This document shows, piece after piece, positions 1 through 64,000 of a stretch of 64,000 nucleotides of DNA (the stretch's first letter is position 1; every line of letters starts with the position of its first letter). The position numbers and the translations under genes were made by a program. The stretch covers positions 7,321,501 to 7,385,500 of the forward strand of contig NZ_CP108356.1 in assembly GCF_036237315.1 (NCBI RefSeq), read 5' to 3'. The DNA is from Streptomyces sp. NBC_01351. Lineage in GTDB: Bacteria > Actinomycetota > Actinomycetes > Streptomycetales > Streptomycetaceae. The notes beneath the pieces were generated by a model. The model was not told the DNA's origin and made no database searches. It saw only the letters and a program-made list of their open reading frames with translations.

Positions 1-2
1 CC

Positions 3-122
3 GCCCGCTACCGCGAGTCCCCGCCCGCCCCGCGGGACCTGGTCGTCGTCGAGATCGCGGTGGACCGCGTCCTGGGCCTCAACGTCTGGGGCGGGGTCAA
101 TCAGGGCGCGTTTCGGCCCTGA
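3..122 (+). CDS. C-terminal fragment of an unidentified protein (gene begins before the window)
   Basis: Frame 3 is open from the window edge to a TGA at 120-122 and gives 39 residues containing the stretch VVVEIAVDRVLGLNVWG. Codon use has the usual GC-rich third positions, so this is probably the real 3' end of a rightward gene. It overlaps the convergent DUF4436-type gene by 26 bp. I do not recognise the family from so short a tail and assign no function. Confidence 0.5.
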   Translation, partial: ARYRESPPAPRDLVVVEIAVDRVLGLNVWGGVNQGAFRP

Positions 123-957
123 TGCCCATCGCGACCGCGGTGATGACGCAGAAGGCGATGACGGTCTCCGCCCAGAGGAAGGCGATGTAGTCGAGGAGGC
201 AGCCGATGGGTGGTGTTCCGGGGGCCGTGTTGCGGAAGGCGGCCAACGCGAAGAGCGTGGCGGCCATCCATCCCAGGGCGGGCCAGACCAGGCCCTTGCG
301 CCGGGTGACCAGGAACCAGGTTCCGATCAGTACGGAGACGGCGAGCGCCCACATCGCCACCATCATGAAGACGGCGAAGATGAGCACGCTGTTGGAACGG
401 CCCAGGCCGACGTCGAAGACGGCCGCCCCGTCGATCTCCGAAGCGTCCACGGACGCGGAGAAGAGCACGTCGTTGTTGGACAGCCGCATCCGGACGGGGA
501 CCTCCCGTCCCCCCTGCGTGGCGCCGAACTCGATCGCGGCGTCGTACGCGTCGAACGGGTAGTCCGTGATCGAACCGCCCGTCAACGTGACGGGTACGTC
601 CACGGTCGCGATCCGGCTGTGGGCCTTGAAGGCCAGGTCACCCCGGATGGACGGCGACGTCTGGAGGGTGAGGTCTTCGACGGGGGAGACGCCGCCGGCC
701 TCGGCGAGCCGCCCGCGAGGGGTGACCAGGACGCGCAGGACCAACTCCCGGCCGGCGGCGTCGACACGCTGGATCGACGCGTCGACGTCCACGCGGTCGG
801 GAGCGGAACCGCCCACCGAATACCGGGTGTCCAGGGCCTGCCGTTCCCCCAACTGGAGCCACGCCCCCACCGTCACGGCCACCACCACGGCGAGGAGGAC
901 CAGGCCGGGTGCGAGCAGCCTGCTACGGGTCGGCGGGTGCCGTCGTGTCGTGGACAC
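97..957 (-). CDS. DUF4436-type integral membrane protein
   Basis: A 286-residue protein with one N-terminal membrane segment (about residues 15-33), a polar domain of roughly 150 residues rich in beta-strand-like sequence, and three C-terminal hydrophobic segments (about 188-215, 225-240 and 255-278). This layout, and the phrase TDYPFDAYDA in the polar part, fit the DUF4436 family of actinobacterial membrane proteins, whose function is unknown. The polar domain would lie outside the cell if the first helix acts as a signal anchor. The ATG start follows the family pattern. It is transcribed toward the window edge, separately from the deiminase gene behind it (26 bp away, same strand), so cotranscription with that gene is possible. 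Confidence 0.75.
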   Translation of the reverse strand: MSTTRRHPPTRSRLLAPGLVLLAVVVAVTVGAWLQLGERQALDTRYSVGGSAPDRVDVDASIQRVDAAGRELVLRVLVTPRGRLAEAGGVSPVEDLTLQTSPSIRGDLAFKAHSRIATVDVPVTLTGGSITDYPFDAYDAAIEFGATQGGREVPVRMRLSNNDVLFSASVDASEIDGAAVFDVGLGRSNSVLIFAVFMMVAMWALAVSVLIGTWFLVTRRKGLVWPALGWMAATLFALAAFRNTAPGTPPIGCLLDYIAFLWAETVIAFCVITAVAMGIRAETRPD

Positions 958-983
958 AGTCGCTCCGAGGGTGGGTTCCGCCG

Positions 984-2159
984 TTAGGCGGCGGGCTTGC
1001 CGGGCTGGTCATGGGTGGCGCAGTGGATCCCGCCGCCGCCCGCGGCGATCGTGTCGATCTTGATGGGCACGATGTCGCGCTTGGGGAAGTGCTCCTGAAG
1101 GATTCCGCGCGCACGGTCGTCGGCCTTGGCGTCACCGAAGCGGGGCATGAACACCGAGTCGTTGGCGACGTAGAAGTTGGCGTACGTCGACAGGAAGTCG
1201 TCGCCGCGGCCCGTGATCCTGTCCGGGTCGGGCTGCTGCAGGTCGATGATCTCCAGGCGCCGCCCCCGCGCGTCGGTCGCTTTGTCGAGGACGGATTTCG
1301 CCTGGTCGGCCGAGCGGGACCAGGAATCGGCGGGCATCCCGGGGAACGCCCGGTCCAGGAGGACCACACCGGGCGCCGTGAACCGCACGAGGCTGTCGAC
1401 GTGCGCGTCGGTGATGTCCTCGCCGCGCACGCCGGCGAGCCAGATCACCTTCTCGACGCCCAGGTTCTGCTTGAGCTCGGCTTCGATCTGGTCCCGGCTC
1501 TTGCCGCGGTTGCGGTTGTCGTTGACGATCGAGCTCTCCGTGATCAGGAGGGTGCCCTCGCCGTCCGTCTCGAAGGAACCCCCCTCGGCCACCAGCGGAG
1601 CCTGGACCCGCGGGATCTTGTACTTCTCCAGGAGGGCACGGCCGACCAGGGCGTCGTTCTTGTGCTCCTGCTTGTTCCCCCAGCCGTTGAAGTTGAAGTC
1701 GACACCGATCACCTTCCCGGCCTCTTCCACGAACACCGGCACGGTGTCCCGCGCCCACAGGTCGTCGACCTGTAGGGGGATGACCTCGACCTGGGAGCCG
1801 CACGCCTTCTGGGCCGCGGCCTGCTGGTCGGGCCTGGCCATCATGACGACGTACTCGTACTCCGCGATCGCCCGTGCCACCCGGGCGATGTCCTCCCGTA
1901 CGTACGGCAGGTCTTCCTCCCAGACGCCGGCCGCCAGGGCGGGCCAGGACATGAAGGTGCGCGTGTGGCTCTCCCACTCGGCGCCCAGCCTCCGGGCGCC
2001 GGCCGGCTTGGGGGACTGGCCGGTGGGGGTGGCGCTGGGGGAGGCGCCGGGCTGCCCGGACTCACCGGGACCGCAGGCCGAGGAGCCGAGGGCGAGCATG
2101 CCGAAGCCGGCGAAGAACGCGCGGAGCGTCGTACGGCGGGAGGGGGGAAGTTCGGACAC
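984..2159 (-). CDS. exported agmatine deiminase / peptidylarginine deiminase family protein (paralogue 1)
   Basis: 391 residues of the PAD_porph/agmatine deiminase family, which hydrolyses a guanidino group to a ureido group plus ammonia using a cysteine nucleophile. Visible family motifs are WARDTVPVF, EGGSFETDGEGT, ITDAHVDSL with the catalytic His, and GGGGIHCATHDQP with Cys380 as the expected nucleophile. The N-terminus SRRTTLRAF followed by a hydrophobic run and Cys29 is a Tat-type signal, possibly of a lipoprotein, although the residues before Cys29 (SSA) fit the lipobox poorly. The enzyme therefore probably acts outside the cytoplasm. The promoter overlaps the palindrome at 2342-2359. 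Whether it uses agmatine, arginine or peptidyl-arginine cannot be read from sequence. Paralogues lie at 8256 and 15439. Confidence 0.85.
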   Translation of the reverse strand: MSELPPSRRTTLRAFFAGFGMLALGSSACGPGESGQPGASPSATPTGQSPKPAGARRLGAEWESHTRTFMSWPALAAGVWEEDLPYVREDIARVARAIAEYEYVVMMARPDQQAAAQKACGSQVEVIPLQVDDLWARDTVPVFVEEAGKVIGVDFNFNGWGNKQEHKNDALVGRALLEKYKIPRVQAPLVAEGGSFETDGEGTLLITESSIVNDNRNRGKSRDQIEAELKQNLGVEKVIWLAGVRGEDITDAHVDSLVRFTAPGVVLLDRAFPGMPADSWSRSADQAKSVLDKATDARGRRLEIIDLQQPDPDRITGRGDDFLSTYANFYVANDSVFMPRFGDAKADDRARGILQEHFPKRDIVPIKIDTIAAGGGGIHCATHDQPGKPAA

Positions 2160-2331
2160 GGTGGACTCCGATCGTGAACTGGCGGGATGAAGCTATCCGG
2201 CGGCGAGGGGCATCCCGGGGACGCGTGGCACAGGGATCGCAGCCTGGGCCTGGTTGGAGCACAGGGCATCGGCTGCACCGTCTGTGGGGGCCGGGCCGGG
2301 TCCGTCAGGGCGGGTGGGGCGCCTTGTCGAC

Positions 2332-2360
2332 ACTCTCGCACTGACTGAAGTTTCAGTCAA
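2332..2360 (-). promoter_or_regulatory. TetR-type operator overlapping the promoter of deiminase 1
   Basis: TGACTGAA-GT-TTCAGTCA (2342-2359) is an 18-bp palindrome. Read on the minus strand, TTGACT (2360-2355) is a -35 box, followed after 17 bp by GAGAGT (2337-2332), an acceptable -10. Binding would cover the -35 and spacer, so repression is expected. The same palindrome recurs at 3046, 5461, 8132 and 16688. The likely ligands are the two paralogous TetR proteins at 2408-3001 and 4790-5368. Confidence 0.75.
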
Positions 2361-2407
2361 TTTGCTGCCCATGAGGCGAGGAGGGGGGTCAAGGCCGGGC
2401 GGGGGCC

Positions 2408-3001
2408 TCAGTTCTGATTCGACCGGCCCAGGTGCCCCAGTTCCACTTCGACGGCTTCCAGCATGAGCTCGCGGGCGTGGGACACCTGCAGCACGCCGCT
2501 GAGCCAGCGCATGCTGAGTCCTTCGAGCAGCGCGGTCAGGCGTTCGGCGGAGGCCGTGAGCGCGGGGGCGGGTGTCATCGGCTGCGCGCACGCCAGGAGG
2601 AAAGCGACCTCCTGGACCCAGCTCAGGCCGGCCTTGGCCAGGTCTTCCCGCAGCTCGGGCTCGAAGATCGCGCTGGCGCGCAGCTCGCCCCACGCCGTGC
2701 TGTTCTCGCGCACCGCCGGCATGTCCTGGAATTCGAGCAGGAGGGACTGCTCCAGCGTCTTGCGAGGGTCGGAAGGGGACGCGTCCTCGTCGTCGAGGCC
2801 GCCCGTGTACCGTTCCGCCCGGTCGTTGATGAACTCCAGGGTGCGACGGAGAATGCCGGCCCGGTCCTTGAAGTGGTAGTAGACGAGCGCCGTGGACACC
2901 CCGGCTTCGGCCGCGAGCTCCTCCACCCGCAGCCCGCGGACCCCGCGCCTGGCTATGAGCCGGGCGGCGGCTTCCAAGATTGCCGTTCTGCGGTCCGTCA
3001 C
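2408..3001 (-). CDS. TetR family regulator (paralogue A of the cluster)
   Basis: A 197-residue TetR repressor. The GTG at 3001 is chosen because AGGAGGGG lies just upstream. A longer reading to 3094 would place the operator inside the gene. The helix-turn-helix near residues 20-45 reads AGVSTALVYYHFKDR, and the C-terminal ligand-binding domain contains LTALLEGLSMRWLSG. It is strikingly similar along its whole length to the TetR at 4790-5368, with an almost identical recognition helix, so both should bind the same palindrome. The site at 3046-3063 is 45 bp upstream of its start, which implies autoregulation. The inducer is unknown. By context it may be a guanidino compound or its product. Confidence 0.9.
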   Translation of the reverse strand: MTDRRTAILEAAARLIARRGVRGLRVEELAAEAGVSTALVYYHFKDRAGILRRTLEFINDRAERYTGGLDDEDASPSDPRKTLEQSLLLEFQDMPAVRENSTAWGELRASAIFEPELREDLAKAGLSWVQEVAFLLACAQPMTPAPALTASAERLTALLEGLSMRWLSGVLQVSHARELMLEAVEVELGHLGRSNQN

Positions 3002-3044
3002 TGCCTGATCCCCTCCTGGCGGTCTCGGTGGACATCGTCTCACA

Positions 3045-3073
3045 TTGACTGAATCTTCAGTTAGCGGCACGAT
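3045..3073. promoter_or_regulatory. TetR-type operator in the divergent TetR A / kinase promoter region
   Basis: TGACTGAA-TC-TTCAGTTA (3046-3063) has one mismatch to a perfect palindrome. On the plus strand TTGACT (3045-3050), 17 bp and CACGAT (3068-3073) form a promoter-like pair pointing to the kinase gene. On the minus strand TAACTG, 18 bp and GACGAT point to TetR A. One bound dimer could control both directions. Confidence 0.65.
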
Positions 3074-3175
3074 GCGGGGCAGCCGGCTCCGCATGCGCGG
3101 TGCCGGTCGTGGCCGTGGAGGTACCAGCTCGGGCCGCGTCCTGCTGTTCGTTCATATCGCCGAAAGAGCCACCGC

Positions 3176-4732
3176 ATGTCCGCTCAGCTTTCCGGTGTGC
3201 AACCCGCCCACAAGGCCCTGTCCGTCGACGACCCCCGAGAGATCGGCGGCTACCGCCTCCACGCCCGGCTCGGCTCGGGCGGTATGGGGGTGGTGTACCT
3301 GGCCCACACGCCGGGGGGCCGCCCGATCGCACTGAAGGCGGTGCGTGCGGATTTCGCCGGCGATCCCGAATTCCGCCGCCGTTTCGCGCAGGAAGTCGCC
3401 AGCGCCCGGCGCATCCACGGCCTGTTCACCGCCCAGGTGGTCGATTCGGGGGTGGACGCCCCCACTCCGTGGCTGGCCACCGCCTTCGTGCCCGGACCGT
3501 CCCTGCAGCAGGTGGTGCAGCGCCACGGTCCGCTGCCGACGCGTACGGTGCTGCTGCTAGTGGCGGGGATCGCCGAGGCGCTCCAGGCCATCCACCGGGC
3601 GGGGGTCGTCCACCGGGACCTCAAGCCCGCCAACGTCCTGATCGCCGAGGACGGCCCCCGCGTCATCGACTTCGGGATCTCGCGCGCCGCCGACGCCACC
3701 GCACTGACCGGTGTCGGGCTGCGGATCGGCACCGCCGCGTTCATGGCGCCGGAGCAGGCGATGGGCGTACAAGTCACCCCGGCGACCGACGTCTTCGCTC
3801 TCGGAGCGCTCGCGGCGTACGTGGCCGGGGGCGTGCCCCCGTTCGGAGCCGGAGCGGAGTCGGCCGCCCTGTACAAGGTGGTTCACGAGCAGCCCGACCT
3901 CTCCAAGGTGCCGCACGACCTGCGCGATCTGCTGTCGTGGTGCCTGTCGAAGCAGCCCGGTGACCGGCCGGCGCCGATCGAGCTGATCACGGCCGTACGC
4001 GCCCATCCCGCCGTGGGCCATCGCCTGGAGTTCACCGACGACTGGCTCCCCCACCAGGTCAGCAGCGAGATACCCGGGCACGTCGAAAGGCCCGCGGCCC
4101 CGACTCCCCACGACCAACTCACCCTCACGGCACCTGCGGCTCCATCTCCGCACGCCGCACCGGGTGTTCGGCCGGAACCCCCCTCCCGCCGAGCCCGTCG
4201 ACGTGGACGCCGACTGCCCGTCGTGGCCGTGGCGGCCGCCTCCGCGCTGGTGCTGGCGGGCGCCGCGGCCTACTACCTGGACGTGCCCGCCGAGAAGGCG
4301 ACGGGGGCCCCCGCCGCCCCGGGCGGCAACTCCGAGTCGCCCGCCCCGTCGGGCGCCGCCTTCACGGCCGGCTACGCGAACGTCGAGCTGACGTCCCCGG
4401 AACCGGCCTACGAATTCGACCTCAAGGCCGGAAAGGTGGTCCCGGCGGATACCGCCACGTGGTACCTGGCGCGCACCCGGACCGAGTTCGTCGCCCCCGA
4501 GGACAGCGACGCCTTCATCGCGGCCGGGGACGAGCTGAGCCCCGCCGAGTGCGTGCGGGGGGTCGAGACGCAACCGGTGGCCGCGATCGCGTTCGGCAGC
4601 CTGAGTGGCGATCGCCCCTTCTGCATCCGCAGCGCCGACGGCAAGGACCTCGCGATCGTGCGCCTGATCGAGGCCGGCCCGGGCGGTGGGTCCGTCACGG
4701 TGGAAATGAGCCACCACCGGAGCGCGGGGTGA
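3176..4732 (+). CDS. membrane-anchored serine/threonine protein kinase
   Basis: A 518-residue Hanks-type kinase. The glycine loop LGSGGMGVVYLA spans about residues 32-43, with ATP-binding Lys54. The catalytic loop HRDLKPAN has Asp148, DFG has Asp165, and the APE-like motif is APEQ near 191. All key residues are present, so it should be active. A proline-rich linker (about 300-345) and one membrane helix (about 347-368) lead to an outer domain of about 150 residues without PASTA or other repeats I can name. It is divergent from TetR A, with a cluster operator 113 bp upstream of its start. A short hairpin (4731-4737 with 4748-4754) follows the stop. Its role in the cluster, perhaps sensing or controlling transport, is inference. 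Confidence 0.9.
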   Translation: MSAQLSGVQPAHKALSVDDPREIGGYRLHARLGSGGMGVVYLAHTPGGRPIALKAVRADFAGDPEFRRRFAQEVASARRIHGLFTAQVVDSGVDAPTPWLATAFVPGPSLQQVVQRHGPLPTRTVLLLVAGIAEALQAIHRAGVVHRDLKPANVLIAEDGPRVIDFGISRAADATALTGVGLRIGTAAFMAPEQAMGVQVTPATDVFALGALAAYVAGGVPPFGAGAESAALYKVVHEQPDLSKVPHDLRDLLSWCLSKQPGDRPAPIELITAVRAHPAVGHRLEFTDDWLPHQVSSEIPGHVERPAAPTPHDQLTLTAPAAPSPHAAPGVRPEPPSRRARRRGRRLPVVAVAAASALVLAGAAAYYLDVPAEKATGAPAAPGGNSESPAPSGAAFTAGYANVELTSPEPAYEFDLKAGKVVPADTATWYLARTRTEFVAPEDSDAFIAAGDELSPAECVRGVETQPVAAIAFGSLSGDRPFCIRSADGKDLAIVRLIEAGPGGGSVTVEMSHHRSAG

Positions 4733-4789
4733 ATCGGCGCCCGGAGACCGATTCCCCGTGGTCAGGAACGGCCGGGTAAGGTTCGCCGC

Positions 4790-5368
4790 ATGGCCCGACG
4801 CAAATCCATCCTCGAAGCGGCCGCCCGGGTGATTGCCAGGAGCGGCGTCCGTGGCCTGCGCGTAGAGGAAGTGGCCGCCGAGGCGGGTGTGTCCACCTCG
4901 CTGCTCTACTACCACTTCAAGGACCGCACCGGGCTCCTGCGTGCGACGCTCGAGTTCATCAACGACCGGGCCGAGCGCTACACCACGACCCGGGACGAGG
5001 ACGCGGAACCGCTCAGCCCCCGCGAGGAACTCGCCGAGACCCTCCTCCTGGAGCTCCAGGACACCGCCGAGGTGAGGGAGAACAGTTCCGCCTGGGGCGA
5101 GCTGCGCGCGAGCGCCGTCTTCGACGAGGTGCTGCGGGAGGACCTGGCCCGGGCGACCCTGGTGTGGGTCCAGGAGGTCGCCGCCCTGCTCGGCCAGGTG
5201 GAGCCGACGGCCCCGGCCGCAGCCCTGGCCGCGGCCGGCGAGCGGCTCACCGCGCTCCTGGAGGGCCTGAGCATGCGCTGGCTCAGCGGCGGACTCCGGA
5301 TGACGCACGCGCGTGCGCTGATGGAAGGCGCGATCGACGCCGAACTGGCGCGGCTGCACCAGAAGTAG
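4790..5368 (+). CDS. TetR family regulator (paralogue B of the cluster)
   Basis: A 192-residue TetR repressor beginning MARRKSILEAAARVIARSGVRG, with HTH AGVSTSLLYYHFKDR. Most positions match the TetR at 2408-3001, including the blocks TLEFINDRAERYT, VRENS-AWGELRASA and LTALLEGLSMRWLSG, so the two arose by duplication. It starts 57 bp after the kinase stop and may be read with it. The next operator copy is 92 bp behind its stop, in front of the urease genes. Two regulators for one operator could give two inducers or heterodimers. This is inference. Confidence 0.9.
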   Translation: MARRKSILEAAARVIARSGVRGLRVEEVAAEAGVSTSLLYYHFKDRTGLLRATLEFINDRAERYTTTRDEDAEPLSPREELAETLLLELQDTAEVRENSSAWGELRASAVFDEVLREDLARATLVWVQEVAALLGQVEPTAPAAALAAAGERLTALLEGLSMRWLSGGLRMTHARALMEGAIDAELARLHQK

Positions 5369-5459
5369 CCCCACGCCGGGACCGCGGCCCGCCGTGGGCT
5401 CCGGGCTCCGGGCTCCGAAAGTCGAGATCCAATCGTGTGTCTTCCGTTCACCTCGCGTA

Positions 5460-5488
5460 TTGACTGATTTTTCAGTCAGTGCCAGAGT
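5460..5488 (+). promoter_or_regulatory. TetR-type operator overlapping the urease promoter
   Basis: TGACTGAT-TT-TTCAGTCA (5461-5478), one mismatch from a perfect palindrome. TTGACT (5460-5465) and CAGAGT (5483-5488), 17 bp apart, form a promoter reading into the urease genes, whose first start codon is at 5615. The leader of about 120 bp has no other signal that I can see. Confidence 0.7.
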
Positions 5489-5614
5489 GGTTCCACCGCG
5501 GGCGCGGTGTGTTGTCCCTGTCGCCCGCCCGGGCCGCCGCCCCGTAGAAGCCGCCCCTTGCCGCGGTGATCCCCTCGGTGGCGTCCTGCTCACTTCCGGA
5601 GAAGGAATGAACAC

Positions 5615-6319
5615 ATGGCCCTGACCCCCACTGAGCGTGACCGACTACTGCTCTTCACCGCCGCCGAGCTCGCGCGCTCCCGTCATGCCCGAGGGCTTCG
5701 CCTGAACGTCCCGGAAGCGACCGCGCTCATCGCCGACACGGTCTGCGAGGCGGCCCGTGACGGCCTGCGCCTCGCCGAGGCCGTCGGCCGTGGCCGTACC
5801 GTGCTGGGGCCTGACGACGTGTTGCCCGGGGTCGCCGACGTGGTCACCGAGATCCAGGTCGAGGCCGTCTTCGATGACGGAACGCGGCTGGCCGTGGTCA
5901 GCGCCCCGTTTGGAGCCCTGCCCTGGGACCCGAGCGCCCCGGGTGCGGTCATACCGGCCTCGGAGACCGTGGAAGGGCCTCGCCCCGCAGCGACCCTCGC
6001 GGTGCGCAACACCGCCACGGTCCCGGTCAGCGTCACCTCCCACTTCCACTTCTTCGAGGCGAACCCCCGCCTCGATTTCGACCGCGCCGCCGCCTACGGG
6101 ATGCGTCTGGCCGTACCGGCGGGATCCTCCACGCGCTTCGAACCGGGCGAATCCGTGGAAGTCGAGCTGGTGCCGATCGGCGGTGCCCGCATCGCGATCG
6201 GTTTCGCGGGGCTGGTGGACGGGCCGCTGGACGGGCCCGGAGTGAAGGAGGAGGCCCTGCGCCGGGCCGCCGCCTGCGGCTACCTGGGCGCGGAGCACTC
6301 ACGAGGAGCACAGTCATGA
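5615..6319 (+). CDS. ureAB: fused urease gamma-beta subunit
   Basis: A 234-residue protein. Residues 1-100 match the gamma subunit (LTPTERDRLLLFTAAELAR, ATALIADTVCEAARDG, VLPGV). Residues about 108-225 match the beta subunit (IPASETVEG, VRNTATVPVSVTSHFHFFEANPRLDFDR, AYGMRLAVPAG, ALRRA). Gamma-beta fusion is known in actinobacterial ureases. The two domains pack against the alpha subunit and are not catalytic themselves. The ATG at 5615 has GGAGAAGG upstream and its stop overlaps the next start (ATGA), so translation is coupled. No ureD, ureE, ureF or ureG gene lies in the window, so nickel loading, if needed, must come from genes elsewhere. Confidence 0.9.
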   Translation: MALTPTERDRLLLFTAAELARSRHARGLRLNVPEATALIADTVCEAARDGLRLAEAVGRGRTVLGPDDVLPGVADVVTEIQVEAVFDDGTRLAVVSAPFGALPWDPSAPGAVIPASETVEGPRPAATLAVRNTATVPVSVTSHFHFFEANPRLDFDRAAAYGMRLAVPAGSSTRFEPGESVEVELVPIGGARIAIGFAGLVDGPLDGPGVKEEALRRAAACGYLGAEHSRGAQS

Positions 6320-8064
6320 GCAAGCAGACCAGGCACAGCGACCACTGTGCGCCGGGCAGCCGGCACATCGACCCCCACGAGTACGCCACCGTGCACGGTC
6401 CTCGCGCGGGAGATCGCGTCCGCCTCGGCGACTCGGGTCTCGTCGTCCGCGTGGAGTCCGATTCGCAACGGCCCGGTGACGAGTTCCTGGCCGGTTTCGG
6501 CAAGACGGCCCGTGACGGCCTGCACCTGAAGGCCGCCGCCGTCCGCGAGACCTGCGACGTCGTGATCAGCAACGTCCTCGTGATCGATGCCGTCCTCGGC
6601 ATCCGCAAGGTCTCCATCGGCATCCGCGAGGGCCGGATCCACGCGATCGGCCGGGCCGGAAATCCCGACACCCTCGACGGGGTCGACGTCGTGGTCGGCA
6701 CCGGTACGACCATCGTCTCCGGTGAAGGCCTCATCGCCACCGCCGGCGCCGTCGACACCCACGTTCACCTGCTCTCCCCGCGCATCATGGAGGCCTCCCT
6801 CGCCTCCGGCGTCACCACGATCATCGGCCAGGAGATCGGGCCGAGCTGGGGCGTCGGCGTCAACTCCCCGTGGGCGCTGAAGCACGGGTTCAACGCCTTC
6901 GACGCGTGGCCCGTCAACATCGGCTTCCTGGCTCGGGGTTCCTCCTCCCATGAGGCGCCCCTGGTCGAGGCCCTCGCCGAGGGCGGCGCCTGCGGATTCA
7001 AGGTGCACGAGGACCTCGGCGCCCACACCCGGGCCCTGGACACCGCCCTGCGCGTGGCCGAGGAGTACGACGTCCAGGTCGCCCTGCACAGCGACGGCCT
7101 GAACGAGTGCCTCTCCGTCGAGGACACCCTGCGGGTGCTGGAGGGCCGCACGATCCACGCCTTCCACATCGAGGGCTGCGGCGGCGGGCACGTCCCGAAC
7201 GTGCTGAAGATGGCGGGCGTGCCGAACGTCATCGGCTCCTCCACCAACCCGACCCTGCCCTTCGGCCGGGATGCCATCGACGAGCACTACGGGATGATCG
7301 TCTCGGTCCATGCTCTCAAGCCGGACCTTCCCGGCGACGCGGCCATGGCCCGTGACCGGATCCGCGCGGGCACCATGGGCGCCGAGGGTGTGCTGCACGA
7401 CCTGGGTGCGATCGGCATCACCTCCTCCGATGCCCAGGGCATGGGCCGGGCGGGCGAGACCATCCGCCGGACCTTCGCGATGGCCGCGAAGATGAAGGGC
7501 GAGCTGGGGCCGCTGCCCGGTGACGGGGAGGGCGACGACAACGCCCGCGTCCTGCGCTACGTGGCCAAGCTGACCATCAACCCGGCCATCGCCCACGGCC
7601 TGGCCCACGAGATCGGCTCGATCGAGGTCGGCAAACTCGCCGACATCGTGCTGTGGCGGCCGCCGTTCTTCGGCGCCAAGCCGCAGATGGTCCTCAAGTC
7701 CGGCTTCCCCGCGTACGGGGTCACGGGGGACCCGAACGCGGCCACCGACAGCTGTGAACCGCTGGTCCTCGGCCCTCTCTTCGGAGGCCACGGAGCCGCG
7801 CCGGCGGACCTTTCGGTGGCCTTCGTCAGCCAGGCCGCGGCCGAAGCCGGGTCCTCGGGCAGGCCCTACGACGGGATGACGACCCGCCGCCGCAGGGTAG
7901 CCGTGCGCGGTACGCGGGGGATCGGCCCCGCGGACATGGTCAACAACGCCAGGCTCGGTGACGTACAGGTCGACGCGCGCAGCGGCCTGGTCACCCTCGA
8001 CGGAGCACCCCTGCGCTCGGAGCCGGCGCAGGAGGTTCCCCTGAGTCGCCTCTACTTCCTGTGA
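6316..8064 (+). CDS. ureC: urease alpha subunit, divergent type
   Basis: A 582-residue amidohydrolase homologous to urease alpha along its whole length, which forms the dinickel site that splits urea to ammonia and carbamate. The metal ligands are all present: His149 and His151 (DTHVH), carbamylated Lys229 (GFKVHED), His258 (ALHSD), His284 (HAFHIEG) and Asp372 (SSDAQ). The flap His is kept (His332 in SVHAL), but the neighbouring flap Cys of standard ureases is Val331. The usual glycine-rich GGGTGPA-type loop after GVTT is replaced by GQEIGPSWGVGVN. It may thus be a urease with altered substrate pocket or inhibitor response. It overlaps ureAB by 4 bp and no accessory genes follow. Confidence 0.88.
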   Translation: MSKQTRHSDHCAPGSRHIDPHEYATVHGPRAGDRVRLGDSGLVVRVESDSQRPGDEFLAGFGKTARDGLHLKAAAVRETCDVVISNVLVIDAVLGIRKVSIGIREGRIHAIGRAGNPDTLDGVDVVVGTGTTIVSGEGLIATAGAVDTHVHLLSPRIMEASLASGVTTIIGQEIGPSWGVGVNSPWALKHGFNAFDAWPVNIGFLARGSSSHEAPLVEALAEGGACGFKVHEDLGAHTRALDTALRVAEEYDVQVALHSDGLNECLSVEDTLRVLEGRTIHAFHIEGCGGGHVPNVLKMAGVPNVIGSSTNPTLPFGRDAIDEHYGMIVSVHALKPDLPGDAAMARDRIRAGTMGAEGVLHDLGAIGITSSDAQGMGRAGETIRRTFAMAAKMKGELGPLPGDGEGDDNARVLRYVAKLTINPAIAHGLAHEIGSIEVGKLADIVLWRPPFFGAKPQMVLKSGFPAYGVTGDPNAATDSCEPLVLGPLFGGHGAAPADLSVAFVSQAAAEAGSSGRPYDGMTTRRRRVAVRGTRGIGPADMVNNARLGDVQVDARSGLVTLDGAPLRSEPAQEVPLSRLYFL

Positions 8065-8130
8065 CCCCCACTCCCGGACCACCAGTCTGATGGGAACTTC
8101 AGAATCCTGTTGGATGTGCTGCTCAAACTC

Positions 8131-8159
8131 TTGACTGAATTTTCAGTCGAGAGGAAGAT
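8131..8159 (+). promoter_or_regulatory. TetR-type operator overlapping the deiminase 2 promoter
   Basis: TGACTGAA-TT-TTCAGTCG (8132-8149), with a single mismatch in the last base. TTGACT (8131-8136), 17 bp and GAAGAT (8154-8159) make a promoter-like pair. The coding start of the deiminase is at 8256, leaving a leader of about 90 nt. Confidence 0.72.
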
Positions 8160-8255
8160 TCCAACCACCGCGTACCCGTCCCATGGCTCGAATTGGCCCA
8201 CCGCCACACCGACTGCCACCGACCGGTACTTCTGGCGAAAGAAGAGAGACACGTA

Positions 8256-9269
8256 ATGACTGCTTTCCGTATGCCTGCCGAGTGGTCCGCACACGACGGG
8301 TGCCTGATGGCCTGGCCCACCCGGACGGACCTCTGGGGCAGCGTGCTGGACGACGTCAAGGAGGAGTACGCGAACGTCGCCCGCGCCATCGCGGAGTTCG
8401 AGCCGGTGACGATGGTCGCCCCGCCCGGCCACGGCGACGACGCCCGCGCCTGCTGCGGACCGGACGTCACCGTGGTGGAGCTCCCGCTGGACGACTCCTG
8501 GTTCCGCGACTCCGCTCCGCTCTTCGTGCTCGACGGGGACGGCCGCCGCGCGGGAGTGGACTTCCGGTTCAACGCCTGGGGCGGCAAGCACCACCCCTAC
8601 GACGCCGACGACCGGGTCAGCGGCCTGCTCCTGGAGCACCTCGGGGTCGAGCGTGTCCACTCCGACATGATCCTGGAGGGCGGGGCGATCACGGTCGACG
8701 GAGAGGGCACGCTGATCACCACGGAACAGTGCCTGCTCCACCCCAACCGCAACCCCGGCATGAACCGGGACGAGATCGAAGCCGAACTGAAATCCCGGCT
8801 CGGCGTCAGCAAGGTCGTCTGGCTTCCGTACGGCGGTCTGCTGGACACGGAGACCGACGGCCACGTCGACGGCGTCTGCGCCTTCGCGGCCCCCGGCAAG
8901 GTGGTCGTCTCCCTGCCCGAGGACCCCGCGCATCCCGACTACGCCCGGATGCGCGCCAACCGCGCGGTGCTGGAGGCCACCACCGACGCTCACGGCCGCA
9001 GCCTGGAGATCGTCGAGGTCACCCAGTCGGCCTTCGCCGACCTCGCGGGCGGCGAGATAGAGGTGTCCTACCTGAACTACTACGTGGCCAATGACGGCGT
9101 CGTCGTCCCGGTGGCCGGCCTGCCCCAGGACGAGGAGGCCCTCGCCGTGATCGCGTCGGCCTACCCCGGCCGCAAGGTGGTCGGGGTGCGGGCGCTGGCG
9201 ATCGCCTTCGGCGGTGGCGGAGTCCACTGCATCACGCAGCAGATCCCCGCGGTGCGCGCCGCCGGCTGA
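8256..9269 (+). CDS. cytoplasmic agmatine deiminase family protein (paralogue 2)
   Basis: 337 residues from the ATG at 8256, which follows the purine-rich GAAGAGAGA. A longer reading from 8193 adds only atypical sequence. Motifs of the family are all seen: WFRDSAPLF, EGGAITVDGEGT, TDGHVDGVCAF and GGGGVHCITQQIP with nucleophile Cys325. It has no signal peptide, unlike the paralogues at 984 and 15439, so it works in the cytoplasm. The expected reaction is agmatine, or another guanidino compound, to the carbamoyl (ureido) product plus ammonia. It is followed by the importer genes after a hairpin at 9287-9314 and is probably in the same transcription unit. Confidence 0.88.
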   Translation: MTAFRMPAEWSAHDGCLMAWPTRTDLWGSVLDDVKEEYANVARAIAEFEPVTMVAPPGHGDDARACCGPDVTVVELPLDDSWFRDSAPLFVLDGDGRRAGVDFRFNAWGGKHHPYDADDRVSGLLLEHLGVERVHSDMILEGGAITVDGEGTLITTEQCLLHPNRNPGMNRDEIEAELKSRLGVSKVVWLPYGGLLDTETDGHVDGVCAFAAPGKVVVSLPEDPAHPDYARMRANRAVLEATTDAHGRSLEIVEVTQSAFADLAGGEIEVSYLNYYVANDGVVVPVAGLPQDEEALAVIASAYPGRKVVGVRALAIAFGGGGVHCITQQIPAVRAAG

Positions 9270-9286
9270 CCGGAGACCGACCGCTC

Positions 9287-9314
9287 CTGACGGGCCGGCC
9301 CCGCGGCCCGTCAG
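9287..9314 (+). terminator. hairpin between deiminase 2 and the importer operon
   Basis: CTGACGGGCCG (9287-9297) and CGGCCCGTCAG (9304-9314) are perfect 11-bp arms around a 6-nt loop. No T run follows, as is usual in streptomycetes. It may terminate part of the transcripts so that the importer is made at a different level from the deiminase, or act as an mRNA stabiliser. Confidence 0.55.
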
Positions 9315-9348
9315 CCACCCGCATCACGTACGGAAAGAGAGCGCGACG

Positions 9349-11007
9349 ATGTCCACACCCCCACCCCGGACCACCAGACGTGCCCGTGCCCCGCGCGGTC
9401 GGCTCGCCGCCGCCACCGCGTTCCTGGCGTCCTCCGCCCTGCTGGCGGCCTGCTCGGGCCCGCCCAAGAACGCGGGCCCCGTCACCGAGGTCACCCTGTC
9501 GAAGAGCACGCCGCAGGCCGTCGGCGAGATCGACTCCTTCACCTGGGCGGTCTACGCCGAGCCGCCCACGCTCGACTACACGGTGGCGTTCGACTACCCG
9601 CAGAACACGATCCTCTCCAACGTCTGCGAAAGCCTCATGCGCTGGACGCCGGGGCTCACCATGGAACCCGGCCTGGCGCAGAAGGCGTCCAACCCGGACC
9701 CCACCACCTGGGTCTACGACCTCCGCCCCGGCGTGCGCTTCCACGACGGCGGCGTGATGAGCGCCGACGACGTCGTCTTCAGCCTGGGCCGGCAGATGGA
9801 TCCCGACAACGCGGCGGCCTGGGCCCAGAACTTCCAGAACGTCGACACCGTGACCAAGACCGGCCCGCTCCAGGTCACCGTCAAGCTGAAGAAGCCCGAC
9901 TCCCAGTTCCCCCAGTACATGGCGACCGCCGCCGGAGTGGTGGCGTCCAAGGCCGGAGTCGAGGCGGCCGGCGCGGACTACGGCACCACCGGCGGCCTCG
10001 CCTGCACCGGCCCCTTCAAGCTCGGCACCTGGACCAAGGGCCAGTCGATCGAGCTGGAGCGGTTCGACGACTACTGGGGGACCAAGGCCAAGTCCAAGAA
10101 GGCCGTCTTCCGGGTCCTGACCGACCCCTCCGCCCGCACCAACGCCATGCTCAGCGGGGAGGCCGACGGCGGATACCTCATCCCCACCGAGAGCTACGGC
10201 AGGCTGCGCGAGAGCGGCGTGGGCACCCTGTACTTCGGCGAGGGCCTGAGCACGGTCAACGTCAACATCACCAACATGCAGGGCCCGCTCGGCGACGTCC
10301 GCGTGCGCCGTGCACTGTCCCTGGCCCTGGACCGCGCCGGATTCGTCAAGGCCGGACTCGGCGGAGCCGGAACCGTCACGCACTCCCTCACCACCCGCGC
10401 CGCCTGGGCGTCGGCCCCGGAGAGCACCCTGAAGTCCGCACTCGACGGCCTGCCCCACCCCGACCGGAACATCGAGCAGGCCAAGGCGCTCATCAAGGAG
10501 GCCGGGGCCACCGGCAAGACCCTGACCGTCGCCACCAGCGCCATCGGCCAGGACGTCTCCCTCCTCGCCACAGCGGTGCAGGCGGCCGGTACCGAGATCG
10601 GCCTGGACATCCAGCTCAAGACCATCGCTCCGAACGCGTTCACCGCGCTGTTCACCGATCCCGCGGCGCGCGAGGGCATCGACATGTTCCCGCTCACCTA
10701 CTACGACTCGATCACTGACCCGCTGGACCTGCTGACGAACTTCAAGACCGGCGCCTACATGAACTTCGCCGGCTACAGCGACAAGCAGTACGACGATCTG
10801 GTCGACCAGGCCGTCGGCGTCTACGAGCCGGGGCCGCGCCTGGAGATCGAGGCCAAGCTCCAGAAGCACGCCGCCGAGCAGCTGCTGTGGATCCCGGTCG
10901 CCGAGTGGCCCACCGCGGTCTTCCTCAACAAGAGGGTCACCGGCGCCCCGACCACCATCTCGTACATGTACTACCCGTGGGCCGCGGACGTGGGTGCGGC
11001 GCAGTGA
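9349..11007 (+). CDS. ABC importer substrate-binding lipoprotein, family 5 (oligopeptide/dipeptide type)
   Basis: 552 residues from ATG 9349, with GGAAAGAGAG as ribosome site. The N-terminus is basic (TTRRARAPRGR), then hydrophobic, ending in the lipobox LLAAC, so it is a membrane-attached binding protein. The SBP family 5 signature is clear: MEPGLAQKASNPDPTTWVYDLRPGVRFHDG, then SADDVVFSL, PDNRN-type turns and a C-terminal domain with ALDRAGFV. Members bind peptides, opines, nickel chelates or other cationic compounds. The ligand here is unknown, though the neighbouring deiminases suggest a guanidino compound or arginine-rich peptide. Its stop overlaps the next start (GTGA). Confidence 0.92.
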   Translation: MSTPPPRTTRRARAPRGRLAAATAFLASSALLAACSGPPKNAGPVTEVTLSKSTPQAVGEIDSFTWAVYAEPPTLDYTVAFDYPQNTILSNVCESLMRWTPGLTMEPGLAQKASNPDPTTWVYDLRPGVRFHDGGVMSADDVVFSLGRQMDPDNAAAWAQNFQNVDTVTKTGPLQVTVKLKKPDSQFPQYMATAAGVVASKAGVEAAGADYGTTGGLACTGPFKLGTWTKGQSIELERFDDYWGTKAKSKKAVFRVLTDPSARTNAMLSGEADGGYLIPTESYGRLRESGVGTLYFGEGLSTVNVNITNMQGPLGDVRVRRALSLALDRAGFVKAGLGGAGTVTHSLTTRAAWASAPESTLKSALDGLPHPDRNIEQAKALIKEAGATGKTLTVATSAIGQDVSLLATAVQAAGTEIGLDIQLKTIAPNAFTALFTDPAAREGIDMFPLTYYDSITDPLDLLTNFKTGAYMNFAGYSDKQYDDLVDQAVGVYEPGPRLEIEAKLQKHAAEQLLWIPVAEWPTAVFLNKRVTGAPTTISYMYYPWAADVGAAQ

Positions 11008-11963
11008 GCTTCCTGAGATTCGCGGCGCGACGGCTGGGGGAGATGGCCGCCACCCTGCTCGCCGCCTCGTTCGTGGTCTTCGGCGCGATGTACCTGGCAC
11101 CGGGCAGCCCGGCGAGCTTCCTGCTCGCCGGCCGCTCGGCCTCCCCGGAGGCGCTGGCCGCGATCAACGCCCATTACCACCTGGACGACCCGTTCCTCGT
11201 ACGGTACTTCCGCTGGCTCGGCGACGTGGTCCAGGGAGACTTCGGGCGGTCCATCACCTACCGCACCGACGTCTCCCGGCTCCTGGCCGACCGCCTGCCC
11301 AGCACCCTGATGCTCGTCGCCATGGCCCTGATCGTGGTCGTGATCGTCGGCCTGGTGCTCGGCTGGATCAGCTCGGTCCGAGGCGGAGCCACCGACTCCG
11401 CCATCCTCGTCACCACCACGTTCGCCGTCGGCACGCCCTCCTTCGTCGCGGCCGTGCTGCTCCAGGGCCTGTTCGCCGTCCGGCTGGGCTGGTTTCCGAG
11501 CAGCGGCGCGGGCGACGGCTTCGGCGACATGCTCTGGCACCTGACCCTGCCGGCCATCGCGCTCGCGCTCTACCTGATCGGCATGCTGGCCCGGGTCACC
11601 CGCTCCGCCATGCTCGAAGCCCTCGACGGCGAGCACGTCACCGTGGCACGCAGCCGGGGCGTGCCCGAGCGCCTGGTCATCCGCCGCCACGTGTTCCGCA
11701 ACGCGCTGGGCACCGTACTCACCACGGGCGGTCTGATCGTCTCCACCCTGCTCGTCTGCACGATCCTCGTGGAAACCGCCTTCAGCATCGGCGGCATCGG
11801 CCAGCTCCTGGAGCTGTCGACGACGACCAAGGACTTCCCGACCGTCCAGGCCATCTCCCTGATCATCGTCGCCCTGTTCATGATCGTGAACCTCATCGTC
11901 GACCTGCTGCTGCCGTTGGTCGACCCGCGGATCACCCTCGGATCGAGGAGGTCCTCCGCATGA
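11004..11963 (+). CDS. ABC importer permease, DppB type
   Basis: 319 residues from the GTG at 11004 that overlaps the binding-protein stop by 4 bp. It has about six membrane helices. The N-terminal RFAARRLGEMAATLLAASFVVFG and the sequence PGSPAS are typical of DppB/OppB. The cytoplasmic EAA-type loop for ATPase contact is seen near EHVTVARSRGVPERLVIRRHVFRNAL. It forms the membrane channel together with the next gene product. The stop overlaps the next ATG. Confidence 0.92.
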   Translation: MSFLRFAARRLGEMAATLLAASFVVFGAMYLAPGSPASFLLAGRSASPEALAAINAHYHLDDPFLVRYFRWLGDVVQGDFGRSITYRTDVSRLLADRLPSTLMLVAMALIVVVIVGLVLGWISSVRGGATDSAILVTTTFAVGTPSFVAAVLLQGLFAVRLGWFPSSGAGDGFGDMLWHLTLPAIALALYLIGMLARVTRSAMLEALDGEHVTVARSRGVPERLVIRRHVFRNALGTVLTTGGLIVSTLLVCTILVETAFSIGGIGQLLELSTTTKDFPTVQAISLIIVALFMIVNLIVDLLLPLVDPRITLGSRRSSA

Positions 11964-12814
11964 CCGCCGTCCTGACCCGCCGGCCCGGCCTCTCCCGGAT
12001 CCGGGCGGCCCGGTCGCCGCTCTACCTGGTCTGCCTGGGCTTCGTCGCCCTCGTGGTGGTCTCCGCGCTGCTCGCACCCTGGGTGGTGCCGTACGACCCC
12101 AACGTCATCGACCTGGGCAACGCGCTCGCCGGGCCCTCCGCCGCCCATCCGCTCGGTGTGGACGCGGCCGGCCGAGACACCCTCTCCCGCCTGCTGCTCG
12201 GAGCCCGCACCTCCCTGCTGGGCCCCCTCGGCGTGGTCGCCTTCTCCACCGTCGCCGGCGTCGCCGTCGGCATGGCCGCGGCCTGGAAGGGCGGCTGGCT
12301 CGACTCCGTCCTCTCCCGCAGCACGGAACTGGTCTTCGCCTTCCCCGGCATGCTCCTCGCCATCCTGATCATTTCCGTCTACGGCGAAGGGCTGATCGCA
12401 CCGGTCGTCGCACTCGCGATCGCCTACCTCCCCTACGTCAGCCGCCTCACCCGCTCGCTGGTCCTGGCCGAACGCGAACGCCCCTACGTCAGCGCCTACC
12501 AGGTGCAGGGACACTCCTCGCTGCAGATCTGCCTGCGCCACGTCCTGCCCAACATCGCCCCCGTCGTCCTCGCCCAGTCCACCATCAACTTCGGCTACGC
12601 CCTCATGGACCTCGCGGGCCTGTCCTTCCTCGGACTCGGCGTGCCCGCGCTCACCCCCGACTGGGGGCGGATGGTCTTCGACGGCCAGACCGCGATCCAG
12701 CACGGCTACCCGCTGTCCGCGATCCTGCCCTGCGCCGTCATCGTCCTGACCGTGGTCGCCTTCAACGTGGTCGGAGAACGATGGGCCGACCGGGTCGCCA
12801 GGAGGGCCAGATGA
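11960..12814 (+). CDS. ABC importer permease, DppC type
   Basis: 284 residues from the ATG at 11960 within ATGA. Features of the DppC/OppC group are the N-terminal helix, HPLGVDAAGRDTLSRLLLGARTSL, and the coupling loop RERPYVSAYQVQGHSSLQICLRHVLPNIAP, followed by LSFLGLGVPALTPDWGRM. It completes the channel heterodimer. An ATGA overlap with the first ATPase gene continues the tightly coupled operon. Confidence 0.93.
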   Translation: MTAVLTRRPGLSRIRAARSPLYLVCLGFVALVVVSALLAPWVVPYDPNVIDLGNALAGPSAAHPLGVDAAGRDTLSRLLLGARTSLLGPLGVVAFSTVAGVAVGMAAAWKGGWLDSVLSRSTELVFAFPGMLLAILIISVYGEGLIAPVVALAIAYLPYVSRLTRSLVLAERERPYVSAYQVQGHSSLQICLRHVLPNIAPVVLAQSTINFGYALMDLAGLSFLGLGVPALTPDWGRMVFDGQTAIQHGYPLSAILPCAVIVLTVVAFNVVGERWADRVARRAR

Positions 12815-13806
12815 AACCGCTGCAACCGACGCACACACTCGACATCCAAGGGCTGCGGATCACCCTGCCCGGTACCGCCCGCCCCGTCCTCGACGGGGTC
12901 GACCTCACCGTCGACACCGGCGAGACCGTCGCCCTCGTCGGCGAATCCGGCTCCGGGAAGACCCTCACCTCCCGCAGCGCACTGCGCCTGCTGCCGCCCG
13001 GGGCCACGGTCGAGGGCACCGTCCGGGTGTGCGGCCAGGACGTCCTGACCATGGACCCCGGCCGGCTGAGCGCCCTGCGCACGGGCACGGTGGCCATGAT
13101 CTTCCAGGACCCCCGCGCCGCCATCAACCCGCTGCGCCGCATCGGCGACTTCCTCACCGAGTCGGTCCGGCTCACGAGGAAGATGACCTTGGCGGACGCG
13201 ACCGTCCGGGCCGCCGAACTCCTCGGCGAGGTCGGCCTCGACGCCTCGGCGCTGGACAAGTACCCGAGCCAGGTCTCGGGCGGCATGCTGCAGCGCATCA
13301 TGATCGCGGCCGCCCTCATGGGCGACCCGGCCCTGCTCCTGGCCGACGAACCCACCACGGCGCTGGACGTCACCACCCAGGCCGAGGTCATCGCGCTCCT
13401 GGCCAGGCTGCGCGAACGCTTCGGCACCGGCCTGCTCTTCGTCACGCACGACCTCGACCTCGCCGCGGCCATCAGCGACCGGGTCTACGTCATGTACGCG
13501 GGACGCATCGTCGAGAGCGGTCCCGCGGGGGCGCTCTTCGCGCACCCCCGCCACCCCTACACGGCAGCCCTGCTCGCCTCCACACCCCGACTGGAAGCCC
13601 CGAGGGGCAGGCTCGCCGCCATCGATGGACAGCCCCCGGACCTGCGCCGGGAACTGAGCGGCTGCCCCTTCGCCTCCCGATGTCCCCTCGCCACCGAAGT
13701 GTGCGACGCGCAGGCCCCCCAGCCAGTGCCCGCACCCGACGTACCCGGACACCACGCGGCGTGCCACCACACCGACCGGCTCGAAGGGAGCGCCGTCGAT
13801 GCCTGA
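12811..13806 (+). CDS. ABC importer ATPase, DppD type
   Basis: 331 residues from the ATG at 12811, preceded by AGGAGGG. Walker A is GESGSGKT, the signature is VSGGMLQR and Walker B is LLLADEPTTALDV, with the switch His in VTHDLDLAAA. The C-terminal tail CPFASRCPLATEVC is the cysteine-containing oligopeptide/dipeptide ATPase extension. It energises import together with the next protein. Its end overlaps the next gene by 8 bp. Confidence 0.93.
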   Translation: MKPLQPTHTLDIQGLRITLPGTARPVLDGVDLTVDTGETVALVGESGSGKTLTSRSALRLLPPGATVEGTVRVCGQDVLTMDPGRLSALRTGTVAMIFQDPRAAINPLRRIGDFLTESVRLTRKMTLADATVRAAELLGEVGLDASALDKYPSQVSGGMLQRIMIAAALMGDPALLLADEPTTALDVTTQAEVIALLARLRERFGTGLLFVTHDLDLAAAISDRVYVMYAGRIVESGPAGALFAHPRHPYTAALLASTPRLEAPRGRLAAIDGQPPDLRRELSGCPFASRCPLATEVCDAQAPQPVPAPDVPGHHAACHHTDRLEGSAVDA

Positions 13807-14599
13807 CAACGTGCTGGAAGTCGTGGGTCTGCGCCGCGCCTACGGAAACGTACGGGCCGTGGACGACGTGTCGTTCACCCTGGGAGAGGGCGGCTCCCTC
13901 GGCATCGTCGGCGAATCCGGATCCGGCAAGACCACCACGGCCCGGATCGTCGTGGGCCTGGAGCGGGTCGATGCCGGCGAGGTCCTCGTACACGGCCGCG
14001 ACCGCACGGGACGCAGCCGAGGCCGCGCGGGGCGTCTGGCCCGCGCCCGCGAAGTCCAGATGGTCTTCCAGGACCCCTACCTCTCCCTGGACCCGCGCAC
14101 CAGCGTAGAGGCGGTGCTGCGCGAAACGCTGAGGCTGCACTTTCCCGACGGGGACCACGAGCGGCGCATCCGCGAACTGCTCGACCAGGTCGGACTGGGA
14201 ACCCGCGCCGCCGACGCCCTGCCCCGCCAACTCTCCGGCGGACAGCGCCAGCGCGTCGCCATCGCCCGCGCGCTGGCGGTGGAACCGGCCGTCCTCGTCC
14301 TGGACGAAGCCGTCGCCGCCCTCGACGTGTCGGTGCAGGCCCAGATCCTCAACCTGCTGGCGGACATCCGGGAACAGACCGCGATCGGCTACCTGTTCAT
14401 CACGCACGACCTCGGCGTGGTCCGCTGCGTCACCGACGACGTGATCGTCATGCGGCACGGCCGGATCGTCGAGGCCGGACCCACCGCCTCGGTGCTCGCG
14501 GCACCGGAACATCCCTACACCCGGCTGCTCCTGGAGTCCGTGCCCCGGCCCGGCTGGGACCCCGACCGGATCGCGGCGGCCCGCCGGGCCCTGGAGTAG
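13799..14599 (+). CDS. ABC importer ATPase, DppF type
   Basis: 266 residues. Walker A is GESGSGKTT, the signature is LSGGQRQRVAIARAL and Walker B is VLVLDEAVAALDVS, where the usual Pro-Thr/Ser after DE is Ala-Val. The switch region is FITHDLGVVRC. The C-terminus lacks the long cysteine-rich extension of the partner ATPase. It is the last gene of the five-gene importer operon and is convergent with the TetR gene at 14619, with only 19 bp between them. Confidence 0.92.
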   Translation: MPDNVLEVVGLRRAYGNVRAVDDVSFTLGEGGSLGIVGESGSGKTTTARIVVGLERVDAGEVLVHGRDRTGRSRGRAGRLARAREVQMVFQDPYLSLDPRTSVEAVLRETLRLHFPDGDHERRIRELLDQVGLGTRAADALPRQLSGGQRQRVAIARALAVEPAVLVLDEAVAALDVSVQAQILNLLADIREQTAIGYLFITHDLGVVRCVTDDVIVMRHGRIVEAGPTASVLAAPEHPYTRLLLESVPRPGWDPDRIAAARRALE

Positions 14600-14618
14600 C
14601 GTGCGTCGCCGGCCCGGC

Positions 14619-15254
14619 TCAGGCCCCCGCGGCGAGCGTGAGGATCAGGGTCCGGAAGACGGACTCGGCGTCGACCTCGGCGTCGAGGGACTGGATGGCG
14701 GCCAGCCCGTCGACAGCGGCGGCCACCGCCTCGCCGAGCGGCCGCGGATCGATGTCGCCACCGCGTTCGTCGGCGAGCACCTGGAAGAGGTGGACGAAGC
14801 TGCCGCGCCAACGCCGGTACTCCGCCTCCAGACTCACGCGTATCCGTTCGTCGTTCAACGCGTGCCAGTGCAGCGCGGAGTGAAGGTGCGACAGGTCCGC
14901 GCTCTCACCCTGGGTCAGCAGCAGAACGACGCGCTCCGCGCGCTCCGAGAAGGCGCCCGGGGCCTCCACCGCCTCTTCCATGGGGGAGATCCACTCCGGC
15001 CGGATGTCCTCGATCACCGCCAGGATGAGGTCCGTACGGTCCGCGAAGTGGTAGTGGCACATGCCGTGCGACACCCCGCACAGGGCAGCGACGTTGCGCG
15101 TCGTGAAACGCGCGCTCATCTCGCCGCTCAGGAGCGTCCGCGCGGCCGCGATCAGCCGCGCACGCGTCTGTTCTCCCTTGGCCGAGACGCGGGTCCGTCC
15201 CGCCCGGGCGGGGACGGGCACGGGCGTCTGAGGTTCCTTCGGAGGAGCTGCCAT
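14619..15254 (-). CDS. TetR family regulator (third, different type)
   Basis: 211 residues with HTH CGVSHGMCHYHFADRTDL near 60-80 and a basic N-terminal tail. The C-terminal domain (HLHSALHWHALNDERIRVSLEAEYRRWR) resembles TetR_C_6/BetI-like members. It is not a close relative of the two paralogous TetR proteins at 2408 and 4790. It is divergent from deiminase 3, with the palindrome TGACCGAG-CG-CTCGGTCA between them, which is therefore its likely operator. Its ligand may be the same pathway compound or a downstream product. Confidence 0.88.
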   Translation of the reverse strand: MAAPPKEPQTPVPVPARAGRTRVSAKGEQTRARLIAAARTLLSGEMSARFTTRNVAALCGVSHGMCHYHFADRTDLILAVIEDIRPEWISPMEEAVEAPGAFSERAERVVLLLTQGESADLSHLHSALHWHALNDERIRVSLEAEYRRWRGSFVHLFQVLADERGGDIDPRPLGEAVAAAVDGLAAIQSLDAEVDAESVFRTLILTLAAGA

Positions 15255-15361
15255 GGCGCAACTCTAGCCAGTGGCCGACCGCCACCTGGGAGTTTCCACC
15301 GACCACGGAAGATCGCTGTCGCTCACGCGCCGACCGACCGGGAGAAGCGGCGCCAAGAATA

Positions 15362-15390
15362 TTGACCGAGCGCTCGGTCAGTAATAGCTT
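15362..15390 (+). promoter_or_regulatory. second-type TetR operator overlapping the deiminase 3 promoter
   Basis: TGACCGAG-CG-CTCGGTCA (15363-15380) is a perfect 18-bp palindrome. TTGACC (15362-15367), 17 bp and TAGCTT (15385-15390) form a good promoter for the gene starting at 15439. It has the same length and half-site frame as the TGACTGAA sites but differs at two positions in each arm, which fits the different TetR next to it. Confidence 0.75.
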
Positions 15391-15438
15391 TCCGGCCAAC
15401 CACGGTGAATCCGTGGGGAGTTGACACAGGAGGCGTAT

Positions 15439-16602
15439 ATGAACGATCACGTAGCAGACAGGCCGCCGGGAAGCGGGGCCCTCGGCCGACGCGGGTTCCT
15501 GACGGCCACGGCCATCGCCGCGGCCGGCGCCGCACTGGGGGCGGCCGAAGGCCCGGCGCGGGCGGCGTCGCGCATCAACCGGTCCTCGTCGGCGGGGGCG
15601 TTCACGGTCCCCGGCGAGGAGGTGCGGCACACCCGGACCTGGATGGCCTGGCCGGACAGCACCACGATCTGGCGGGGCAAGCTCGGAGGGGTCCAGGCGA
15701 ACATCGCGCTGATCGCGAAGACGATCGCCAAGTACGAGCCGGTCGTCATGTGCGCCAACCCCGCGAGCGCGTCCAAGGCGCGTTCGATGTGCGGGCCGAC
15801 GGTCACGGTGATCACGTCCATCGCGGTCGACGACTGCTGGATGCGCGACACCGGGCCCGTCTTCCGTACGAACGGGGCCGGCGGCCTGGACGCGGTCGGC
15901 CTGAACTTCAACGGCTGGGGCAACAAGCAGACGCACTACAGGGACGAGCTCGTCGCCGAGAAGATCGCCGCCCACGTCGGGGTGCCGATCACGTACGCCG
16001 ACCTGGTGGCGGAGGGCGGGGCCATCGAACAGGACGGCGCCGGGACCCTGATGGCGACCCGGAGCAGCATCATCAACAACAACCGCAACCCCGGGATGTC
16101 GCAGTCGCAGATCGAGGCCGCGATGCGCACCGCGTACGGCGCCTCCAAGGTCATCTGGTTCGACGGCGTGTACGGCCAGGACATCACCGACGACCACGTG
16201 GACGCGACGTCCCGATTCCTCGCGCCGGGGCGGGCGTTGGTCCAGATGCCGATGGCGTCGGACAACGACGCCTACGCGAAGGACGCGCGCCAGCAGTACC
16301 AGATCCTGTCCACGTCCACGAGCGCCGGTGGCGCGCCGATGGCGGTCACCAAGCTCCAGGGCCCCGACTACTACAAGATCCGCTCCAGCAGCCCGGACTT
16401 CGTCGCCGCCTACGTCAACTACTACGTGTGCAACGGTGCGGTGATCTCGTCGCACTTCGGCGACACGTCCGCTGACGCCGCGGCCAAGGCCACCCTCGTC
16501 CGGCTCTTCCCCGGCCGGACCGTCGTACAGCTCAACACCGACTACCTCGGCGCCGGGGGCGGCGGCATCCACTGCGTCACCCAGCAGCAGCCGGCCCCGT
16601 AG
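15439..16602 (+). CDS. Tat-exported agmatine deiminase family protein (paralogue 3)
   Basis: 387 residues from the ATG at 15439, chosen because CAGGAGG lies 6 bp upstream. The signal LGRRGFLTATAIAAAGAAL is a clear twin-arginine type ending near ARA-A, so the protein folds inside and is exported. Family motifs are CWMRDTGPVF, EGGAIEQDGAGT, ITDDHVDATSRF and GGGGIHCVTQQQP with nucleophile Cys379. It resembles deiminase 1 (984-2159) in export and in length. The reaction class is guanidino hydrolysis to ureido plus ammonia. The physiological substrate is unknown. Confidence 0.88.
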   Translation: MNDHVADRPPGSGALGRRGFLTATAIAAAGAALGAAEGPARAASRINRSSSAGAFTVPGEEVRHTRTWMAWPDSTTIWRGKLGGVQANIALIAKTIAKYEPVVMCANPASASKARSMCGPTVTVITSIAVDDCWMRDTGPVFRTNGAGGLDAVGLNFNGWGNKQTHYRDELVAEKIAAHVGVPITYADLVAEGGAIEQDGAGTLMATRSSIINNNRNPGMSQSQIEAAMRTAYGASKVIWFDGVYGQDITDDHVDATSRFLAPGRALVQMPMASDNDAYAKDARQQYQILSTSTSAGGAPMAVTKLQGPDYYKIRSSSPDFVAAYVNYYVCNGAVISSHFGDTSADAAAKATLVRLFPGRTVVQLNTDYLGAGGGGIHCVTQQQPAP

Positions 16603-16637
16603 CGGGCCCGGGATCCACGCACGCCATCTGCTCGCCG

Positions 16638-16665
16638 CCCTCCGGATATCCGGATATCCGGAGGG
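16638..16665. terminator. 28-bp perfect palindrome, probable terminator of deiminase 3
   Basis: The arms 16638-16651 and 16652-16665 are exact inverted copies, built from overlapping CCGGATAT units. As RNA it gives a 12-bp stem with a CCGG loop, 36 nt after the deiminase stop. The lack of any central spacer also allows a DNA-binding or recombination role. Confidence 0.5.
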
Positions 16666-16686
16666 TGTTCATCCATATCCATTCTA

Positions 16687-16705
16687 TTGACTGAATTTTC
16701 AGTCC
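16687..16705. promoter_or_regulatory. orphan copy of the cluster TetR operator
   Basis: TGACTGAA-TT-TTCAGTCC (16688-16705) keeps seven of eight bases in the right arm, and TTGACT is present at 16687-16692. At 17 bp downstream the sequence is CGGTCG, which is not a -10. No intact gene starts nearby on either strand. It may be a relic of a lost promoter or an accessory binding site. It stands about 55 bp from the broken end of the molybdoenzyme remnant. Confidence 0.6.
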
Positions 16706-16759
16706 GGGCCGGTCGGGATGCGGACCGCACCACCTGGCCCTCTTTCCTCTTTCCTCGCA

Positions 16760-17409
16760 AGGGCCGCCAACCCCGTTGGAGACACAGGACAAGGTGATGT
16801 CCCGCTCGATCAGGGGACGGGCGAGGAGCTCGTCGAGGGTGTAGGTGCGGGGCCGGGTCACGCCCCTGCCGTGGATCCGCAGCCGCCAGCTGCCGACATC
16901 GACCCCGGGGACCACGAGGGAGGTGTCGACGCGGTAGAAGTCGCGGTTGGGCGTGGTGAAGACGCTGACTCCGGCGACCTTCACCTGCGCTCCGGCCGGA
17001 ACCACCGGAGCGGGCGAGGCGGGCGCGGGCAGGACGAGGGCGTCACGGGAGGCGACGGCGCCCCGGCCGCCCCCAGCCGGCGCCGGTGCACGGTGAGCGG
17101 ACCCAGCGCGAGCGCGAACAGCGCCAGGACGACGGGAATGCCGAGCCGGAGGACGAACTTGTCGTTCTCCCCGAAGGTGCGGATCGCGAAGTCCTTGACC
17201 GCTGCCGGGGTCCGGTCGATCACCGCGCCCCCGACCACCGTCACCGGCCCCGCGGCCGGCCGCACCAGGCCGGCGACCAGCTCGGCCACGGCCGGCGCCG
17301 TGAACGCGGACAGAAGCCCGGCGAGACCGCCACGGGCGGACAGGGAAACGGTCGTGCGGAAGCTGCTCACTCCCCGGATTCGGCAGCATCCGCCCGGCGG
17401 ATTGGTCAC
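16760..17409 (-). pseudogene. truncated, frameshifted sulfite-oxidase-like molybdopterin oxidoreductase
   Basis: Reading leftward from 17409, one frame gives the membrane-helix N-terminus of this family (AELVAGLVRPAAGPVTVVGGAVIDRTPAAVKDFAI, FGENDKFVLRLGIPVVLALFALALG). Near 17050-17090, in a C-rich run, the homologous reading shifts frame and continues as VKVAGVSVFTTPNRDFYRVDTSLVVPGVD and GVTRPRTYTLDELLARPLIERDITLSCVSNGVGG. Homology then stops abruptly near 16760, before the cofactor-binding core. Full-length relatives are about 500 residues. Both the shift and the missing C-terminus argue for a dead gene. The stretch 17410-17688 upstream shows nothing that I recognise. Confidence 0.75.
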
Positions 17410-17688
17410 TCACCCGAACACGACGGGACCCGGTCCGTTGGCCTACTCATGGCCGAAGATCACGACTCTGCGCTGTACCAATGGCCCAGTTCAGCGGAGC
17501 TCGATTGAGCCATTGCCCTCTACATGCTTATCTGTGTCGTATCCATGTATCTACGGCGCCGCGCAGCGCCGGACGGCAACGAGGCCGGACCGGAGCGCGG
17601 TGCCTTCGTCGTGTCCGTACGCCGCCCACCACCCCCGGGCGGTCGACGGGACCGGCGCGCACCATCGCAAGGGGGGCGGCGCACCGCC

Positions 17689-19194
17689 GTGAAGAGGATG
17701 TTCGTGGCTCCGGACCCGGGGCGTCTCAGGCTCAGGATCTCGGCCCGCGCGGTGCTCGGCGTCGGGCTCGCCGTCGGCGTCGCGGAACTCGCCGGGCTTT
17801 CCCTGACCGCCTCGATCACCGGGGGACTGGCGGCCCTGCTCGCCCTGTTCACCGTTACCGACACGGCCGTGCGCGGCCAGGTGGTCACCACCGCGCTCCT
17901 GCCGGCGGCCGGGTTTCCGGTACTGGCCCTGGCGACCACCCTGCACGGGGTGCCGCTCGCCCGGGACGCTGCCTTCATCGCCGTCGTCTTCTGCGGTGTC
18001 TACGCCCGCCGCTGGGGCCCGCGCGGACACGCGCTCGGGATCTTCGCGTTCATGAACTACTTCATCACGCAGTTCCTGCACGCCGTCCCGGCGCAGCTCC
18101 CGGAGCTGTACGCCGCCGTGGGCCTGGCCCTGGCAGCCGCCGGCGCGGTGCGGTTCCTCCTGTGGCCCATCGAGCGCCGGACTCCGCCGCCCGCCGCGCC
18201 CGCGCCGCTGCCCGGCCGGGGACTGGCCCGGCCCACCACCCGCCAGGCCTTCCAGGCGACGGCCGCCTGCGCCGTGGCCCTCTCGATCGGGCAGATGCTC
18301 TCCGAAGACCGCTGGTACTGGGCCGTCGGCACCGCCTGGTGGATCTTCGTGAACACGGCCTCGCGCGGGGAAACCCTGGTCCGCGGGTTCCGCCGGGTGC
18401 TCGGCACCGCGGTGGGGATCGTCGCCGGCGTACTCATCGCCATCCCGCTGCACGGCGCGCCCGCGCCGACCGCCGCCCTCGTCGCCGTCTGCATCTTCGC
18501 GATCTTCTACACGGCCCCCGTCTCCTACAGCTGGATGATCCTGGCCGTGACCTTGATGGCCGGGCTGCTCTACGGCCTGCTGGGCGTACTGGACCCGGGC
18601 CTGCTCGTACTGCGTCTCGCGGAGACCGGCGTCGGCGCGGTGTGCGCCGCGCTGGCCGTGATCATCGTGCTGCCCGTCACCACCCACGCCACGAACGACG
18701 CCTGGATCCAGCGCGCCCTGCGGTGCGTGCACGCGGCCACCGGCGAGGCGGCCGCCCGCCTCGCCGGGTCCCCGACGGCGGATCCGGCTCCGCACGCGGC
18801 CGAGCTCGAGGCCCTGCTGGCCCGAGTGCGGATGGCGCTCGCCCCGCTGGTCCACCCGCTCAGCCCGTTCCGCGCGCGCAAGGCCCGGGCCCGGCAGGTC
18901 ATCGCGCTGCTGGACGACTGCGCCCGCGAGGTGCGCGGACTGGTGGCGGTCGCCGCCGACCCGAGCGCGAGCCACGACGCCCGCCTCGCGGCAGCCTGCT
19001 GGCGGGTCGAGGCGGCGGTGGAGGCGCTGACCGCGGACGAGCGGGGCCCCGGCCCCGAGGCGGCCCGGGAAACCCCGCCGCGGCCGCCCGCCGCCGAGCC
19101 CGCACTCGCCCACCTGTACGGCCTCGAACAGGCCCTCGCCGAACTCGCCGAGCCCCTGCGCAGCCCCCGGCACTCCCCCCTGGTCGACGCCTGA
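17689..19194 (+). CDS. FUSC family membrane protein (aromatic acid exporter-like)
   Basis: 501 residues from the GTG at 17689, behind a GGGGGG run. An open frame extends to 17524 but is low-complexity. The first half has hydrophobic helices at roughly 20-170, a linker, then a second helical block beginning RQAFQATAACAVALSIGQMLSEDRWYWAVGTAWWIFVNTAS and RRVLGTAVGIVAGVL, the conserved FUSC_2 region. The remaining 150 residues are a helical cytoplasmic tail. Relatives are linked to efflux of aromatic acids, but the substrate cannot be named. It is convergent with the small gene at 19210. Confidence 0.8.
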   Translation: MKRMFVAPDPGRLRLRISARAVLGVGLAVGVAELAGLSLTASITGGLAALLALFTVTDTAVRGQVVTTALLPAAGFPVLALATTLHGVPLARDAAFIAVVFCGVYARRWGPRGHALGIFAFMNYFITQFLHAVPAQLPELYAAVGLALAAAGAVRFLLWPIERRTPPPAAPAPLPGRGLARPTTRQAFQATAACAVALSIGQMLSEDRWYWAVGTAWWIFVNTASRGETLVRGFRRVLGTAVGIVAGVLIAIPLHGAPAPTAALVAVCIFAIFYTAPVSYSWMILAVTLMAGLLYGLLGVLDPGLLVLRLAETGVGAVCAALAVIIVLPVTTHATNDAWIQRALRCVHAATGEAAARLAGSPTADPAPHAAELEALLARVRMALAPLVHPLSPFRARKARARQVIALLDDCAREVRGLVAVAADPSASHDARLAAACWRVEAAVEALTADERGPGPEAARETPPRPPAAEPALAHLYGLEQALAELAEPLRSPRHSPLVDA

Positions 19195-19209
19195 TCCGAA
19201 AAACACCCC

Positions 19210-19749
19210 CTACCGGGTCACGCGGATCAGCCGGTACGGATCACCCGCCAGCCAGAGGCGGTCCTCCGCGTCCACGTGGCAGCCGAGGCGTTGCGGCAGC
19301 CCGCGCAGGTACGCGACGGCCGGGCCGGTCAGGCGGACGCTGCCCCCGCCGAGGTGGGTGATGCCCTTCGGCGCGGCCAGCGCGGCGAGCCAGGCGGCCC
19401 GCTCCCGGGGCAGCTCGGCGGTGTACGAGACCTCCGCGCCGGACTCCCGGGCCAGGGCGTACAGGACGTCCCCGTAGCGAGCGTGGTCCAGCACGGCCCG
19501 TACGGCCGCCTCCATGCCCGACAGGCCTGCGTCCACCTGGTCGCAGGCGAAGACGCGGCCGGCGCGGGCCCTGGCGTACGCGAACCAGGTCCCCGCACGG
19601 GACGGCACGACGTAGCCGACCGGATAGCCGCCCGGGAGCCCGTCGTCCACGCAGACGTACACGATCCCGGCGGCATCGCTCCGCTCCCGCGTGAGGAAGA
19701 GCCCCCGCGTGGTCAGCAGCGCCGTGAGAGACCCGTCGATGACGGTCAT
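19210..19749 (-). CDS. conserved hypothetical protein, 179 residues
   Basis: A soluble protein without signal peptide or membrane segment. The sequence GGYPVGYVVPSRAGTWFAYARARAGRVFACDQVDAGLSGMEAAVRAVLDHARYGD suggests a small alpha/beta fold, but I do not recognise a family. It lies 147 bp from the divergent SARP-type regulator, with which it may share a promoter region. Start ATG 19749 follows GAAGGAGCACGAAC, a good ribosome site. Function unknown. Confidence 0.7.
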   Translation of the reverse strand: MTVIDGSLTALLTTRGLFLTRERSDAAGIVYVCVDDGLPGGYPVGYVVPSRAGTWFAYARARAGRVFACDQVDAGLSGMEAAVRAVLDHARYGDVLYALARESGAEVSYTAELPRERAAWLAALAAPKGITHLGGGSVRLTGPAVAYLRGLPQRLGCHVDAEDRLWLAGDPYRLIRVTR

Positions 19750-19896
19750 GTTCGTGCTCCTTCCTCGGTCGTGGCGGCGGCCGTACCCCCTCGTACGACC
19801 GCCGCGCTTGCGAAACCATCACGGAACGCGCTGCAATGCGGATGAAGTTCTGATGATGTGCGGCGCGGGGCGGAGGCTTTCGGAGTGGGGGCGGCA

Positions 19897-22863
19897 ATGC
19901 GTCGGCGGTCAGCGCCGTTACGGCTCGCGGTACTCGGCACGGTGCGGGCCTGGCGCGACGGCACGCGGCTGACCCTCGGGCCCGTCCGGCAACAGGCCGT
20001 CCTGGCCGCGCTGGCGCTGCGCCCCGGCCTCCTGGTGAGCGGTGAGCAGTTGCTCGACGGAGTCTGGGGGGACAAGCCACCGGGCTCCGGCCTCAAAGTG
20101 CTGCCCAGCTACGTCTACGGGCTGCGCAGGAGACTCGACGCGGAGGGCACCGGCCCGGCGGATTCGGTGATCCGCGGGGAACGGGGCGGGTACCGGTGCG
20201 CGGCCGACACGGTCCGGCTCGACGTCGAGGACCTGGCCGAGCTGGCCTCCGACGCCCATCGCGCGAAGCTGTCCGGCGATCCCGCCACCGCGGTGGACCG
20301 GCTGTCCACGGCCCTCGCCCTGTTCGATGGCGAGCCGCTCGCCGGGCTGCCCGGACCGTACGCCGACGCCGAGCGGCAGCGGCTCCTGGAGCGTTTGCGC
20401 ACCGTACGGCGCGACCGGCTCGAATGCCTGGTCCTGCTCGGCCGGTTCACCGAGACGCTGGACGAACTCGCCGCCCTGTCCGCGGCCGCTCCGTCCGACG
20501 AACCCCTCGCCGCGCTCCGCATGCGCGCGCTGCACGGCTGCGACCGTCAGGCCGAGGCGCTGAACGTCTACGAGGCCCTCCGCAGGCGCCTGAGGCGCGA
20601 CCTGGGCGTGGATCCCGGCGAGGAACTCCAGCGCGCGCACCGGGCGGTGCTCCGCCGGGAAGACGTACGCCTCCGCCGCCCGCCGGAGGCCCGGTCCGTC
20701 GCACCCCCGCCCCCGACGCCGCCCCTGACGCGGACCTCGCCCCCGACCCCCGCCCGGCCCGGGCCGCGCACCGCCGTCAACGACCTGCCGGGCGACGCCG
20801 GCCGCCTGATCGGGCGCGAGGCCGAACTGGCACGGCTGACCGCCCCGTCCGCGGCCGGATCCGTATCGATCGTGACGGTGGACGGTACGGCCGGGGTGGG
20901 CAAGACGGCGCTCGTCGTCCGCGCGGCCCGTGAGCTCAGTGCCCACTACCCGGACGGCTGCCTGTTCGTGGACCTGCGCGCGTACAGCACGGGGCGGCGC
21001 CAGTCCCCGGAGCAGGCGCTCCAGCGACTGCTGCGCTCCCTCGGCGCGGCCCACGGCGAGCTGCCGAGCGACCTCGACGAACTCACCGCCGCCTGGCGCG
21101 CGGCGACCAGCCGGCTACGGCTGCTGCTCGTGCTGGACGACGCCCTGGACGCCGACCAGGTACAGCCGCTGCTGCCCGCGGGGGCGGGCAGCAGGGTACT
21201 GGTGGCCGGCCGGCGCAGGCTCGGCGAACTGGACGCCGACCGGCGCGTCACCCTGGAGCCCCTGACGAGCGGGGATGCCGTGTCCCTGCTCGCGCACCTC
21301 ATCGGAGAGGAGCGCGCGAGCAGGGAGCCGGAGGCGACGGACCGGCTGGTCGGGCTGTGCGACGGGCTGCCGCTGGCGCTGCGCATCGCCGGATCACGGC
21401 TCCAGAACCGCGGCAGCTGGACGGTGGACTACCTGGTGGGCCGGATGGCGGACGACGACCGCTTGCTCGGGGAGCTGAGCGTCGGGGACCGCAGCGTGGA
21501 GGCGGCCTTCAGGCTGTCGTACGACCAGCTCAGCCCCGAGCAGCGGCGCGGATTCCGCGCCCTGGGTTTGGCACCGACGGTCGAGTTCGACGTGCTGACG
21601 CCGGCGGCCATGCTCGGACGGCCGCCGCACGACACCGAGGAGGTCCTGGAGAGCCTGGTCGATGCGAGTCTGCTCCAGCAGCCGCGCCCCGGCCGCTATC
21701 GCTTGCACGACCTGGTCCGCGTACACGCGCGGCGCATCGCGGAGGCCGCGCCCGAAGAGGCCGTCGGCACACGGACGGCTGCGCTCCGCCTCTACCTCGA
21801 CGCCGCCCGGGCCACCAGCGAATGGGGAGCCGACGCATTTCCCGCGGGCCGCCCGCCCGCCGGCGCGGCGTTCACGGACTGGCGGGAGGCGGAGACCTGG
21901 CTGGACGCGGCGGGCGGTGAGCTCCCCGACGTCGTCGGACATGCCGCGGCCCTCGGGGAAGCCGACTACGCCTGCTGGATCGCGGAGGCGCTGTGCGACT
22001 ACTTCGTACGGCAGGGCCGCTACCACGAGAGCCAGACCGCGCTCGAGATCGCACTCGCGCAGGTGGACGAGGCCACTGACCGCCGCATGGCCCTCGCCCT
22101 GCGCAACTGTCTCGGCTACACCTGCACGCACCAGCGCCGGTACGCACAGGCGCGCGCCCTGTTCACCGAGGCGCTGGACCTCAACCGGCTCCGACCCGAC
22201 CCGTACGAAGAGGCCCGGAGCAAGGCCGGGCTGGCGGCCCTCCACCTGAGTCTGGGCGACGGCGGCCGGGCGCTCGGCCATGTTGCCGCGGTGACGGACC
22301 CGTCCCGGGGGCCCCTCAACGACTGGGTCGCCTCCTTGGCGTTCATCATCCAGGGTCTCGGCCACCAGTTCGAACGACGGAACGAGGACGCGCTGGCCTC
22401 CTTCGCCGTGGCCCTTACCCACGCCGAGGCGAGCGGCCGACCGCGCATGAGGGGCAGGGTCCTGAGCTGCGCCGCCGACATCCACCTCCGCCTCGGCAGC
22501 TGGGGCGAGGCCAAGCGCCTGCTCCGCGAGGCGGTCGACCTGGTCGCGCAGGGCGGGGACGTCTTCCTCTGCGCGCGCAGCCTGACCCGGCTGGGGACGG
22601 CACACCAGGGGGAGGGTGACTTCGTCGCCGCCGTCGCCCTGCACCACCAGGCCCTGCTGCAGCACGGGTTGCTGTCCCCGCTCACCGAACCAGGGTACGA
22701 CTGGCTGGAGATGGACATCCGCAGCCGGCTGGGCCGCGCCTACGTGGCGGCAGGACGCATCCACGAGGCGCGCGAGCAGTTCCAGGCCGTGCTCGACGTA
22801 CGCGGCGCCCGTGCGCGCCGTGCGGACGGCCCCCGTCCTCCTGAGGGAGGGACGGGGGCCTGA
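19897..22863 (+). CDS. AfsR/SARP family transcriptional regulator (BTAD, NB-ARC, TPR)
   Basis: 988 residues from the ATG at 19897. Residues about 1-95 form an OmpR-type winged helix (RLAVLGTVRAWRDG, PVRQQAVLAALALRPGLLVSGEQLLDGVWG, LPSYVYGLRRRLD). Residues 100-245 are the bacterial transcriptional activation domain (RRRLRRDLGVDPGEEL). After a proline-rich linker comes an NB-ARC ATPase with Walker A GTAGVGKTALV, then a C-terminal half with TPR-like helical repeats. Such proteins activate secondary-metabolite operons after binding ATP. No biosynthetic cluster lies beside it, so its targets are unknown. An internal upstream ATG at 19858 is less likely because GGAGTGGGGG precedes 19897. Confidence 0.9.
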   Translation: MRRRSAPLRLAVLGTVRAWRDGTRLTLGPVRQQAVLAALALRPGLLVSGEQLLDGVWGDKPPGSGLKVLPSYVYGLRRRLDAEGTGPADSVIRGERGGYRCAADTVRLDVEDLAELASDAHRAKLSGDPATAVDRLSTALALFDGEPLAGLPGPYADAERQRLLERLRTVRRDRLECLVLLGRFTETLDELAALSAAAPSDEPLAALRMRALHGCDRQAEALNVYEALRRRLRRDLGVDPGEELQRAHRAVLRREDVRLRRPPEARSVAPPPPTPPLTRTSPPTPARPGPRTAVNDLPGDAGRLIGREAELARLTAPSAAGSVSIVTVDGTAGVGKTALVVRAARELSAHYPDGCLFVDLRAYSTGRRQSPEQALQRLLRSLGAAHGELPSDLDELTAAWRAATSRLRLLLVLDDALDADQVQPLLPAGAGSRVLVAGRRRLGELDADRRVTLEPLTSGDAVSLLAHLIGEERASREPEATDRLVGLCDGLPLALRIAGSRLQNRGSWTVDYLVGRMADDDRLLGELSVGDRSVEAAFRLSYDQLSPEQRRGFRALGLAPTVEFDVLTPAAMLGRPPHDTEEVLESLVDASLLQQPRPGRYRLHDLVRVHARRIAEAAPEEAVGTRTAALRLYLDAARATSEWGADAFPAGRPPAGAAFTDWREAETWLDAAGGELPDVVGHAAALGEADYACWIAEALCDYFVRQGRYHESQTALEIALAQVDEATDRRMALALRNCLGYTCTHQRRYAQARALFTEALDLNRLRPDPYEEARSKAGLAALHLSLGDGGRALGHVAAVTDPSRGPLNDWVASLAFIIQGLGHQFERRNEDALASFAVALTHAEASGRPRMRGRVLSCAADIHLRLGSWGEAKRLLREAVDLVAQGGDVFLCARSLTRLGTAHQGEGDFVAAVALHHQALLQHGLLSPLTEPGYDWLEMDIRSRLGRAYVAAGRIHEAREQFQAVLDVRGARARRADGPRPPEGGTGA
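22828..22860. terminator. bidirectional terminator between the SARP and HelD genes
   Basis: GGCCCCCGTCC (22828-22838) and GGACGGGGGCC (22850-22860) are perfect 11-bp arms around an 11-nt loop. The hairpin overlaps the last codons of the SARP gene and serves both convergent genes. Confidence 0.75.
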
Positions 22864-22884
22864 CTTCCGCGAACGCGGGCCGGA

Positions 22885-25191
22885 TTACACCGAGCCGTCC
22901 GGCCCGAGCCCGTGCAGACCCGCCGGGAGCCTGCCGGGGGAGTGCAGCACCCCGAGGGACTGGGTGGCCCGGGTCAACGCCACGTAGAGGTCGCTCGGTT
23001 GGAAGTCGGCCGGCTCCACCACGATCACCGTGTCGAACTCCAGCCCCTTGGCCTGGCGCGGGTCCAGCAGCACCACGTCCTGGGCCAGATCCGGCTCCGC
23101 GCCCTCCCGTACCCCCGGCAGTACGGCGGCCAGCCCCGCGTGCAGCGGACGCGGCGCGATCACCGCGAGCCGGCCCTCCGCGGGCCGCTCCGCCTCCACC
23201 GCCCGCGCGAGCGCGCCCGCCGGATCCCCGGCAGCGCGCGCCCACGGCCGCACCCCGGTGGACCGGACCGAACTCGGCGGCCGGAAACCGGGATCGAGTT
23301 CCCGCAGCACGGCCGCCGCCACCTCCATGATCTCGGCGGGCGTACGGTAGTTGACCCCCAGCCGGACCAACTCCCAGCGCTCGCCCACGTACGGGGACAG
23401 GATCCGCTCCCAGGAACCGCAGCCCGCCTCCTCGGCGGTCTGCGCGGGATCGCCGACCAGGGTCATGGACCGGGTCGGGCAGCGCCGCATCAGCACCCGC
23501 CACGCCATCTCCGAGAGCTCCTGCGCCTCGTCCACGATGACGTGCCCGAAGGCCCAGGTGCGGTCCGCCGCCGCCCGCTGCGCCGTACTGCGGTGGTCGG
23601 ACTCCTCGTGGCGCTCGGCCAACTGCTCGGCGTTGACGACGTCGTGCACCGTGAGGAACTCGTTCTCCTCGTCCTCGAACTCGTAGGACTCCGAGCCCTG
23701 CGCCAGGTCCAGCACCCCCTGCGCGTACGCGACGCGACGCGCCCACGCCCGTTCCTCGGCGGCCCGCCGCGCGGTGTCGTCCTCCCCGAGCAGCTCGGCG
23801 GCCTCGTCCAGCAGTGGCACGTCGGCCGGGGTCCAGTCGGGTCGGGCCGAGGGCGCGCGCCGGATCAACCCGGCCTCGTGCGGGGGCAGGTGCGTGGGCT
23901 CCGCCAGGAAGTCGGTCAGCAGCTGCTGCGGGGTGAGGGAGGGCCACAGCGCATCGATCGCCGCGTGCACGGCGGGGCTCATCGCGATCTCCTTGCCGAG
24001 CTGCGCGACGTCGTCCGGCCCGAGCAGGTTCGGTCCGCCGTACGGATCCGCGCCCAGCCGGTCCGCGAGCTGCGCCGTGAGCGCGTCGATGATCGGGAAG
24101 GCGAAGGAGGGACGCGCCTGGTTGTGCGGCAGCCCGGTGGCGCGGGCCCGGTCCCGGGCCCCGTGGGCCATCGTGCGGTCGAGGAACAGGGTGCCGTAGC
24201 CGTCGTGGTCGATCTCCAGCGCGGGCTCCGGGACCGTGTCGTACTCCTCGCCGGTGCCCGCCGGCACCGTCTCCGGCAGGCACTGCCGGTCGGCGACCAC
24301 CCGGGCCAGCACCTCCGCCATCCCGGCCCGGCCCTTCACCGCGGCGGCCCCGGGACGGTCGGTTCCCGTGGCGTGCACCCCGGGGAACAGTTCGCCGGGA
24401 GTGGCCAGCAGGACACCCGTCTCACCGAGCGCCGGGAGCACACCGCCGATGTAGCCGAGGAAGGCCGGGCCCGGCCCGACGATCAGCACGCCGCGCTTGG
24501 CCAGCAACTCCCGGTGGGCGTACAGCAGGTATGCGGCGCGGTGCAGCGCCACCGCCGTCTTCCCCGTGCCCGGGCCGCCCTCGACCACCAGCACCCCGCG
24601 GTGCGTGGAGCGGATGATCCGGTCCTGCTCGGCCTGGATGGTGCGCACGATGTCGTGCATCCGGCCGGTGCGCGCCGCGTCCAGCGCCGCGAGCAGCACG
24701 GCGTCCGCGTCGGAGCCCTCGTGGCCGGTGCGCTCGGTGTCGGTCAGGTCGAGGATCTCGTCGTGCAGCGCGGTGACCTCCCGCCCCCGGCCGGCGATGT
24801 GCCGCCGGCGGCGCAGGCCCAGGGGGGTGTGGCCGGTGGCGAGGTAGAAGGGGCGGGCCACCTCGGCGCGCCAGTCCACGACGAGGGGCGTGCGCTCAGT
24901 GTCGTCCGCCCGGATGCCGATTCGCCCGATGTGGTGGTCGCGGCCGTCGGAGAACTCCAGACGGCCGAAACAGAGGCCGTTCTCCCCAGCATTCAGAGCG
25001 GCTTGAAGTGCGGACTGTTCGGCCACCAGGACATCGCGCTCAAGTCGGGCCTGGGCTCCGGTCCCGACATCGCGCAACGCCCCTTCCACGGCACGTTCGG
25101 CCTGGTCACGCAGGTCGTCGAGGCGCCGATAGAGGTCCGTGACGAATTGCTGCTCTTTCCGGAATTCCTCGGTTGACAATTGCACTCCCAC
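22885..25191 (-). CDS. HelD-like superfamily 1 ATPase (RNA polymerase-associated helicase family)
   Basis: 768 residues. The N-terminal coiled region (TEEFRKEQQFVTDLYRRLDDLRDQAE, about 5-75) is the HelD arm type. The split motor has Walker A GGPGTGKTAVALHRAAYLLY (near 205), DEAQELS, LVGDPAQ and VNYRTPAEIMEVA, and the C-terminal block ends with VALTRATQSL. HelD proteins remove or recycle RNA polymerase. Actinobacterial members can protect it from rifamycins. I do not see the palindromic rifamycin-associated element in the 130 bp upstream, so induction by rifampicin is not supported. The start is a GTG at 25191, with in-frame GTG 25185 possible. Divergent from a streptothricin acetyltransferase. 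Confidence 0.88.
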   Translation of the reverse strand: MGVQLSTEEFRKEQQFVTDLYRRLDDLRDQAERAVEGALRDVGTGAQARLERDVLVAEQSALQAALNAGENGLCFGRLEFSDGRDHHIGRIGIRADDTERTPLVVDWRAEVARPFYLATGHTPLGLRRRRHIAGRGREVTALHDEILDLTDTERTGHEGSDADAVLLAALDAARTGRMHDIVRTIQAEQDRIIRSTHRGVLVVEGGPGTGKTAVALHRAAYLLYAHRELLAKRGVLIVGPGPAFLGYIGGVLPALGETGVLLATPGELFPGVHATGTDRPGAAAVKGRAGMAEVLARVVADRQCLPETVPAGTGEEYDTVPEPALEIDHDGYGTLFLDRTMAHGARDRARATGLPHNQARPSFAFPIIDALTAQLADRLGADPYGGPNLLGPDDVAQLGKEIAMSPAVHAAIDALWPSLTPQQLLTDFLAEPTHLPPHEAGLIRRAPSARPDWTPADVPLLDEAAELLGEDDTARRAAEERAWARRVAYAQGVLDLAQGSESYEFEDEENEFLTVHDVVNAEQLAERHEESDHRSTAQRAAADRTWAFGHVIVDEAQELSEMAWRVLMRRCPTRSMTLVGDPAQTAEEAGCGSWERILSPYVGERWELVRLGVNYRTPAEIMEVAAAVLRELDPGFRPPSSVRSTGVRPWARAAGDPAGALARAVEAERPAEGRLAVIAPRPLHAGLAAVLPGVREGAEPDLAQDVVLLDPRQAKGLEFDTVIVVEPADFQPSDLYVALTRATQSLGVLHSPGRLPAGLHGLGPDGSV

Positions 25192-25320
25192 CGCGCTACA
25201 GTGTCCTCGTAAGGTTGTTCACGTTTTTGTTTTCAGCAAAGGCGTGAATCAATCAATATACGCTCTCTCCTCCCTCGGCAGCGAATTCGGCCGGGGGATT
25301 TTTTGCGTACCGTGGATCTC

Positions 25321-25902
25321 ATGACCACCGCACACGGCTCCGCCGACGGCATCGTCTACCGCCTCGCCCGCCCGGAGGACGCGGGTGCCATCGAGGCCCT
25401 GGACGGCTCCTTCATCACCGCCACGGTCTTCGAGGTCGCCCCGGCCGATGCCGGCCTCGGCTTCCTGCTCCGCGAGGTCCCAGCCGACCCGCCGGTGTAC
25501 AAGGAGTTCCCGCCCGAGGAGCACGACGAGCAGGGGCTCGGCCGCGGCTCCGGCGCCGACGGGGACGCGTGTACGTACGTGGCCCTCGACGGCGAGCGGC
25601 TGTGCGGGTTCGTCGCCGTCGGCTACGCCGCCTGGAACCGCCGCCTCACCATCGAGGACATCGAGGTCTCGCCCGCCCATCGGGGCCGGGGCATCGGGCG
25701 CGCACTGATGGAGCACGCCGCCGAGTTCGCCCGCGAACGGGGCGCCGAACACCTCTGGTTGGAGGTGAGCAGCGTCAACGCCCCTGCTGTGCATGCCTAT
25801 CGGCGCATGGGATTCACCCTCTGCGGCCTCGACACCACCCTCTACGGGGGCACGCCCTCGGCCGGCGAGCGGGCGCTGTTCATGGCGAGGCCCTGCCTCT
25901 GA
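25321..25902 (+). CDS. sat: streptothricin N-acetyltransferase-like GNAT
   Basis: 193 residues from ATG 25321. An open frame to 25303 begins with TTG. The GNAT core is clear: LTIEDIEVSPAHRGRGIGRALMEHAAEFARERGAEHLWLEVSSVNAPAVHAYRRMGFTLCGLD, with the acetyl-CoA loop RGRGIG. The N-terminal pattern IEALDGSFITATVFEV and REVPADPPVYKEFP matches the streptothricin acetyltransferases of streptomycetes, which acetylate the beta-lysine amino group of the antibiotic. Resistance without production is common. No streptothricin biosynthesis genes are here. The upstream intergenic region 25192-25320 is unusually AT-rich for this DNA. Confidence 0.83.
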   Translation: MTTAHGSADGIVYRLARPEDAGAIEALDGSFITATVFEVAPADAGLGFLLREVPADPPVYKEFPPEEHDEQGLGRGSGADGDACTYVALDGERLCGFVAVGYAAWNRRLTIEDIEVSPAHRGRGIGRALMEHAAEFARERGAEHLWLEVSSVNAPAVHAYRRMGFTLCGLDTTLYGGTPSAGERALFMARPCL

Positions 25903-26066
25903 ACGCCCTCGCGCACACGGCGTCGCACGGCGTCCGCACGGCGTCCGCACGGTCAACTCCGGGATTTCGGCGCATCGTACGCCCCGCGAGACCGCCCCGC
26001 AGCCCCTTCGTCGAAGAACACACGGAGGAGTGTTCCGGGCGCGCCTCTCGCACCTCGCTGACCTGC

Positions 26067-26115
26067 GGCATGTACAAAGGGTGATTGTTCATTGCACATT
26101 CATCCGGCATGTACA
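26067..26115 (+). repeat. pair of direct repeats upstream of the NO synthase gene
   Basis: GGCATGTACA occurs at 26067-26076 and 26106-26115, 39 bp apart, each with the palindromic core TGTACA and each followed by a GGGTG sequence. They lie 36-85 bp before the start codon, where a regulator would act. No matching regulator gene is adjacent. Confidence 0.5.
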
Positions 26116-26151
26116 GGGTGGATCTGGTCGGACAGGGGGTAACCGCCCGGA

Positions 26152-27288
26152 ATGGGAATACTTCAACAGCGCTCCACCACCGCTCAGGTGTGGGAAGCGG
26201 CCGAGGAGTTCATCCGACTCTTCCACAGGGAGAACCACGAGGCCGGTGATCCGCGTGCCCGGCTCGCCGCAGTGCGGGCCGAGCTCGCGGAGACCGGCAC
26301 CTACCGGCACACCCCTGAGGAACTGGTTCACGGAGCCCGCGTCGCGTGGCGCAACAGCAACCGCTGCATAGGCAGGCTCTACTGGAACTCGCTGCGGGTC
26401 CGCGACCGCCGCGAGCTCACGAGCGGCGACGAGATCGCCGCCGAGTGCTTCGAGCACCTGCGCGAGGCCACCAACGGGGGCCGGGTCCGGCCCACGATCA
26501 CGGTCTTCGCCCCGGACACCCCGGAGGCCCCCGGCCCGCTGATCTGGAGCGAGCAGCTCGTCCGGTACGCCGGCTACGGCGACCATCCGTCGATAACGGT
26601 CGGCGACGCCCGTAACGCGGCGCTCACCGAATCCCTGCTCCGCCTCGGCTGGACCGGCGGCTCCGGCACCCCCTTCGACCTGCTCCCGCTCGTGGTCCAG
26701 GGCGTCGACGACAAACCCCGCTGGTTCGACCTCCCGGCGGACGCCGTACTGGAGGTGCCGATCGAGCACCCGGAGGGCGACGGCTGGGCGGACTGGGGGC
26801 TCCGCTGGCACGCCGTACCCGCCATCTCCAACATGTGCCTGGAGATCGGCGGCATCCACTACCCGGCGGCCCCCTTCAACGGCTGGTACATGGGCACCGA
26901 GATCGGCGCCCGCAACCTGGCCGACACCGACCGGTACAACCTGCTCCCCGCGGTCGCCCGCCGCCTCGGGCTGGACACCGCAACCGACCGATCGCTCTGG
27001 AAGGACCGCGCGCTCGTCGAGCTCAACCGGGCGGTGCTGCACTCCTTCGACCGCGCCGGGGTCACGATCGCCGACCACCACACCGAGTCCCGGCGCTTCC
27101 TCTCGCACATGGAACGGGAGGAGCGCAAGGGGCGCGAGGTGGGCGCGGACTGGTCCTGGATCGTGCCGCCGATCTCCGGCTCCGCGACCCCGGTCTTCCA
27201 CCGCACCTACGAGGACCGGCCGAGCAGCACGGCGTACGTGCACCACCCCGGCGCACAGGAAAGGGCCCAGGGGCGCGACTTGGTCTAG
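26152..27288 (+). CDS. nos: nitric oxide synthase oxygenase
   Basis: 378 residues, the length of bacterial NOS, which lacks the reductase domain of animal enzymes. The heme thiolate is Cys72 in WRNSNRCIGR. The arginine-binding region is seen in FNGWYMGTEIGARN with its Glu, and the pterin-side sequence includes ADWSWIVPPISGSATPVFHR. It oxidises L-arginine to citrulline and NO using electrons from cellular flavoproteins. In Streptomyces such enzymes serve NO signalling or, in thaxtomin producers, nitration. No thaxtomin-type gene is present here. A lactonase-like gene follows after 47 bp and may be cotranscribed. The ATG at 26152 has only a distant GGGGG as ribosome site. Confidence 0.93.
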   Translation: MGILQQRSTTAQVWEAAEEFIRLFHRENHEAGDPRARLAAVRAELAETGTYRHTPEELVHGARVAWRNSNRCIGRLYWNSLRVRDRRELTSGDEIAAECFEHLREATNGGRVRPTITVFAPDTPEAPGPLIWSEQLVRYAGYGDHPSITVGDARNAALTESLLRLGWTGGSGTPFDLLPLVVQGVDDKPRWFDLPADAVLEVPIEHPEGDGWADWGLRWHAVPAISNMCLEIGGIHYPAAPFNGWYMGTEIGARNLADTDRYNLLPAVARRLGLDTATDRSLWKDRALVELNRAVLHSFDRAGVTIADHHTESRRFLSHMEREERKGREVGADWSWIVPPISGSATPVFHRTYEDRPSSTAYVHHPGAQERAQGRDLV

Positions 27289-27335
27289 ACCTTCTGTTAC
27301 GGTCGGCTCGGAACCGATCGGCGGAGGGACAGGGC

Positions 27336-28421
27336 ATGGGAGACAGAGCGGCCGACGAGGCGGAACACCGGGTCCACATCGGCTCGTTCACCTCGTCGGG
27401 CGGGCGCGGCATCACCACCGCGGCCCTCGATCCGGTGACCGGAGCCCTCATGGAGCTCTCCACCACCGACGCCCTGGCCGACCCCTCCTACCTGGTGTCA
27501 GGCGTGCACATCGGGGTGGTCTACGCGGTGAGCGAGAGCCCCGAGGGAACGGTCGGGGCCTTCATCGGGGAGGGCCGGGGGCTGCGACCGCTCGGTGCCC
27601 CCGTGCCGGTGGGCGGCGCGGGCCCCACCCACCTCGACGTCGCCTGGCCGTGGTTGCTCACCGCCCACTACACCTCGGGCGGTGTCGGCGCGGTCGCCAT
27701 CACCGAGGACGGATCCCTGACCGGGCCCCCGCAGGTGCTGCAGCACCACGGATCGGGCCCGGACCCCGCGCGCCAGGAGGGCCCGCACGCCCATCAGGTG
27801 CTGCCCGACCCGAGCGGCCGGTGGGTGCTGAGCGTGGACCTGGGCACCGACTCCGTACGGATCTGCGCGCTGGACGAGGCCACCGGCACGCTGCGGACGC
27901 ACTCCGAGACCGCGCTCACCCCCGGCAACGGCCCGCGCCACCTCGTCTTCCATCCCGACGACGAGGTGGCGTACGTGGTGAACGAGCTGAGGCCGCTGCT
28001 GACCGTCTGCCGGTGGGACGCGGAGGCCGGGAGGCTGGAACCGGTCGCGGAGGTTCCGCTCGCCGTGGAGGCCCCTTCAGGGGCCGTCCCGGGGGGCCTT
28101 GAGGAGGGGGTCAGGGCCTATCCCTCCGCCGCCGTGGTCTCGCTCGACGGCCGCTTCGTCTGGGTCGCCGTGCGCGGCGCCGACCACCTCGTCACCCTCT
28201 CGCTCGCCGACGGCCCCGAGAAGCCCCGCCTCGTGGGCACGGTGGACTGCGGGGGCCACTGGCCCCGCGACCTCGCCCTCGACTTCTGGCGCAACCGCCT
28301 CTACGTGGCCAACGAGCGCTCGGGGGACGTCACCTGGTTCGACGTGGACCCGGAGACCGGGCGGCCGAGCCGCGCCGGCTCCCTTCCGGTCCCCGCCGCC
28401 ACCTGCGTCCTGCTCGGCTAG
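27336..28421 (+). CDS. lactonase family beta-propeller protein (6-phosphogluconolactonase type)
   Basis: 361 residues from ATG 27336, preceded by GGAGGG. No signal peptide. Repeated blades are seen, such as VHIGSFTSSGGRGITTAALDP, GAGPTHLDVAWPWLLTAHYTSGGVGA, QEGPHAHQVLPDPSGRWVLSVDLGTDSVRI and GNGPRHLVFHPDDEVAYVVNELRPLLTVCRWD, with the GPRH motif of the lactonase (Pgl/YbhE) family. The usual activity is hydrolysis of 6-phosphogluconolactone, but many members have other sugar-lactone substrates. Located 47 bp after nos. A strong terminator follows. Confidence 0.85.
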   Translation: MGDRAADEAEHRVHIGSFTSSGGRGITTAALDPVTGALMELSTTDALADPSYLVSGVHIGVVYAVSESPEGTVGAFIGEGRGLRPLGAPVPVGGAGPTHLDVAWPWLLTAHYTSGGVGAVAITEDGSLTGPPQVLQHHGSGPDPARQEGPHAHQVLPDPSGRWVLSVDLGTDSVRICALDEATGTLRTHSETALTPGNGPRHLVFHPDDEVAYVVNELRPLLTVCRWDAEAGRLEPVAEVPLAVEAPSGAVPGGLEEGVRAYPSAAVVSLDGRFVWVAVRGADHLVTLSLADGPEKPRLVGTVDCGGHWPRDLALDFWRNRLYVANERSGDVTWFDVDPETGRPSRAGSLPVPAATCVLLG

Positions 28422-28430
28422 GAGCCGTAC

Positions 28431-28472
28431 GCGCGAGGGCCCGCCCCGGATTCCGGTGGCGGGCCCTCGCGC
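28431..28472. terminator. bidirectional terminator after the lactonase gene
   Basis: GCGCGAGGGCCCGCC (28431-28445) and GGCGGGCCCTCGCGC (28458-28472) are perfect 15-bp arms around a 12-nt loop, between two convergent genes. Confidence 0.85.
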
Positions 28473-28488
28473 GTGGTGCGGACGGACG

Positions 28489-29403
28489 TCAGTGCGCAGA
28501 GGCGCCCTGGGTGATCCCGAGGGCCGCGGAGTACTGCGCGACGGCCAGCTTGCCGAGCGCACCGTAGGCGCCGAGCACCTCGGCGGTGGCGCAGTCGGCC
28601 TCCTTGCAGGCGGTGTCCAGCAACCCGTCGGCGGCCTCCGGGCCGATCAGGTACGGGGCGAGCGCGAGCTGCGTGGAGCCTTCGCGGCGCAGCTGGTCGG
28701 CGACCGCGGCCACCGAGCCCTCCTGGTCGAGCGCGGCGGCCTGCACGGGCACCGCGAGGCGGGCGGCGAGCAGCATGCCGGTGATCCCGGCGGCCTGCAC
28801 GGCCTCCTCGCCGCCGGTGGTGGCCAGCACGATGCCGTCGGCGGCGGTGGTCACGGTGAAGAGCCGGGCGCGGTCGGCGCGGGCCAGGCCCGCCTCGGAG
28901 AGCCGCACGTGCAGGCCCTCCGCGAGCAGCGGGTGCGGGCCGAGTACGTCGGCCAGCTCGGCGGCCGCCGAGGAGTCCATCAGCGCCTGGCGGACCCGGC
29001 GCAGCAGGCCGCCGTCCGGACCGACCAGCAGCGGGACGACCACGGCGTCGGGGCCGGTCGGCGCGGGCACCTCGTGGCCGGCGGCGCGCGCGAACTCCGC
29101 GCGCGCGGCACGCTCGGTCGCGACGGCGGTCAGCACGCCGGACAGCGAGGGGAACTCGGAGTCGTCGGAACCATCGAGGAAGCCGATCCGGGCGTCGAGG
29201 CCCGGCAGCTCGGAACGGCCGAGGCTGATGATCTCTTCCGCCAGCCCGCGCGAGGCGGCCGAAGGGACACCGGGCACGGCGAGCACCAGCGCGGGTGCGC
29301 CCTCGGGCGCCGCCGCTGGCTCGGGCCGGCGGTGCCGTCCGGTCTGGCGGGGTCGCGGCATTCGTACGGGCAGGCCATTTGCGGGCCCAGTGGGGGAGCT
29401 CAT
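28489..29403 (-). CDS. CbiX/SirB-like protein without the usual metal-binding histidines
   Basis: 304 residues from the ATG at 29403, the first start in frame. The two-domain pattern of sirohydrochlorin ferrochelatase/cobaltochelatase is recognisable: DAVVVPLLVGPDGGLLRRVRQAL, LGPHPLLAEGLHVRLSEAGL, VLATTGGEEAVQAAGITGMLLAARLAVPVQAA and LAPYLIGP. The N-terminal HGSR motif is replaced by AVPGVPSAASR, and the second histidine after PLL is also missing, so chelatase activity is doubtful. A cytoplasmic helper or regulatory role is possible. It has a basic N-terminal extension of about 35 residues. Function uncertain. Confidence 0.65.
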   Translation of the reverse strand: MSSPTGPANGLPVRMPRPRQTGRHRRPEPAAAPEGAPALVLAVPGVPSAASRGLAEEIISLGRSELPGLDARIGFLDGSDDSEFPSLSGVLTAVATERAARAEFARAAGHEVPAPTGPDAVVVPLLVGPDGGLLRRVRQALMDSSAAAELADVLGPHPLLAEGLHVRLSEAGLARADRARLFTVTTAADGIVLATTGGEEAVQAAGITGMLLAARLAVPVQAAALDQEGSVAAVADQLRREGSTQLALAPYLIGPEAADGLLDTACKEADCATAEVLGAYGALGKLAVAQYSAALGITQGASAH

Positions 29404-29601
29404 GGCGCCGCATGCTACTGGCTTATCGGAACCAGGTGTTCGGGAGGGCCTTCTCGGGTGGCATCTGTCCGTATTTATCCGAGGAATATCAGATACGGCG
29501 GGGAGGTCGAGCACGGAAGCCGAACAGAAACCGAGCGGTCGTACTTTATCCCGTCGGCCGAGTTCGGGAAGGGGACCCCTGCGCCAGTAGAGTGACGCGT
29601 T

Positions 29602-30279
29602 GTGGCAGCTCTTCCTTTGAACCAACTCGTCGAGCCCGGCTGGGCCGAGGCCCTGTGCCCCGTGGCCGGCCGCGTCGCGGCCATGGGCGACTTCCTGCGC
29701 GCCGAGATCGCGGCAGGCCGGACGTACCTCCCGGCCGGGGCGAACGTCCTGCGCGCCTTCCAGCAGCCCTTCGACGAGGTACGCGTCCTGATCATGGGGC
29801 AGGACCCCTACCCGACTCCGGGCATGGCCATCGGCCACAGCTTCGCCGTCTCGCCCGACGTGCGCCAACTGCCGGGAAGCCTGGAGAACATCTTCCGCGA
29901 ACTGCACACGGACCTCGGACTTCCGCGGCCCTCCAATGGCGACCTGACGCCCTGGACCCGGCAGGGCGTGCTGTTGCTCAACAGGGCGCTCACCACGGCC
30001 CCCCGCAAGCCCGGAGCCCACCGGGGCAAGGGCTGGGAGGAAGTGACCGAGCAGGCCATCCGCGCACTCGCCGCCCGTGGCAAGCCGCTGGTCTCCGTGC
30101 TGTGGGGGCGTGATGCCCGCAACCTGCTGCCGTTCCTCCGGGACTTCCCGGCGATCGAGTCCGCCCACCCGTCCCCGATGTCGGCGGACCGCGGCTTCTT
30201 CGGTTCGCGGCCCTTCAGCCGCACCAACGAACTCCTGGCCCGCCAGGGGGCCCAGCCGGTGGACTGGCGCCTGCCGTAG
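29602..30279 (+). CDS. ung: uracil-DNA glycosylase, family 1 (Ung type)
   Basis: 225 residues from GTG 29602. It removes uracil from DNA in base excision repair. The water-activating motif is GQDPYP, where family 1 enzymes normally have GQDPYH. The leucine-intercalation loop is [18 protein letters not shown] with the catalytic His. [23 protein letters not shown] also matches Ung. The replacement of the last residue of GQDPYH, and IGHSFAV in place of AHGLCFSV, show a variant subgroup. Whether another copy exists outside the window cannot be told. Divergent from the CbiX-like gene, with about 200 bp between them. Confidence 0.87.
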
Positions 30280-30444
30280 TCGATTCGCGACCTCCCCGAT
30301 GCGGGACGTCGTCGAAAACGACACCCGACCTTGACATTCCGCCTGCCGTTGTCGCTTCGATACGTGTTCGCAATGGCTTCGAAGGCTCCAACTGCCCTTC
30401 CCGCGCGTCAGATTCAAGACCGACGACGCTTCGAGGGAGACGGC

Positions 30445-32052
30445 ATGAAGCCCCATGAGGACCGCACGTCCAGAGCGCCCCGAGTACTGAGAGCACCCCG
30501 TACGGCCCGGAGCGGAACCGGAGCCCGGCTGATCGCCGCGCTCGCCGCCGGGGGCGTCCTGCTGACCGGCTGCGGATACGACGGCGGGAACCGGACCACC
30601 GACCGGGCCGTGAACGGCACCGATTCCCGGCCGAGGCCCGACGCCCCCGCCGCCCCGTTCCCCGGTGGCGGCGGGCAGGAGGGCGAGAGCGACGGGCGGT
30701 TCGCCCCCAAGCCGCCCGCCGACTACCGCTCCACCTTCGCCCTCGACGTGGACACCGCCAGCTACGGCTACGCCCGCCGCACCCTCGCCGACGGCAGCCT
30801 GCCCGACCCCGCGAACGTACGCCCCGAGGAGTTCGTCAACAGCTTCCGGCAGGACTACCGGGAGCCCGACGGCGACGGCTTCTCGGTCACCGTCGACGGA
30901 GCCCGCACCACCGATCCGGGCTGGTCGCTGGTCCGGGTGGGACTCGCCACCCGCTCCGCCGGGGGCGGTACGGAGGGCGCGGACCGACGGCCGCCCGCCG
31001 CCCTCACCTTCGTCGTGGACGTCTCCGGCTCCATGGCCGAGCCCGGGCGCCTGGACCTCGTCCGCACCTCCATGAACCTGATGACCGACCGGCTGCGCGA
31101 GGACGACTCGGTCGCCGTCGTCACCTTCAGCGGCACCGCCGAGACCCGGCTGCCGATGACCCGCGTCGAAGGCCACCGCGGCCGGATCCACCAGGTGATC
31201 GACGGACTGCGCACGGCTGATTCCACCAACGTGGAAGCGGGAGTCACGCGCGGGTACGACGTCGCGGTCAAGGCGTTGCGGCCCGGCGCCACCAACCGGG
31301 TCGTCCTGCTCTCCGACGCCCTGGCCAACACCGGCGCCACCTCTGCCGACACCATCCTGAGGCGGGTCGCCGACGCCCGGACCGATCACGGGATCACCCT
31401 GTTCGGCGTGGGCGTGGGCAGCCAGTACAACGACGCCTTCATGGAACGCCTCGCCGACAAGGGCGACGGCCACACCACCTACGTCTCCGACGTCGAGGGC
31501 GCCCGCAAGGTGTTCTGCGACGATCTCCCCGCGCAGGTGCAGCTGCGGGCCCGCGACGCCAAGGCGCAGGTCTCCTTCGACCCGGCGAACGTCGAACGGT
31601 TCCGGCTGATCGGCTACGACAACCGCCGCGTCGACGACGACGCGTTCCGCGACGACACCGTGGACGGCGGCGAGGTCGGCTCGGGGCACACCGTGACAGC
31701 CCTGTACGCGGTCAAGCTGCGCCCCGGCGCCGCCGGGCACGTGGCGACGGCGACGGTGCGCTGGCTGGACCCGCGCACGCGGGCGCCGCACGAGGAGTCC
31801 GGCCGGGTGGAAGCGGCGGCGCTGGCGGGGGACTTGTGGACCGAGGCGCCCCCGCGCCTCCAGATCACCGCGGTGGCGGCGTACTTCGCGTCGGCGCTGC
31901 GCGAACGGGACGGCGGCTGGGAGCGGGTGCCGGGCGCGGTCCCGCTGAACAGTCTCGCGGGGCACGCGGAACGGCTGGCCGGCCGCACCGAGGACCCCGC
32001 CGTACGGCAGCTGTCGCAGGCCGTACGGCAGGCCGGGCGGCTGACGGGCTGA
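30445..32052 (+). CDS. VWA-domain lipoprotein (YfbK-like)
   Basis: 535 residues from ATG 30445, preceded by GAGGGAGA. A basic N-terminus and hydrophobic run end in the lipobox LLTGC. A glycine/proline-rich linker leads to YRSTFALDVDTASYGYARRTLADG, the VWA-N domain of YfbK proteins, then a von Willebrand A domain with MIDAS motif DVSGSM near 230 and conserved Thr/Asp further on (LLSDALANTGATSAD). The C-terminus is a DUF3520-like domain. It is probably an extracytoplasmic, metal-dependent binding protein. Partners are unknown. Confidence 0.85.
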   Translation: MKPHEDRTSRAPRVLRAPRTARSGTGARLIAALAAGGVLLTGCGYDGGNRTTDRAVNGTDSRPRPDAPAAPFPGGGGQEGESDGRFAPKPPADYRSTFALDVDTASYGYARRTLADGSLPDPANVRPEEFVNSFRQDYREPDGDGFSVTVDGARTTDPGWSLVRVGLATRSAGGGTEGADRRPPAALTFVVDVSGSMAEPGRLDLVRTSMNLMTDRLREDDSVAVVTFSGTAETRLPMTRVEGHRGRIHQVIDGLRTADSTNVEAGVTRGYDVAVKALRPGATNRVVLLSDALANTGATSADTILRRVADARTDHGITLFGVGVGSQYNDAFMERLADKGDGHTTYVSDVEGARKVFCDDLPAQVQLRARDAKAQVSFDPANVERFRLIGYDNRRVDDDAFRDDTVDGGEVGSGHTVTALYAVKLRPGAAGHVATATVRWLDPRTRAPHEESGRVEAAALAGDLWTEAPPRLQITAVAAYFASALRERDGGWERVPGAVPLNSLAGHAERLAGRTEDPAVRQLSQAVRQAGRLTG

Positions 32053-32103
32053 CGGGCTGACCGGCCACCCGGCCGAGCAGCTGCCCGGCCGCGCGACTGC
32101 CCG

Positions 32104-32133
32104 GCGGGCCGGCCGACCGGGCGGCCGGCCCGC
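32104..32133. terminator. bidirectional terminator between the VWA and BNR-propeller genes
   Basis: GCGGGCCGGCC (32104-32114) and GGCCGGCCCGC (32123-32133) are perfect 11-bp arms around an 8-nt loop, in a GC-repeat-rich spacer between convergent genes. Confidence 0.7.
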
Positions 32134-32138
32134 GGGCC

Positions 32139-33230
32139 CTAACCGTTCAGCACGGCCGCGCGTACGCACAGTACGTCCGGCAGGTGCTCGGCGAGCAACT
32201 CCCAGCTCTCGCCGTCGTCGTGACTGGCGTACAGCTCGCCGTTGCGGTTGCCGAAGTAGACCCCTGCCGGGTCCGCGTCGTCCGTGCACAGCGCGTCCCG
32301 CAGCACCGTGCCGTAGTGGTCCCCGGCCGGTAGCCCCTTCGAGAGCGGTTCCCACGTGGCTCCCGCGTCCCGGGTGCGGAAGACCCGGCACCGGCGCTCG
32401 GCCGGGACCCGGTCGGAGTCGGCGTTGAGGGGGAAGACGTACGCGGTGTCCGCCCGGTGCGGGTGGGTGGCCACCGCGAAGCCGAAGTCCGAGGGCAGCC
32501 CGTCGCCGATGTCCGTCCACCGGGTGCCCGCGTCGTCGCTGCGGTACACGCCCCAGTGGTTCTGCAGGTACAGCCGGTCCGTGTCCCCGGCGTCCCGGGC
32601 GATCTTGTGCACGCACTGGCCGAACTCGGGATGCGGATCCGGCAGGAACACCGCCGAGACCCCCTCGTTGGACGGCGACCAGCTGGCGCCGCCGTCCCCG
32701 GTGCGGAACACCCCCGCGGTGGAGACGGCCACGGTCAGCGCGTCCGCGTCGCGCGGGTCGGTGATCACCGTGTGCAGGCCCTCGCCGCCACCGCCCGGCT
32801 CCCACTTCGAGCGGCTCGGATGTTCCCACAACGGGCGGACCAGCTCGAAGGATTCGCCCCGGTCCGTGGAGCGGAACAGCGCGGCGGGCTCCGTCCCCGC
32901 GTACACCACGTCCGGGGCCTCCGGGCCGGCCGGCTGCAGCTGCCAGACCCGCTCCAGCGAGGCGCCGGTGTCCTTGGGGAACTTCACGGCGGGCGCCGCG
33001 GGCTCCCGCCAGGTCTTCCCGAGGTCGTCGGAGGTGAAGACGGACGGCCCCCAGTGCGAGCTGTCCCCGCCGACGAGCAGCCGGGGCGCCGGTCCCCGCC
33101 GGTCGACGGCCACCGCGTACACGGCCTCGGCGTTGAAGTGCGGTCCGCCGAACTCCCATGGACCGGCGCCGCGGCGACGGCCGATGAACAGTCCCTTGCG
33201 GGTTCCCACGAGCAGCAGTACCTCGGCCAT
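32139..33230 (-). CDS. BNR/Asp-box repeat beta-propeller protein
   Basis: 363 residues from the ATG at 33230, chosen because GGAGGT lies 7 bp upstream. Asp-box-like repeats recur: SDDLGKTW, STDRGESF, TGDGGASW, SDDAGTRW, TRDAGATW and SHDDGESW, giving about six propeller blades. There is no signal peptide, so it stays in the cytoplasm, unlike true sialidases, and the catalytic residues of sialidases are not evident. Proteins of this type are common in actinomycetes, with no assigned reaction. Divergent from the WS/DGAT gene. Confidence 0.8.
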   Translation of the reverse strand: MAEVLLLVGTRKGLFIGRRRGAGPWEFGGPHFNAEAVYAVAVDRRGPAPRLLVGGDSSHWGPSVFTSDDLGKTWREPAAPAVKFPKDTGASLERVWQLQPAGPEAPDVVYAGTEPAALFRSTDRGESFELVRPLWEHPSRSKWEPGGGGEGLHTVITDPRDADALTVAVSTAGVFRTGDGGASWSPSNEGVSAVFLPDPHPEFGQCVHKIARDAGDTDRLYLQNHWGVYRSDDAGTRWTDIGDGLPSDFGFAVATHPHRADTAYVFPLNADSDRVPAERRCRVFRTRDAGATWEPLSKGLPAGDHYGTVLRDALCTDDADPAGVYFGNRNGELYASHDDGESWELLAEHLPDVLCVRAAVLNG

Positions 33231-33336
33231 GGCCGGCACCTCCGGACTCGGACCTCATCTTTTCGGCCAGTCTGCACCCGCCCACTGACAGTGGCCCGGC
33301 GGGCGCCTCGGACTCCCGCGTAGCCGATCGACACTG

Positions 33337-33359
33337 ATCATTTACCGACAGGAAATGAT
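33337..33359. promoter_or_regulatory. inverted repeat in the BNR-propeller / acyltransferase intergenic region
   Basis: ATCATTT (33337-33343) and AAATGAT (33353-33359) are perfect arms with a 9-bp spacer, in an AT-richer patch 70-93 bp upstream of the acyltransferase start. It looks like an operator, but the regulator is unknown. Confidence 0.4.
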
Positions 33360-33429
33360 TGCTACTTGCATGTAGGTGTTCGGAATGGGTTGACTTCAGG
33401 CCATCACCGCCGCACGCGAGAGGACCTAC

Positions 33430-34794
33430 GTGGCCACCGAGCACCTCTCCCCGCTCGACCTCGCCTTCTGGCGGATCGAATCCGCCGCCCACCCCATGCA
33501 CCTCGGCGCCCTGGCGGTCTTCGAAGCGGCGGGCGGGCCCACCGCCGCCGAGCCCGCCGCCCGGCCCGCCGCGGAACGCGCCGCCGAGCTGCTCGCCGCC
33601 CGCTGCGCCGCCGTGCCGGGCCTGCGCCGCCGGATCCGGGACGTGCTGCTGCCGGTCGGCGCGGCCGCCTGGTCGCCGGACCCCGGCTTCGACCCGGCCC
33701 GCCACGTGTTCCTCGTACGCACCGACGCCGCGGATCCGCACGCCGCCGCCGGGCCGCTGATGGCGCGGCCGCTGGACCGGGACCTGCCGCCCTGGGAGGC
33801 GCACGTACTGGCCGGCCCCGACCCGGAGACCTTCGCGGTCCTGTTCAAATTCCACCACGCCCTCGCCGACGGCATGGGCGCCCTCGCGCTCGCGGCCGCC
33901 CTCTTCGACGGGTTCGAGCAGGGGGCGCCGCTACGGACTCCCGCGCGCCCGGTCCCCGAGCAGCGGGCCGGCTCCGCCCTGCGCCGGCTCCCCGGAGCCC
34001 TGGCGGCCCGGGTCCAGGAAGTCGGCCAGGCCCTGGAGATCGGCGCCGCCGTGGCCCGGGGCGGACTGCCGCTCGGGGTCCCCGCCGCCCTCGTCGCGGA
34101 CTCCGTCCGCGCGGGCAGCGGCACCGGCGTGCGTACCGTCGCGGGCCTCGCCCTCGACCTGGACGAGGTCAACCTGGTCCGCAAGGGCGCGGGCGGCACC
34201 GTCAACGACGTGCTGATCACCCTGGTCGCCGGCGCGCTGCGGCGCTGGCTGGCCGGGCGCGGCGATCCGGTGCCCGGCGGGCCGGGCCCGCGCGCCCTGA
34301 TCCCCGTGTCCCGCCGGGGCAGGCCCGGCACCGGCGCCGGGAACCGGCTCTCCGGCTACCTGCTGAGGCTCCCGATCGCCGAGGCCGACCCGCTGCGCCG
34401 GCTGGACTCCGTACGCACCGGCATGGACCGCAACAAGGACGCGGGGCCGTCGCGCGGCGCCGGGGCCGTCGCCCTGCTCGCCGACCACGTCCACCCGCTG
34501 GGCCACCGGCTCGGCGGCCCCCTCGTCGCCCAGGCGGCCCGGCTGCTCTTCGACATCCTGGTCACCAGCGTCCCGCTGCCCGGCCTCGCCTTCGCCCTCG
34601 GCGGGAGCCGGGTCCGCGCGGTCTACCCGCTCGCCCCGCTGGCCCACGGCCAGTCCCTGGCCGTCGCGGTCTCCACCTACCAGGGCACGGTCCACTACGG
34701 CCTGGTCGCCGACGCGGCGGCCGTACCGGACCTGGCGGCCCTGACCGGGGCGTTGCGCGCCGAGCTGGACGAGCTTGTACGGCAGGTCTCGTAG
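33430..34794 (+). CDS. wax ester synthase / diacylglycerol acyltransferase (WS/DGAT)
   Basis: 454 residues from GTG 33430, with GAGAGGA as ribosome site. The N-terminus LSPLDLAFWRIESAAHPMHLGALAVFE and the active-site motif HHALADG (HHxxxDG) near 140 are diagnostic. The second conserved block is VNDVLITLVAGALRRWL. It transfers acyl groups from acyl-CoA to diacylglycerol or long alcohols, making storage lipid at the membrane. An Ala-rich insertion at 35-60 is compositional. It ends 80 bp before the old-yellow-enzyme gene, whose operator lies immediately after the stop codon. Confidence 0.9.
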   Translation: MATEHLSPLDLAFWRIESAAHPMHLGALAVFEAAGGPTAAEPAARPAAERAAELLAARCAAVPGLRRRIRDVLLPVGAAAWSPDPGFDPARHVFLVRTDAADPHAAAGPLMARPLDRDLPPWEAHVLAGPDPETFAVLFKFHHALADGMGALALAAALFDGFEQGAPLRTPARPVPEQRAGSALRRLPGALAARVQEVGQALEIGAAVARGGLPLGVPAALVADSVRAGSGTGVRTVAGLALDLDEVNLVRKGAGGTVNDVLITLVAGALRRWLAGRGDPVPGGPGPRALIPVSRRGRPGTGAGNRLSGYLLRLPIAEADPLRRLDSVRTGMDRNKDAGPSRGAGAVALLADHVHPLGHRLGGPLVAQAARLLFDILVTSVPLPGLAFALGGSRVRAVYPLAPLAHGQSLAVAVSTYQGTVHYGLVADAAAVPDLAALTGALRAELDELVRQVS

Positions 34795-34810
34795 TACGAG
34801 AGATTTCGTA
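34795..34810 (+). promoter_or_regulatory. TACGA-N6-TCGTA operator in front of the flavin oxidoreductase gene
   Basis: TACGA (34795-34799), six bases, TCGTA (34806-34810). The same arrangement occurs at 36019-36034 before the ArsR gene. The shared element in two promoters that flank one enzyme/regulator pair makes it the probable ArsR-family binding site. A further half-like CTCTCGTAC follows at 34820-34828. Confidence 0.6.
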
Positions 34811-34873
34811 GTACGGTGACTCTCGTACTTAGCGCCGGTCCCCGGCGCACCCGGTGACATCTGGAGATCCCTG

Positions 34874-35998
34874 ATGAGTGCTGCCTCCATCGCCCCCGCC
34901 TCCACCGCCCCCACGGCCTTCGCCGCCCTGTTCGCACCCCACACCCTGCGCTCGGTGACCATCCCGAACCGCGTGTGGATGGCCCCGATGTGCCAGTACA
35001 GCGCCGAGGCCTTCGGCCCGAACGCCGGCGTGGCGCACGACTGGCACTTCGCGCACTACGCGGCCCGCGCCGTGGGCGGCACCGGCCTGATCATCCAGGA
35101 GGCCACCGCGGTCTCCCCGGAGGGCCGGATCACCCCGTACGACCTCGGCATCTGGAACGACACGCAGGTCGAGGCGCTGCGCCGGATCACCTCCTTCCTC
35201 AAGTCCCGGGGCACCGTGCCCGGCATCCAGATCGGGCACGCCGGCCGCAAGGCGTCCACCGACCGCACCTGGAAGGGGGGCGCCCCGGTCGGACCGGAGG
35301 CGCACGGCTGGCAGACGGTCGCCCCGAGCGCCGTTCCGTTCGCCGAGGGCCACCCGGTGCCGCACGAGCTGACGCTCGATGAGATCGACGAGATCAAGGG
35401 CCGGTTCACGGCTGCCGCCGGGCGCGCGCTGGCCGCGGGCTACGAGGTCGTCGAGATCCACGGCGCCCACGGCTACCTGATCGGCGAGTTCCTCTCCCCG
35501 CACAGCAACAAGCGCACCGACGAGTACGGCGGCTCCTTCGAGAACCGCACCCGCTTCGCCCTCGAAGTCGTGGACGCCGTACGGGCGGCGTGGCCCGAGG
35601 AGCTCCCGCTGTTCTTCCGGATCTCCGCCACCGACTGGCTGGAGGAGAACGGCTGGACCGCCGACGAGACGGTCCGGCTGGCCGGACTGCTGCAGGAGCA
35701 CGGAGTGGACCTCCTCGACGTCTCCACCGGCGGCCTCGCACCCGGGGTGACCATCCCGGTCGGGCCGGGCTATCAGGTGCCCTTCGCGGCCCGGGTCAAG
35801 GCGGAGACCTCCCTGCCCGTGGCGGCCGTCGGCCTGATCACCGAACCGGAGCAGGCGGAGAAGATCCTGGCCAACGGCGAGGCCGACGCGGTCCTGCTGG
35901 GCCGGGAACTGCTGCGCGATCCGTACTGGGCCCGCCGCGCGGCCGCCGAGCTGGGCGGGGACGTGCGCATGCCCGAGCAGTACCACCGCTCCTGGTGA
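34874..35998 (+). CDS. NADH:flavin oxidoreductase, old yellow enzyme family (YqjM-like)
   Basis: 374 residues from ATG 34874. The FMN beta/alpha barrel shows IPNRVWMAPMCQYSAE, GIWNDTQVEALRRI, QIGHAGRKAS, VVEIHGAHGYLIGEFLSPHSNKRTDEYGGSFENRTRF and a C-terminal phosphate loop near VGLITEPEQAE and LGRELLRDPYWA. YqjM-type enzymes reduce activated C=C bonds such as enals, maleimides and quinones with NAD(P)H, often as a response to reactive electrophiles. The ArsR-family regulator downstream and the shared operator suggest induction by such compounds. Confidence 0.92.
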   Translation: MSAASIAPASTAPTAFAALFAPHTLRSVTIPNRVWMAPMCQYSAEAFGPNAGVAHDWHFAHYAARAVGGTGLIIQEATAVSPEGRITPYDLGIWNDTQVEALRRITSFLKSRGTVPGIQIGHAGRKASTDRTWKGGAPVGPEAHGWQTVAPSAVPFAEGHPVPHELTLDEIDEIKGRFTAAAGRALAAGYEVVEIHGAHGYLIGEFLSPHSNKRTDEYGGSFENRTRFALEVVDAVRAAWPEELPLFFRISATDWLEENGWTADETVRLAGLLQEHGVDLLDVSTGGLAPGVTIPVGPGYQVPFAARVKAETSLPVAAVGLITEPEQAEKILANGEADAVLLGRELLRDPYWARRAAAELGGDVRMPEQYHRSW

Positions 35999-36018
35999 TC
36001 CGGGGGGCGTACGACTCC

Positions 36019-36034
36019 TACGACGACTCTCGTA
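36019..36034 (+). promoter_or_regulatory. TACGA-N6-TCGTA operator in front of the ArsR gene
   Basis: TACGA (36019-36023), six bases, TCGTA (36030-36034), with an additional TACGA at 36010-36014 in direct orientation. It is 41 bp upstream of the regulator start and supports autoregulation. Confidence 0.6.
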
Positions 36035-36074
36035 CGATGGGAGCCGGAGCAGCCCGAGTGAGCGGAGCAGGGAC

Positions 36075-36434
36075 ATGACGGAACGGGACGCGGCCCGCAC
36101 GCTCGCCCACCCCGAGGCGGCCGGGATCCGCCTGGAGGGCGTGCTGCACGCGCTCTCCGACCCGGTCCGGCTGTCCATCGTCCGGGACCTCGACGCCTCG
36201 GCGGCGGAGCTGGCGTGCTCGTACTTCGACCTGCCGGTCACCAAGTCGACGACCACGCACCACTTCCGCGTCCTGCGCGAGAGCGGCGTCGTACGCCAGA
36301 CCTACCAGGGCACCACGAAGCTCAACTCCCTGCGCCGGGACGAGCTGGAGTCCCTCTTCCCCGGCCTGCTCGACGCCGTGCTGACGGGGGCGGCGGCCGA
36401 GGCCGGGCGGCTCGGCCGGGCGGGTCCCGGCTAG
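36075..36434 (+). CDS. ArsR-type winged-helix regulator
   Basis: 119 residues. HALSDPVRLSIVRDLDASAAELACSYFDLPVTKSTTTHHFRVLRESGVVRQTYQGTTKLNSLRRDEL is a typical ArsR fold with recognition helix KSTTTHHFRVLRESG. There is no metal motif ELCVCDL. Cys48 (ELAC) could be a redox or electrophile sensor. It is 76 bp behind the flavin oxidoreductase and shares its operator sequence, so it is likely the repressor of that gene. Its stop overlaps the convergent small gene by 4 bp. Confidence 0.88.
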   Translation: MTERDAARTLAHPEAAGIRLEGVLHALSDPVRLSIVRDLDASAAELACSYFDLPVTKSTTTHHFRVLRESGVVRQTYQGTTKLNSLRRDELESLFPGLLDAVLTGAAAEAGRLGRAGPG

Positions 36435-36868
36435 GGGGTCGCCGGCGGATCGCGCCGAGCCGCGTACGCATCGGTGAGGATGATGCACGTGCACCAGTCG
36501 CCTGCGCACGGGCTGCCGCGCTCGGCGCCATAAGGGCCTAGGCCGGCCATCAGGCGGAGTACCTCCGCTCGCTCCGGCGAGGAGAGAGCGGGCAGCGTCG
36601 CGCGGGGCGGCAGCCGCCAGGCGGCCGGGGCGTCCTCGATGTCACCGACGACGCGCGCGTCGGCGAACAAGGTGTACAGGGGATGCTCGGGGAAGTCGTT
36701 GAGCCGCAGGACCCACCAACATCCTCCGGCCCGGGCCGCGTAGGGGAATACGCCCGTGCCCGTCTCGCACCAGACGGGTCGAGGGGGCAGCGCGGGGGAA
36801 GGGTTCGCACCCGGAGTCCCGTGCCCGACCGGAGGTCCGGAGGCCGCCCTCCCTGTCGCATCCACCAC
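36431..36868 (-). CDS. hypothetical protein, about 145 residues
   Basis: The reading is open to 37024 but that would overlap the FprA-type gene. GGGAGGGG upstream favours the GTG at 36868 (or 36865). Recognisable stretches are WCETGTGVFPYAARAGGCWWVLRLNDFPEHPLYTLFADARVVGDIEDAPAAW and a Cys-containing end with CAGDWCTCIILT. It has no signal peptide or membrane helix. I do not assign a family with confidence. It is transcribed in the same direction as the ferredoxin reductase gene, 38 bp downstream of it. Confidence 0.6.
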   Translation of the reverse strand: MVDATGRAASGPPVGHGTPGANPSPALPPRPVWCETGTGVFPYAARAGGCWWVLRLNDFPEHPLYTLFADARVVGDIEDAPAAWRLPPRATLPALSSPERAEVLRLMAGLGPYGAERGSPCAGDWCTCIILTDAYAARRDPPATP

Positions 36869-36906
36869 TACCAAATCCCCTCCCGTGGCTCTGAGGTCGG
36901 ACCACG

Positions 36907-38265
36907 CTACGCGAGACCGGCGGCCCCCAACAGGCCCGCCCAGTCCGGGATCTTCACCGAGCCCCGGCCGAGGGAGCGCCCCAGGTCGGCCTCGGCCGTC
37001 TCGACGGCCAGCCAGCCCGGCCACTCGACCGGGTGCAGGCCCGCCGCCCGCAGGGCGTCCAAGGGGTCGCCGGCGAGTTCGCGCCGGGCCAGCGCGCCCG
37101 CGTCCTGGAGCAGTGAGGACGCGGATTCCTTGGCGCAGGGCCGGTTGGTGCCGATCACGCCCGTCGGGCCGCGCTTGATCCAGCCCGCCACGTACTCGCC
37201 GACCGAGGCCCGGCCCGCGCGCAGCACCCGCCCCGCCGCGTGCGGGACCGTGCCCTTCGCCGGGTCGAAGGGCAGCCCGGCCAGCGGGACTCCCTTGTAC
37301 CCCACCGAGCGCAGCACCAGCTGCGCCTCGATGTCCTCGTAGACGCCCGTCCCCGTCACCCCGCCCGTGCCGTCCGGGGCGGTCCGCTCGAAGCGCATCC
37401 CGGTGACCCGGCCGTCGGGCCCGCCGAGGATCTCCACCGGGCGCAGGTAGAACCGCAGCGCGATCCGGCGCGGGGCGCCGCCGGGGGCGGCGCCGGCCCA
37501 GCCGCGCAGCGCCTCCAGGTTGCGCCGGGCCACGGCGGGCAGGGCGGCGGCCACGGCCGGATCCGTGTAGGCCGGGTCGATGGCCAGCTCGGCCGGGTCG
37601 ACCACGGTGTCCACCTCCGGCAGCGTGCCCAGCTCCCGCAGCTCCTTGGTGGTGAACTTGCCCTGCGAAGGCCCCCGGCGGGCCACCATCGCCACCTGCC
37701 GCACCCCGCTCCGCGCGAGCGCGCCCAGTGCCGGCTGCGGCATGTCGGTCGGCGCCAGCTCGGCCTGCCCCCGGGCCAGGATCCGCGTCACGTCCACCGC
37801 GACGTTGCCCGCGCCGACGACGACCGCCGAGTCCACCCCGGGCAGGTCGAAGCGCTCGTCGACCGCATCCGGGTGCCCGCTGTACCAGGACACGAACGCG
37901 GTCGCGGAGTGCACCCCGGCGAACTCCTCGCCCGGGATGCCGAGCAGCCGGTCCCGGGCGGCGCCCACGCAGTAGACCACCGCGTGGTAGAGCTCCAGCA
38001 GCCGCTCCGTGGGCAGCTCGGGCCCGCCCACTTCGACGTTCCCGAGGAAGCGGATCCGCTCGTCCTCCAGCACGGTGCGCAGGCTGCCCTGAAGCGACTT
38101 GATCTTCTCGTGGTCCGGCGCGACCCCGTACCGCACGAGCCCGTACGGTGCGGGCAGCCGGTCCAGTACGTCGACGACCACGCCGGGCACTTCACGTTGC
38201 TGGACCAGCGTCTGGGCCGCGTAGACCCCGCTGGGGCCCGATCCGACGACGGCGATTCGAAGCAC
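36907..38265 (-). CDS. fprA: ferredoxin/adrenodoxin-type NADP+ reductase (FprA family)
   Basis: 452 residues. The FAD-binding start is LRIAVVGSGPSGVYAAQTL. Other typical segments are DVLDRLPAPYGLVRYGVAPDHEKIKSLQ, LGIPGEEFAGVHSATAFVSWYSGHPD, VVVGAGNVAVDVTRIL for NADP and the ending AGWIKRGPTGVIGTNRPCAKES. It passes electrons between NADPH and ferredoxins, for example to supply cytochromes P450. It is a housekeeping-type gene with no redox partner next to it. Confidence 0.93.
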   Translation of the reverse strand: MLRIAVVGSGPSGVYAAQTLVQQREVPGVVVDVLDRLPAPYGLVRYGVAPDHEKIKSLQGSLRTVLEDERIRFLGNVEVGGPELPTERLLELYHAVVYCVGAARDRLLGIPGEEFAGVHSATAFVSWYSGHPDAVDERFDLPGVDSAVVVGAGNVAVDVTRILARGQAELAPTDMPQPALGALARSGVRQVAMVARRGPSQGKFTTKELRELGTLPEVDTVVDPAELAIDPAYTDPAVAAALPAVARRNLEALRGWAGAAPGGAPRRIALRFYLRPVEILGGPDGRVTGMRFERTAPDGTGGVTGTGVYEDIEAQLVLRSVGYKGVPLAGLPFDPAKGTVPHAAGRVLRAGRASVGEYVAGWIKRGPTGVIGTNRPCAKESASSLLQDAGALARRELAGDPLDALRAAGLHPVEWPGWLAVETAEADLGRSLGRGSVKIPDWAGLLGAAGLA

Positions 38266-38317
38266 GGCGGAGCTCCTCCCGCAGGTGGTCCCAGCATGAC
38301 ACCGGCTCCCTCCGCCG

Positions 38318-39004
38318 TCAGCCCATCGCGCGCATCCGGTGGATCTCGGCGCTCTGCGTGGCGACCACCTCGGTGGCCATCTCCTCGACCGCCACGTTGT
38401 TGCCGCCGGCCAGTGCCTCGCCGGCCATCTTCAGCGCGCCCTCGTGGTGGGCGGTCATCAGCTTGAGGAAGAGCCCGTCGAAGTCGACCCCAGAAGCCTC
38501 GGCCAGCTCCTTGAGCTGCTGCTCCGTCGCCATGCCCGGCATCACGGAGTGGTCGTGGGCGTGCCCGCCGGTGCCGGCGGCCGGCGCCGGATGGAGGGCG
38601 AGCCACTTCTCCATCGCCCCGATCTCGGGGCCCTGGGCGGCCGCGATCCGCTCCGCCAGTCTCTTGACCCCGTCCGCCGAGGCCCGCTGCGGGGCCAGCG
38701 CGCTCATCGTCAGGGCCTGCTTGTGGTGTTCGACCATGCCCTGTACGTAGGCGTGGTCGGCGGCATTCGGACTGTCGTCGGGCTTCTCCTTCGCGGCCTG
38801 CTCGGGGGTGAGGGTGCGCGCCGCCTCGCCCGGTTTGCCGGGGGCGATCACGACGGGCCGTCCGTCGTCCGCCCGGTCCGTGCCGCCGTCCGCATCGCAG
38901 CCGGCGAGCACGAGCAGGAGACCGGCGGTGGCGGCCGCGCCGATGAAGCGGCGAAGCCGTTCCGGAGACGCCTTGCGGCCGCAGGGGGCTATTGCCATGT
39001 CCAT
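38318..39004 (-). CDS. DUF305 lipoprotein
   Basis: 228 residues from ATG 39004, or 38998. The signal GAAATAGLLLVLAGC carries a lipobox. Two DUF305 halves are visible: DHAYVQGMVEHHKQALTMS and LFLKLMTAHHEGALKMAGEAL, each with an HH pair. A His-rich link GGHAHDHSVMPGM sits between them. The His/Met pattern suggests metal (perhaps copper) binding in the cell envelope, which is inference. It is divergent from the LVIVD-repeat gene by 78 bp, a pairing suggesting a shared role. Confidence 0.85.
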   Translation of the reverse strand: MDMAIAPCGRKASPERLRRFIGAAATAGLLLVLAGCDADGGTDRADDGRPVVIAPGKPGEAARTLTPEQAAKEKPDDSPNAADHAYVQGMVEHHKQALTMSALAPQRASADGVKRLAERIAAAQGPEIGAMEKWLALHPAPAAGTGGHAHDHSVMPGMATEQQLKELAEASGVDFDGLFLKLMTAHHEGALKMAGEALAGGNNVAVEEMATEVVATQSAEIHRMRAMG

Positions 39005-39082
39005 GGAAAGGAAGATACTGCCGGGGTCCTGGTTCCGTTCCCACCCCGAACGGAATCGATCGGACTCCCATGGGAGGGCACA

Positions 39083-40570
39083 GTGACCTCGCACCACAGC
39101 AGGAGACTGCGAAAAGGGAGGGTGGGGGCGGTCGTCGCGGCGGCCGGACTCCTCACCGCGCTACTGGCGGCCGGACCGGCCGCCGCCACCCCGGACCCGG
39201 GCGACTTGGCGCCCGGCTACGGCAACCAGCAGGGCGGCGCGGGCATCGCCGCCGGCCGGGAACTCGCCCCGGGCGAGATACCCGGCCAGGACGAGATCGT
39301 GCACAGTGCCAATATCAAGCCCCTGGCCAACATCCCCTCGGCCGACCCTGCCGTGATCAATTCGGACATGGCCTTCCAGGGCAGGTACGCCTACGCGGGC
39401 AACTACAACGGCTTCACGATCTACGACATCGCCAACCCGAAGGCACCGAAGACCGTCACCCAGGTGCTCTGCCCCGGCGGTCAGAACGACATCTCCGTCC
39501 TCGGTGACCTGCTCTTCCTCTCCACCGACTCCTCGCGCAGCGACGACTCCTGCAACAGCGTCTCGCAGCCCGCGACGGAGAAGTCCTCGTGGGAGGGCAT
39601 AAAGATCTTCGACATCAAGGACAAGAAGAACCCCAAGTACATCAAGTCCGTGGAGACGGCCTGCGGTTCCCACACGCACACCCTGGTGCCGGGCGGCCGG
39701 GACATCTACGTCTACGTCGCCTCGTACTCCCCGAACGACGCCTTCCCCGACTGCAAGCCGCCGCACGACGGGATCTCGGTCGTGAAGGTCCCGAAGAAGG
39801 CGCCGACGCAGGCCGCGGTCGTCGGCTTCCCGGTCCTCTTCCCCGACGGCGGAAACCCGGGCGCACCCACCAACCCCGGCGTCTCCAAGACCACCGGCTG
39901 CCACGACATCACCGTGCTGCCCTCGAAGAACCTGGCCGCCGGCGCCTGCATGGGTGACGGCATCCTCTTCGACATCAGCAAGCCCGAGCAGCCACGCGTC
40001 ATCGACCGGGTCCAGGACAACGTGAACTTCGCCTTCTGGCACTCGGCGAGCTTCAACGAGCGGGCGAACAAGGTGGTGTTCACCGACGAACTCGGCGGCG
40101 GTGGCGGCGCCACCTGCAACGAGGCCACCGGCCCCAACCGGGGCGCCGACGGGATCTACGACATCACCGGCAGCGGGGACCAGCGCAAGCTCGTCTTCCG
40201 CAGCTACTTCAAGATCCCGCGCCACCAGGCCGACACCGAGAACTGCGTGGCCCACAACGGCTCGCTGATCCCGGTGGGCGGCGGCCGCGACATCATGGTG
40301 CAGGCCTGGTACCAGGGCGGCATCTCGGTATGGGAGTTCACCGACTCCAGCCGGCCCAAGGAGATCGCGTACTTCGAGCGCGGACCGCTGACGACGGACC
40401 GGCTCGGCCTCGGCGGCTCCTGGTCGGCGTACTACTACAACGGGCACATCTACTCGAACGACATCGCCAAGGGCCTCGACGTGCTGAGGCTCGACGACTG
40501 GCGCACCGAGAGCGCCAAGTGGGTGTGGCTGGAACGGCTCAACGTGCAGACCCAGCCCGAGTACCACTGA
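39083..40570 (+). CDS. secreted LVIVD-repeat beta-propeller protein
   Basis: 495 residues from the GTG at 39083 with GGAGGG before it. The signal peptide is RLRKGRVGAVVAAAGLLTALLAAGPAAA. Propeller repeats resemble the LVIVD family (YAYAGNYNGFTIYDIANPKAPKTVTQVL, GIKIFDIKDKKNPKYIKSV, GILFDISKPEQPRVIDRVQ, GISVWEFTDSSRPKEIAYF). A conserved HTHTL and several Cys (GCHD, NCVAHNG) may bind metal or form disulfides. No enzyme activity is established. The upstream divergent DUF305 lipoprotein is probably a partner. Confidence 0.83.
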   Translation: MTSHHSRRLRKGRVGAVVAAAGLLTALLAAGPAAATPDPGDLAPGYGNQQGGAGIAAGRELAPGEIPGQDEIVHSANIKPLANIPSADPAVINSDMAFQGRYAYAGNYNGFTIYDIANPKAPKTVTQVLCPGGQNDISVLGDLLFLSTDSSRSDDSCNSVSQPATEKSSWEGIKIFDIKDKKNPKYIKSVETACGSHTHTLVPGGRDIYVYVASYSPNDAFPDCKPPHDGISVVKVPKKAPTQAAVVGFPVLFPDGGNPGAPTNPGVSKTTGCHDITVLPSKNLAAGACMGDGILFDISKPEQPRVIDRVQDNVNFAFWHSASFNERANKVVFTDELGGGGGATCNEATGPNRGADGIYDITGSGDQRKLVFRSYFKIPRHQADTENCVAHNGSLIPVGGGRDIMVQAWYQGGISVWEFTDSSRPKEIAYFERGPLTTDRLGLGGSWSAYYYNGHIYSNDIAKGLDVLRLDDWRTESAKWVWLERLNVQTQPEYH

Positions 40571-40577
40571 CCAGGGC

Positions 40578-41198
40578 CTAGTGAATCGTTCCGCCGGCCG
40601 GCCCGCCGTCCGGCGGAACGCCCAGCTCCCAATCCAGCCCGTACCGCTGGAACAGCTCCGCCCGCAGCCGCGCCGACGGCATCGGCGCACCCGGCAGCAG
40701 CACCGCCACCACCGCGCCCATCAACAGGGCCCGCAGCAGCGGATAGTCCGCGTCCACGTCCGGCGAGCCGTACCGCGAAACCGTGTCCCGCAACAGCTCC
40801 GCGAGCCTCTGCTGCTCCGGGCACTGCACGAAGCCCTCGGCGGTGAGGATGCCCGCCATGTGCGTCCGCATCAGCAGCGGCTCGTCCCGGGCCAGTCCGA
40901 GGATCGCGTCGATCGCGCGCGCGAGCCGCTCCCGCCCGTCGTCCGTGCGCGGCTCCCGCTCCAGCGCCGCGTGCAGGGTGAGGTGCATCAGCCGGTGCAC
41001 GGCCGACTGCAGCAACTGCCGCTTGCCCGGAAAGTAGTACGAGACCAGGCCGCGCGCCGCGCCCGCCCGGTCGGCGATGTCGCCGAGCGTCGTGGCCTCG
41101 TACCCGCGCTCGGCTACGAGTTCGACCGTGGCATGGAGCAGCCGCTCCCGGGAACGTCTGCGCAATTCTTCATTGACCGATGGGCTGCGCGGGGACAT
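40578..41198 (-). CDS. TetR family regulator
   Basis: 206 residues from ATG 41198, preceded by CAGGAG. The HTH is LGDIADRAGAARGLVSYYFPGKRQLL. The C-terminal domain is all helical. Convergent with the LVIVD gene, only 7 bp apart. Upstream, a palindrome at 41217-41229 probably is its own operator. The next gene upstream (PAP2 phosphatase, same strand) is about 100 bp away. No obvious target gene is divergent from it, so it may act elsewhere. Confidence 0.87.
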   Translation of the reverse strand: MSPRSPSVNEELRRRSRERLLHATVELVAERGYEATTLGDIADRAGAARGLVSYYFPGKRQLLQSAVHRLMHLTLHAALEREPRTDDGRERLARAIDAILGLARDEPLLMRTHMAGILTAEGFVQCPEQQRLAELLRDTVSRYGSPDVDADYPLLRALLMGAVVAVLLPGAPMPSARLRAELFQRYGLDWELGVPPDGGPAGGTIH

Positions 41199-41216
41199 GC
41201 TTACTCCTGCGTTGAC

Positions 41217-41229
41217 TGGCTCGGAGCCA
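41217..41229. promoter_or_regulatory. palindrome upstream of the TetR gene at 40578
   Basis: TGGCTC-G-GAGCCA, perfect 6-bp arms around one base, 19 bp upstream of the TetR start and next to an AT-rich TATACT segment. Its position suits autorepression. Confidence 0.5.
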
Positions 41230-41301
41230 ATATACTCAGCGCACGGGGTCGCCTGCTCTGGGTGACACGGGGGATCGCCCAGAGCAGGCACACCCGAACC
41301 T

Positions 41302-41940
41302 TCACGGCCCGGCGGCGGCGGAGCCGCGCCGGCGGACCGGAACCGTGGTCACGAGAGCCAGCAGGGCCACGCCCAGCAGCCAGCCCCCGACCACGTCCGA
41401 CAGCCAGTGCACCCCCAGGTAGATCCGGGTGAATCCGACCCCGAGCACCGAAACGACGGCCAGCACCCAAGCGGCGGGTGCCCAGGCGGACGGCCGGGGG
41501 AGCAGCCACAGCAGCAGCCCGCACACCACCGTCGCCGTCAGGGCGTGGCCCGACGGGTAGGCCGCGTACTGCGCCGAGTCCACCGGGTCCGGCCACACCG
41601 GCCGTTCCCGCCCGACCAGCGCCTTCAGCCCCTGCTGCACCACCGAGGCCGCCACCACGGCCAGCGCCACCCGCCACGCCCGCTCCCGGTCGCCGAGCCA
41701 CCACAACACCGCACAGGCGACGGCGGCCAGCGCCCGCATGGTCCACGGGTCCCACACCCAGTCGCTCAGCACCGCCACCAACCGGGTGACACGAGGGTGG
41801 GTGACGGCATAGGTGTGCAGATCCCCGGCCAGCTGCTCGTCGTAGGACAGCAGTGGCCGCCACACCACCACCAGCACCGTCAGGACGCTCCCGAGCAGCG
41901 CGCATCCGACGCCCGCCCACCGCAAGTGATCGCTCCGCAT
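41302..41940 (-). CDS. PAP2 superfamily membrane phosphatase
   Basis: 212 residues with about five membrane helices. The three phosphatase motifs are KALVGRERP, YPSGHA and RIYLGVHWLSDV, including the catalytic His residues. Members dephosphorylate membrane lipids such as phosphatidic acid or undecaprenyl pyrophosphate, with the active site facing outward. The precise lipid cannot be told. Confidence 0.9.
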   Translation of the reverse strand: MRSDHLRWAGVGCALLGSVLTVLVVVWRPLLSYDEQLAGDLHTYAVTHPRVTRLVAVLSDWVWDPWTMRALAAVACAVLWWLGDRERAWRVALAVVAASVVQQGLKALVGRERPVWPDPVDSAQYAAYPSGHALTATVVCGLLLWLLPRPSAWAPAAWVLAVVSVLGVGFTRIYLGVHWLSDVVGGWLLGVALLALVTTVPVRRRGSAAAGP

Positions 41941-41984
41941 GCGGGTGATCCTCGCACCGGCACGCGCTCCGGACGCTCAGGCCC

Positions 41985-42923
41985 TCAGGCGAGGGCGCTC
42001 AGTCCCGGTACGAACGCGACCAGCAGGGGTATCGCCGGGAGCAGCGCGGCCAGCGCCGTGAGCCGGAGCCTGCGTGTCGCCGGAAGGCGGGGCTCCGCCG
42101 CCAGCAGCCGCCGCACCCGCTGGGGGACGTGCGCGTCGGGGGTCGCGCCGGGGCCGAACGCACCCCGGTCCTCGTTGAGTCCGACCAGGGCCAGCGCCAC
42201 CGTGAGCCGCCCGTACCGCCGCGAGGCCGAGTCGTCGGCCGCCAGCTCCACGAGGTGGTGCATCTCCGCCTCGAAGGCCGCGAACACCGGCACCTGAGGG
42301 AACCCCCCGGCCAGCGCCCGCGAGCAGTGCAGCAGCCAGTCGTGCCGGGCGGTCGTGTGACTCTGCTCGTGCGCCAGTACGGCGTCCAGCTGGCTCCCCT
42401 TCAGCCGCCCGAGCGCCGCCGTGGTCACCACCAGCCGGGGCGCCGGCCCCGGCAGCCACCACGCGTCCGGCCGCGGACCCTCCAGTACGACGAGCCGCGC
42501 ACCCACGGGGTCCTCCCCGGGCAACAGCGGGGCCCGCAGCAGCAGTTCGCTGTCCTGCGCGCGCCGCCGGGCCCGCGCCCGCAGCACCTCGCGCGTCAGC
42601 ATCGCCCCGGTCCACAGCGCGCCGGCCGCCAGCGCGAGCGCCGTGCCGGCCGCCCACGGGCCGCCGGAGGGGCCGAGGGCGTAGGCGTCGACCACCCCGC
42701 GCGGCGCGGAGGCGAAGAGCCACCCGCGGACCGCCTGCCAGGCGGCCGCCGCGCTCAGCAGCATCGACAGTCCGAAGCACAGGAGCACCGCGCCGACCAC
42801 GCACTGCCACACCCACAGCGCCACGACCGGCTCGCGCCCGGGCCACCGGGCCCGGGCCAGCAGGCGGGGAGCGAGCACCGCGGTCAGGGCGCCGAGCAGC
42901 AGCAGAGCGGCGGGGACCATCAT
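41985..42923 (-). CDS. M56 family membrane metallopeptidase
   Basis: 312 residues from ATG 42923 (42920 is also possible), behind GAGG. Hydrophobic helices lie at both ends and in the middle. The zinc motif is HEQSH in LDAVLAHEQSHTTARHDWLL, with the downstream Glu in LVELAADDSASRRYG. M56 peptidases (BlaR1/MecR1/HtpX-like) often cleave a BlaI/CopY repressor, but no BlaI gene is adjacent. The following DUF5134 gene on the same strand is a frequent neighbour in actinomycetes. Substrate unknown. Confidence 0.87.
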   Translation of the reverse strand: MMVPAALLLLGALTAVLAPRLLARARWPGREPVVALWVWQCVVGAVLLCFGLSMLLSAAAAWQAVRGWLFASAPRGVVDAYALGPSGGPWAAGTALALAAGALWTGAMLTREVLRARARRRAQDSELLLRAPLLPGEDPVGARLVVLEGPRPDAWWLPGPAPRLVVTTAALGRLKGSQLDAVLAHEQSHTTARHDWLLHCSRALAGGFPQVPVFAAFEAEMHHLVELAADDSASRRYGRLTVALALVGLNEDRGAFGPGATPDAHVPQRVRRLLAAEPRLPATRRLRLTALAALLPAIPLLVAFVPGLSALA

Positions 42924-43013
42924 GGACCTCAGCCTATGAGCCCCGGCTACCTGCGGGTACGGCCTCGGGGCATTGGTGACGCAGGACACGCCCGCACGTC
43001 GCCGTCCGCGCCC

Positions 43014-43556
43014 TCACATCGCGAGCAGCATGGCCAACATCCCCATCCCCATGGCCAGTCGGCAGGCCCGGGTCAACTCCGCCGAGCCTGTGGGCGGTGC
43101 GCCCGCCGGGTGTGTGACCGCGGGCCCCGCCGTGATCAGGCGGGCCCCGCCGAGCAGTACGTAGCCGGCGTAGTAGAGGAGCAGCACCCCGGTCAGCAGC
43201 GGCAGTCCGCCACTGCCACCATGCCCGGACCCGGACCCGGACCCGGATCCGGCGCCGGCTGTCAGGGCCATGTAGACCATCGCCAGCGAGCCCACCAGGT
43301 GGTGCACGTGGTGCGTCCCGCCCCGCAGCAGCCACACGGCGTGCAGGGCCGTTCCGCAGAACACCAGCCCGAGCACGGGAGCCTGCCAGCCGCCGCCGTG
43401 CCCCAGCGGCACCGCCATCAGGGCCATGCCGAAACCCATCACGGCCTCCCCGGCCGCGGCGCCGCCCGATCTCCGCACCCGCCCGAGGCAGTAGGCACCG
43501 CTCACCGCGCACAGCAGCACCAGCAGCCAGGCGGAGACGGAGGCGGAGAAGGACAT
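43014..43556 (-). CDS. DUF5134-like membrane protein
   Basis: About 180 residues from ATG 43556. An upstream GTG at 43571 is possible. Five or six hydrophobic segments, with Met- and His-rich stretches (GTHHVHHLVGSLAMVYMAL, CRLAMGMGMLAMLL) and a GSGSGSGSGHGGSGG linker. The composition suits metal handling in the membrane, possibly copper, but no function is proven for the family. It precedes the M56 peptidase on the same strand. Confidence 0.7.
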   Translation of the reverse strand: MSFSASVSAWLLVLLCAVSGAYCLGRVRRSGGAAAGEAVMGFGMALMAVPLGHGGGWQAPVLGLVFCGTALHAVWLLRGGTHHVHHLVGSLAMVYMALTAGAGSGSGSGSGHGGSGGLPLLTGVLLLYYAGYVLLGGARLITAGPAVTHPAGAPPTGSAELTRACRLAMGMGMLAMLLAM

Positions 43557-43743
43557 GGCGGAACCGTGCACGGCACAACCCCCCGGTCGATCGGCGCTCG
43601 TCGGCGTCACGGAGGTGACGGCCGACGCAGGAGACGGTCAGGGGAAGAGATGCCCTTCTCACGCGGTGCTCACGCGGCCCCGGGATACGCTCTCCCTGCC
43701 CTACCCGGCATGTCATATGCCACCGCGCAGAACGGAGCCCCCG

Positions 43744-44283
43744 ATGTCGACCGCCAAGCCCGCCGCCCTCAGCTTCCGCAGTGCCATGGAGGCGGACGTG
43801 ACCGAGCTGGTGGCGCTCGTCGAGTCGGCGTACCGCGGTGACGCCAGCCGGGGCGGCTGGACCACGGAGGCGGACTACCTGGAAGGGCAGCGCACGGACC
43901 CGGACGGGGTCCGCCAGATCATCGACGCCCCCGATGGAACCCTGCTCGTCGTCGAGCGCGCGGACGAGCTCGTCGCCTGCTGCCAGCTCGAACACCGCGG
44001 TGACCACGCCTACTTCGGCATGTTCGCCGTCCGCCCCGGACTGCAGGGCGGCGGCCTCGGCAAGGAGATCCTGGCCGAGGCCGAACGCCGAGCCCGCGAG
44101 ACGTGGGGTGCCACGGAGATGCGGATGACGGTGGTCAACGTACGGGAGGAGCTCATCGCCTACTACGTGCGGCGCGGCTACCGGCGCACCGGCGAGCTGA
44201 GCCCCTTCCCCTACGGCGACGAGCGCTTCGGCGTCCCGCTCCGCGACGACCTGGCCTTCGAGCTGCTGGTCAAGCCGCTGTAG
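43744..44283 (+). CDS. GNAT family acetyltransferase
   Basis: 179 residues from ATG 43744, preceded by GGAG. The core GMFAVRPGLQGGGLGKEILAEAERRARETWGATEMRMTVVNVREELIAYYVRRGYRRTGEL holds the acetyl-CoA loop (Q-GGGLG). The N-terminal part (VALVESAYRGDASRGGWTTEADYLEGQRTD) is typical of small-molecule N-acetyltransferases. The substrate is not predictable. Convergent with the GDPD-like gene. Confidence 0.88.
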   Translation: MSTAKPAALSFRSAMEADVTELVALVESAYRGDASRGGWTTEADYLEGQRTDPDGVRQIIDAPDGTLLVVERADELVACCQLEHRGDHAYFGMFAVRPGLQGGGLGKEILAEAERRARETWGATEMRMTVVNVREELIAYYVRRGYRRTGELSPFPYGDERFGVPLRDDLAFELLVKPL

Positions 44284-44310
44284 GCCCGCAGGTCGCCGCA
44301 GGAGGTCCCG

Positions 44311-44994
44311 TCAGGCGGTGAAGCGGCCCGTGCTGCGGATCTCCGGGAAATCGGTGACCGCGCCGTCCAGCCCGAGGGACCGCGCCAGCCGCAGCAGGTC
44401 CAGGGTGTTGACCTCCCCGCCGATGACCCGCAGGCCGGCCGCGTGCGCCTGCTCGACGGCCTCCAGGGTGAGGCGGCGGACGTCCAGCGCGAGCGTCGTG
44501 GCACCGGCGTCCAGCGCCCGCGCGATGACGTCCCCGCCGGGGGACTCCGCCCACAGCGTGGTCCGTACCCCCGGCACCAGCCGGGCCGTCTCGGCCAGCA
44601 GCGCCGCGTCGGGCGAGGCCACTTCCACCCGCGCGGTCAGGTCCCGGCGCAGCAGCAGTTCCGCGAGCACCCCGACGGCGGCCCGGTCCCGTACGGACAC
44701 CTGGAGCGGGGCCCGCACCGCGTCCAGGACCTCGTCGAGGACCGGCACGTGCTCGCCCTGCCCGGCGTCGAGCCCGCGCAGTTCGGCCAGGGTCAGATCG
44801 GCGACGGCCCCCGAACCGTCGGTGGTCCGGTCCACGTCGGGATCGTGCAGGGCGACGAGGGCGCCGTCCTTGCTCAGTCGCAGATCGAGGGCGATGACGT
44901 CCATGCCGGAACGTTCCGCTCGCAGGTAGGACCGCAGGGTGTTCTCCGGTTCGACACCCATGACCCCGCGGTGACCGATGGTGAGGAAAGTCAA
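44311..44994 (-). CDS. glycerophosphodiester phosphodiesterase-like protein with altered metal site
   Basis: 227 residues of GDPD fold. Conserved parts are IGHRG with catalytic His8, EPENT, HDPDVDRTTDG with His50, and the C-terminal VNTLDLLRLARSLGLDGAVTDFP. Two metal ligands of the family are changed: the ELD pattern reads ALD (Ala36-Leu37-Asp38), and the later EIK pattern reads SVR (Ser100). The normal function is to split glycerophosphodiesters into glycerol-3-phosphate and an alcohol. With these losses activity may be weak, use a different metal arrangement, or be absent. No signal peptide. Confidence 0.8.
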   Translation of the reverse strand: MTFLTIGHRGVMGVEPENTLRSYLRAERSGMDVIALDLRLSKDGALVALHDPDVDRTTDGSGAVADLTLAELRGLDAGQGEHVPVLDEVLDAVRAPLQVSVRDRAAVGVLAELLLRRDLTARVEVASPDAALLAETARLVPGVRTTLWAESPGGDVIARALDAGATTLALDVRRLTLEAVEQAHAAGLRVIGGEVNTLDLLRLARSLGLDGAVTDFPEIRSTGRFTA

Positions 44995-45185
44995 GGTTCT
45001 CTCGCTTCCGTCGACGGCGGCTCCCCGCGCGGTCGCGGTGTCCCGACCGGCCGCGCGCGATGAGGACGCATGCTAGTGCGCCCCGGGTGCGAAGGGACCG
45101 CCCGTGCAGCACCCCGAACGGGGCGTTCCGGCCGCTTCCCACAGGGGTCGTACGAGACTGCGCGGCCGCCGTCGACGGCTTCGCG

Positions 45186-45809
45186 TCACCCGGGCGTGGG
45201 CGAGTCCCCGCCGGCTTGACGACCGGGTGCGCGGGCGGCTTCGAGCTCCGCCAGGTCGGTGAGCATGGCTTCGGCCAGGTCCAGTTCGGCCAGGTGCTGC
45301 CGCTCGCTCCAGCGCAGCGCGAGCGTGGGGAACGCCCATTCCGGTACGTCGGCCGCGTGCTCCATGGCCTCGCGCACGGCGGCCAGTTCGCCCCGGGTAC
45401 GGTCCATGTGCTCGCCGACCATCGCGCGCAGCTTCTCCGGCTCGGCGAGGTGCCCGAGCCACACCCGCAGCAGCAGCCCGTGCTTGAGCACCGGCGGCCC
45501 GGCTTCGTCGGTGTCGGCCGCCCACCCGGCGAGGGCCTCGCGGCCCGCGTCGGTGATGGCGTAGCGCCGCTTGGCGCGCGCCTCCTCGGGGCCGGAGCGC
45601 GCGGAGGACGCGTACCCCCGTTCCTCCAGGCGGCGCAGCTCGGCGTAGATCTGGCTGATCGCCGGCGACCAGTAGAAGAAGCGCAGCGAGGAGTCCGCCC
45701 ACTTCTTCAGCTCGTAGCCGGTCCGCTCTCCCGGAAAGGAGAGGAGGCCGAGCACGGCCCACGCGGTCGGTGGCAGCTCTTGCTTCTTCGGCTCCTGACT
45801 ACTAGTCAT
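45186..45809 (-). CDS. PadR family regulator
   Basis: 207 residues from ATG 45809. The winged helix is PTAWAVLGLLSFPGERTGYELKKWADSSLRFFYWSPAISQIYAELRRLEERGYA, followed by the C-terminal Vir-type helical dimerisation domain. It is divergent from the flavin monooxygenase gene, with only 49 bp between starts, so the promoters overlap and it most likely controls that gene and itself. Inducers of PadR proteins are often phenolic or lipophilic. Confidence 0.88.
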   Translation of the reverse strand: MTSSQEPKKQELPPTAWAVLGLLSFPGERTGYELKKWADSSLRFFYWSPAISQIYAELRRLEERGYASSARSGPEEARAKRRYAITDAGREALAGWAADTDEAGPPVLKHGLLLRVWLGHLAEPEKLRAMVGEHMDRTRGELAAVREAMEHAADVPEWAFPTLALRWSERQHLAELDLAEAMLTDLAELEAARAPGRQAGGDSPTPG

Positions 45810-45858
45810 ATTCCGAATTGAAGTGAGGCCAGGCACCGGACGCAACCCTGGAGGCACA

Positions 45859-46980
45859 GTGAAATTCTCCGTCATCTTTGAGGCTCAGCTTGCGGACCCG
45901 ACGGTGGATCGGGAGCACCAGGTGATCCGCGACTGCGTCGAGCAGGCCGTGCTCGCCGAGAGCATGGGCTTCGACCGGATCTGGGCCGTGGAGCACCACT
46001 CCTTGAAGTGGTACGCGCACATGAGTGCCCCCGAGATCTTCCTGACCTGGGTCGCGGCCAGGACGAACACCATACGCATCGGGCACGGCGTCGTGTGCAT
46101 GCCCTTCAACTTCAACCACCCGGTGCGGGTCGCCGAGCGGGCCGCCATGCTCGACCTGCTCTCCGGCGGCCGGCTCGACCTGGGAGCCGGGCGCGGGGGC
46201 ACCGAGCAGGAGACCTCGCTGTGCGGGGTGGACAGGGACCGCACCACGGCCGAGGTCGAAGAAGCCCTGCGGATCATCGGCAAGGCCTGGCAGGAGGAGG
46301 AGCTGGAGTACCACGGTGAGCTGATCGACATCGACCCGCACCCGATCCTGCCGAGGCCGAAGCAGACCCCGCATCCGCCGCTGTTCCTCGCGTGCAGCCG
46401 GGGCGAGACCCTCGTGCAGGCCGCCGAGCTGGGGATCGGGGCCCTGGTGATGGGCTTCGCCGGACCGGAGTCGATCGTCGGGATGCGGTCCGTCTACGAC
46501 GCGGCGATCGCCGGGCGGGACGGCAGCCGGTTCGTGTCCACCGTGGTCAACGACCACTTCTCGGTGCTCTGCCCGACCATCGTGCTCGACGACCGGGAGG
46601 AGGCGCGGCGGATTGGCATCCGGGGGCAGCGGTTCTTCGCCCAGTCCATCGGTCACTGGTACGGCGGGGCGGGCATCCCGGACGAGGCGGTGGTCGTGGG
46701 CGCCGACGAGGCCGCGGAGATGCGCAGGGCCGCCGAGCAGGTGGTGGCCCGGCTGCACGAGCTGGACATCCCCGTCCGCCCCACCTCCACCGCCACCTTC
46801 AACGCCGACCACGCCTACGGCACCGCCGACGACGCCATCGCCTACGTGGAACGGCTCCGGGAGGCGGGGGCCGACGAGATCATGTGCCTGATCCAGATGG
46901 GCACGGTCGAGCAGGAGGCGTGCCTGGAGACGCTGCGGCAGTGGGGCGAGAAGGTCATCCCGCACTTCCGGGGGGCGTGA
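45859..46980 (+). CDS. LLM-class (luciferase-like) flavin-dependent monooxygenase
   Basis: 373 residues from the GTG at 45859 with GGAGG before it. The barrel start VKFSVIFEAQ, then FDRIWAVEHHSLKWYAHMSAPEIFL, RIGHGVVCMPFNFNHPVRVAERAAMLDLLSGGRLDLGAGRG, are typical of bacterial luciferase-like FMNH2- or F420-dependent oxidoreductases. Translation is coupled to the next gene (ATG within TGATG). Together with the esterase it may degrade or modify a ketone or ester through Baeyer-Villiger-type chemistry, which is inference. Confidence 0.9.
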   Translation: MKFSVIFEAQLADPTVDREHQVIRDCVEQAVLAESMGFDRIWAVEHHSLKWYAHMSAPEIFLTWVAARTNTIRIGHGVVCMPFNFNHPVRVAERAAMLDLLSGGRLDLGAGRGGTEQETSLCGVDRDRTTAEVEEALRIIGKAWQEEELEYHGELIDIDPHPILPRPKQTPHPPLFLACSRGETLVQAAELGIGALVMGFAGPESIVGMRSVYDAAIAGRDGSRFVSTVVNDHFSVLCPTIVLDDREEARRIGIRGQRFFAQSIGHWYGGAGIPDEAVVVGADEAAEMRRAAEQVVARLHELDIPVRPTSTATFNADHAYGTADDAIAYVERLREAGADEIMCLIQMGTVEQEACLETLRQWGEKVIPHFRGA

Positions 46981-48050
46981 TGACCCACACCCCGCGCCCG
47001 GCGGCCCACGACGGTCCGGCCGCCCACCAGGATCCGGCGGCCCACCTGGATCCGGCCGCCCGTCTCGATCCCGCAGCCCGGCCCTACCTCGACGCCCTCA
47101 CCGCAGCCTTCCCCGACGTCGGCGGGCGCGTCACCGACGCCGACGAGGCGCGGCGGATCCTCGCGGCCGCGCCGCGCCCGGCCGCCGCGCGGCCCCGGGT
47201 CGGCGCCGTGGAGTACCGGACGGTGCCCGGCCCGCCGGGAGCCCCGCCGATCCCCGTACGGATCTACCTGCCCGACCCGGAGGAATGGCCCGGGCCCCGC
47301 CCGACCGTGGTGTTCTGCCACGGCGGGGGCTGGGTGCTCGGCGACCTCGACACCTACGACACCACCGCCCGCGGCATCTCCCGCGGGGCCGGCGCCGCCG
47401 TGGTCTCGGTCGACTACCGGCGGGCCCCCGAGCACCGCTTCCCGGCCGCCCTGGAGGACGCCCACGCGGCCCTGTGCTGGGCCGGGGGCCACCTCGACGA
47501 GCTGGGAGGCGCCCGGGGGGCCCTGGTGGTCGCCGGGGACAGCTCAGGGGGCAACCTCGCCGCCGCCTCGGTGCTGATGGCGCGGGACCACCGGCAGTAC
47601 AGGGGGCCGGCCGTCGCCCTCCAGGTGCTGGTCTATCCCGCCCTGGACGCCGCCCAGGACAGCGACTCCTACCGGGCCGACGCCGAGGGCTGCTTCCTGA
47701 CCGCCGCGCACATGCGCTGGTTCTGGGCGCAATACCTCGGGCCGGAGGGCCCGGCGGACCATCCGCTGGCCTCGCCGCTCGGCGCGGACCTGGCGGGGCT
47801 GCCGCCGGCCCACGTGGTCGTCGCCGGGTGCGATCCGCTGCGGGACGACGGGGCGGCGTACCACCGCCGGCTGGCCGAGAGCGGGGTTCCTTCCGTCCTT
47901 GACGTCCGTCCCGGGCTGTTCCACGGCTTCCTCGCGCTGGCCGGAGTGCTGCCGGAGGCTCGCGAGGCGCTGGAGCAACTGTGCGGAGCCATAGCTTCCA
48001 CCCTTTCGGACGGGAAGACTTCCGGTGAAGGAGGGGGTGACGCAGGATAA
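46980..48050 (+). CDS. alpha/beta hydrolase, hormone-sensitive lipase family esterase
   Basis: 356 residues. The oxyanion motif HGGGW and nucleophile motif GDSSGG are in order, followed by the catalytic Asp region (VVAGCDPLRDDG) and His (GLFHGF). The start codon overlaps the previous stop, so it is coupled to the monooxygenase. The first 36 residues hold five tandem hexapeptides of PAAHxD type, which is not usual for the family. It probably hydrolyses short-chain or lactone esters produced by the partner enzyme. Confidence 0.9.
   Translation: MTHTPRPAAHDGPAAHQDPAAHLDPAARLDPAARPYLDALTAAFPDVGGRVTDADEARRILAAAPRPAAARPRVGAVEYRTVPGPPGAPPIPVRIYLPDPEEWPGPRPTVVFCHGGGWVLGDLDTYDTTARGISRGAGAAVVSVDYRRAPEHRFPAALEDAHAALCWAGGHLDELGGARGALVVAGDSSGGNLAAASVLMARDHRQYRGPAVALQVLVYPALDAAQDSDSYRADAEGCFLTAAHMRWFWAQYLGPEGPADHPLASPLGADLAGLPPAHVVVAGCDPLRDDGAAYHRRLAESGVPSVLDVRPGLFHGFLALAGVLPEAREALEQLCGAIASTLSDGKTSGEGGGDAG
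46998..47087 (+). repeat. five tandem 18-bp repeats coding PAAHxD/PAARxD
   Basis: Five in-frame 18-bp units at the start of the esterase gene encode PAAHDG, PAAHQD, PAAHLD, PAARLD and PAARPY. The degeneration from first to last copy suggests slipped-strand expansion. Copy number may differ between strains. Confidence 0.75.
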
Positions 48051-48066
48051 TTTCCCGCTTTACCTC

Positions 48067-48096
48067 TTGAACGGGAGAGCCTCATATGCCTACGCT
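48067..48096 (+). promoter_or_regulatory. promoter of the DUF6421 operon
   Basis: TTGAAC (48067-48072), 18 bp, TACGCT (48091-48096). It fits the housekeeping sigma consensus of streptomycetes and lies 36 bp before the ATG at 48132. Confidence 0.5.
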
Positions 48097-48131
48097 GCCT
48101 TGACGTGAGGTTCTCCTGTGGAGGAAGTGAC

Positions 48132-49538
48132 ATGACGGAAACTCTTGTGCCGGGCATCGGCGGGGCCGCAATAACCGCCGGGGCGCGGGTGGTCGACCAC
48201 CCCGCGTGGCCCGAGCTCAAGGCCGCCGTGGAGGAGATCCGCCCCTGGCAGGCCAAGGACGGCTCGATCGACTTCGAGGCCGAGGGCGCACCCGCCCAGC
48301 ACACGGCCGAGGCCGCCGTCGGGCGCGTGATCCGCGCCGTCGAGGAGCTCTCCCCGCTGCTTCCGCACGCCACCGCGTACCACGAGGCGCTGGTCAGCGA
48401 CCTGCGCAAGTGGGCCGCGGGCGGCTTCGAGGTGCCCGACTTCCTCGACTCCCTGCTGGCCTTCCACCCGGCCGCCGAGCGCGCCGACGGGCTCCAGCAC
48501 CTCGTCGTCTTCCCGATGTACACGCAGAACGGCAACCCGGACCGCAACCTGGAGGCCGTCGCGCTCAAGATGGTGTGGCCCGAGTGGCTCGCCGAGCTGG
48601 AGCGCACCCGGTACGACAACCCGCTCTTCCTCGGCATCACCTTCGAGGACTTCACCGCGGGCTACGACACCCACTCCGCCGTGCTGTTCCCGGAGACCAT
48701 CGCCGTGCGCGAGGCCCCCGAGCGCTTTACGTGGGGCGGCATCTTCTGCGACCGCGAGGCCGCGCGCTTCCGCAAGGTCACCCAGGCCGCCGTCGACATC
48801 CTCGGCGTCGACCTGCCCGCCGACATCGCCGCCATGGTCATCGACCAGGAGCGCTGCGAGAAGGCGTTCGTCCTGTGGGACATGGTCCACGACCGCACCC
48901 ACAGCCACGGCGACCTGCCGTTCGACCCCTTCATGATCAAGCAGCGCCAGCCGTTCTGGATGTACGGCCTGGAAGAGCTGCGCTGTGACCTCACCGCCTT
49001 CAAGGAGGCCGTGAAGCTGGAGTCCGAGGGCAACGAGCACGGCCGTGACGTGCAGTACGCCGTCCTCTTCGACCGGATGTTCCGCTTCCCCGTCTCCGGT
49101 GACCGCAACCGCAACTACGACGGCCTCGGCGGCCAGCTGCTCTTCGCGTACCTCCACAAGCACGACGTGGTGCGCTGGACGGACAACAAGCTGAAGATCG
49201 ACTGGATGCGCGCCCCGCAGGTCACCAACCAGCTGTGCGCCGAGATCGAGGACCTCTACCGGGCCGGCATCGACCGCCCGAAGCTCGTTCACTGGTTCAA
49301 GGCCTACGAGCTGGTCTCGACCTACCTCGCCCCGCACCCGGGATCCAAGTGGGCCAAGGGTCCCGACGCGCTCGACATGACGCAGCCGCCGCGCAAGCTG
49401 GTGGACGACGTGCTTCCGGACGAGTTTCCGCTCAGCATGTTCTTTGAGGCGCTCGCCAAGAAGCTCAAGGGAGTGATCGCCTCCACGAAGGGCATCACCG
49501 CCCTGAATGCCGAGCAGGTCGAGCGAGTCGCCGCGTGA
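48132..49538 (+). CDS. DUF6421 family protein
   Basis: 468 residues from ATG 48132, preceded by GAGGAAG. A large soluble protein with well-conserved looking blocks: HLVVFPMYTQNGNPDRNLEAVALKMVWPEWLAELE, FTWGGIFCDREAARFRKVT, VLWDMVHDRTHSHGDLPFDPFMIKQRQPFWMYGLEELRCDLTAF and RNYDGLGGQLLFAYLHKHDVVRW. The His-rich HDRTHSHGD plus ELRCD could be a metal site. It has no known function. It is followed at 26 bp by an SDR gene and then a threonine-aldolase-like gene, an apparent operon. Confidence 0.8.
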   Translation: MTETLVPGIGGAAITAGARVVDHPAWPELKAAVEEIRPWQAKDGSIDFEAEGAPAQHTAEAAVGRVIRAVEELSPLLPHATAYHEALVSDLRKWAAGGFEVPDFLDSLLAFHPAAERADGLQHLVVFPMYTQNGNPDRNLEAVALKMVWPEWLAELERTRYDNPLFLGITFEDFTAGYDTHSAVLFPETIAVREAPERFTWGGIFCDREAARFRKVTQAAVDILGVDLPADIAAMVIDQERCEKAFVLWDMVHDRTHSHGDLPFDPFMIKQRQPFWMYGLEELRCDLTAFKEAVKLESEGNEHGRDVQYAVLFDRMFRFPVSGDRNRNYDGLGGQLLFAYLHKHDVVRWTDNKLKIDWMRAPQVTNQLCAEIEDLYRAGIDRPKLVHWFKAYELVSTYLAPHPGSKWAKGPDALDMTQPPRKLVDDVLPDEFPLSMFFEALAKKLKGVIASTKGITALNAEQVERVAA

Positions 49539-49564
49539 GCGCTCGCCCACAGGAGGCTGCACAG

Positions 49565-50326
49565 ATGAACGGCTCCGGGAACGGCAACGGAAAGCTGCAC
49601 GGAGCGGTGGTGGCGGTGGCCGGGGCCGGCGGGCCCGCCGGCCGCGCCACCCTGCTCCGCCTCGCCGAGGCGGGCGCGATCGTCGTCGCCTCCGACGCCG
49701 ATCCGGCGCGGCTGGCGGAGGCCGTGGACGCGGCGCGCTACGCGCACGGCGGCGCCACGATCACCGGTGACACCGTGGACCTGCTCGACCTGGCCGCCAC
49801 CCAGGCCTGGGCCGAGCAGACCGAGAAGGAGTTCGGCCGGATCGACGGCCTGGTCCACCTCGTCGGCGGCTGGCGCGGCAGCAAGACCTTCACCGACGTC
49901 GACCTCGCGGACTGGGACTTCCTGGAGAAGCTCCTCATCCGCACCGTCCAGCACACCTCGCTCGCCTTCCACGACGGGCTGCTGCGCAGCGACCGCGGCC
50001 GCTACGTGCTGGTCAGCCAGTCCGGCGCGCACAAGCCGGTCGCCAACAACGCCGCGTACAACGCGGGCAAGGCGGCGGCCGAGGCGTGGACCCTCGCCAT
50101 GGCCGACTCCTTCCGCAAGGCCGGGGGAGACGAGGATCCGGGGGCTGCTGCTGCGATCCTGGTGATCAAGGCACTGGTGCACGACGCGATGCGCGCCGAG
50201 CGTCCCAATGCGAAGTTCGCGGGCTTCACCGACGTGAAGGAGCTGGCCGAGGCCATCGCCGGCGTCTGGGAGCGGCCCGCAATCGATGTGAACGGACAGC
50301 GTCTGTGGCTCACTCCGCAACCGTGA
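49565..50326 (+). CDS. SDR family oxidoreductase
   Basis: 253 residues from ATG 49565, with CAGGAGG upstream. The NAD(P) loop is VAVAGAGGPAGRATLLRLAEAG, and the active site has S (VLVSQSG) and YNAGK (YxxxK). It is a Rossmann-fold dehydrogenase, substrate unknown. It is in an apparent operon with DUF6421 before and the aldolase after. The overlap with the next gene (GTGA, or 22 bp) indicates translational coupling. Confidence 0.88.
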   Translation: MNGSGNGNGKLHGAVVAVAGAGGPAGRATLLRLAEAGAIVVASDADPARLAEAVDAARYAHGGATITGDTVDLLDLAATQAWAEQTEKEFGRIDGLVHLVGGWRGSKTFTDVDLADWDFLEKLLIRTVQHTSLAFHDGLLRSDRGRYVLVSQSGAHKPVANNAAYNAGKAAAEAWTLAMADSFRKAGGDEDPGAAAAILVIKALVHDAMRAERPNAKFAGFTDVKELAEAIAGVWERPAIDVNGQRLWLTPQP

Positions 50327-51399
50327 GAACCGACCTCGGGAAGACCGACGCCCGCCGCCACCACGATCCCGCGGTCCGGGGTTTCGCGAGCGACAACTAC
50401 GCCGGGGTGCACCCGGAGGTCCTGGCTGCCGTCGCGCTGGCCAACGGCGGCCACCAGGTCTCGTACGGCGACGACGAGTACACCGAACACCTGCAGAAGA
50501 TCTTCCGCAGCCACTTCGGCCCGTACGCGGAGGCCTTCCCGGTCTTCAACGGCACGGGCGCCAACGTCACGGCCCTCCAGGCCATGACGGACCGCTGGGG
50601 CGCCGTGATCTGCGCCAAGACCGCCCACATCAACGTGGACGAGGGCGGCGCGCCGGAGCGGATGGCGGGCATCAAGCTGCTCGCCGTCCCCACCCCGGAC
50701 GGCAAGCTCACCCCCGAGCTGATCGACCAGGAGGCCTGGGGCTTCGAGGACGAGCACCGGGCGATGCCGCAGGTCGTGTCGATCACCCAGAACACCGAAC
50801 TGGGCACCGTCTACACCCCCGACGAGATCCGCGCGATCTGCGAGCACGCCCACGGGCTGGGCATGAAGGTCCACCTGGACGGGGCCCGGATAGCCAACGC
50901 CGCGGCCTCGCTCGACGTGCCGATGCGGGCGTTCACCAACGCGGTGGGCGTGGACGTGCTGTCGTACGGCGGCACCAAGAACGGGATGATGTTCGGCGAG
51001 GCCGTGGTGGTGCTCAACCCGGACGCGGTCCGGCAGATGAAGCACATCCGCAAGATGTCGATGCAGCTCGCGTCCAAGATGCGGTTCGTGTCGGTGCAGC
51101 TGGAGGCGCTGCTCGCCAAGGACCTGTGGCTGCGCAACGCTCGGCACGCCAACGCGATGGCGCAGCGACTGGCCGCGGGTGTCCGCGAGACCGACGGCGT
51201 GGAGCTCCTCTATCCGGTGCAGGCGAACGGGGTGTTCGCGCGGCTGCCGCAAGAGGTGTCACGGCGACTGCAGAAGCGTTTCCGCTTCTACTTCTGGGAC
51301 GAGAGCGCCGGCGACGTCCGCTGGATGTGCAGTTACGACACCCAGGAAGAGGACGTCGACGCCTTCCTCCAGGCCCTGAAGGAAGAGCTGGCACGCTAG
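50305..51399 (+). CDS. threonine aldolase family PLP enzyme
   Basis: 364 residues from GTG 50305, or 358 from GTG 50323, which overlaps the SDR stop as GTGA. Fold type I: FASDNYAGVHPEVLAAVALANGGHQVSYGDDEYTEHL, then KVHLDGARIANAAA with the PLP-binding Asp, and LSYGGTKNGMMFGEAVV with the Schiff-base Lys. Low-specificity L-threonine aldolases split threonine or other beta-hydroxy amino acids into glycine plus aldehyde. An SDR dehydrogenase beside it could oxidise the same beta-hydroxy compounds. The real substrate is unknown. Confidence 0.88.
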   Translation: MAHSATVRTDLGKTDARRHHDPAVRGFASDNYAGVHPEVLAAVALANGGHQVSYGDDEYTEHLQKIFRSHFGPYAEAFPVFNGTGANVTALQAMTDRWGAVICAKTAHINVDEGGAPERMAGIKLLAVPTPDGKLTPELIDQEAWGFEDEHRAMPQVVSITQNTELGTVYTPDEIRAICEHAHGLGMKVHLDGARIANAAASLDVPMRAFTNAVGVDVLSYGGTKNGMMFGEAVVVLNPDAVRQMKHIRKMSMQLASKMRFVSVQLEALLAKDLWLRNARHANAMAQRLAAGVRETDGVELLYPVQANGVFARLPQEVSRRLQKRFRFYFWDESAGDVRWMCSYDTQEEDVDAFLQALKEELAR

Positions 51400-51410
51400 A
51401 ACCCAAGTCT

Positions 51411-51469
51411 GCATAGCTATACCCTCGACTGTAAATCTATTGATCTACGGTCGGGGGCATAGTTATGCT
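51411..51469 (+). promoter_or_regulatory. 27-bp imperfect inverted repeat spanning a leaderless promoter
   Basis: The arms 51411-51437 and 51442-51468 match at 22 of 27 positions around a TATT centre, and all five differences are transitions. The right arm and centre contain TTGATC (51440-51445) and TATGCT (51464-51469), 18 bp apart, a good -35/-10 pair. The next ATG (51477) is 7 nt after the -10, so the transcript probably starts at or next to it. A dimeric or tetrameric regulator could cover the promoter. As RNA only the left part would be read, from the opposite strand. Confidence 0.65.
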
Positions 51470-51476
51470 CCGGGGT

Positions 51477-52079
51477 ATGCAGCTGATCCAACAGAACCCC
51501 GATATTCACGCCTACCTGGCGTCGGATGAGGCGATCGACCACTGGCATCCCCTGGTGCAGGAAACTGCCGAGGCCCTCTGGGATGCCACCGGCGACGCAT
51601 ATTCATACGCCAAAACCGCCTTCGAGTTCGTCCGCGACACCATCCCGCACTCCGCGGACTCCGGCGATCCGCGGGTCGCCTGGCGGGCCTCCGACGTCCT
51701 CGCCACGCGCAACGGCATCTGCTACGCCAAGGCCCACGCCCTCGTCGCCCTGCTGCGCGCCCAGGGCATCCCGTCGGGGCTGTGCTACCAGCTCCTCGGT
51801 GATGACGGCGACGGGGCGAACGCCGTGATCCACGGCCTGGTCGCCGTCCGGCTGCCCGGCAGTGAGAGCTGGGCCCGGGTGGACCCGCGCGGCAACAAGC
51901 CCGGGGTGGACGCGCAGTTCAGCCTCGACGCGGAGCAACTGGCCTTCCCCGTACGCCCGGAGCTCGGCGAGGTCGACTATCCCGAGCTGTACGCGGCCCC
52001 GCACCCGGCCACCCTCAAGGCGCTCCAGGGCTCCGCCGACCGGCCGGAGCTGTGGCGAAACCTGCCGACGGCCCTGTGA
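51477..52079 (+). CDS. transglutaminase-like cysteine peptidase domain protein
   Basis: 200 residues from ATG 51477. An in-frame ATG at 51465 lies inside the -10 box and is therefore unlikely. The transglutaminase-core triad is visible: Cys in RNGICYAKAHALVALLRAQGIPSG, His in VIHGLVAVRL and Asp in ARVDPRGNK. Such domains act as proteases, amidases or crosslinkers. There is no signal peptide, so it acts in the cytoplasm. Its 3' end overlaps the convergent MFS gene by 65 bp. Probably translated from a leaderless mRNA. Confidence 0.85.
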   Translation: MQLIQQNPDIHAYLASDEAIDHWHPLVQETAEALWDATGDAYSYAKTAFEFVRDTIPHSADSGDPRVAWRASDVLATRNGICYAKAHALVALLRAQGIPSGLCYQLLGDDGDGANAVIHGLVAVRLPGSESWARVDPRGNKPGVDAQFSLDAEQLAFPVRPELGEVDYPELYAAPHPATLKALQGSADRPELWRNLPTAL

Positions 52080-53253
52080 CCGCCATTCCGGGTGCGGGCC
52101 GGCGCCCTATCGTCAGTACGTGCACCAGCGCCCCGGCGAACTGAAGTCCGGCGATCCCGGTCACCAGCATCCACGCCGGCGCTTCGGCGGCGAGCCCCAC
52201 GAGGGCGGCGCCGACCGACGCCGCCGTCATCTTCAGCCCCGCCCCCAGGGTGAACACCTGAGTCCGCACCCCGTCCGGGGCGTAGTCCGCGCGGATCCGG
52301 AGCGTGGCCGTGAGCAGCGGGCCGTCGCACACCCCGGCCACCGCGAACAACACCGCCGTGACCGCGACGGACGGGGTGAACGCGGCCGCGGTCAGGGCCA
52401 CCCCCGTCCCGGCCAGCGCCCACCGCACCAGCCGGCCGGGCTCCACCGACGTCATCCGGCCCAGCGTGAGCGAGCCCGCCAGTGCGCCGACCGCGAAGGC
52501 GGTCATCAGCACGCCCCCGGCGCCCGGGCTGCCGAGCCCGGTGGCGAGGAGCACCGCGGTGGTGGTGAGCGCGCCGATGCCGACGAAGGCCAGGGTCGTT
52601 GCCGAGGTGATGGCCCGCAGCTCCCGGACCCGCCACAGTGCGGTGAGCCCCGCGCCCGCCCCGGCGAGGGCCCCGTGCCGCGGCCCGCCCGCGCTCGGAG
52701 CCTCGTACGGGAGGGTCGCGGCCAGCGTTGCCGCCAGCGCCGTGGAGGCGGCCAGGACCCCCATCGCCGGCCCGGCCGAGACCATCGCCGCGACCAGGCT
52801 GACCACCGCCGGGGCGGCGACCGCCGAGGCGTTGTAGGTGGAGGCGTCCCAGCCGTACGCCCGGTCGCGCCCGGGCCCGGCCGGGACCAGCCCCGTGACC
52901 AGGCTGGACAGCCCGCCCGTGACCATCGGCCCGCAGGTCCCGCCGAGCGCCGCCACCGCGAAGACCAGCGCCACCGGGGCCCGGCCCAGCAGCAGGGACA
53001 GGGTGGCCGCGGCGGCCGTGAACCCGGCCAGCGCCCCGACGTAGAAGAGCCGCGGCCTGCGCGTCCGGGCGGCGGCGGCGCCCGCGAGCGGGGCCGCCAG
53101 GATGTTCGGAACCAGCCAGGCGGTCAGGACGAACGCCCCGTGTGCCGCGCTCCCGGTGCGCTCCAGTGCGAGCAGCACCACGGCCATGCCCATGCCCTCG
53201 TTGGCGAAGCGCGCTGCCAGCGCCGCCGCCAGGTAACGCCCGAACCCACCCAT
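52015..53253 (-). CDS. MFS transporter
   Basis: 412 residues with twelve predicted membrane segments, starting GGFGRYLAAALAARFANEGMGMAVVLLALERTGS. The loop after helix 2 reads AAARTRRPRLFY and the middle loop lies near 190-205. It resembles drug-efflux or unknown-substrate MFS proteins. Divergent from a CGNR regulator across a symmetrical operator, so it is probably controlled by it. The C-terminus overlaps the transglutaminase-like gene on the other strand. Confidence 0.87.
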   Translation of the reverse strand: MGGFGRYLAAALAARFANEGMGMAVVLLALERTGSAAHGAFVLTAWLVPNILAAPLAGAAAARTRRPRLFYVGALAGFTAAAATLSLLLGRAPVALVFAVAALGGTCGPMVTGGLSSLVTGLVPAGPGRDRAYGWDASTYNASAVAAPAVVSLVAAMVSAGPAMGVLAASTALAATLAATLPYEAPSAGGPRHGALAGAGAGLTALWRVRELRAITSATTLAFVGIGALTTTAVLLATGLGSPGAGGVLMTAFAVGALAGSLTLGRMTSVEPGRLVRWALAGTGVALTAAAFTPSVAVTAVLFAVAGVCDGPLLTATLRIRADYAPDGVRTQVFTLGAGLKMTAASVGAALVGLAAEAPAWMLVTGIAGLQFAGALVHVLTIGRRPAPGMAVTGPSAGFATAPAGRRSPGAP

Positions 53254-53273
53254 TCCGGACCCCCGTGCGTTGT

Positions 53274-53301
53274 GTAACGTGATAGGCGGACAAGACGTTA
53301 C
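53274..53301. promoter_or_regulatory. inverted repeat between the MFS and CGNR genes
   Basis: GTAACGT (53274-53280) and ACGTTAC (53295-53301) are perfect arms with a 14-bp spacer, placed between divergent start codons (53253 and 53334). It is the likely binding site of the CGNR protein. Confidence 0.6.
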
Positions 53302-53333
53302 GTCATTCGAGTGTACGAGGAAAGGATCCAGTC

Positions 53334-53894
53334 GTGGTGGACTCCGGAGGGGGCTTCTCGGCCGTGCGGCGGCTGATCGACCTTGCCGAGGCGGTCCGCG
53401 CCACCCCCGACCTGCCCCGTTCCGACCTCGCGGAGCTGCTCGGCGGACACGGGGAGCGCCCCGCCGACCTCACCGAGGCTGCCTTCCCCGAGGCGAGTGC
53501 GGCGGAACTGCGCGCCGCCGCCCGGCGGATGGGGGAGGTGCTCGCGGAGGGCGACGAGGACCGGGCCGCCCGGGCGCTCAACGCCCTGTTCGAGGAGTGC
53601 GCCACCCGCCCCCGGTTGACCCGGCACGACGGGCACCCCTGGCACCTGCACGTGGACCGGGGCGAAGGGGCCGGCTGGGGCGACTGGTTCCTGGCTTCCG
53701 GCGCCCTCGCACTCGCCCAGCTGCTGACGGAGTACGGGCGGATCGCCTGGGGTGCCTGCGCGGCCGCGGGCTGCGGGCGGTTCTTCCTGGCCACCGGGCC
53801 GGGCAGTGCCCGCCGGTACTGCTCCGGCACGTGCGCGACCCGCGCCCGGGTCGCGGCCCACCGCCGGCGGCTGCGCGAAGCCGGTAGCAGCTGA
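53334..53894 (+). CDS. CGNR zinc-finger (ABATE) regulator
   Basis: 186 residues from GTG 53334 (GTG 53337 is also possible) behind GAGGAAAGG. The N-terminal ABATE-type region (about 1-125) probably binds a ligand. The C-terminus CAAAGCGRFFLATGPGSARRYCSGTCATRARVAAHRRR has four Cys arranged as in CGNR zinc fingers and a basic tail for DNA contact. Divergent from the MFS gene. It resembles repressors that control their neighbouring efflux pump. Confidence 0.87.
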   Translation: MVDSGGGFSAVRRLIDLAEAVRATPDLPRSDLAELLGGHGERPADLTEAAFPEASAAELRAAARRMGEVLAEGDEDRAARALNALFEECATRPRLTRHDGHPWHLHVDRGEGAGWGDWFLASGALALAQLLTEYGRIAWGACAAAGCGRFFLATGPGSARRYCSGTCATRARVAAHRRRLREAGSS

Positions 53895-53895
53895 T

Positions 53896-53908
53896 AGGAA
53901 ACTTTCTT
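53896..53908 (+). promoter_or_regulatory. AGGAAACTTTCTT quasi-palindrome upstream of the lyase gene
   Basis: AGGAAA-C-TTTCTT (53896-53908), with a GAAACTTTC core symmetrical about C, starts directly after the CGNR stop codon and about 95 bp before the lyase start. Similar GGAAACTTTCC-type sequences occur before secreted hydrolase genes in streptomycetes, to my recollection. The regulator is not identified. Confidence 0.4.
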
Positions 53909-54001
53909 GTCGGACATCGTTGTCAGCTTGGCATGGGCATGAGTATCTTCGGGCCACCGGCCCCCCTTTCTCCGGCGCCCCCTCCCACCGGAAGGCCCCC
54001 C

Positions 54002-55204
54002 ATGCGTTTCGGAATCCCCGCAGGGCTCGCCGCCCTGACCCTCGGCTTAGCCGCGACACTGCTTCCCGCCCCGACCCTGGCGGCGCCCGCAGCGCCCGCC
54101 GCAGTCGCCGCCCCCGACCGGTTCGCGCACCCCGGAGTCCTCAACAGCCGCGCCCAGTTGGACTTCGTCCGGACCCAGGTGCAGGCCGGCCGCCAGCCGT
54201 GGAAGGCGGCGTACGACCAGATGCTGGGGAGCAAGTACGGCTCACTGACCCGCACCCCGAAACCGCGCGCGGTCGTCGAGTGCGGCTCGTACTCGAACCC
54301 GAACATCGGCTGCACCGACGAGCGCGAGGACGCCATCGCGGCCTATAGCCACGCACTCGCCTGGTACATCACCAAGGACGCGAGGTACGCCCGGAAGTCC
54401 ATCGAGCTGATGGACGCCTGGTCCGCGACCATCAAGGACCACACCAACAGCAACGCGCCGCTGCAGAGCGGCTGGGCGGGCTCCACCTGGCCGCGCGCCG
54501 CCGAGATCATCAAGCACACGTACACCGGCGGTTGGCCGAACCAGGGGCGTTTCGCGACGATGCTGCGCGAGGTCTACCTGCCCGAGGTGATCGGCGGGAA
54601 GCCGAACAGCAACGGCAATTGGGAACTGATCATGATGGACGCCGCCGTCGGGATCTCCGTCCACCTCGACGACCGCGCGAACTACGACAAGGCCATGGGC
54701 ATCTACCTCGGCCGCGTCCCCGCCTACTTCTACCTGGCGTCCGACGGAGCGCAGCCCGCCTACCCGCCGCGTTCGGGCATCGACACCAGGAGCGAGCTGA
54801 TCGACTACTGGCACGGCCAGAGCACCTTCGTGGACGGACTGGCCCAGGAGACCTGCCGGGACTTTGGCCACACCGGCATGGGCATCGCGGCGACCATGCA
54901 CGTCGCCGAGACCTCACGGATCCAAGGCCGCGACCTGTACCCGCAGTTCAAGGACCGCTTCCGGCACGCGCTCGGCTTCCACGCGAAGTACGAACTCGGC
55001 GCGGCGGTCCCCTCCTGGCTCTGCGGCGGCACGGTCACCAAGGGGATCGGCCCGGCCACCGAGGTCGGCTACAACGCCCTGAACACCCGGCTCGGCATCA
55101 CCATGGAGAACACCCGCAAGCTCACCGAGGGGCGGCGCCCCGCGGGCACCGAGAACCACTTCGAGGCCTGGGAGACCCTGACCCACGCCGCGAACCCCAA
55201 CTGA
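54002..55204 (+). CDS. secreted alginate-lyase-like protein
   Basis: 400 residues from ATG 54002. A signal peptide runs to about APTLAAPAAP. The alpha/alpha-barrel sequence FAHPGVLNSRAQLDFVRTQVQAGRQPWKAAYDQM, AIAAYSHALAWYITKDARYARKSIELMDAWS, SNGNWELIMMDAAVGISV and DFGHTGMGIAATMHVAE with Asn, His and Tyr-rich stretches fits the PL5-type alginate lyase family (Pfam Alginate_lyase). It probably depolymerises a uronic-acid polysaccharide outside the cell. Codon 16, inside the signal peptide, is TTA (54047-54049), read by the bldA tRNA in streptomycetes, so translation may be restricted to differentiating cells. Confidence 0.85.
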   Translation: MRFGIPAGLAALTLGLAATLLPAPTLAAPAAPAAVAAPDRFAHPGVLNSRAQLDFVRTQVQAGRQPWKAAYDQMLGSKYGSLTRTPKPRAVVECGSYSNPNIGCTDEREDAIAAYSHALAWYITKDARYARKSIELMDAWSATIKDHTNSNAPLQSGWAGSTWPRAAEIIKHTYTGGWPNQGRFATMLREVYLPEVIGGKPNSNGNWELIMMDAAVGISVHLDDRANYDKAMGIYLGRVPAYFYLASDGAQPAYPPRSGIDTRSELIDYWHGQSTFVDGLAQETCRDFGHTGMGIAATMHVAETSRIQGRDLYPQFKDRFRHALGFHAKYELGAAVPSWLCGGTVTKGIGPATEVGYNALNTRLGITMENTRKLTEGRRPAGTENHFEAWETLTHAANPN

Positions 55205-55218
55205 GCGCCGGACACGGC

Positions 55219-55253
55219 GATGCGACGGCCCCGCGCCGCGGGGCCGTCGCATC
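55219..55253. terminator. strong bidirectional terminator after the lyase gene
   Basis: GATGCGACGGCCCCGCG (55219-55235) and its exact inverse (55237-55253) are 17-bp arms separated by a single base, between two convergent genes. Confidence 0.85.
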
Positions 55254-55269
55254 CGTACTCTCGGGCGGG

Positions 55270-55992
55270 TCAGCCCGCCTCGCGGACCTCGGCAGCCGTC
55301 GGCGCGGTACCGCCCAGGTGGGCCGGGAGCCACCAGGAGTCGGTGGCGTCCTTGGGCTTGGCCGGGTAGGCGCTCTGCGCCGAGTCGAGCAGCTCCTGCA
55401 CCCGCTCGCGCAGCCTGCGCGTGATCGCACCGGCGTACTGGTCGGTCGGCGCCTCGATCGGCTCGCCGACCCGCATCGTCACCGGGATGTGGCTGCGCTT
55501 CAGGTTCTTCGGGCGGCCCTTGGTCCACAGGCGCTGGGTGCCCCACAGCGCCACCGGGATCAGCGGGACCCCGGCCTCCTGCGCCATGCGCGCCGCACCC
55601 GACTTGAAGCTCTTGAGAGTGAAGGACTGGGAGATCGTCGCCTCCGGGAACACCCCGATGATCTCGCCCGACCGCAGCGAGTCGAGGGCGTGCTGGTACG
55701 CCGTCTCACCCTGCGTGCGGTCCACCGGGATGTGCTTCATGGCGCGCATCAGCGGCCCCGACACCCGGTGCCGGAAGACCGACTCCTTCGCCATGAAGCG
55801 CACGAGCCGCTTCTGCGGCCGCGCGGTCAGGCCGGCGAAGATGAAGTCGAGGTATCCGATGTGGTTCGACACCAGGACCGCCCCGCCCTGGCGCGGGATG
55901 TTCTCGGTGCCCTTCATGTCGATGCGGATGTCGAGCGCCCGGAACAGCGTGTGCGCGGCGCCGATCACCGGGGGGTAGATGAGCTCAGCCAT
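55270..55992 (-). CDS. 1-acylglycerol-3-phosphate O-acyltransferase (PlsC family)
   Basis: 240 residues. The acyltransferase motif is NHIGYLD (Asn43-Asp49, with the catalytic His44 and Asp49 of HxxxxD), followed by VFPEATIS for phosphate contact and VPLIPVALWG. It adds the second acyl chain to lysophosphatidic acid at the membrane. The C-terminal tail of about 30 residues is polar. Housekeeping in character, with no linked lipid genes. Confidence 0.92.
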   Translation of the reverse strand: MAELIYPPVIGAAHTLFRALDIRIDMKGTENIPRQGGAVLVSNHIGYLDFIFAGLTARPQKRLVRFMAKESVFRHRVSGPLMRAMKHIPVDRTQGETAYQHALDSLRSGEIIGVFPEATISQSFTLKSFKSGAARMAQEAGVPLIPVALWGTQRLWTKGRPKNLKRSHIPVTMRVGEPIEAPTDQYAGAITRRLRERVQELLDSAQSAYPAKPKDATDSWWLPAHLGGTAPTAAEVREAG

Positions 55993-56222
55993 GGTGCGGA
56001 GACCCCGCTTTCTGCCTGGGGAGGTGCTCCCGGCCGGAAGTTACGGCAGCGTAGGTACGCGGCCATGGGGATCGTGCCCCATACGCGGGCTGCTGGCCAG
56101 TCCAGATGCCCGTGCCCGGGGAGATTCTCGTCACGCCGGGAATGCCGCAGGTGCGAGCCGCGCTCCGATCGTCATACGGGCGTACGGCGATGATGTACGC
56201 GTACGAAGGTGGATGAAGCCGG

Positions 56223-56606
56223 ATGAAGGCGGGCGAAGGCGTGGCGGAGGCGGGAGTTCGGGTGCCCGGGCGAGCGGACGGTGCCGCGCGGCCGGGTGTG
56301 GTGGAGCTGGGCGAGGCGGAGCTGGGTGCGGTGCCGGGGGAGCGGGCCAGCCTCGTGCAGTTCTCCAGCGCCTTCTGCCAGCCCTGCCGGGCCACCCGGC
56401 GGATCCTCGCCGAGGTCGCGTCGATGGTCGAGGGGGTCGTGCACATCGAGATCGACGCGGAGGAGCGGCTGGACCTCGTACGGGCCCTCGGCATCGAGAA
56501 GACCCCGACCGTGCTCGTGCTGGACTCGGCGGGCCGCGTGGTGCGGCGGGCGGCCGGGATGCCGCGCAAGGTGGACGTGATCGCCGCCCTGGGGGCTGCC
56601 GTATGA
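56223..56606 (+). CDS. thioredoxin-fold protein
   Basis: 127 residues. The active site is CQPC in VQFSSAFCQPCRATRRILAEVASMVEGVVHIEIDAEERLDLVRALGIEKTPTVLVLDSAGRVVRRA, with the cis-Pro in KTPTVL. The first 25 residues are an unstructured Ala/Gly-rich extension, so an internal start (GTG near V26) is possible. The CQPC pair differs from the standard CGPC, suggesting a different redox potential. No signal peptide or membrane segment. Confidence 0.85.
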   Translation: MKAGEGVAEAGVRVPGRADGAARPGVVELGEAELGAVPGERASLVQFSSAFCQPCRATRRILAEVASMVEGVVHIEIDAEERLDLVRALGIEKTPTVLVLDSAGRVVRRAAGMPRKVDVIAALGAAV

Positions 56607-56797
56607 CGCGCCGCCGGGGCCCCGGCCGGGCCTGATCCCGGAGGGCGGGTGCCCTGGGCGGGGGTTAGGGCGGGCCCTGGGCTGGGCCTGGGCTGGGCCT
56701 GGACGCGCCGGTGCGTGCGCCCGCACGCAGCGTGACGCGCCTGACATCTGCCTCGTCCCGCTTGACTGTGTACACGGGAGATCGCCAGGCTGGCGGC

Positions 56798-56878
56798 ATG
56801 CGGTATGAACTCCTGCTCTTCGGCCGGGTCCACATAGACCTCGTCCGCCACGCGAGCGCGCGCTGTTGGGATCACTGA
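56798..56878 (+). CDS. short cysteine-containing leader peptide
   Basis: A 26-residue ORF starting MRYELLLFG and containing HIDLVRHASARCW near the end. Short peptides with an HIDLxRxxSAxC motif are conserved in actinomycetes upstream of sulfur- or flavin-related genes and are thought to sense cysteine supply by ribosome stalling. No ribosome site precedes it, and TTGACT (56763-56768) is about 30 bp upstream, so its mRNA may be leaderless. It is 61 bp before the flavin reductase. Codons for Cys near the stop suit an attenuation role. The spacer 56607-56797 otherwise holds only a GGCCTGGGCT repeat. Confidence 0.75.
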   Translation: MRYELLLFGRVHIDLVRHASARCWDH

Positions 56879-56939
56879 ACGCCCCGACCCCTGATCCCCG
56901 ACCGTGCCCGCGTTCGCCGCGGCAGAAGGAAAGCTCGCC

Positions 56940-57494
56940 ATGACCGCTCCGACCGCCCCGACGGCTTCGTCCCCCCGCCCCGACACCGCCCGTCCCGGCT
57001 CGCCCGAGCTCCTGCGCTCCGTCTTCCGGCGGCACGCCGCCGGCGTCGCCGTGATCACCGCCTCGGACGGCGGGCGGCCGGTGGGCTTCACCGCGACCTC
57101 GCTCAACTCGGTCTCCGCCGACCCGCCCCTGCTCTCGTTCACGATCGGCACCGGGGCCTCCAGCTGGCCGGCGGTGCGCGACAGCGAGTACCTCGGGGTC
57201 CACATACTCGGCGAGCACCAGCGGGAGCTGGCGGGCGTGTTCGCCCGCAGCGGAGCGGACCGTTTCGGTCCGGCCACCGACTGGAGCACCGGCCCGCACG
57301 GGGTCCCGGTGCTGGACGGAGTGCTGGCGTGGCTGGTCTGCAGGGTGGTGGCGCGCGTTCCCGCCGGAGAGCACCGTGTGATCATCGCTGAGGCGGTCGC
57401 CGGCGATCCCGTCGGGGACCCTGCCGGGGATCCGGCGGGGCAAGGCAGGCCCCTCCTGTACCACCAGGGGCGCTTCAACGCGTTGCGCGACTGA
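56940..57494 (+). CDS. flavin reductase family protein
   Basis: 184 residues from ATG 56940, with GAAGGAAAG before it. The FMN-binding flavin reductase core is HAAGVAVITASDGGRPVGFTATSLNSVSADPPLLSFTIGTGASSWPAVRDSEYLGVHIL, then the GVPVLDGVLAWLVCRV segment. It reduces free FMN with NAD(P)H for two-component monooxygenases, often those releasing sulfur from sulfonates. The leader peptide upstream agrees with control by sulfur state. A small GDPxGDP repeat near residue 165 is unusual. Confidence 0.85.
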   Translation: MTAPTAPTASSPRPDTARPGSPELLRSVFRRHAAGVAVITASDGGRPVGFTATSLNSVSADPPLLSFTIGTGASSWPAVRDSEYLGVHILGEHQRELAGVFARSGADRFGPATDWSTGPHGVPVLDGVLAWLVCRVVARVPAGEHRVIIAEAVAGDPVGDPAGDPAGQGRPLLYHQGRFNALRD

Positions 57495-57695
57495 ATCGTC
57501 CCTGTTGAGGCGGGTTGGGTGGCGTTGGACAGATCACAGTTCACCGGCCTTGCGACTTGGCGGGTCCCACGATGTACTGACGAGTAACATTCCCATCGGA
57601 GCGCGGGCCGCCCCGACCGGGATCCGCCCGACAAGGCGCCTATGCTGCCTGCACAAGGCGGTATCAGTAAAAGACGATGCGGTAGGAGAGCCGGC

Positions 57696-58481
57696 GTGAG
57701 CCTGAGGATCGTTGTCTGTGTGAAGTACGTGCCCGACGCCACCGGCGACCGGCACTTCGCCGATGACCTGACCGTCGACCGCGACGACGTCGACGGCCTG
57801 CTTTCGGAGCTCGACGAGTACGCCGTCGAGCAGGCTCTGCAGATCGCCGATGAGGCCGACGACGCGGAGATCACCGTCCTGACGGTGGGCCCCGAGGACG
57901 CCAAGGACGCGCTGCGCAAGGCGCTTTCGATGGGTGCGGACAAGGCCATCCACGTCGAGGACGACGACCTGCACGGCACCGACGTCATCGGCACCTCGCT
58001 GGTGCTCGCCAAGGCCATCGAGAAGGCCGGCTACGACCTGGTCATCACCGGCATGGCGTCGACCGACGGCACCATGGGCGTGCTGCCGGCGATCCTGGCC
58101 GAGCGCCTGGGCGTCCCGCAGGTCACCCTGCTCTCCGAGGTCAAGGTCGAGGACGGCACCGTGACCGGCCGCCGTGACGGCGACTCCGCGAGCGAGCAGC
58201 TGGAGGCCTCCCTCCCCGCGGTCGTCTCCGTGACCGACCAGTCGGGCGAGGCCCGCTACCCCTCCTTCAAGGGCATCATGGCCGCCAAGAAGAAGCCGGT
58301 CGAGTCCTGGGACCTGGAGGAGCTGGAGATCGAGGCCGACGAGGTCGGTCTGGAAGGCTCCTGGACCGCGGTCGACTCCGCGGCGCAGCGTCCGGCGCGC
58401 ACCGCCGGCACGATCGTCAAGGACGAGGGCGAGGGCGGCAAGGCGCTGGCCGAGTTCCTGGCCGGCCAGAAGTTCATCTAA
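57696..58481 (+). CDS. etfB: electron transfer flavoprotein beta subunit
   Basis: 261 residues from GTG 57696, behind TAGGAGAG. Typical start LRIVVCVKYVPD, DEYAVEQALQIADE and the signature VITGMASTDGTMGVLPAILAERLGVPQVTLLSEV. It forms, with EtfA, the soluble FAD/AMP carrier that takes electrons from acyl-CoA dehydrogenases and passes them to the respiratory chain. Followed by etfA after 59 bp, in one operon. Confidence 0.96.
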   Translation: MSLRIVVCVKYVPDATGDRHFADDLTVDRDDVDGLLSELDEYAVEQALQIADEADDAEITVLTVGPEDAKDALRKALSMGADKAIHVEDDDLHGTDVIGTSLVLAKAIEKAGYDLVITGMASTDGTMGVLPAILAERLGVPQVTLLSEVKVEDGTVTGRRDGDSASEQLEASLPAVVSVTDQSGEARYPSFKGIMAAKKKPVESWDLEELEIEADEVGLEGSWTAVDSAAQRPARTAGTIVKDEGEGGKALAEFLAGQKFI

Positions 58482-58540
58482 GAACTTCGGCCAACCCCTC
58501 ATAGCCCCCAGACACTTCGCAATAGCAGGAGAGCAGTCCC

Positions 58541-59503
<963 letters not shown>

Positions 59504-59542
59504 TCGCCTGACCTGCGCTTCTCTTCGTAGCTTCGCTTCTCC

Positions 59543-59575
59543 GGGGCCGTGTGGTGTTTGTCACCGCGCGGCCCC
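59543..59575 (+). terminator. terminator of the etfBA operon
   Basis: GGGGCCG (59543-59549) and CGGCCCC (59569-59575) form the outer stem, and GGTG/CACC strengthens the inside. Located about 40 bp after the etfA stop. Confidence 0.65.
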
Positions 59576-59654
59576 GAGTCGTTTGTCCAGGACGGCCGAG
59601 GGACCATTGACGGAGCGGAATGCCATGACTAAATTCTGCTATGCGGATCTAAGC

Positions 59655-59669
59655 TTCCGTGAAGCGGAA
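59655..59669 (+). promoter_or_regulatory. TTCCG-N5-CGGAA palindrome before the aldolase-type gene
   Basis: TTCCG (59655-59659), 5 bp, CGGAA (59665-59669), overlapping the ribosome-binding region 17-31 bp upstream of ATG 59686. It resembles the operators of IclR-type regulators. The regulator gene is not in the window. Confidence 0.4.
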
Positions 59670-59685
59670 AAGAGGAGAGTGCACG

Positions 59686-60984
59686 ATGGGTCAGCAGGAG
59701 AAGGTGGCGACGAGCCTCGCAGGCGCGGTCAGCGAGGGCATCAGCGCCTCCCTCGCGCCGGTGGACGCGGAACTCGCGCGCCACTACCCGGGCGACCCCG
59801 GCACCCGTCAGCCCATCCACACGGTCTACGTACCGGGTGACGTCTTCGCGGCGGACACCATCCGCTCCTGGGGCGACCAGGCCCTCGCGGCCCTCGACGA
59901 GCACGCCCCGGACGCCGCCACCTTCGCCAAGGTGCTCGGCATCTCCGACGAGCTGGCCGTGCCGGTCTACGACCGCGTCCGCGCCAAGCTCGCCTCCGAG
60001 CCCATCGAGGACCTCCGTGTCGACTTCGAGGACGGCTTCGGCGTCCGCTCCGACGAGGAGGAGGACCAGGCCGCGGCCCGTGCCGCCCGCCTGATCTCCG
60101 AGGCGTACTCCAACGGCACCAATGCCCCCTACATGGGCATCCGCATGAAGTGCATGGAGTCCAACGTCCGCGACCGCGGCATCCGCACCACGGACATCTT
60201 CCTGTCCGGCCTGCTCGCCCACGGCGGCCTCCCGGACAACCTGGTCCTGACCCTGCCCAAGGTGACGTACGCCGAGCAGGTCACCGCCTTCGTCAAGCTG
60301 CTGGAGGCCTTCGAGACGGCCCGCGGCCTGCGCCCGGGCCGGATCGGCTTCGAGATCCAGATCGAGACCAGCCAGTCCATCCTGGCCTCCGACGGCACCG
60401 CCACCGTCGCCCGCATGATCGAGGCCTCCAAGGGCCGCGCCACCGGTCTGCACTACGGCACCTTCGACTACAGCGCCTGCGTCGGCGTCTCCGCCGCGTA
60501 CCAGGCCAGCGACCACCCCGCCGCCGACCACGCGAAGGCGATCATGCAGGTCGCGGCGGCCGGCACCGGCGTGCGCGTCTCCGACGGCTCGACCAACGTG
60601 CTGCCGATCGGCACCACCGAGAAGGTCCACGAGGGCTGGAAGCTGCACTACGGCCTCACCCGCCGCGCCCTGGCCCGCGCCTACTACCAGGGCTGGGACA
60701 TGCACCCGGCGCACCTGCCGACCCGCTACGCGGCCGTCTTCGTCTTCTACCGCGAGGGCCTCGAAACCGCCGCCGCGCGCCTGAAGGCGTACGTCGCCAA
60801 GATCGAGGGCGACGTGATGGACGAGCCCGCCACCGCCAAGGCCCTGGCCGGCTACCTGGTCCGCGGCCTCGACTGTGGCGCCGTGGGCGCCGAGGAGGTC
60901 ACCGCCCTGACCGGCCTGACCCGCGCCGAACTCGACGCCTTCGCCATCCCGCGCCGCTCGGCAACGCTGACGGCGTCTGCCTGA
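59686..60984 (+). CDS. CitE/HpcH-like aldolase family protein (DUF6986 type)
   Basis: 432 residues from ATG 59686, with AGGAGAG upstream. The barrel has the lyase motif DLRVDFEDGFGVRSDEEEDQAAARAARLI, where Asp and Glu would bind Mg, and IGFEIQIETSQSIL, ATGLHYGTFDYSACVGVS and HPAHLPTRYAAVFVFYREG. These features are shared with citrate lyase beta subunits and malate synthase-like enzymes, which condense or split 2-oxoacid or acyl-CoA substrates. The reaction is not established for this subgroup. A palindrome covering its leader suggests tight regulation. Convergent with the WD40 gene, with a shared terminator. Confidence 0.8.
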   Translation: MGQQEKVATSLAGAVSEGISASLAPVDAELARHYPGDPGTRQPIHTVYVPGDVFAADTIRSWGDQALAALDEHAPDAATFAKVLGISDELAVPVYDRVRAKLASEPIEDLRVDFEDGFGVRSDEEEDQAAARAARLISEAYSNGTNAPYMGIRMKCMESNVRDRGIRTTDIFLSGLLAHGGLPDNLVLTLPKVTYAEQVTAFVKLLEAFETARGLRPGRIGFEIQIETSQSILASDGTATVARMIEASKGRATGLHYGTFDYSACVGVSAAYQASDHPAADHAKAIMQVAAAGTGVRVSDGSTNVLPIGTTEKVHEGWKLHYGLTRRALARAYYQGWDMHPAHLPTRYAAVFVFYREGLETAAARLKAYVAKIEGDVMDEPATAKALAGYLVRGLDCGAVGAEEVTALTGLTRAELDAFAIPRRSATLTASA

Positions 60985-60999
60985 TCCTCGCTCTGCGCG

Positions 61000-61031
61000 C
61001 GGCCCGGCCCGGAGTCATCCGAGCCGGGCCG
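61000..61031. terminator. bidirectional terminator between the aldolase-type and WD40 genes
   Basis: CGGCCCGGC (61000-61008) and GCCGGGCCG (61023-61031) are perfect 9-bp arms, with an additional inner CCGG/CCG pairing. It overlaps the last codons of the WD40 gene. Confidence 0.7.
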
Positions 61032-63303
61032 TTCGCATGCCGCGTGGATCGGGCAGCAGCCAGAAGCGCAGGGTGCCGTCATCCCCCGAGGCGGCCAGCA
61101 GACTCGCGTCGGGGGAGAAGGCGACACCCCGGACGCTGCCGGTGTGACCGGTCAGCGGCAGTCCGGTGGCGGGTTCGCCGGTCGCCGGGTTCCACAGCCG
61201 CACGGTTCCGTCCGCGCCCGCGCCGGCGAGCAGGTGCCCCTGCTCCGAGAACGCCAGGTCGTACACCTGCCCGGTGTGACCGGAGAGGCGGCGGCCGGGG
61301 ATTCCCCGGTCGGTCGGATCCCACAGCCGGATCGTGCCGTTGACGTCGCCCGTGGCCAGCAGGCGGCTGTCGGGGGAGAAGGCCACGGCGCTGACCGTGC
61401 TCCGGTGAGCGTCCAGCACCCGGCCGGACCGCTGAGGGGCGGCGGGATCCCACAGGACCACCCGCTCGTCGATCGCGGCGGCCAGTACGCTCCCGTCGGG
61501 AGCGGCGGCGAGGGCGAACACGTCGGACACCGCGTCCGGACCCCGCGTGACCACCGCGCCGCCACCGGCCACGTTCCATACGACGACCCGGCCGTCCGGG
61601 CCGACCATGGCCACCTGCTGGACGGGGGCGCAGAACGCGACGTTCGCGATCAGGGACACGGGATGCGTCAAAGGCCCTACCGGGCGGTGGGCAGGCGTCC
61701 ACAGCGCGGCTGGACCGCCGTCGCCGGGGAAGTGCAGCCCCCACGGCATGGTGCCGGCCGGCTCCCACAGGGCTTCGGGCAGCAGCGGGGTCCGTTCCGC
61801 CGGATCCCAGGTGAGGATCCGGCGGTCCTGGGCGCGGACGATGAGGCGGCGGCCGTCCGGCGCGAAGGCCAGCCGACGCAGCGCGACTCCGGTCTCCGTC
61901 GTCAGAGGCGGCAGAGCCACGGCCTGACGCTCCCGCAAGGCCGAGTCGAGGGCCCGTGCCGCGAGCGGCGGGGTGCGCGCGGATCCCGTGTACGGCTCGT
62001 CGTGGTAGACGACCACGGTGTTGCCCTCGCCGCAGGCGGCGAGCATCCGGCCGTCGGGGGAGAACGCGAGGCGGTCGAGGTCGTCACAGGGCCCGGGCAG
62101 GGCCGGGCCGGAAGGGGCGCCGGTCGACGGGTCCCACAGTCGTATGGTCCCGTCGTCGCCGATGGTGGCCAGGTGGCGGCTGTCCCGGGAGAAGGCCACC
62201 GCCAGGGTCCTGCGGTCGTCGGCCTTGGGCAGGCTACAGACGGGGGCGCCGGTCGCGGTGTCCCACAGCAGGGTCTCGTTCCGGCCGGCCGTGGCCAGCA
62301 GGGCGCCGTCCTCGGAGAACGCCGCCGAGAGCGGGCCGGTGATGTTCTCGGTGAGGGGTCCGCCGACGCTCGCACCGGTCGCGAGGTCCCACAGCCGCAT
62401 CGCGTGCTTGCTCCTGAGCGCGGCCAGTATGCCCCCGTCGGGGAGGCAGACCAGTGCCCTGATCTCACCGAAGTGTCCGACCAGAGGCGGTCCGGCGGGC
62501 TCGCCCGTCGAGGTGTTCCAGCACTGCACGGTCTCGTCGTCGTCGGCCGTGACCAGGGTGTGGCCGTCCGCCGTGAAGGCGACCGTGTCGATGGGGTGCC
62601 GGTGGCCGCGCAGGGGTTCCCCCACCGGCTTGAGGGTCACGGCGTCCCACAGTCGCGCCGCGCCGTCCATGCCCCCGGTGGCCAGGAGGTGGCCGGTGGG
62701 CGAGAACGCCAGCGTGAGGTTTCCGGATCCGCAGACGATCTCGCCCAGGGCGGTTCCGTGGAGCGGATCCCACAACTGCACCACCCCGTTCTCGCCGTGG
62801 TCGCCGGCGACGGCGAGGAGACGGCCGTCGGACGAGAACGTCGCACACCGATTGCTCCCCGCACGCGTGGTGAGCACGTGGCCCAGGACGAAGCCGGTCC
62901 CGCCGGGGGAGAGCGACGCAGGAGCCGCAGGGGGCGTGCGCGGCGATGTGGCCGGTGCGGGTGGCGGGTGGTGCCGGACCGGCTCCCGGGCGGCCAGTTC
63001 GCGCCAGCGGCGGCGCCAGGGTTCCAGCTCGGGGGAGTTGTGGGGAGGGACGGGCCGCTCCTGCCCGAACTCGTCGTAGGAGTGGAGGATCCGGACCAGG
63101 CCCATGAGACGGTCCAGCCCCGGAAGCCGCTCCCCGCGGAACGCGTCGCTCTGGGTGGACACCGGAAGCCGGATCCCGGTCCGGGACTTCGCCGCGCGCG
63201 CGGCGAGCTCCCGGTAGGACCGATGGCCCCGCTCGAGCCGGAGCCGACGCAAGTCCGCCGCGAGCGACGCCAGTTCTTCGCTGAATGCAGGCACGCTGTC
63301 CAT
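61015..63303 (-). CDS. WD40 double-propeller protein with HTH-like N-terminus
   Basis: 762 residues from ATG 63303, without an upstream ribosome site. The N-terminal 85 residues (LAADLRRLRLERGHRSYRELAARAAKSRTGIRLPVSTQSDAFRGERLPGLDRLMGLVRIL) look like the XRE-type helix-turn-helix module often fused to signalling domains in streptomycetes. After a proline-rich linker come about 13-14 WD40 repeats, each ending in LWDP, LWNP or similar, enough for two seven-bladed propellers. There is no NB-ARC ATPase between them, as is common in related proteins. It is likely a cytoplasmic scaffold that may bind DNA. Partners unknown. Confidence 0.82.
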   Translation of the reverse strand: MDSVPAFSEELASLAADLRRLRLERGHRSYRELAARAAKSRTGIRLPVSTQSDAFRGERLPGLDRLMGLVRILHSYDEFGQERPVPPHNSPELEPWRRRWRELAAREPVRHHPPPAPATSPRTPPAAPASLSPGGTGFVLGHVLTTRAGSNRCATFSSDGRLLAVAGDHGENGVVQLWDPLHGTALGEIVCGSGNLTLAFSPTGHLLATGGMDGAARLWDAVTLKPVGEPLRGHRHPIDTVAFTADGHTLVTADDDETVQCWNTSTGEPAGPPLVGHFGEIRALVCLPDGGILAALRSKHAMRLWDLATGASVGGPLTENITGPLSAAFSEDGALLATAGRNETLLWDTATGAPVCSLPKADDRRTLAVAFSRDSRHLATIGDDGTIRLWDPSTGAPSGPALPGPCDDLDRLAFSPDGRMLAACGEGNTVVVYHDEPYTGSARTPPLAARALDSALRERQAVALPPLTTETGVALRRLAFAPDGRRLIVRAQDRRILTWDPAERTPLLPEALWEPAGTMPWGLHFPGDGGPAALWTPAHRPVGPLTHPVSLIANVAFCAPVQQVAMVGPDGRVVVWNVAGGGAVVTRGPDAVSDVFALAAAPDGSVLAAAIDERVVLWDPAAPQRSGRVLDAHRSTVSAVAFSPDSRLLATGDVNGTIRLWDPTDRGIPGRRLSGHTGQVYDLAFSEQGHLLAGAGADGTVRLWNPATGEPATGLPLTGHTGSVRGVAFSPDASLLAASGDDGTLRFWLLPDPRGMRTARLG

Positions 63304-63472
63304 CACCGCACAGGTTAGGGCCGTGCTGGCCGTGGTGCCGGACAATCCCGAACAGTGCTGAACAGTGCCGTTCCGCGGCGGAAATCCGGCGGAAATCCGG
63401 CGGTGTCCGGTGGCGGTCCGGGTTCGTCCGGCGCATGCGGCGCGCGGGCGCCGGGGGCGGTGGGATCGAGGC

Positions 63473-63667
63473 ATGACCACACCACCGGATACCGATCAGC
63501 CCTTCGTGACCCTGCACACCGCCGTCGTGCTGCTCGGTGCTCTGTTCGCCGGCTTCGTCGCCGGCGGGCTGAGCCACCTCGGCGGGGCACCTCCCGCGCC
63601 GGCGGTGCTGGCAGGGCTCGCCGCCGCCGGCGGGGCCGTGCCCGTGCTGCGTACGCTCATCCGCTGA
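63473..63667 (+). CDS. small membrane protein, 64 residues
   Basis: Starts at ATG 63473 after a weak GAG-rich ribosome site. Two hydrophobic segments, about residues 14-33 (LHTAVVLLGALFAGFVAGGL) and 42-58 (AVLAGLAAAGGAVPVL). Divergent from the WD40 gene and its 3' end overlaps the LacI gene by 11 bp. No family recognised. Confidence 0.65.
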   Translation: MTTPPDTDQPFVTLHTAVVLLGALFAGFVAGGLSHLGGAPPAPAVLAGLAAAGGAVPVLRTLIR

Positions 63668-64000
63668 CGGGCGGGAGTTCGCCCGAGCCTCGGGGGATCA
63701 GGCGGGTCGGGAGTTCGATGCGGGTCGGGGGGAGGGCGGCGCCCGCCAGGCGTTGGAAGAGGCGGTCCGTGGCGACGCGGCCCAGGGCCGCCGCGTCCTG
63801 GGCCACCACCGTGATGCCCGGGCGCAGCAGGTCGGCCAGCTCGAAGTCGTCGAAGCCGACCAGCGCCACCGGGCGCGCCTGGGCGGCGAGGACCCGTACG
63901 ACCGTGACGGTCACCCGGTTGTTGCCCGCGAAGACGGCCGTCACCGGCTCCGGGTCCGCGAGCATCGCGCGGGCCGCCGCCGCGACCCGCTCCGGGTGCG
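63657..64000 (-). CDS. LacI family regulator, C-terminal part (gene continues beyond the window)
   Basis: The frame is open from the window edge to the stop at 63657, about 114 residues. HPERVAAAARAML, AVFAGNNRVTVTVVRVLAAQ, VALVGFDDFELADLLRPGITVVAQD, LGRVATDRLFQRL and IELPTRLIPRGSG are the typical ligand-binding domain of LacI/PurR-type repressors, including the FDD motif. The DNA-binding N-terminus lies outside, so the target and effector cannot be predicted. Confidence 0.88.
   Translation of the reverse strand, partial: HPERVAAAARAMLADPEPVTAVFAGNNRVTVTVVRVLAAQARPVALVGFDDFELADLLRPGITVVAQDAAALGRVATDRLFQRLAGAALPPTRIELPTRLIPRGSGELPPVSG

Follow-up and report, generated by a model that had tools for sequence, protein, structure and literature searches.

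Gene content of the locus

The window analysed here is the whole 64,000-bp stretch of Streptomyces sp. NBC_01351. The gene set described by an earlier sequence-only reading was recovered in full and is confined to positions 984-16602: three deiminases of family PF04371 (Pfam, E 9e-97 to 5e-116), a two-gene urease consisting of a fused ureAB and ureC, an ABC importer encoded by five genes, a single kinase and three TetR regulators. Dei1 (984..2159, minus strand) has a predicted operator/promoter at 2341..2360 (minus strand, TTGACTGAAACTTCAGTCAG, GAGAGT occupying the -10 position), and a DUF4436 membrane protein (97..957, minus strand; Pfam DUF4436, 1.4e-74) is encoded 26 bp 3' of it. TetR1 (2408..3001, minus strand; TetR_N and TetR_C_6 in Pfam) probably starts at the GTG near 3001, because the operator falls within the longer ORF. 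A predicted operator between TetR1 and the kinase (3045..3064, plus strand) contains TTGACT-N17-CACGAT facing the kinase, as read from the sequence.

The Ser/Thr protein kinase (3176..4732; Pkinase, 4.6e-38), the TetR1 paralogue TetR2 (4790..5368; Pfam) and the following genes lie on the plus strand. UreAB (5615..6319) and UreC (6316..8064) are preceded by a predicted operator/promoter (5460..5479, TTGACT-N17-CAGAGT). Another (8131..8150, TTGACT-N17-GAAGAT) precedes an operon of the predicted cytoplasmic Dei2 (8256..9269; Pfam, NCBIfam), the family-5 solute-binding lipoprotein SBP (9349..11007; SBP_bac_5, 1.9e-72, with NCBIfam and PDB comparison), an OppB-like permease (11004..11963; an NCBIfam family-B permease) and, by Pfam and NCBIfam, an OppC-like permease (11960..12814), an OppD-like ATPase (12811..13806) and an OppF-like ATPase (13799..14599). 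TetR3 (14619..15254, minus strand) and Dei3 (15439..16602, plus strand; Pfam), with a putative Tat-type signal peptide, complete the set.

Operators and promoters

Allowing up to 3 mismatches, the 8.9-Mb genome has five copies of the palindrome TTGACTGAAnnTTCAGTCAA, starting at 2341, 3045, 5460, 8131 and 16687, all within this 14.4 kb. The palindrome was absent from 100 shuffles of the window, and a backwards control pattern matched once per strand genome-wide. Across the window and 62 fetched loci (63 sequences), 144 sites were counted, of which 139 were located no more than 450 bp from a family gene; for random positions the fraction was 0.206. Sixty of these loci contained 137 operator sites, against 5 matches to the reversed consensus. 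Selection was for the presence of an operator in 40 of the sixty and by the SBP alone in 20; the latter 20 contained 44 sites.

A promoter of the form TTGACT-N17-nAnnnT overlapped the operator at one offset in 100 of 121 site-gene pairs, while the other 40 offsets gave 0-14 pairs. The -35 box TTGACT lies inside the operator and the site overlaps the promoter, the arrangement that characterizes a regulon of the AguR/aguBA type. At the predicted fifth operator (16687..16706, plus strand), inside a molybdopterin-oxidoreductase-like ORF of truncated appearance, no family gene was found within 450 bp downstream and a phased -10 element was seen on neither side.

The sequence-only reading had linked the whole region by shared palindromic operators. 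The five TTGACTGAAnnTTCAGTCAA sites bear this out, but the claim of a single operator had to be corrected because TetR3 and Dei3 go with another palindrome. This predicted second operator, TGACCGAGCGCTCGGTCA (15363..15380, plus strand), lies between the two genes, differs in sequence from TTGACTGAAnnTTCAGTCAA and overlaps TTGACC-N17-TAGCTT 5' of Dei3; the same or a near palindrome was found 5' of 14 of the 23 TetR3 genes. The recognition regions of TetR1 and TetR2 are alike, and that of TetR3 is different.

Conservation across genomes

An SBP orthologue was present in 19 of 199 genomes of the genus, all 19 with operators beside these genes, compared with a family-linked operator in 10 of the 180 genomes without it. 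In six other genera, operators were identified in all 20 clusters fetched, of 37 found. Co-conservation was one check set by the sequence-only reading, and it held in 19/19 SBP genomes and 20/20 clusters, counts that are not independent, since the genomes are related. The unit is supported as a real, co-conserved regulon, of which no description was found in the literature searched.

Dei2 was found at the same locus in all 38 fetched loci with the SBP, UreC in 23 (some of the 38 being cut by contig or fetch ends) and the kinase in 16; one genome, G012, has its SBP distant from Dei2. Urease proved not to be obligatory: an ure(AB)C-type enzyme was not found in three of the 19 cluster genomes at E<=1e-120 (G015, G162, G188). 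The urease and the kinase are optional members, and the core is the cytoplasmic Dei2 with the importer. Of 61 sequences, counting the window, 8 have a DUF4436 homologue, which in six cases follows a Dei1-type gene in the same orientation; the gene is possibly part of the unit and co-transcribed with Dei1.

Three loci with an entire neighbourhood in common (L070, L077, L081) each encode a subtilisin-like protein. The DUF4436 gene beside Dei1, the operator-promoter overlap and an AguB-like enzyme under the operator in relatives are observations beyond the sequence-only reading.

Deiminases

The catalytic and guanidine-binding motifs WxRD, HxD and GGGxHC are all present in Dei1, Dei2 and Dei3 of the window. 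Among 157 deiminase sequences compared at the active site, including 74 Dei1, 42 Dei3 and 40 Dei2, these three patterns failed in 1, 1 and 2 Dei1, in 0, 1 and 10 Dei3 and in 0, 4 (mis-hits) and 0 Dei2, respectively. Dei1-3 are predicted to carry the pentein catalytic Cys, His and Asp and the guanidine-binding Asp of agmatine deiminase (AguA). All three were below the cut-off of TIGR03380 (agmatine deiminase, 381.8 bits), Dei2 being the closest by NCBIfam score (350.2 bits), followed by Dei1 (260) and Dei3 (253.6).

According to a passage on MtAIH, Asp220 contacts the terminal amine of agmatine (PMC6447857). This position is Glu in 35 of 40 Dei2, the other five being four pattern mis-hits and one Ile, and it is Ile in 73 of 74 Dei1 and 39 of 42 Dei3. 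Agmatine is a doubtful substrate of the exported Dei1 and Dei3, because the acid binding its amine is absent in nearly all of them. The gate loop had 24-26 residues in 52 of 74 Dei1, where it was measurable, compared with 40 in the Arabidopsis enzyme; it was not measurable in Dei3. The closest solved structures were agmatine deiminases (best 221 bits for Dei1 and 270 bits for Dei2). Chains of the Porphyromonas peptidylarginine deiminase (PPAD) scored 30-47 bits in a comparison covering Dei1 and Dei2; neither is closer in sequence to PPAD than to agmatine deiminase.

The earlier division into exported and cytoplasmic enzymes agrees with the export-type N-termini predicted on Dei1 and Dei3 and with the prediction of Dei2 as cytoplasmic. 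The Dei1 N-terminus, twin-arginine and lipobox-like, was recognised by eye, the automatic test leaving the window copy unflagged. Each of the 19 cluster genomes has 4-9 copies of PF04371, versus mostly 0-1 in the others, and standalone operator-deiminase units occur elsewhere in genomes.

AguB-like enzyme

An AguB-like carbamoyl-amine hydrolase was found under the same operator in six relatives. In five of them the orthologues (at least 88%) have the operator directly upstream, with a phased -10 in none of these five promoters, and in the sixth, G054, the order is operator-Dei2-AguB-SBP-OppBCDF. A deiminase and a carbamoyl-amine hydrolase are under one TetR-type operator as an operon in G054 and by shared operator in the other five; this does not apply to the genome studied here, where an AguB-like gene was absent at E<=1e-60. 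Two more distant AguB relatives (G036, G048) had no operator site, and G015, G162 and G188 lacked AguB at E<=1e-60 and ure(AB)C at E<=1e-120. Two AguB-like proteins scanned gave 236 and 244 bits, where the N-carbamoylputrescine amidase cut-off is 410, and the listed recurring neighbours included no putrescine-catabolic gene. The presence of an AguB-like enzyme behind this operator points to a guanidino to ureido to amine route, as in Pseudomonas aguBA.

Urease-like enzyme

UreAB scored 320.9 bits with the NCBIfam bifunctional gamma/beta model (cut-off 243). UreC was under the cut-off of TIGR01792 (642.6 bits versus 680) and above that of the broader subfamily NF009686 (747 versus 354). It is about 48% identical to the canonical copy of the same genome, which also carries a canonical urease gene; no urease accessory gene was present among the genes called at the locus. 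The Ni ligands and the catalytic His and Arg are retained in 41 of 41 (AB)C-type copies; the two catalytic residues are His320 and Arg336 in Klebsiella numbering. In the same 41 copies the Cys preceding the catalytic His is replaced by Val or Ala (C319V/A), A363G is present and a loop of the pocket is shorter by 4 residues.

At 2.54 Mb of the same genome, an NCS1 permease, ureAB, ureC (UreC about 90% identical), a deiminase and a TetR are encoded near leuB/ilvE-like genes. By gene order and a published passage, this core locus is probably the equivalent of SCO5525-SCO5527. In that passage SCO5525-SCO5527 of Streptomyces coelicolor are urease and aguA-like genes (PMC3293853). In all 20 core loci fetched, ure(AB)C is followed by the deiminase.

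These features suggest that ure(AB)C may have a job other than ordinary urease, acting on substituted ureas. Tentatively, in both the widespread core locus and this regulon it could be a nickel hydrolase of N-substituted ureas rather than a urease, a counterpart of AguB with a urease fold that would cleave the ureido product of the neighbouring deiminase.

Proposed function and alternatives

We consider it probable that the locus is a TetR-repressed regulon that lets the cell use guanidino compounds as a source of nitrogen, and perhaps of carbon, and that comprises an importer and a ureido-splitting step. Its direct basis is gene content, operators, promoter overlap, co-conservation, the AguB-like gene under the operator, export-type N-termini and active-site residues. 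TetR1 and TetR2 would bind TTGACTGAAnnTTCAGTCAA and block the promoter whose -35 box lies inside it; an inducer, either a guanidino compound or its ureido product, would open the Dei1, ureAB-C and Dei2-importer promoters together, with Dei3 under a parallel TetR3 switch. The exported Dei1 and Dei3 would deiminate guanidino compounds outside the cell, giving ureido compounds and ammonia, the importer would bring the guanidino or ureido compound into the cell, and Dei2 would deiminate inside. The ureido product would yield amine, CO2 and NH3 by the AguB-like amidase in some species; in this one, lacking an AguB-like gene, the step would fall to UreAB-C. We infer which TetR binds, the inducer, the substrates, the direction of transport and the UreAB-C substrate. 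The sequence-only reading had proposed an ammonia-releasing pathway: support extends to a deamination route by which nitrogen would be released, and the pathway as a whole is one that we infer.

It is rather unlikely that the deiminases turn guanidine or a simple alkylguanidine into urea or alkylurea, with ureAB-C finishing as an ordinary urease. Such a route would suit the retained Ni ligands and catalytic residues, the adjoining of ure(AB)C and deiminase in core loci and many clusters and the Ile at the agmatine amine position of the exported enzymes, and a passage of a moonmilk survey places ure(AB)C among functional urease clusters (PMC5489568). However, the genome already has a canonical urease gene, the pocket is altered in every copy, and the AguB-like enzyme sharing the operator is from a family whose name refers to carbamoyl-amines rather than urea. 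A family-5 importer is also unusual for a compound as small as guanidine.

That the exported Dei1 and Dei3 are peptidyl-arginine deiminases, the importer taking up citrulline- or arginine-containing peptides, is likewise somewhat doubtful. A family-5 binding protein with oligo_HPY ATPases would fit, and the short Dei1 gate loop may open the site. The structural scores of Dei1 and Dei2 favour agmatine deiminases over the Porphyromonas enzymes, however, and no peptidase was among the families recurring in at least 4 loci. The importer had been called peptide-type, a label not upheld: none of its proteins reached a curated NCBIfam peptide or nickel cut-off.

Deiminase export, the expansion to 4-9 copies and the standalone units could also reflect inactivation of guanidino-containing antibiotics of competitors, the remaining genes scavenging fragments. 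This is improbable, as nutrition is favoured by the presence of the importer, the urease and an AguB-like enzyme behind a shared operator, and the recurring neighbours listed included no resistance gene. Even less probable is a NikABCDE-type importer serving the urease, with the deiminases as unrelated neighbours, in spite of the five-gene layout and a nickel-binding model as best NCBIfam match of the SBP: the SBP scored 122.8 bits where the cut-off is 600, the permeases and ATPases were also under the nickel cut-offs listed, and the SBP loci contain Dei2 throughout and UreC in part, with the G012 SBP distant from Dei2 and three cluster genomes without ure(AB)C at the threshold used. Loose clusters do occur in large genomes, but accidental sharing of palindromes by unrelated genes found no support, is contradicted by the joint conservation of genes and operators and of the promoter phase, and has a practically negligible chance.

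The preferred reading, nitrogen acquisition from guanidino compounds, concerns a regulon sharply defined by operator, promoter geometry and members, and hence directly testable. Passages of two papers indicate that many Streptomyces carry a second, accessory-less urease and that genome surveys count such genes as urease (PMC5489568, PMC2492869). The regulon offers a role for this enzyme; should ure(AB)C indeed cleave substituted ureas, ureolysis in soil actinomycetes would be overestimated by counting urease genes. The exported deiminases are suggested as a component of nutrient capture, a use of this family not found in the literature searched.

Comparison with known systems

The core locus of the SCO5525-SCO5527 type differs from this regulon in its TetR, and a GACTGA operator is missing there (the best site has at least 5 mismatches in 20/20 relatives); another palindrome, TTAGAG-N5-CTCTAA, is present there in 12/20 relatives. 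Canonical urease (ureABC with accessory genes) has subunits, Ni ligands and catalytic His and Arg in common with ure(AB)C, which differs in its fused gamma/beta subunit, C319V/A, A363G, the shortened loop and a locus with no accessory gene called. Plant and enterococcal agmatine deiminases share the pentein catalytic residues, and Dei2 retains an acid near the amine; the gate loop here is shorter where measured, and Dei1 and Dei3 nearly always have Ile for Asp220.

In Pseudomonas aeruginosa, as given in a passage on aguBA, a deiminase and an N-carbamoylputrescine-type amidase are likewise combined with a TetR repressor site overlapping the promoter, AguR binding between -35 and -10 (PMC4287709). 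The enzymes here are under the agmatine deiminase and AguB cut-offs, and the likeness to AguR is by description, not sequence. G054 resembles aguBA in its operator-Dei2-AguB-importer order. The present system differs in that the regulon comprises several units and each cluster genome has 4-9 deiminases, some of exported type; it further includes its own dedicated ABC importer, an enzyme of urease type and two or three TetR paralogues.

Components of the cluster and their genomic copies

All of the components named in the sequence-only reading were borne out by gene calls, Pfam and NCBIfam. The window lies at G000:C1:7321501-7385500 of the 8.9-Mb genome and encodes three PF04371 deiminases, Dei1 (984-2159, minus strand), Dei2 (8256-9269, plus strand) and Dei3 (15439-16602, plus strand), among five in the genome; the other two are located at 0.40 Mb and 2.54 Mb. 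UreAB is a fused gamma-beta subunit, and the window UreC shares 95% identity with a Streptomyces protein. This genome has three good genes for urease alpha: a canonical copy at 7.12 Mb, a copy at 2.54 Mb in a core locus (NCS1-ureAB-ureC-deiminase-TetR) and the window copy, whose product is about 90% identical to that of the core copy and 48% to that of the canonical one. The genes for the binding protein SBP and for OppB, OppC, OppD and OppF overlap one another. A reading of this system as a nickel importer was rejected by NCBIfam and synteny. Another binding-protein gene lies 0.36 Mb away (G000:C1:7686817-7688460); its product has about 50% identity to SBP, and many relatives carry SBP paralogues of 46-51%.

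Operators and regulators

The sequence GACTGAnnnTTCAGT was found five times genome-wide, all between window positions 2341 and 16706. A whole-genome search with TTGACTGAAnnTTCAGTCAA, allowing at most three mismatches, returned the identical five places, while the backwards control gave one match per strand. Site 2341 precedes Dei1, site 3045 falls between TetR1 and the kinase, and sites 5460 and 8131 stand in front of ureAB and Dei2, respectively. The remaining one (16687), which we infer to be a relic at a rearrangement border, lies behind Dei3 within a molybdopterin-oxidoreductase-like ORF (16577-17413), with no family gene downstream. This ORF runs through the operator and matches its profile only at positions 3-50 of 169. 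It has a truncated look at the cluster border.

A total of 144 operator sites were detected in 63 sequences (the window and 62 loci), and 139 of them had the start of a family gene within 450 bp, against a random-placement fraction of 0.206, when regulators, kinase, AguB and two NCS1 genes are taken as family genes. In 60 of the loci, each with a site (60/60), there were 137 sites (93 in 40 loci chosen for the operator, 44 in 20 loci chosen by SBP) versus 5 matches to the reversed consensus. An operator was also observed in two genomes upstream of an NCS1-type permease gene (27-28% identity to the core permease), behind which a Dei3-like gene lies (L076:6950, L091:12698).

With the sites oriented to the enzyme genes, TTGACT was followed at exactly 17 bp by nAnnnT in 100 of the 121 site-gene pairs, which come from related sequences and are not independent; the 40 other offsets gave 0 to 14. 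The phased -10 was present for UreAB in 13/13, Dei3 in 17/18, Dei1 in 46/54, Dei2 in 24/31 and AguB in 0/5. Because this phase holds in 100/121 pairs, the operator contains the -35 box, an arrangement that fits repression by polymerase exclusion. Read from the sequence, a second palindrome before Dei3 (15363-15380) displays equal geometry: TTGACC, 17 bp, TAGCTT.

The TetR1/TetR2-type proteins (n=76) have a common recognition region, AEAGVSTALIYYHFKDR, which was exact, after Leu-Ala, in 23 and present as close variants in most others listed. For TetR3 the region was CGVSHGMCHYHF in 9/23, that is, where the search pattern caught it, and the upstream palindrome was TGACCGAGCGCTCGGTCA or near it in 14/23. 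One operator for all three TetR genes was rejected, since TetR3 has its own palindrome. The earlier proposal of shared palindromic operators stands for the one operator at five window sites, but TetR3 and Dei3 go with another palindrome. Presumably the first operator is served by TetR1 and TetR2, and the second palindrome by TetR3.

Membership of the unit

All 38 fetched loci with SBP had Dei2 and OppB; UreC was found in 23 (contig or fetch borders cut several loci short), TetR3 in 22 and the kinase in 16. In G012, whose SBP locus is outside these 38, about 3 Mb separate Dei2 from SBP. At E<=1e-120, three genomes with an SBP orthologue (G015, G162 and G188) showed urease alpha in canonical form only. 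PF04371 copies numbered 4 to 9 in each genome with an SBP orthologue (19/19), 4 in the operator genomes G071, G085 and G167, up to 3 in others, and elsewhere mostly 0 or 1. Dei2 and the importer are thus the core of the unit; the urease and the kinase are accessories.

A gene for a DUF4436 membrane protein (97-957) follows Dei1 on the same strand at a distance of 26 bp. Of 61 sequences, 8 have a homologue, which in six of the eight stands behind a gene of the Dei1 type with the same orientation. When ORFs with Streptomyces-like codon use were searched, no more than three recurred in at least four loci: those for the DUF4436 protein and for a short-chain dehydrogenase-like protein (4 loci), and the ORF antisense to the DUF4436 gene. 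Three standalone loci share surroundings that include an MFS transporter and a subtilisin-like protein. One shrunken cluster (L061, from G071), in which the UreAB, OppF, TetR3 and Dei3 matches each cover part of the protein, has the look of a decaying copy.

Conservation

The exact core operator pattern was identified in 49 of the 199 genus genomes. We fetched 40 stretches around operator sites from 27 relatives, plus separate 3-kb loci. In these, an operator site stood beside family genes or an AguB-like gene (carbamoyl-amine hydrolase type) in 29 genomes, our own included; the survey left out the sites of G023, G086, G140 and G149 plus seven sites in genomes otherwise covered (G004, G015, G038, G085, G098, G162 and G173), none with an A/T-only core. 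Thirty 3-kb loci around exact core sites comprised 13 with a family protein, one (L028) with an AguB-like gene and 16 with neither, and the A/T-only operator core was seen in 0/16 of the latter.

SBP orthologues were detected in 19/199 genus genomes at 57-100% identity, all others being 51% or less. A family-linked operator was present in 19/19 genomes with SBP and in 10/180 without it (Fisher p = 1.2e-19, without correction for relatedness). Across 200 genomes sampled from the family, 37 from six further genera had SBP at 68% or more, and operators were present in 20/20 clusters fetched from them. The gene combination postulated from the sequence is thus conserved in other genomes, with urease and kinase as optional members. 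The unit looks confined to Streptomycetaceae, because a class sample of 197 (E<=1e-180) gave SBP only in our own genome and in one of the same genus.

Deiminases

The nearest PDB protein for Dei1 and Dei2, the two compared, was plant agmatine deiminase, and Dei1, Dei2 and Dei3 were all below the NCBIfam cut-offs. In the Medicago enzyme, catalysis is assigned to Cys366, His224 and Asp226, and contact with the agmatine amine to Asp220 (PMC6447857). By motif alignment, with patterns that miss some proteins, the Asp220-equivalent was Glu in 35/40 Dei2 (four others are mis-hits) and Ile in 73/74 Dei1 and 39/42 Dei3. The gate loop, 40 residues in Arabidopsis, had 24-26 in 52/74 Dei1 and 22-23 in 6/40 Dei2, by a measure that returned absurd values (160-173) in 10/40 Dei2 and no value in 42/42 Dei3.

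A twin-arginine motif with a hydrophobic stretch was found in 53 of the 61 readable Dei1 proteins. The window Dei1 is among the other eight, seven of which have a lipobox-like Cys. Dei3 displayed an export-type N-terminus in 13/14 readable proteins; the export test lacked an anchor in 28/42 Dei3 and 13/74 Dei1. Dei2 was unsignalled in 38/39, the exception being the 0.40-Mb paralogue. The exported and cytoplasmic deiminases thus probably differ in substrate.

Urease subtype and the AguB link

The Ni ligands, His320 and Arg336 (Klebsiella numbering) were kept in 41/41 (AB)C-type UreC, comprising 20 cluster and 21 core copies. In the same 41/41, Cys319 was replaced by Val or Ala and Ala363 by Gly, with a 12-residue loop after GP, compared with Cys, Ala and a 16-residue loop in 20/21 copies sampled as canonical. 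In the fetched core loci (L157-L176), UreAB-UreC was followed by a deiminase in 20/20, with the NCS1 permease visible in 17/20 stretches and the core TetR in 16/20. This tie of a urease-type enzyme to a guanidine deiminase, together with the changed pocket, suggests substituted ureas as the ure(AB)C substrate. Alternatively, ure(AB)C may be a genuine urease that hydrolyses urea derived from a small guanidine. The GACTGA operator was found in 0/20 core loci, the best site having at least five mismatches in all 20. A palindrome TTAGAG-N5-CTCTAA was observed in 12/20 of the core-locus stretches.

The odd copy among those sampled as canonical (G161, L153 = L177:5545-7871) is a third fused-type urease that carries Val, Gly and the short loop and is 45% identical to the window UreC. 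Genes for a dimethylargininase and an ornithine aminotransferase lie about 2 kb away, with an amidohydrolase also near, in this one genome only. Dimethylargininase is another guanidine-cleaving pentein, whose product would be citrulline. This single case fits a urease-type enzyme that may be fed ureido compounds.

Three sites that lack a neighbouring deiminase (L055, L085 and L088) stand upstream of a gene for a nitrilase-fold protein. The best NCBIfam model for the two scanned was N-carbamoylputrescine amidase, at 236 and 244 bits, below the cut-off of 410. AguB-like proteins of at least 88% were present in 6/29 operator genomes. In five of these the gene stands immediately behind an operator; the sixth, G054, has the arrangement TetR1, two operators, Dei2, AguB, SBP, OppB-F. 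No operator site was found near the AguB relatives of 61-65% in G036 and G048, and our own genome has no AguB-like gene at E<=1e-60. The AguB-like gene under the operator is the best clue to the putative chemistry, and would point to a route from guanidino to ureido compound to amine. Had AguB and cluster UreAB-C been mutually exclusive, this would have meant that one replaces the other. No such exclusion was found: AguB occurred in 5/14 cluster genomes with UreAB-C and in 1/5 without, G039 and G042 being included on the strength of gene fragments at the ends of contigs.

Comparison with described systems

The ArgR study counts SCO5527 and SCO6414 as arginine decarboxylase pathway homologues and gives ureABC SCO5525-5526 as not arginine-responsive (PMC3293853). 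In another paper SCO5526 is used for an nrd gene, probably a misprint (PMC4991794). No description of the regulon was found in the open-access literature, a coverage outside which most subscription papers lie. The regulon is genuine, and its urease poses a testable question, namely urea versus substituted ureas. It would represent a variant of TetR-controlled guanidino catabolism with putative substrates, new as far as the open-access literature goes.
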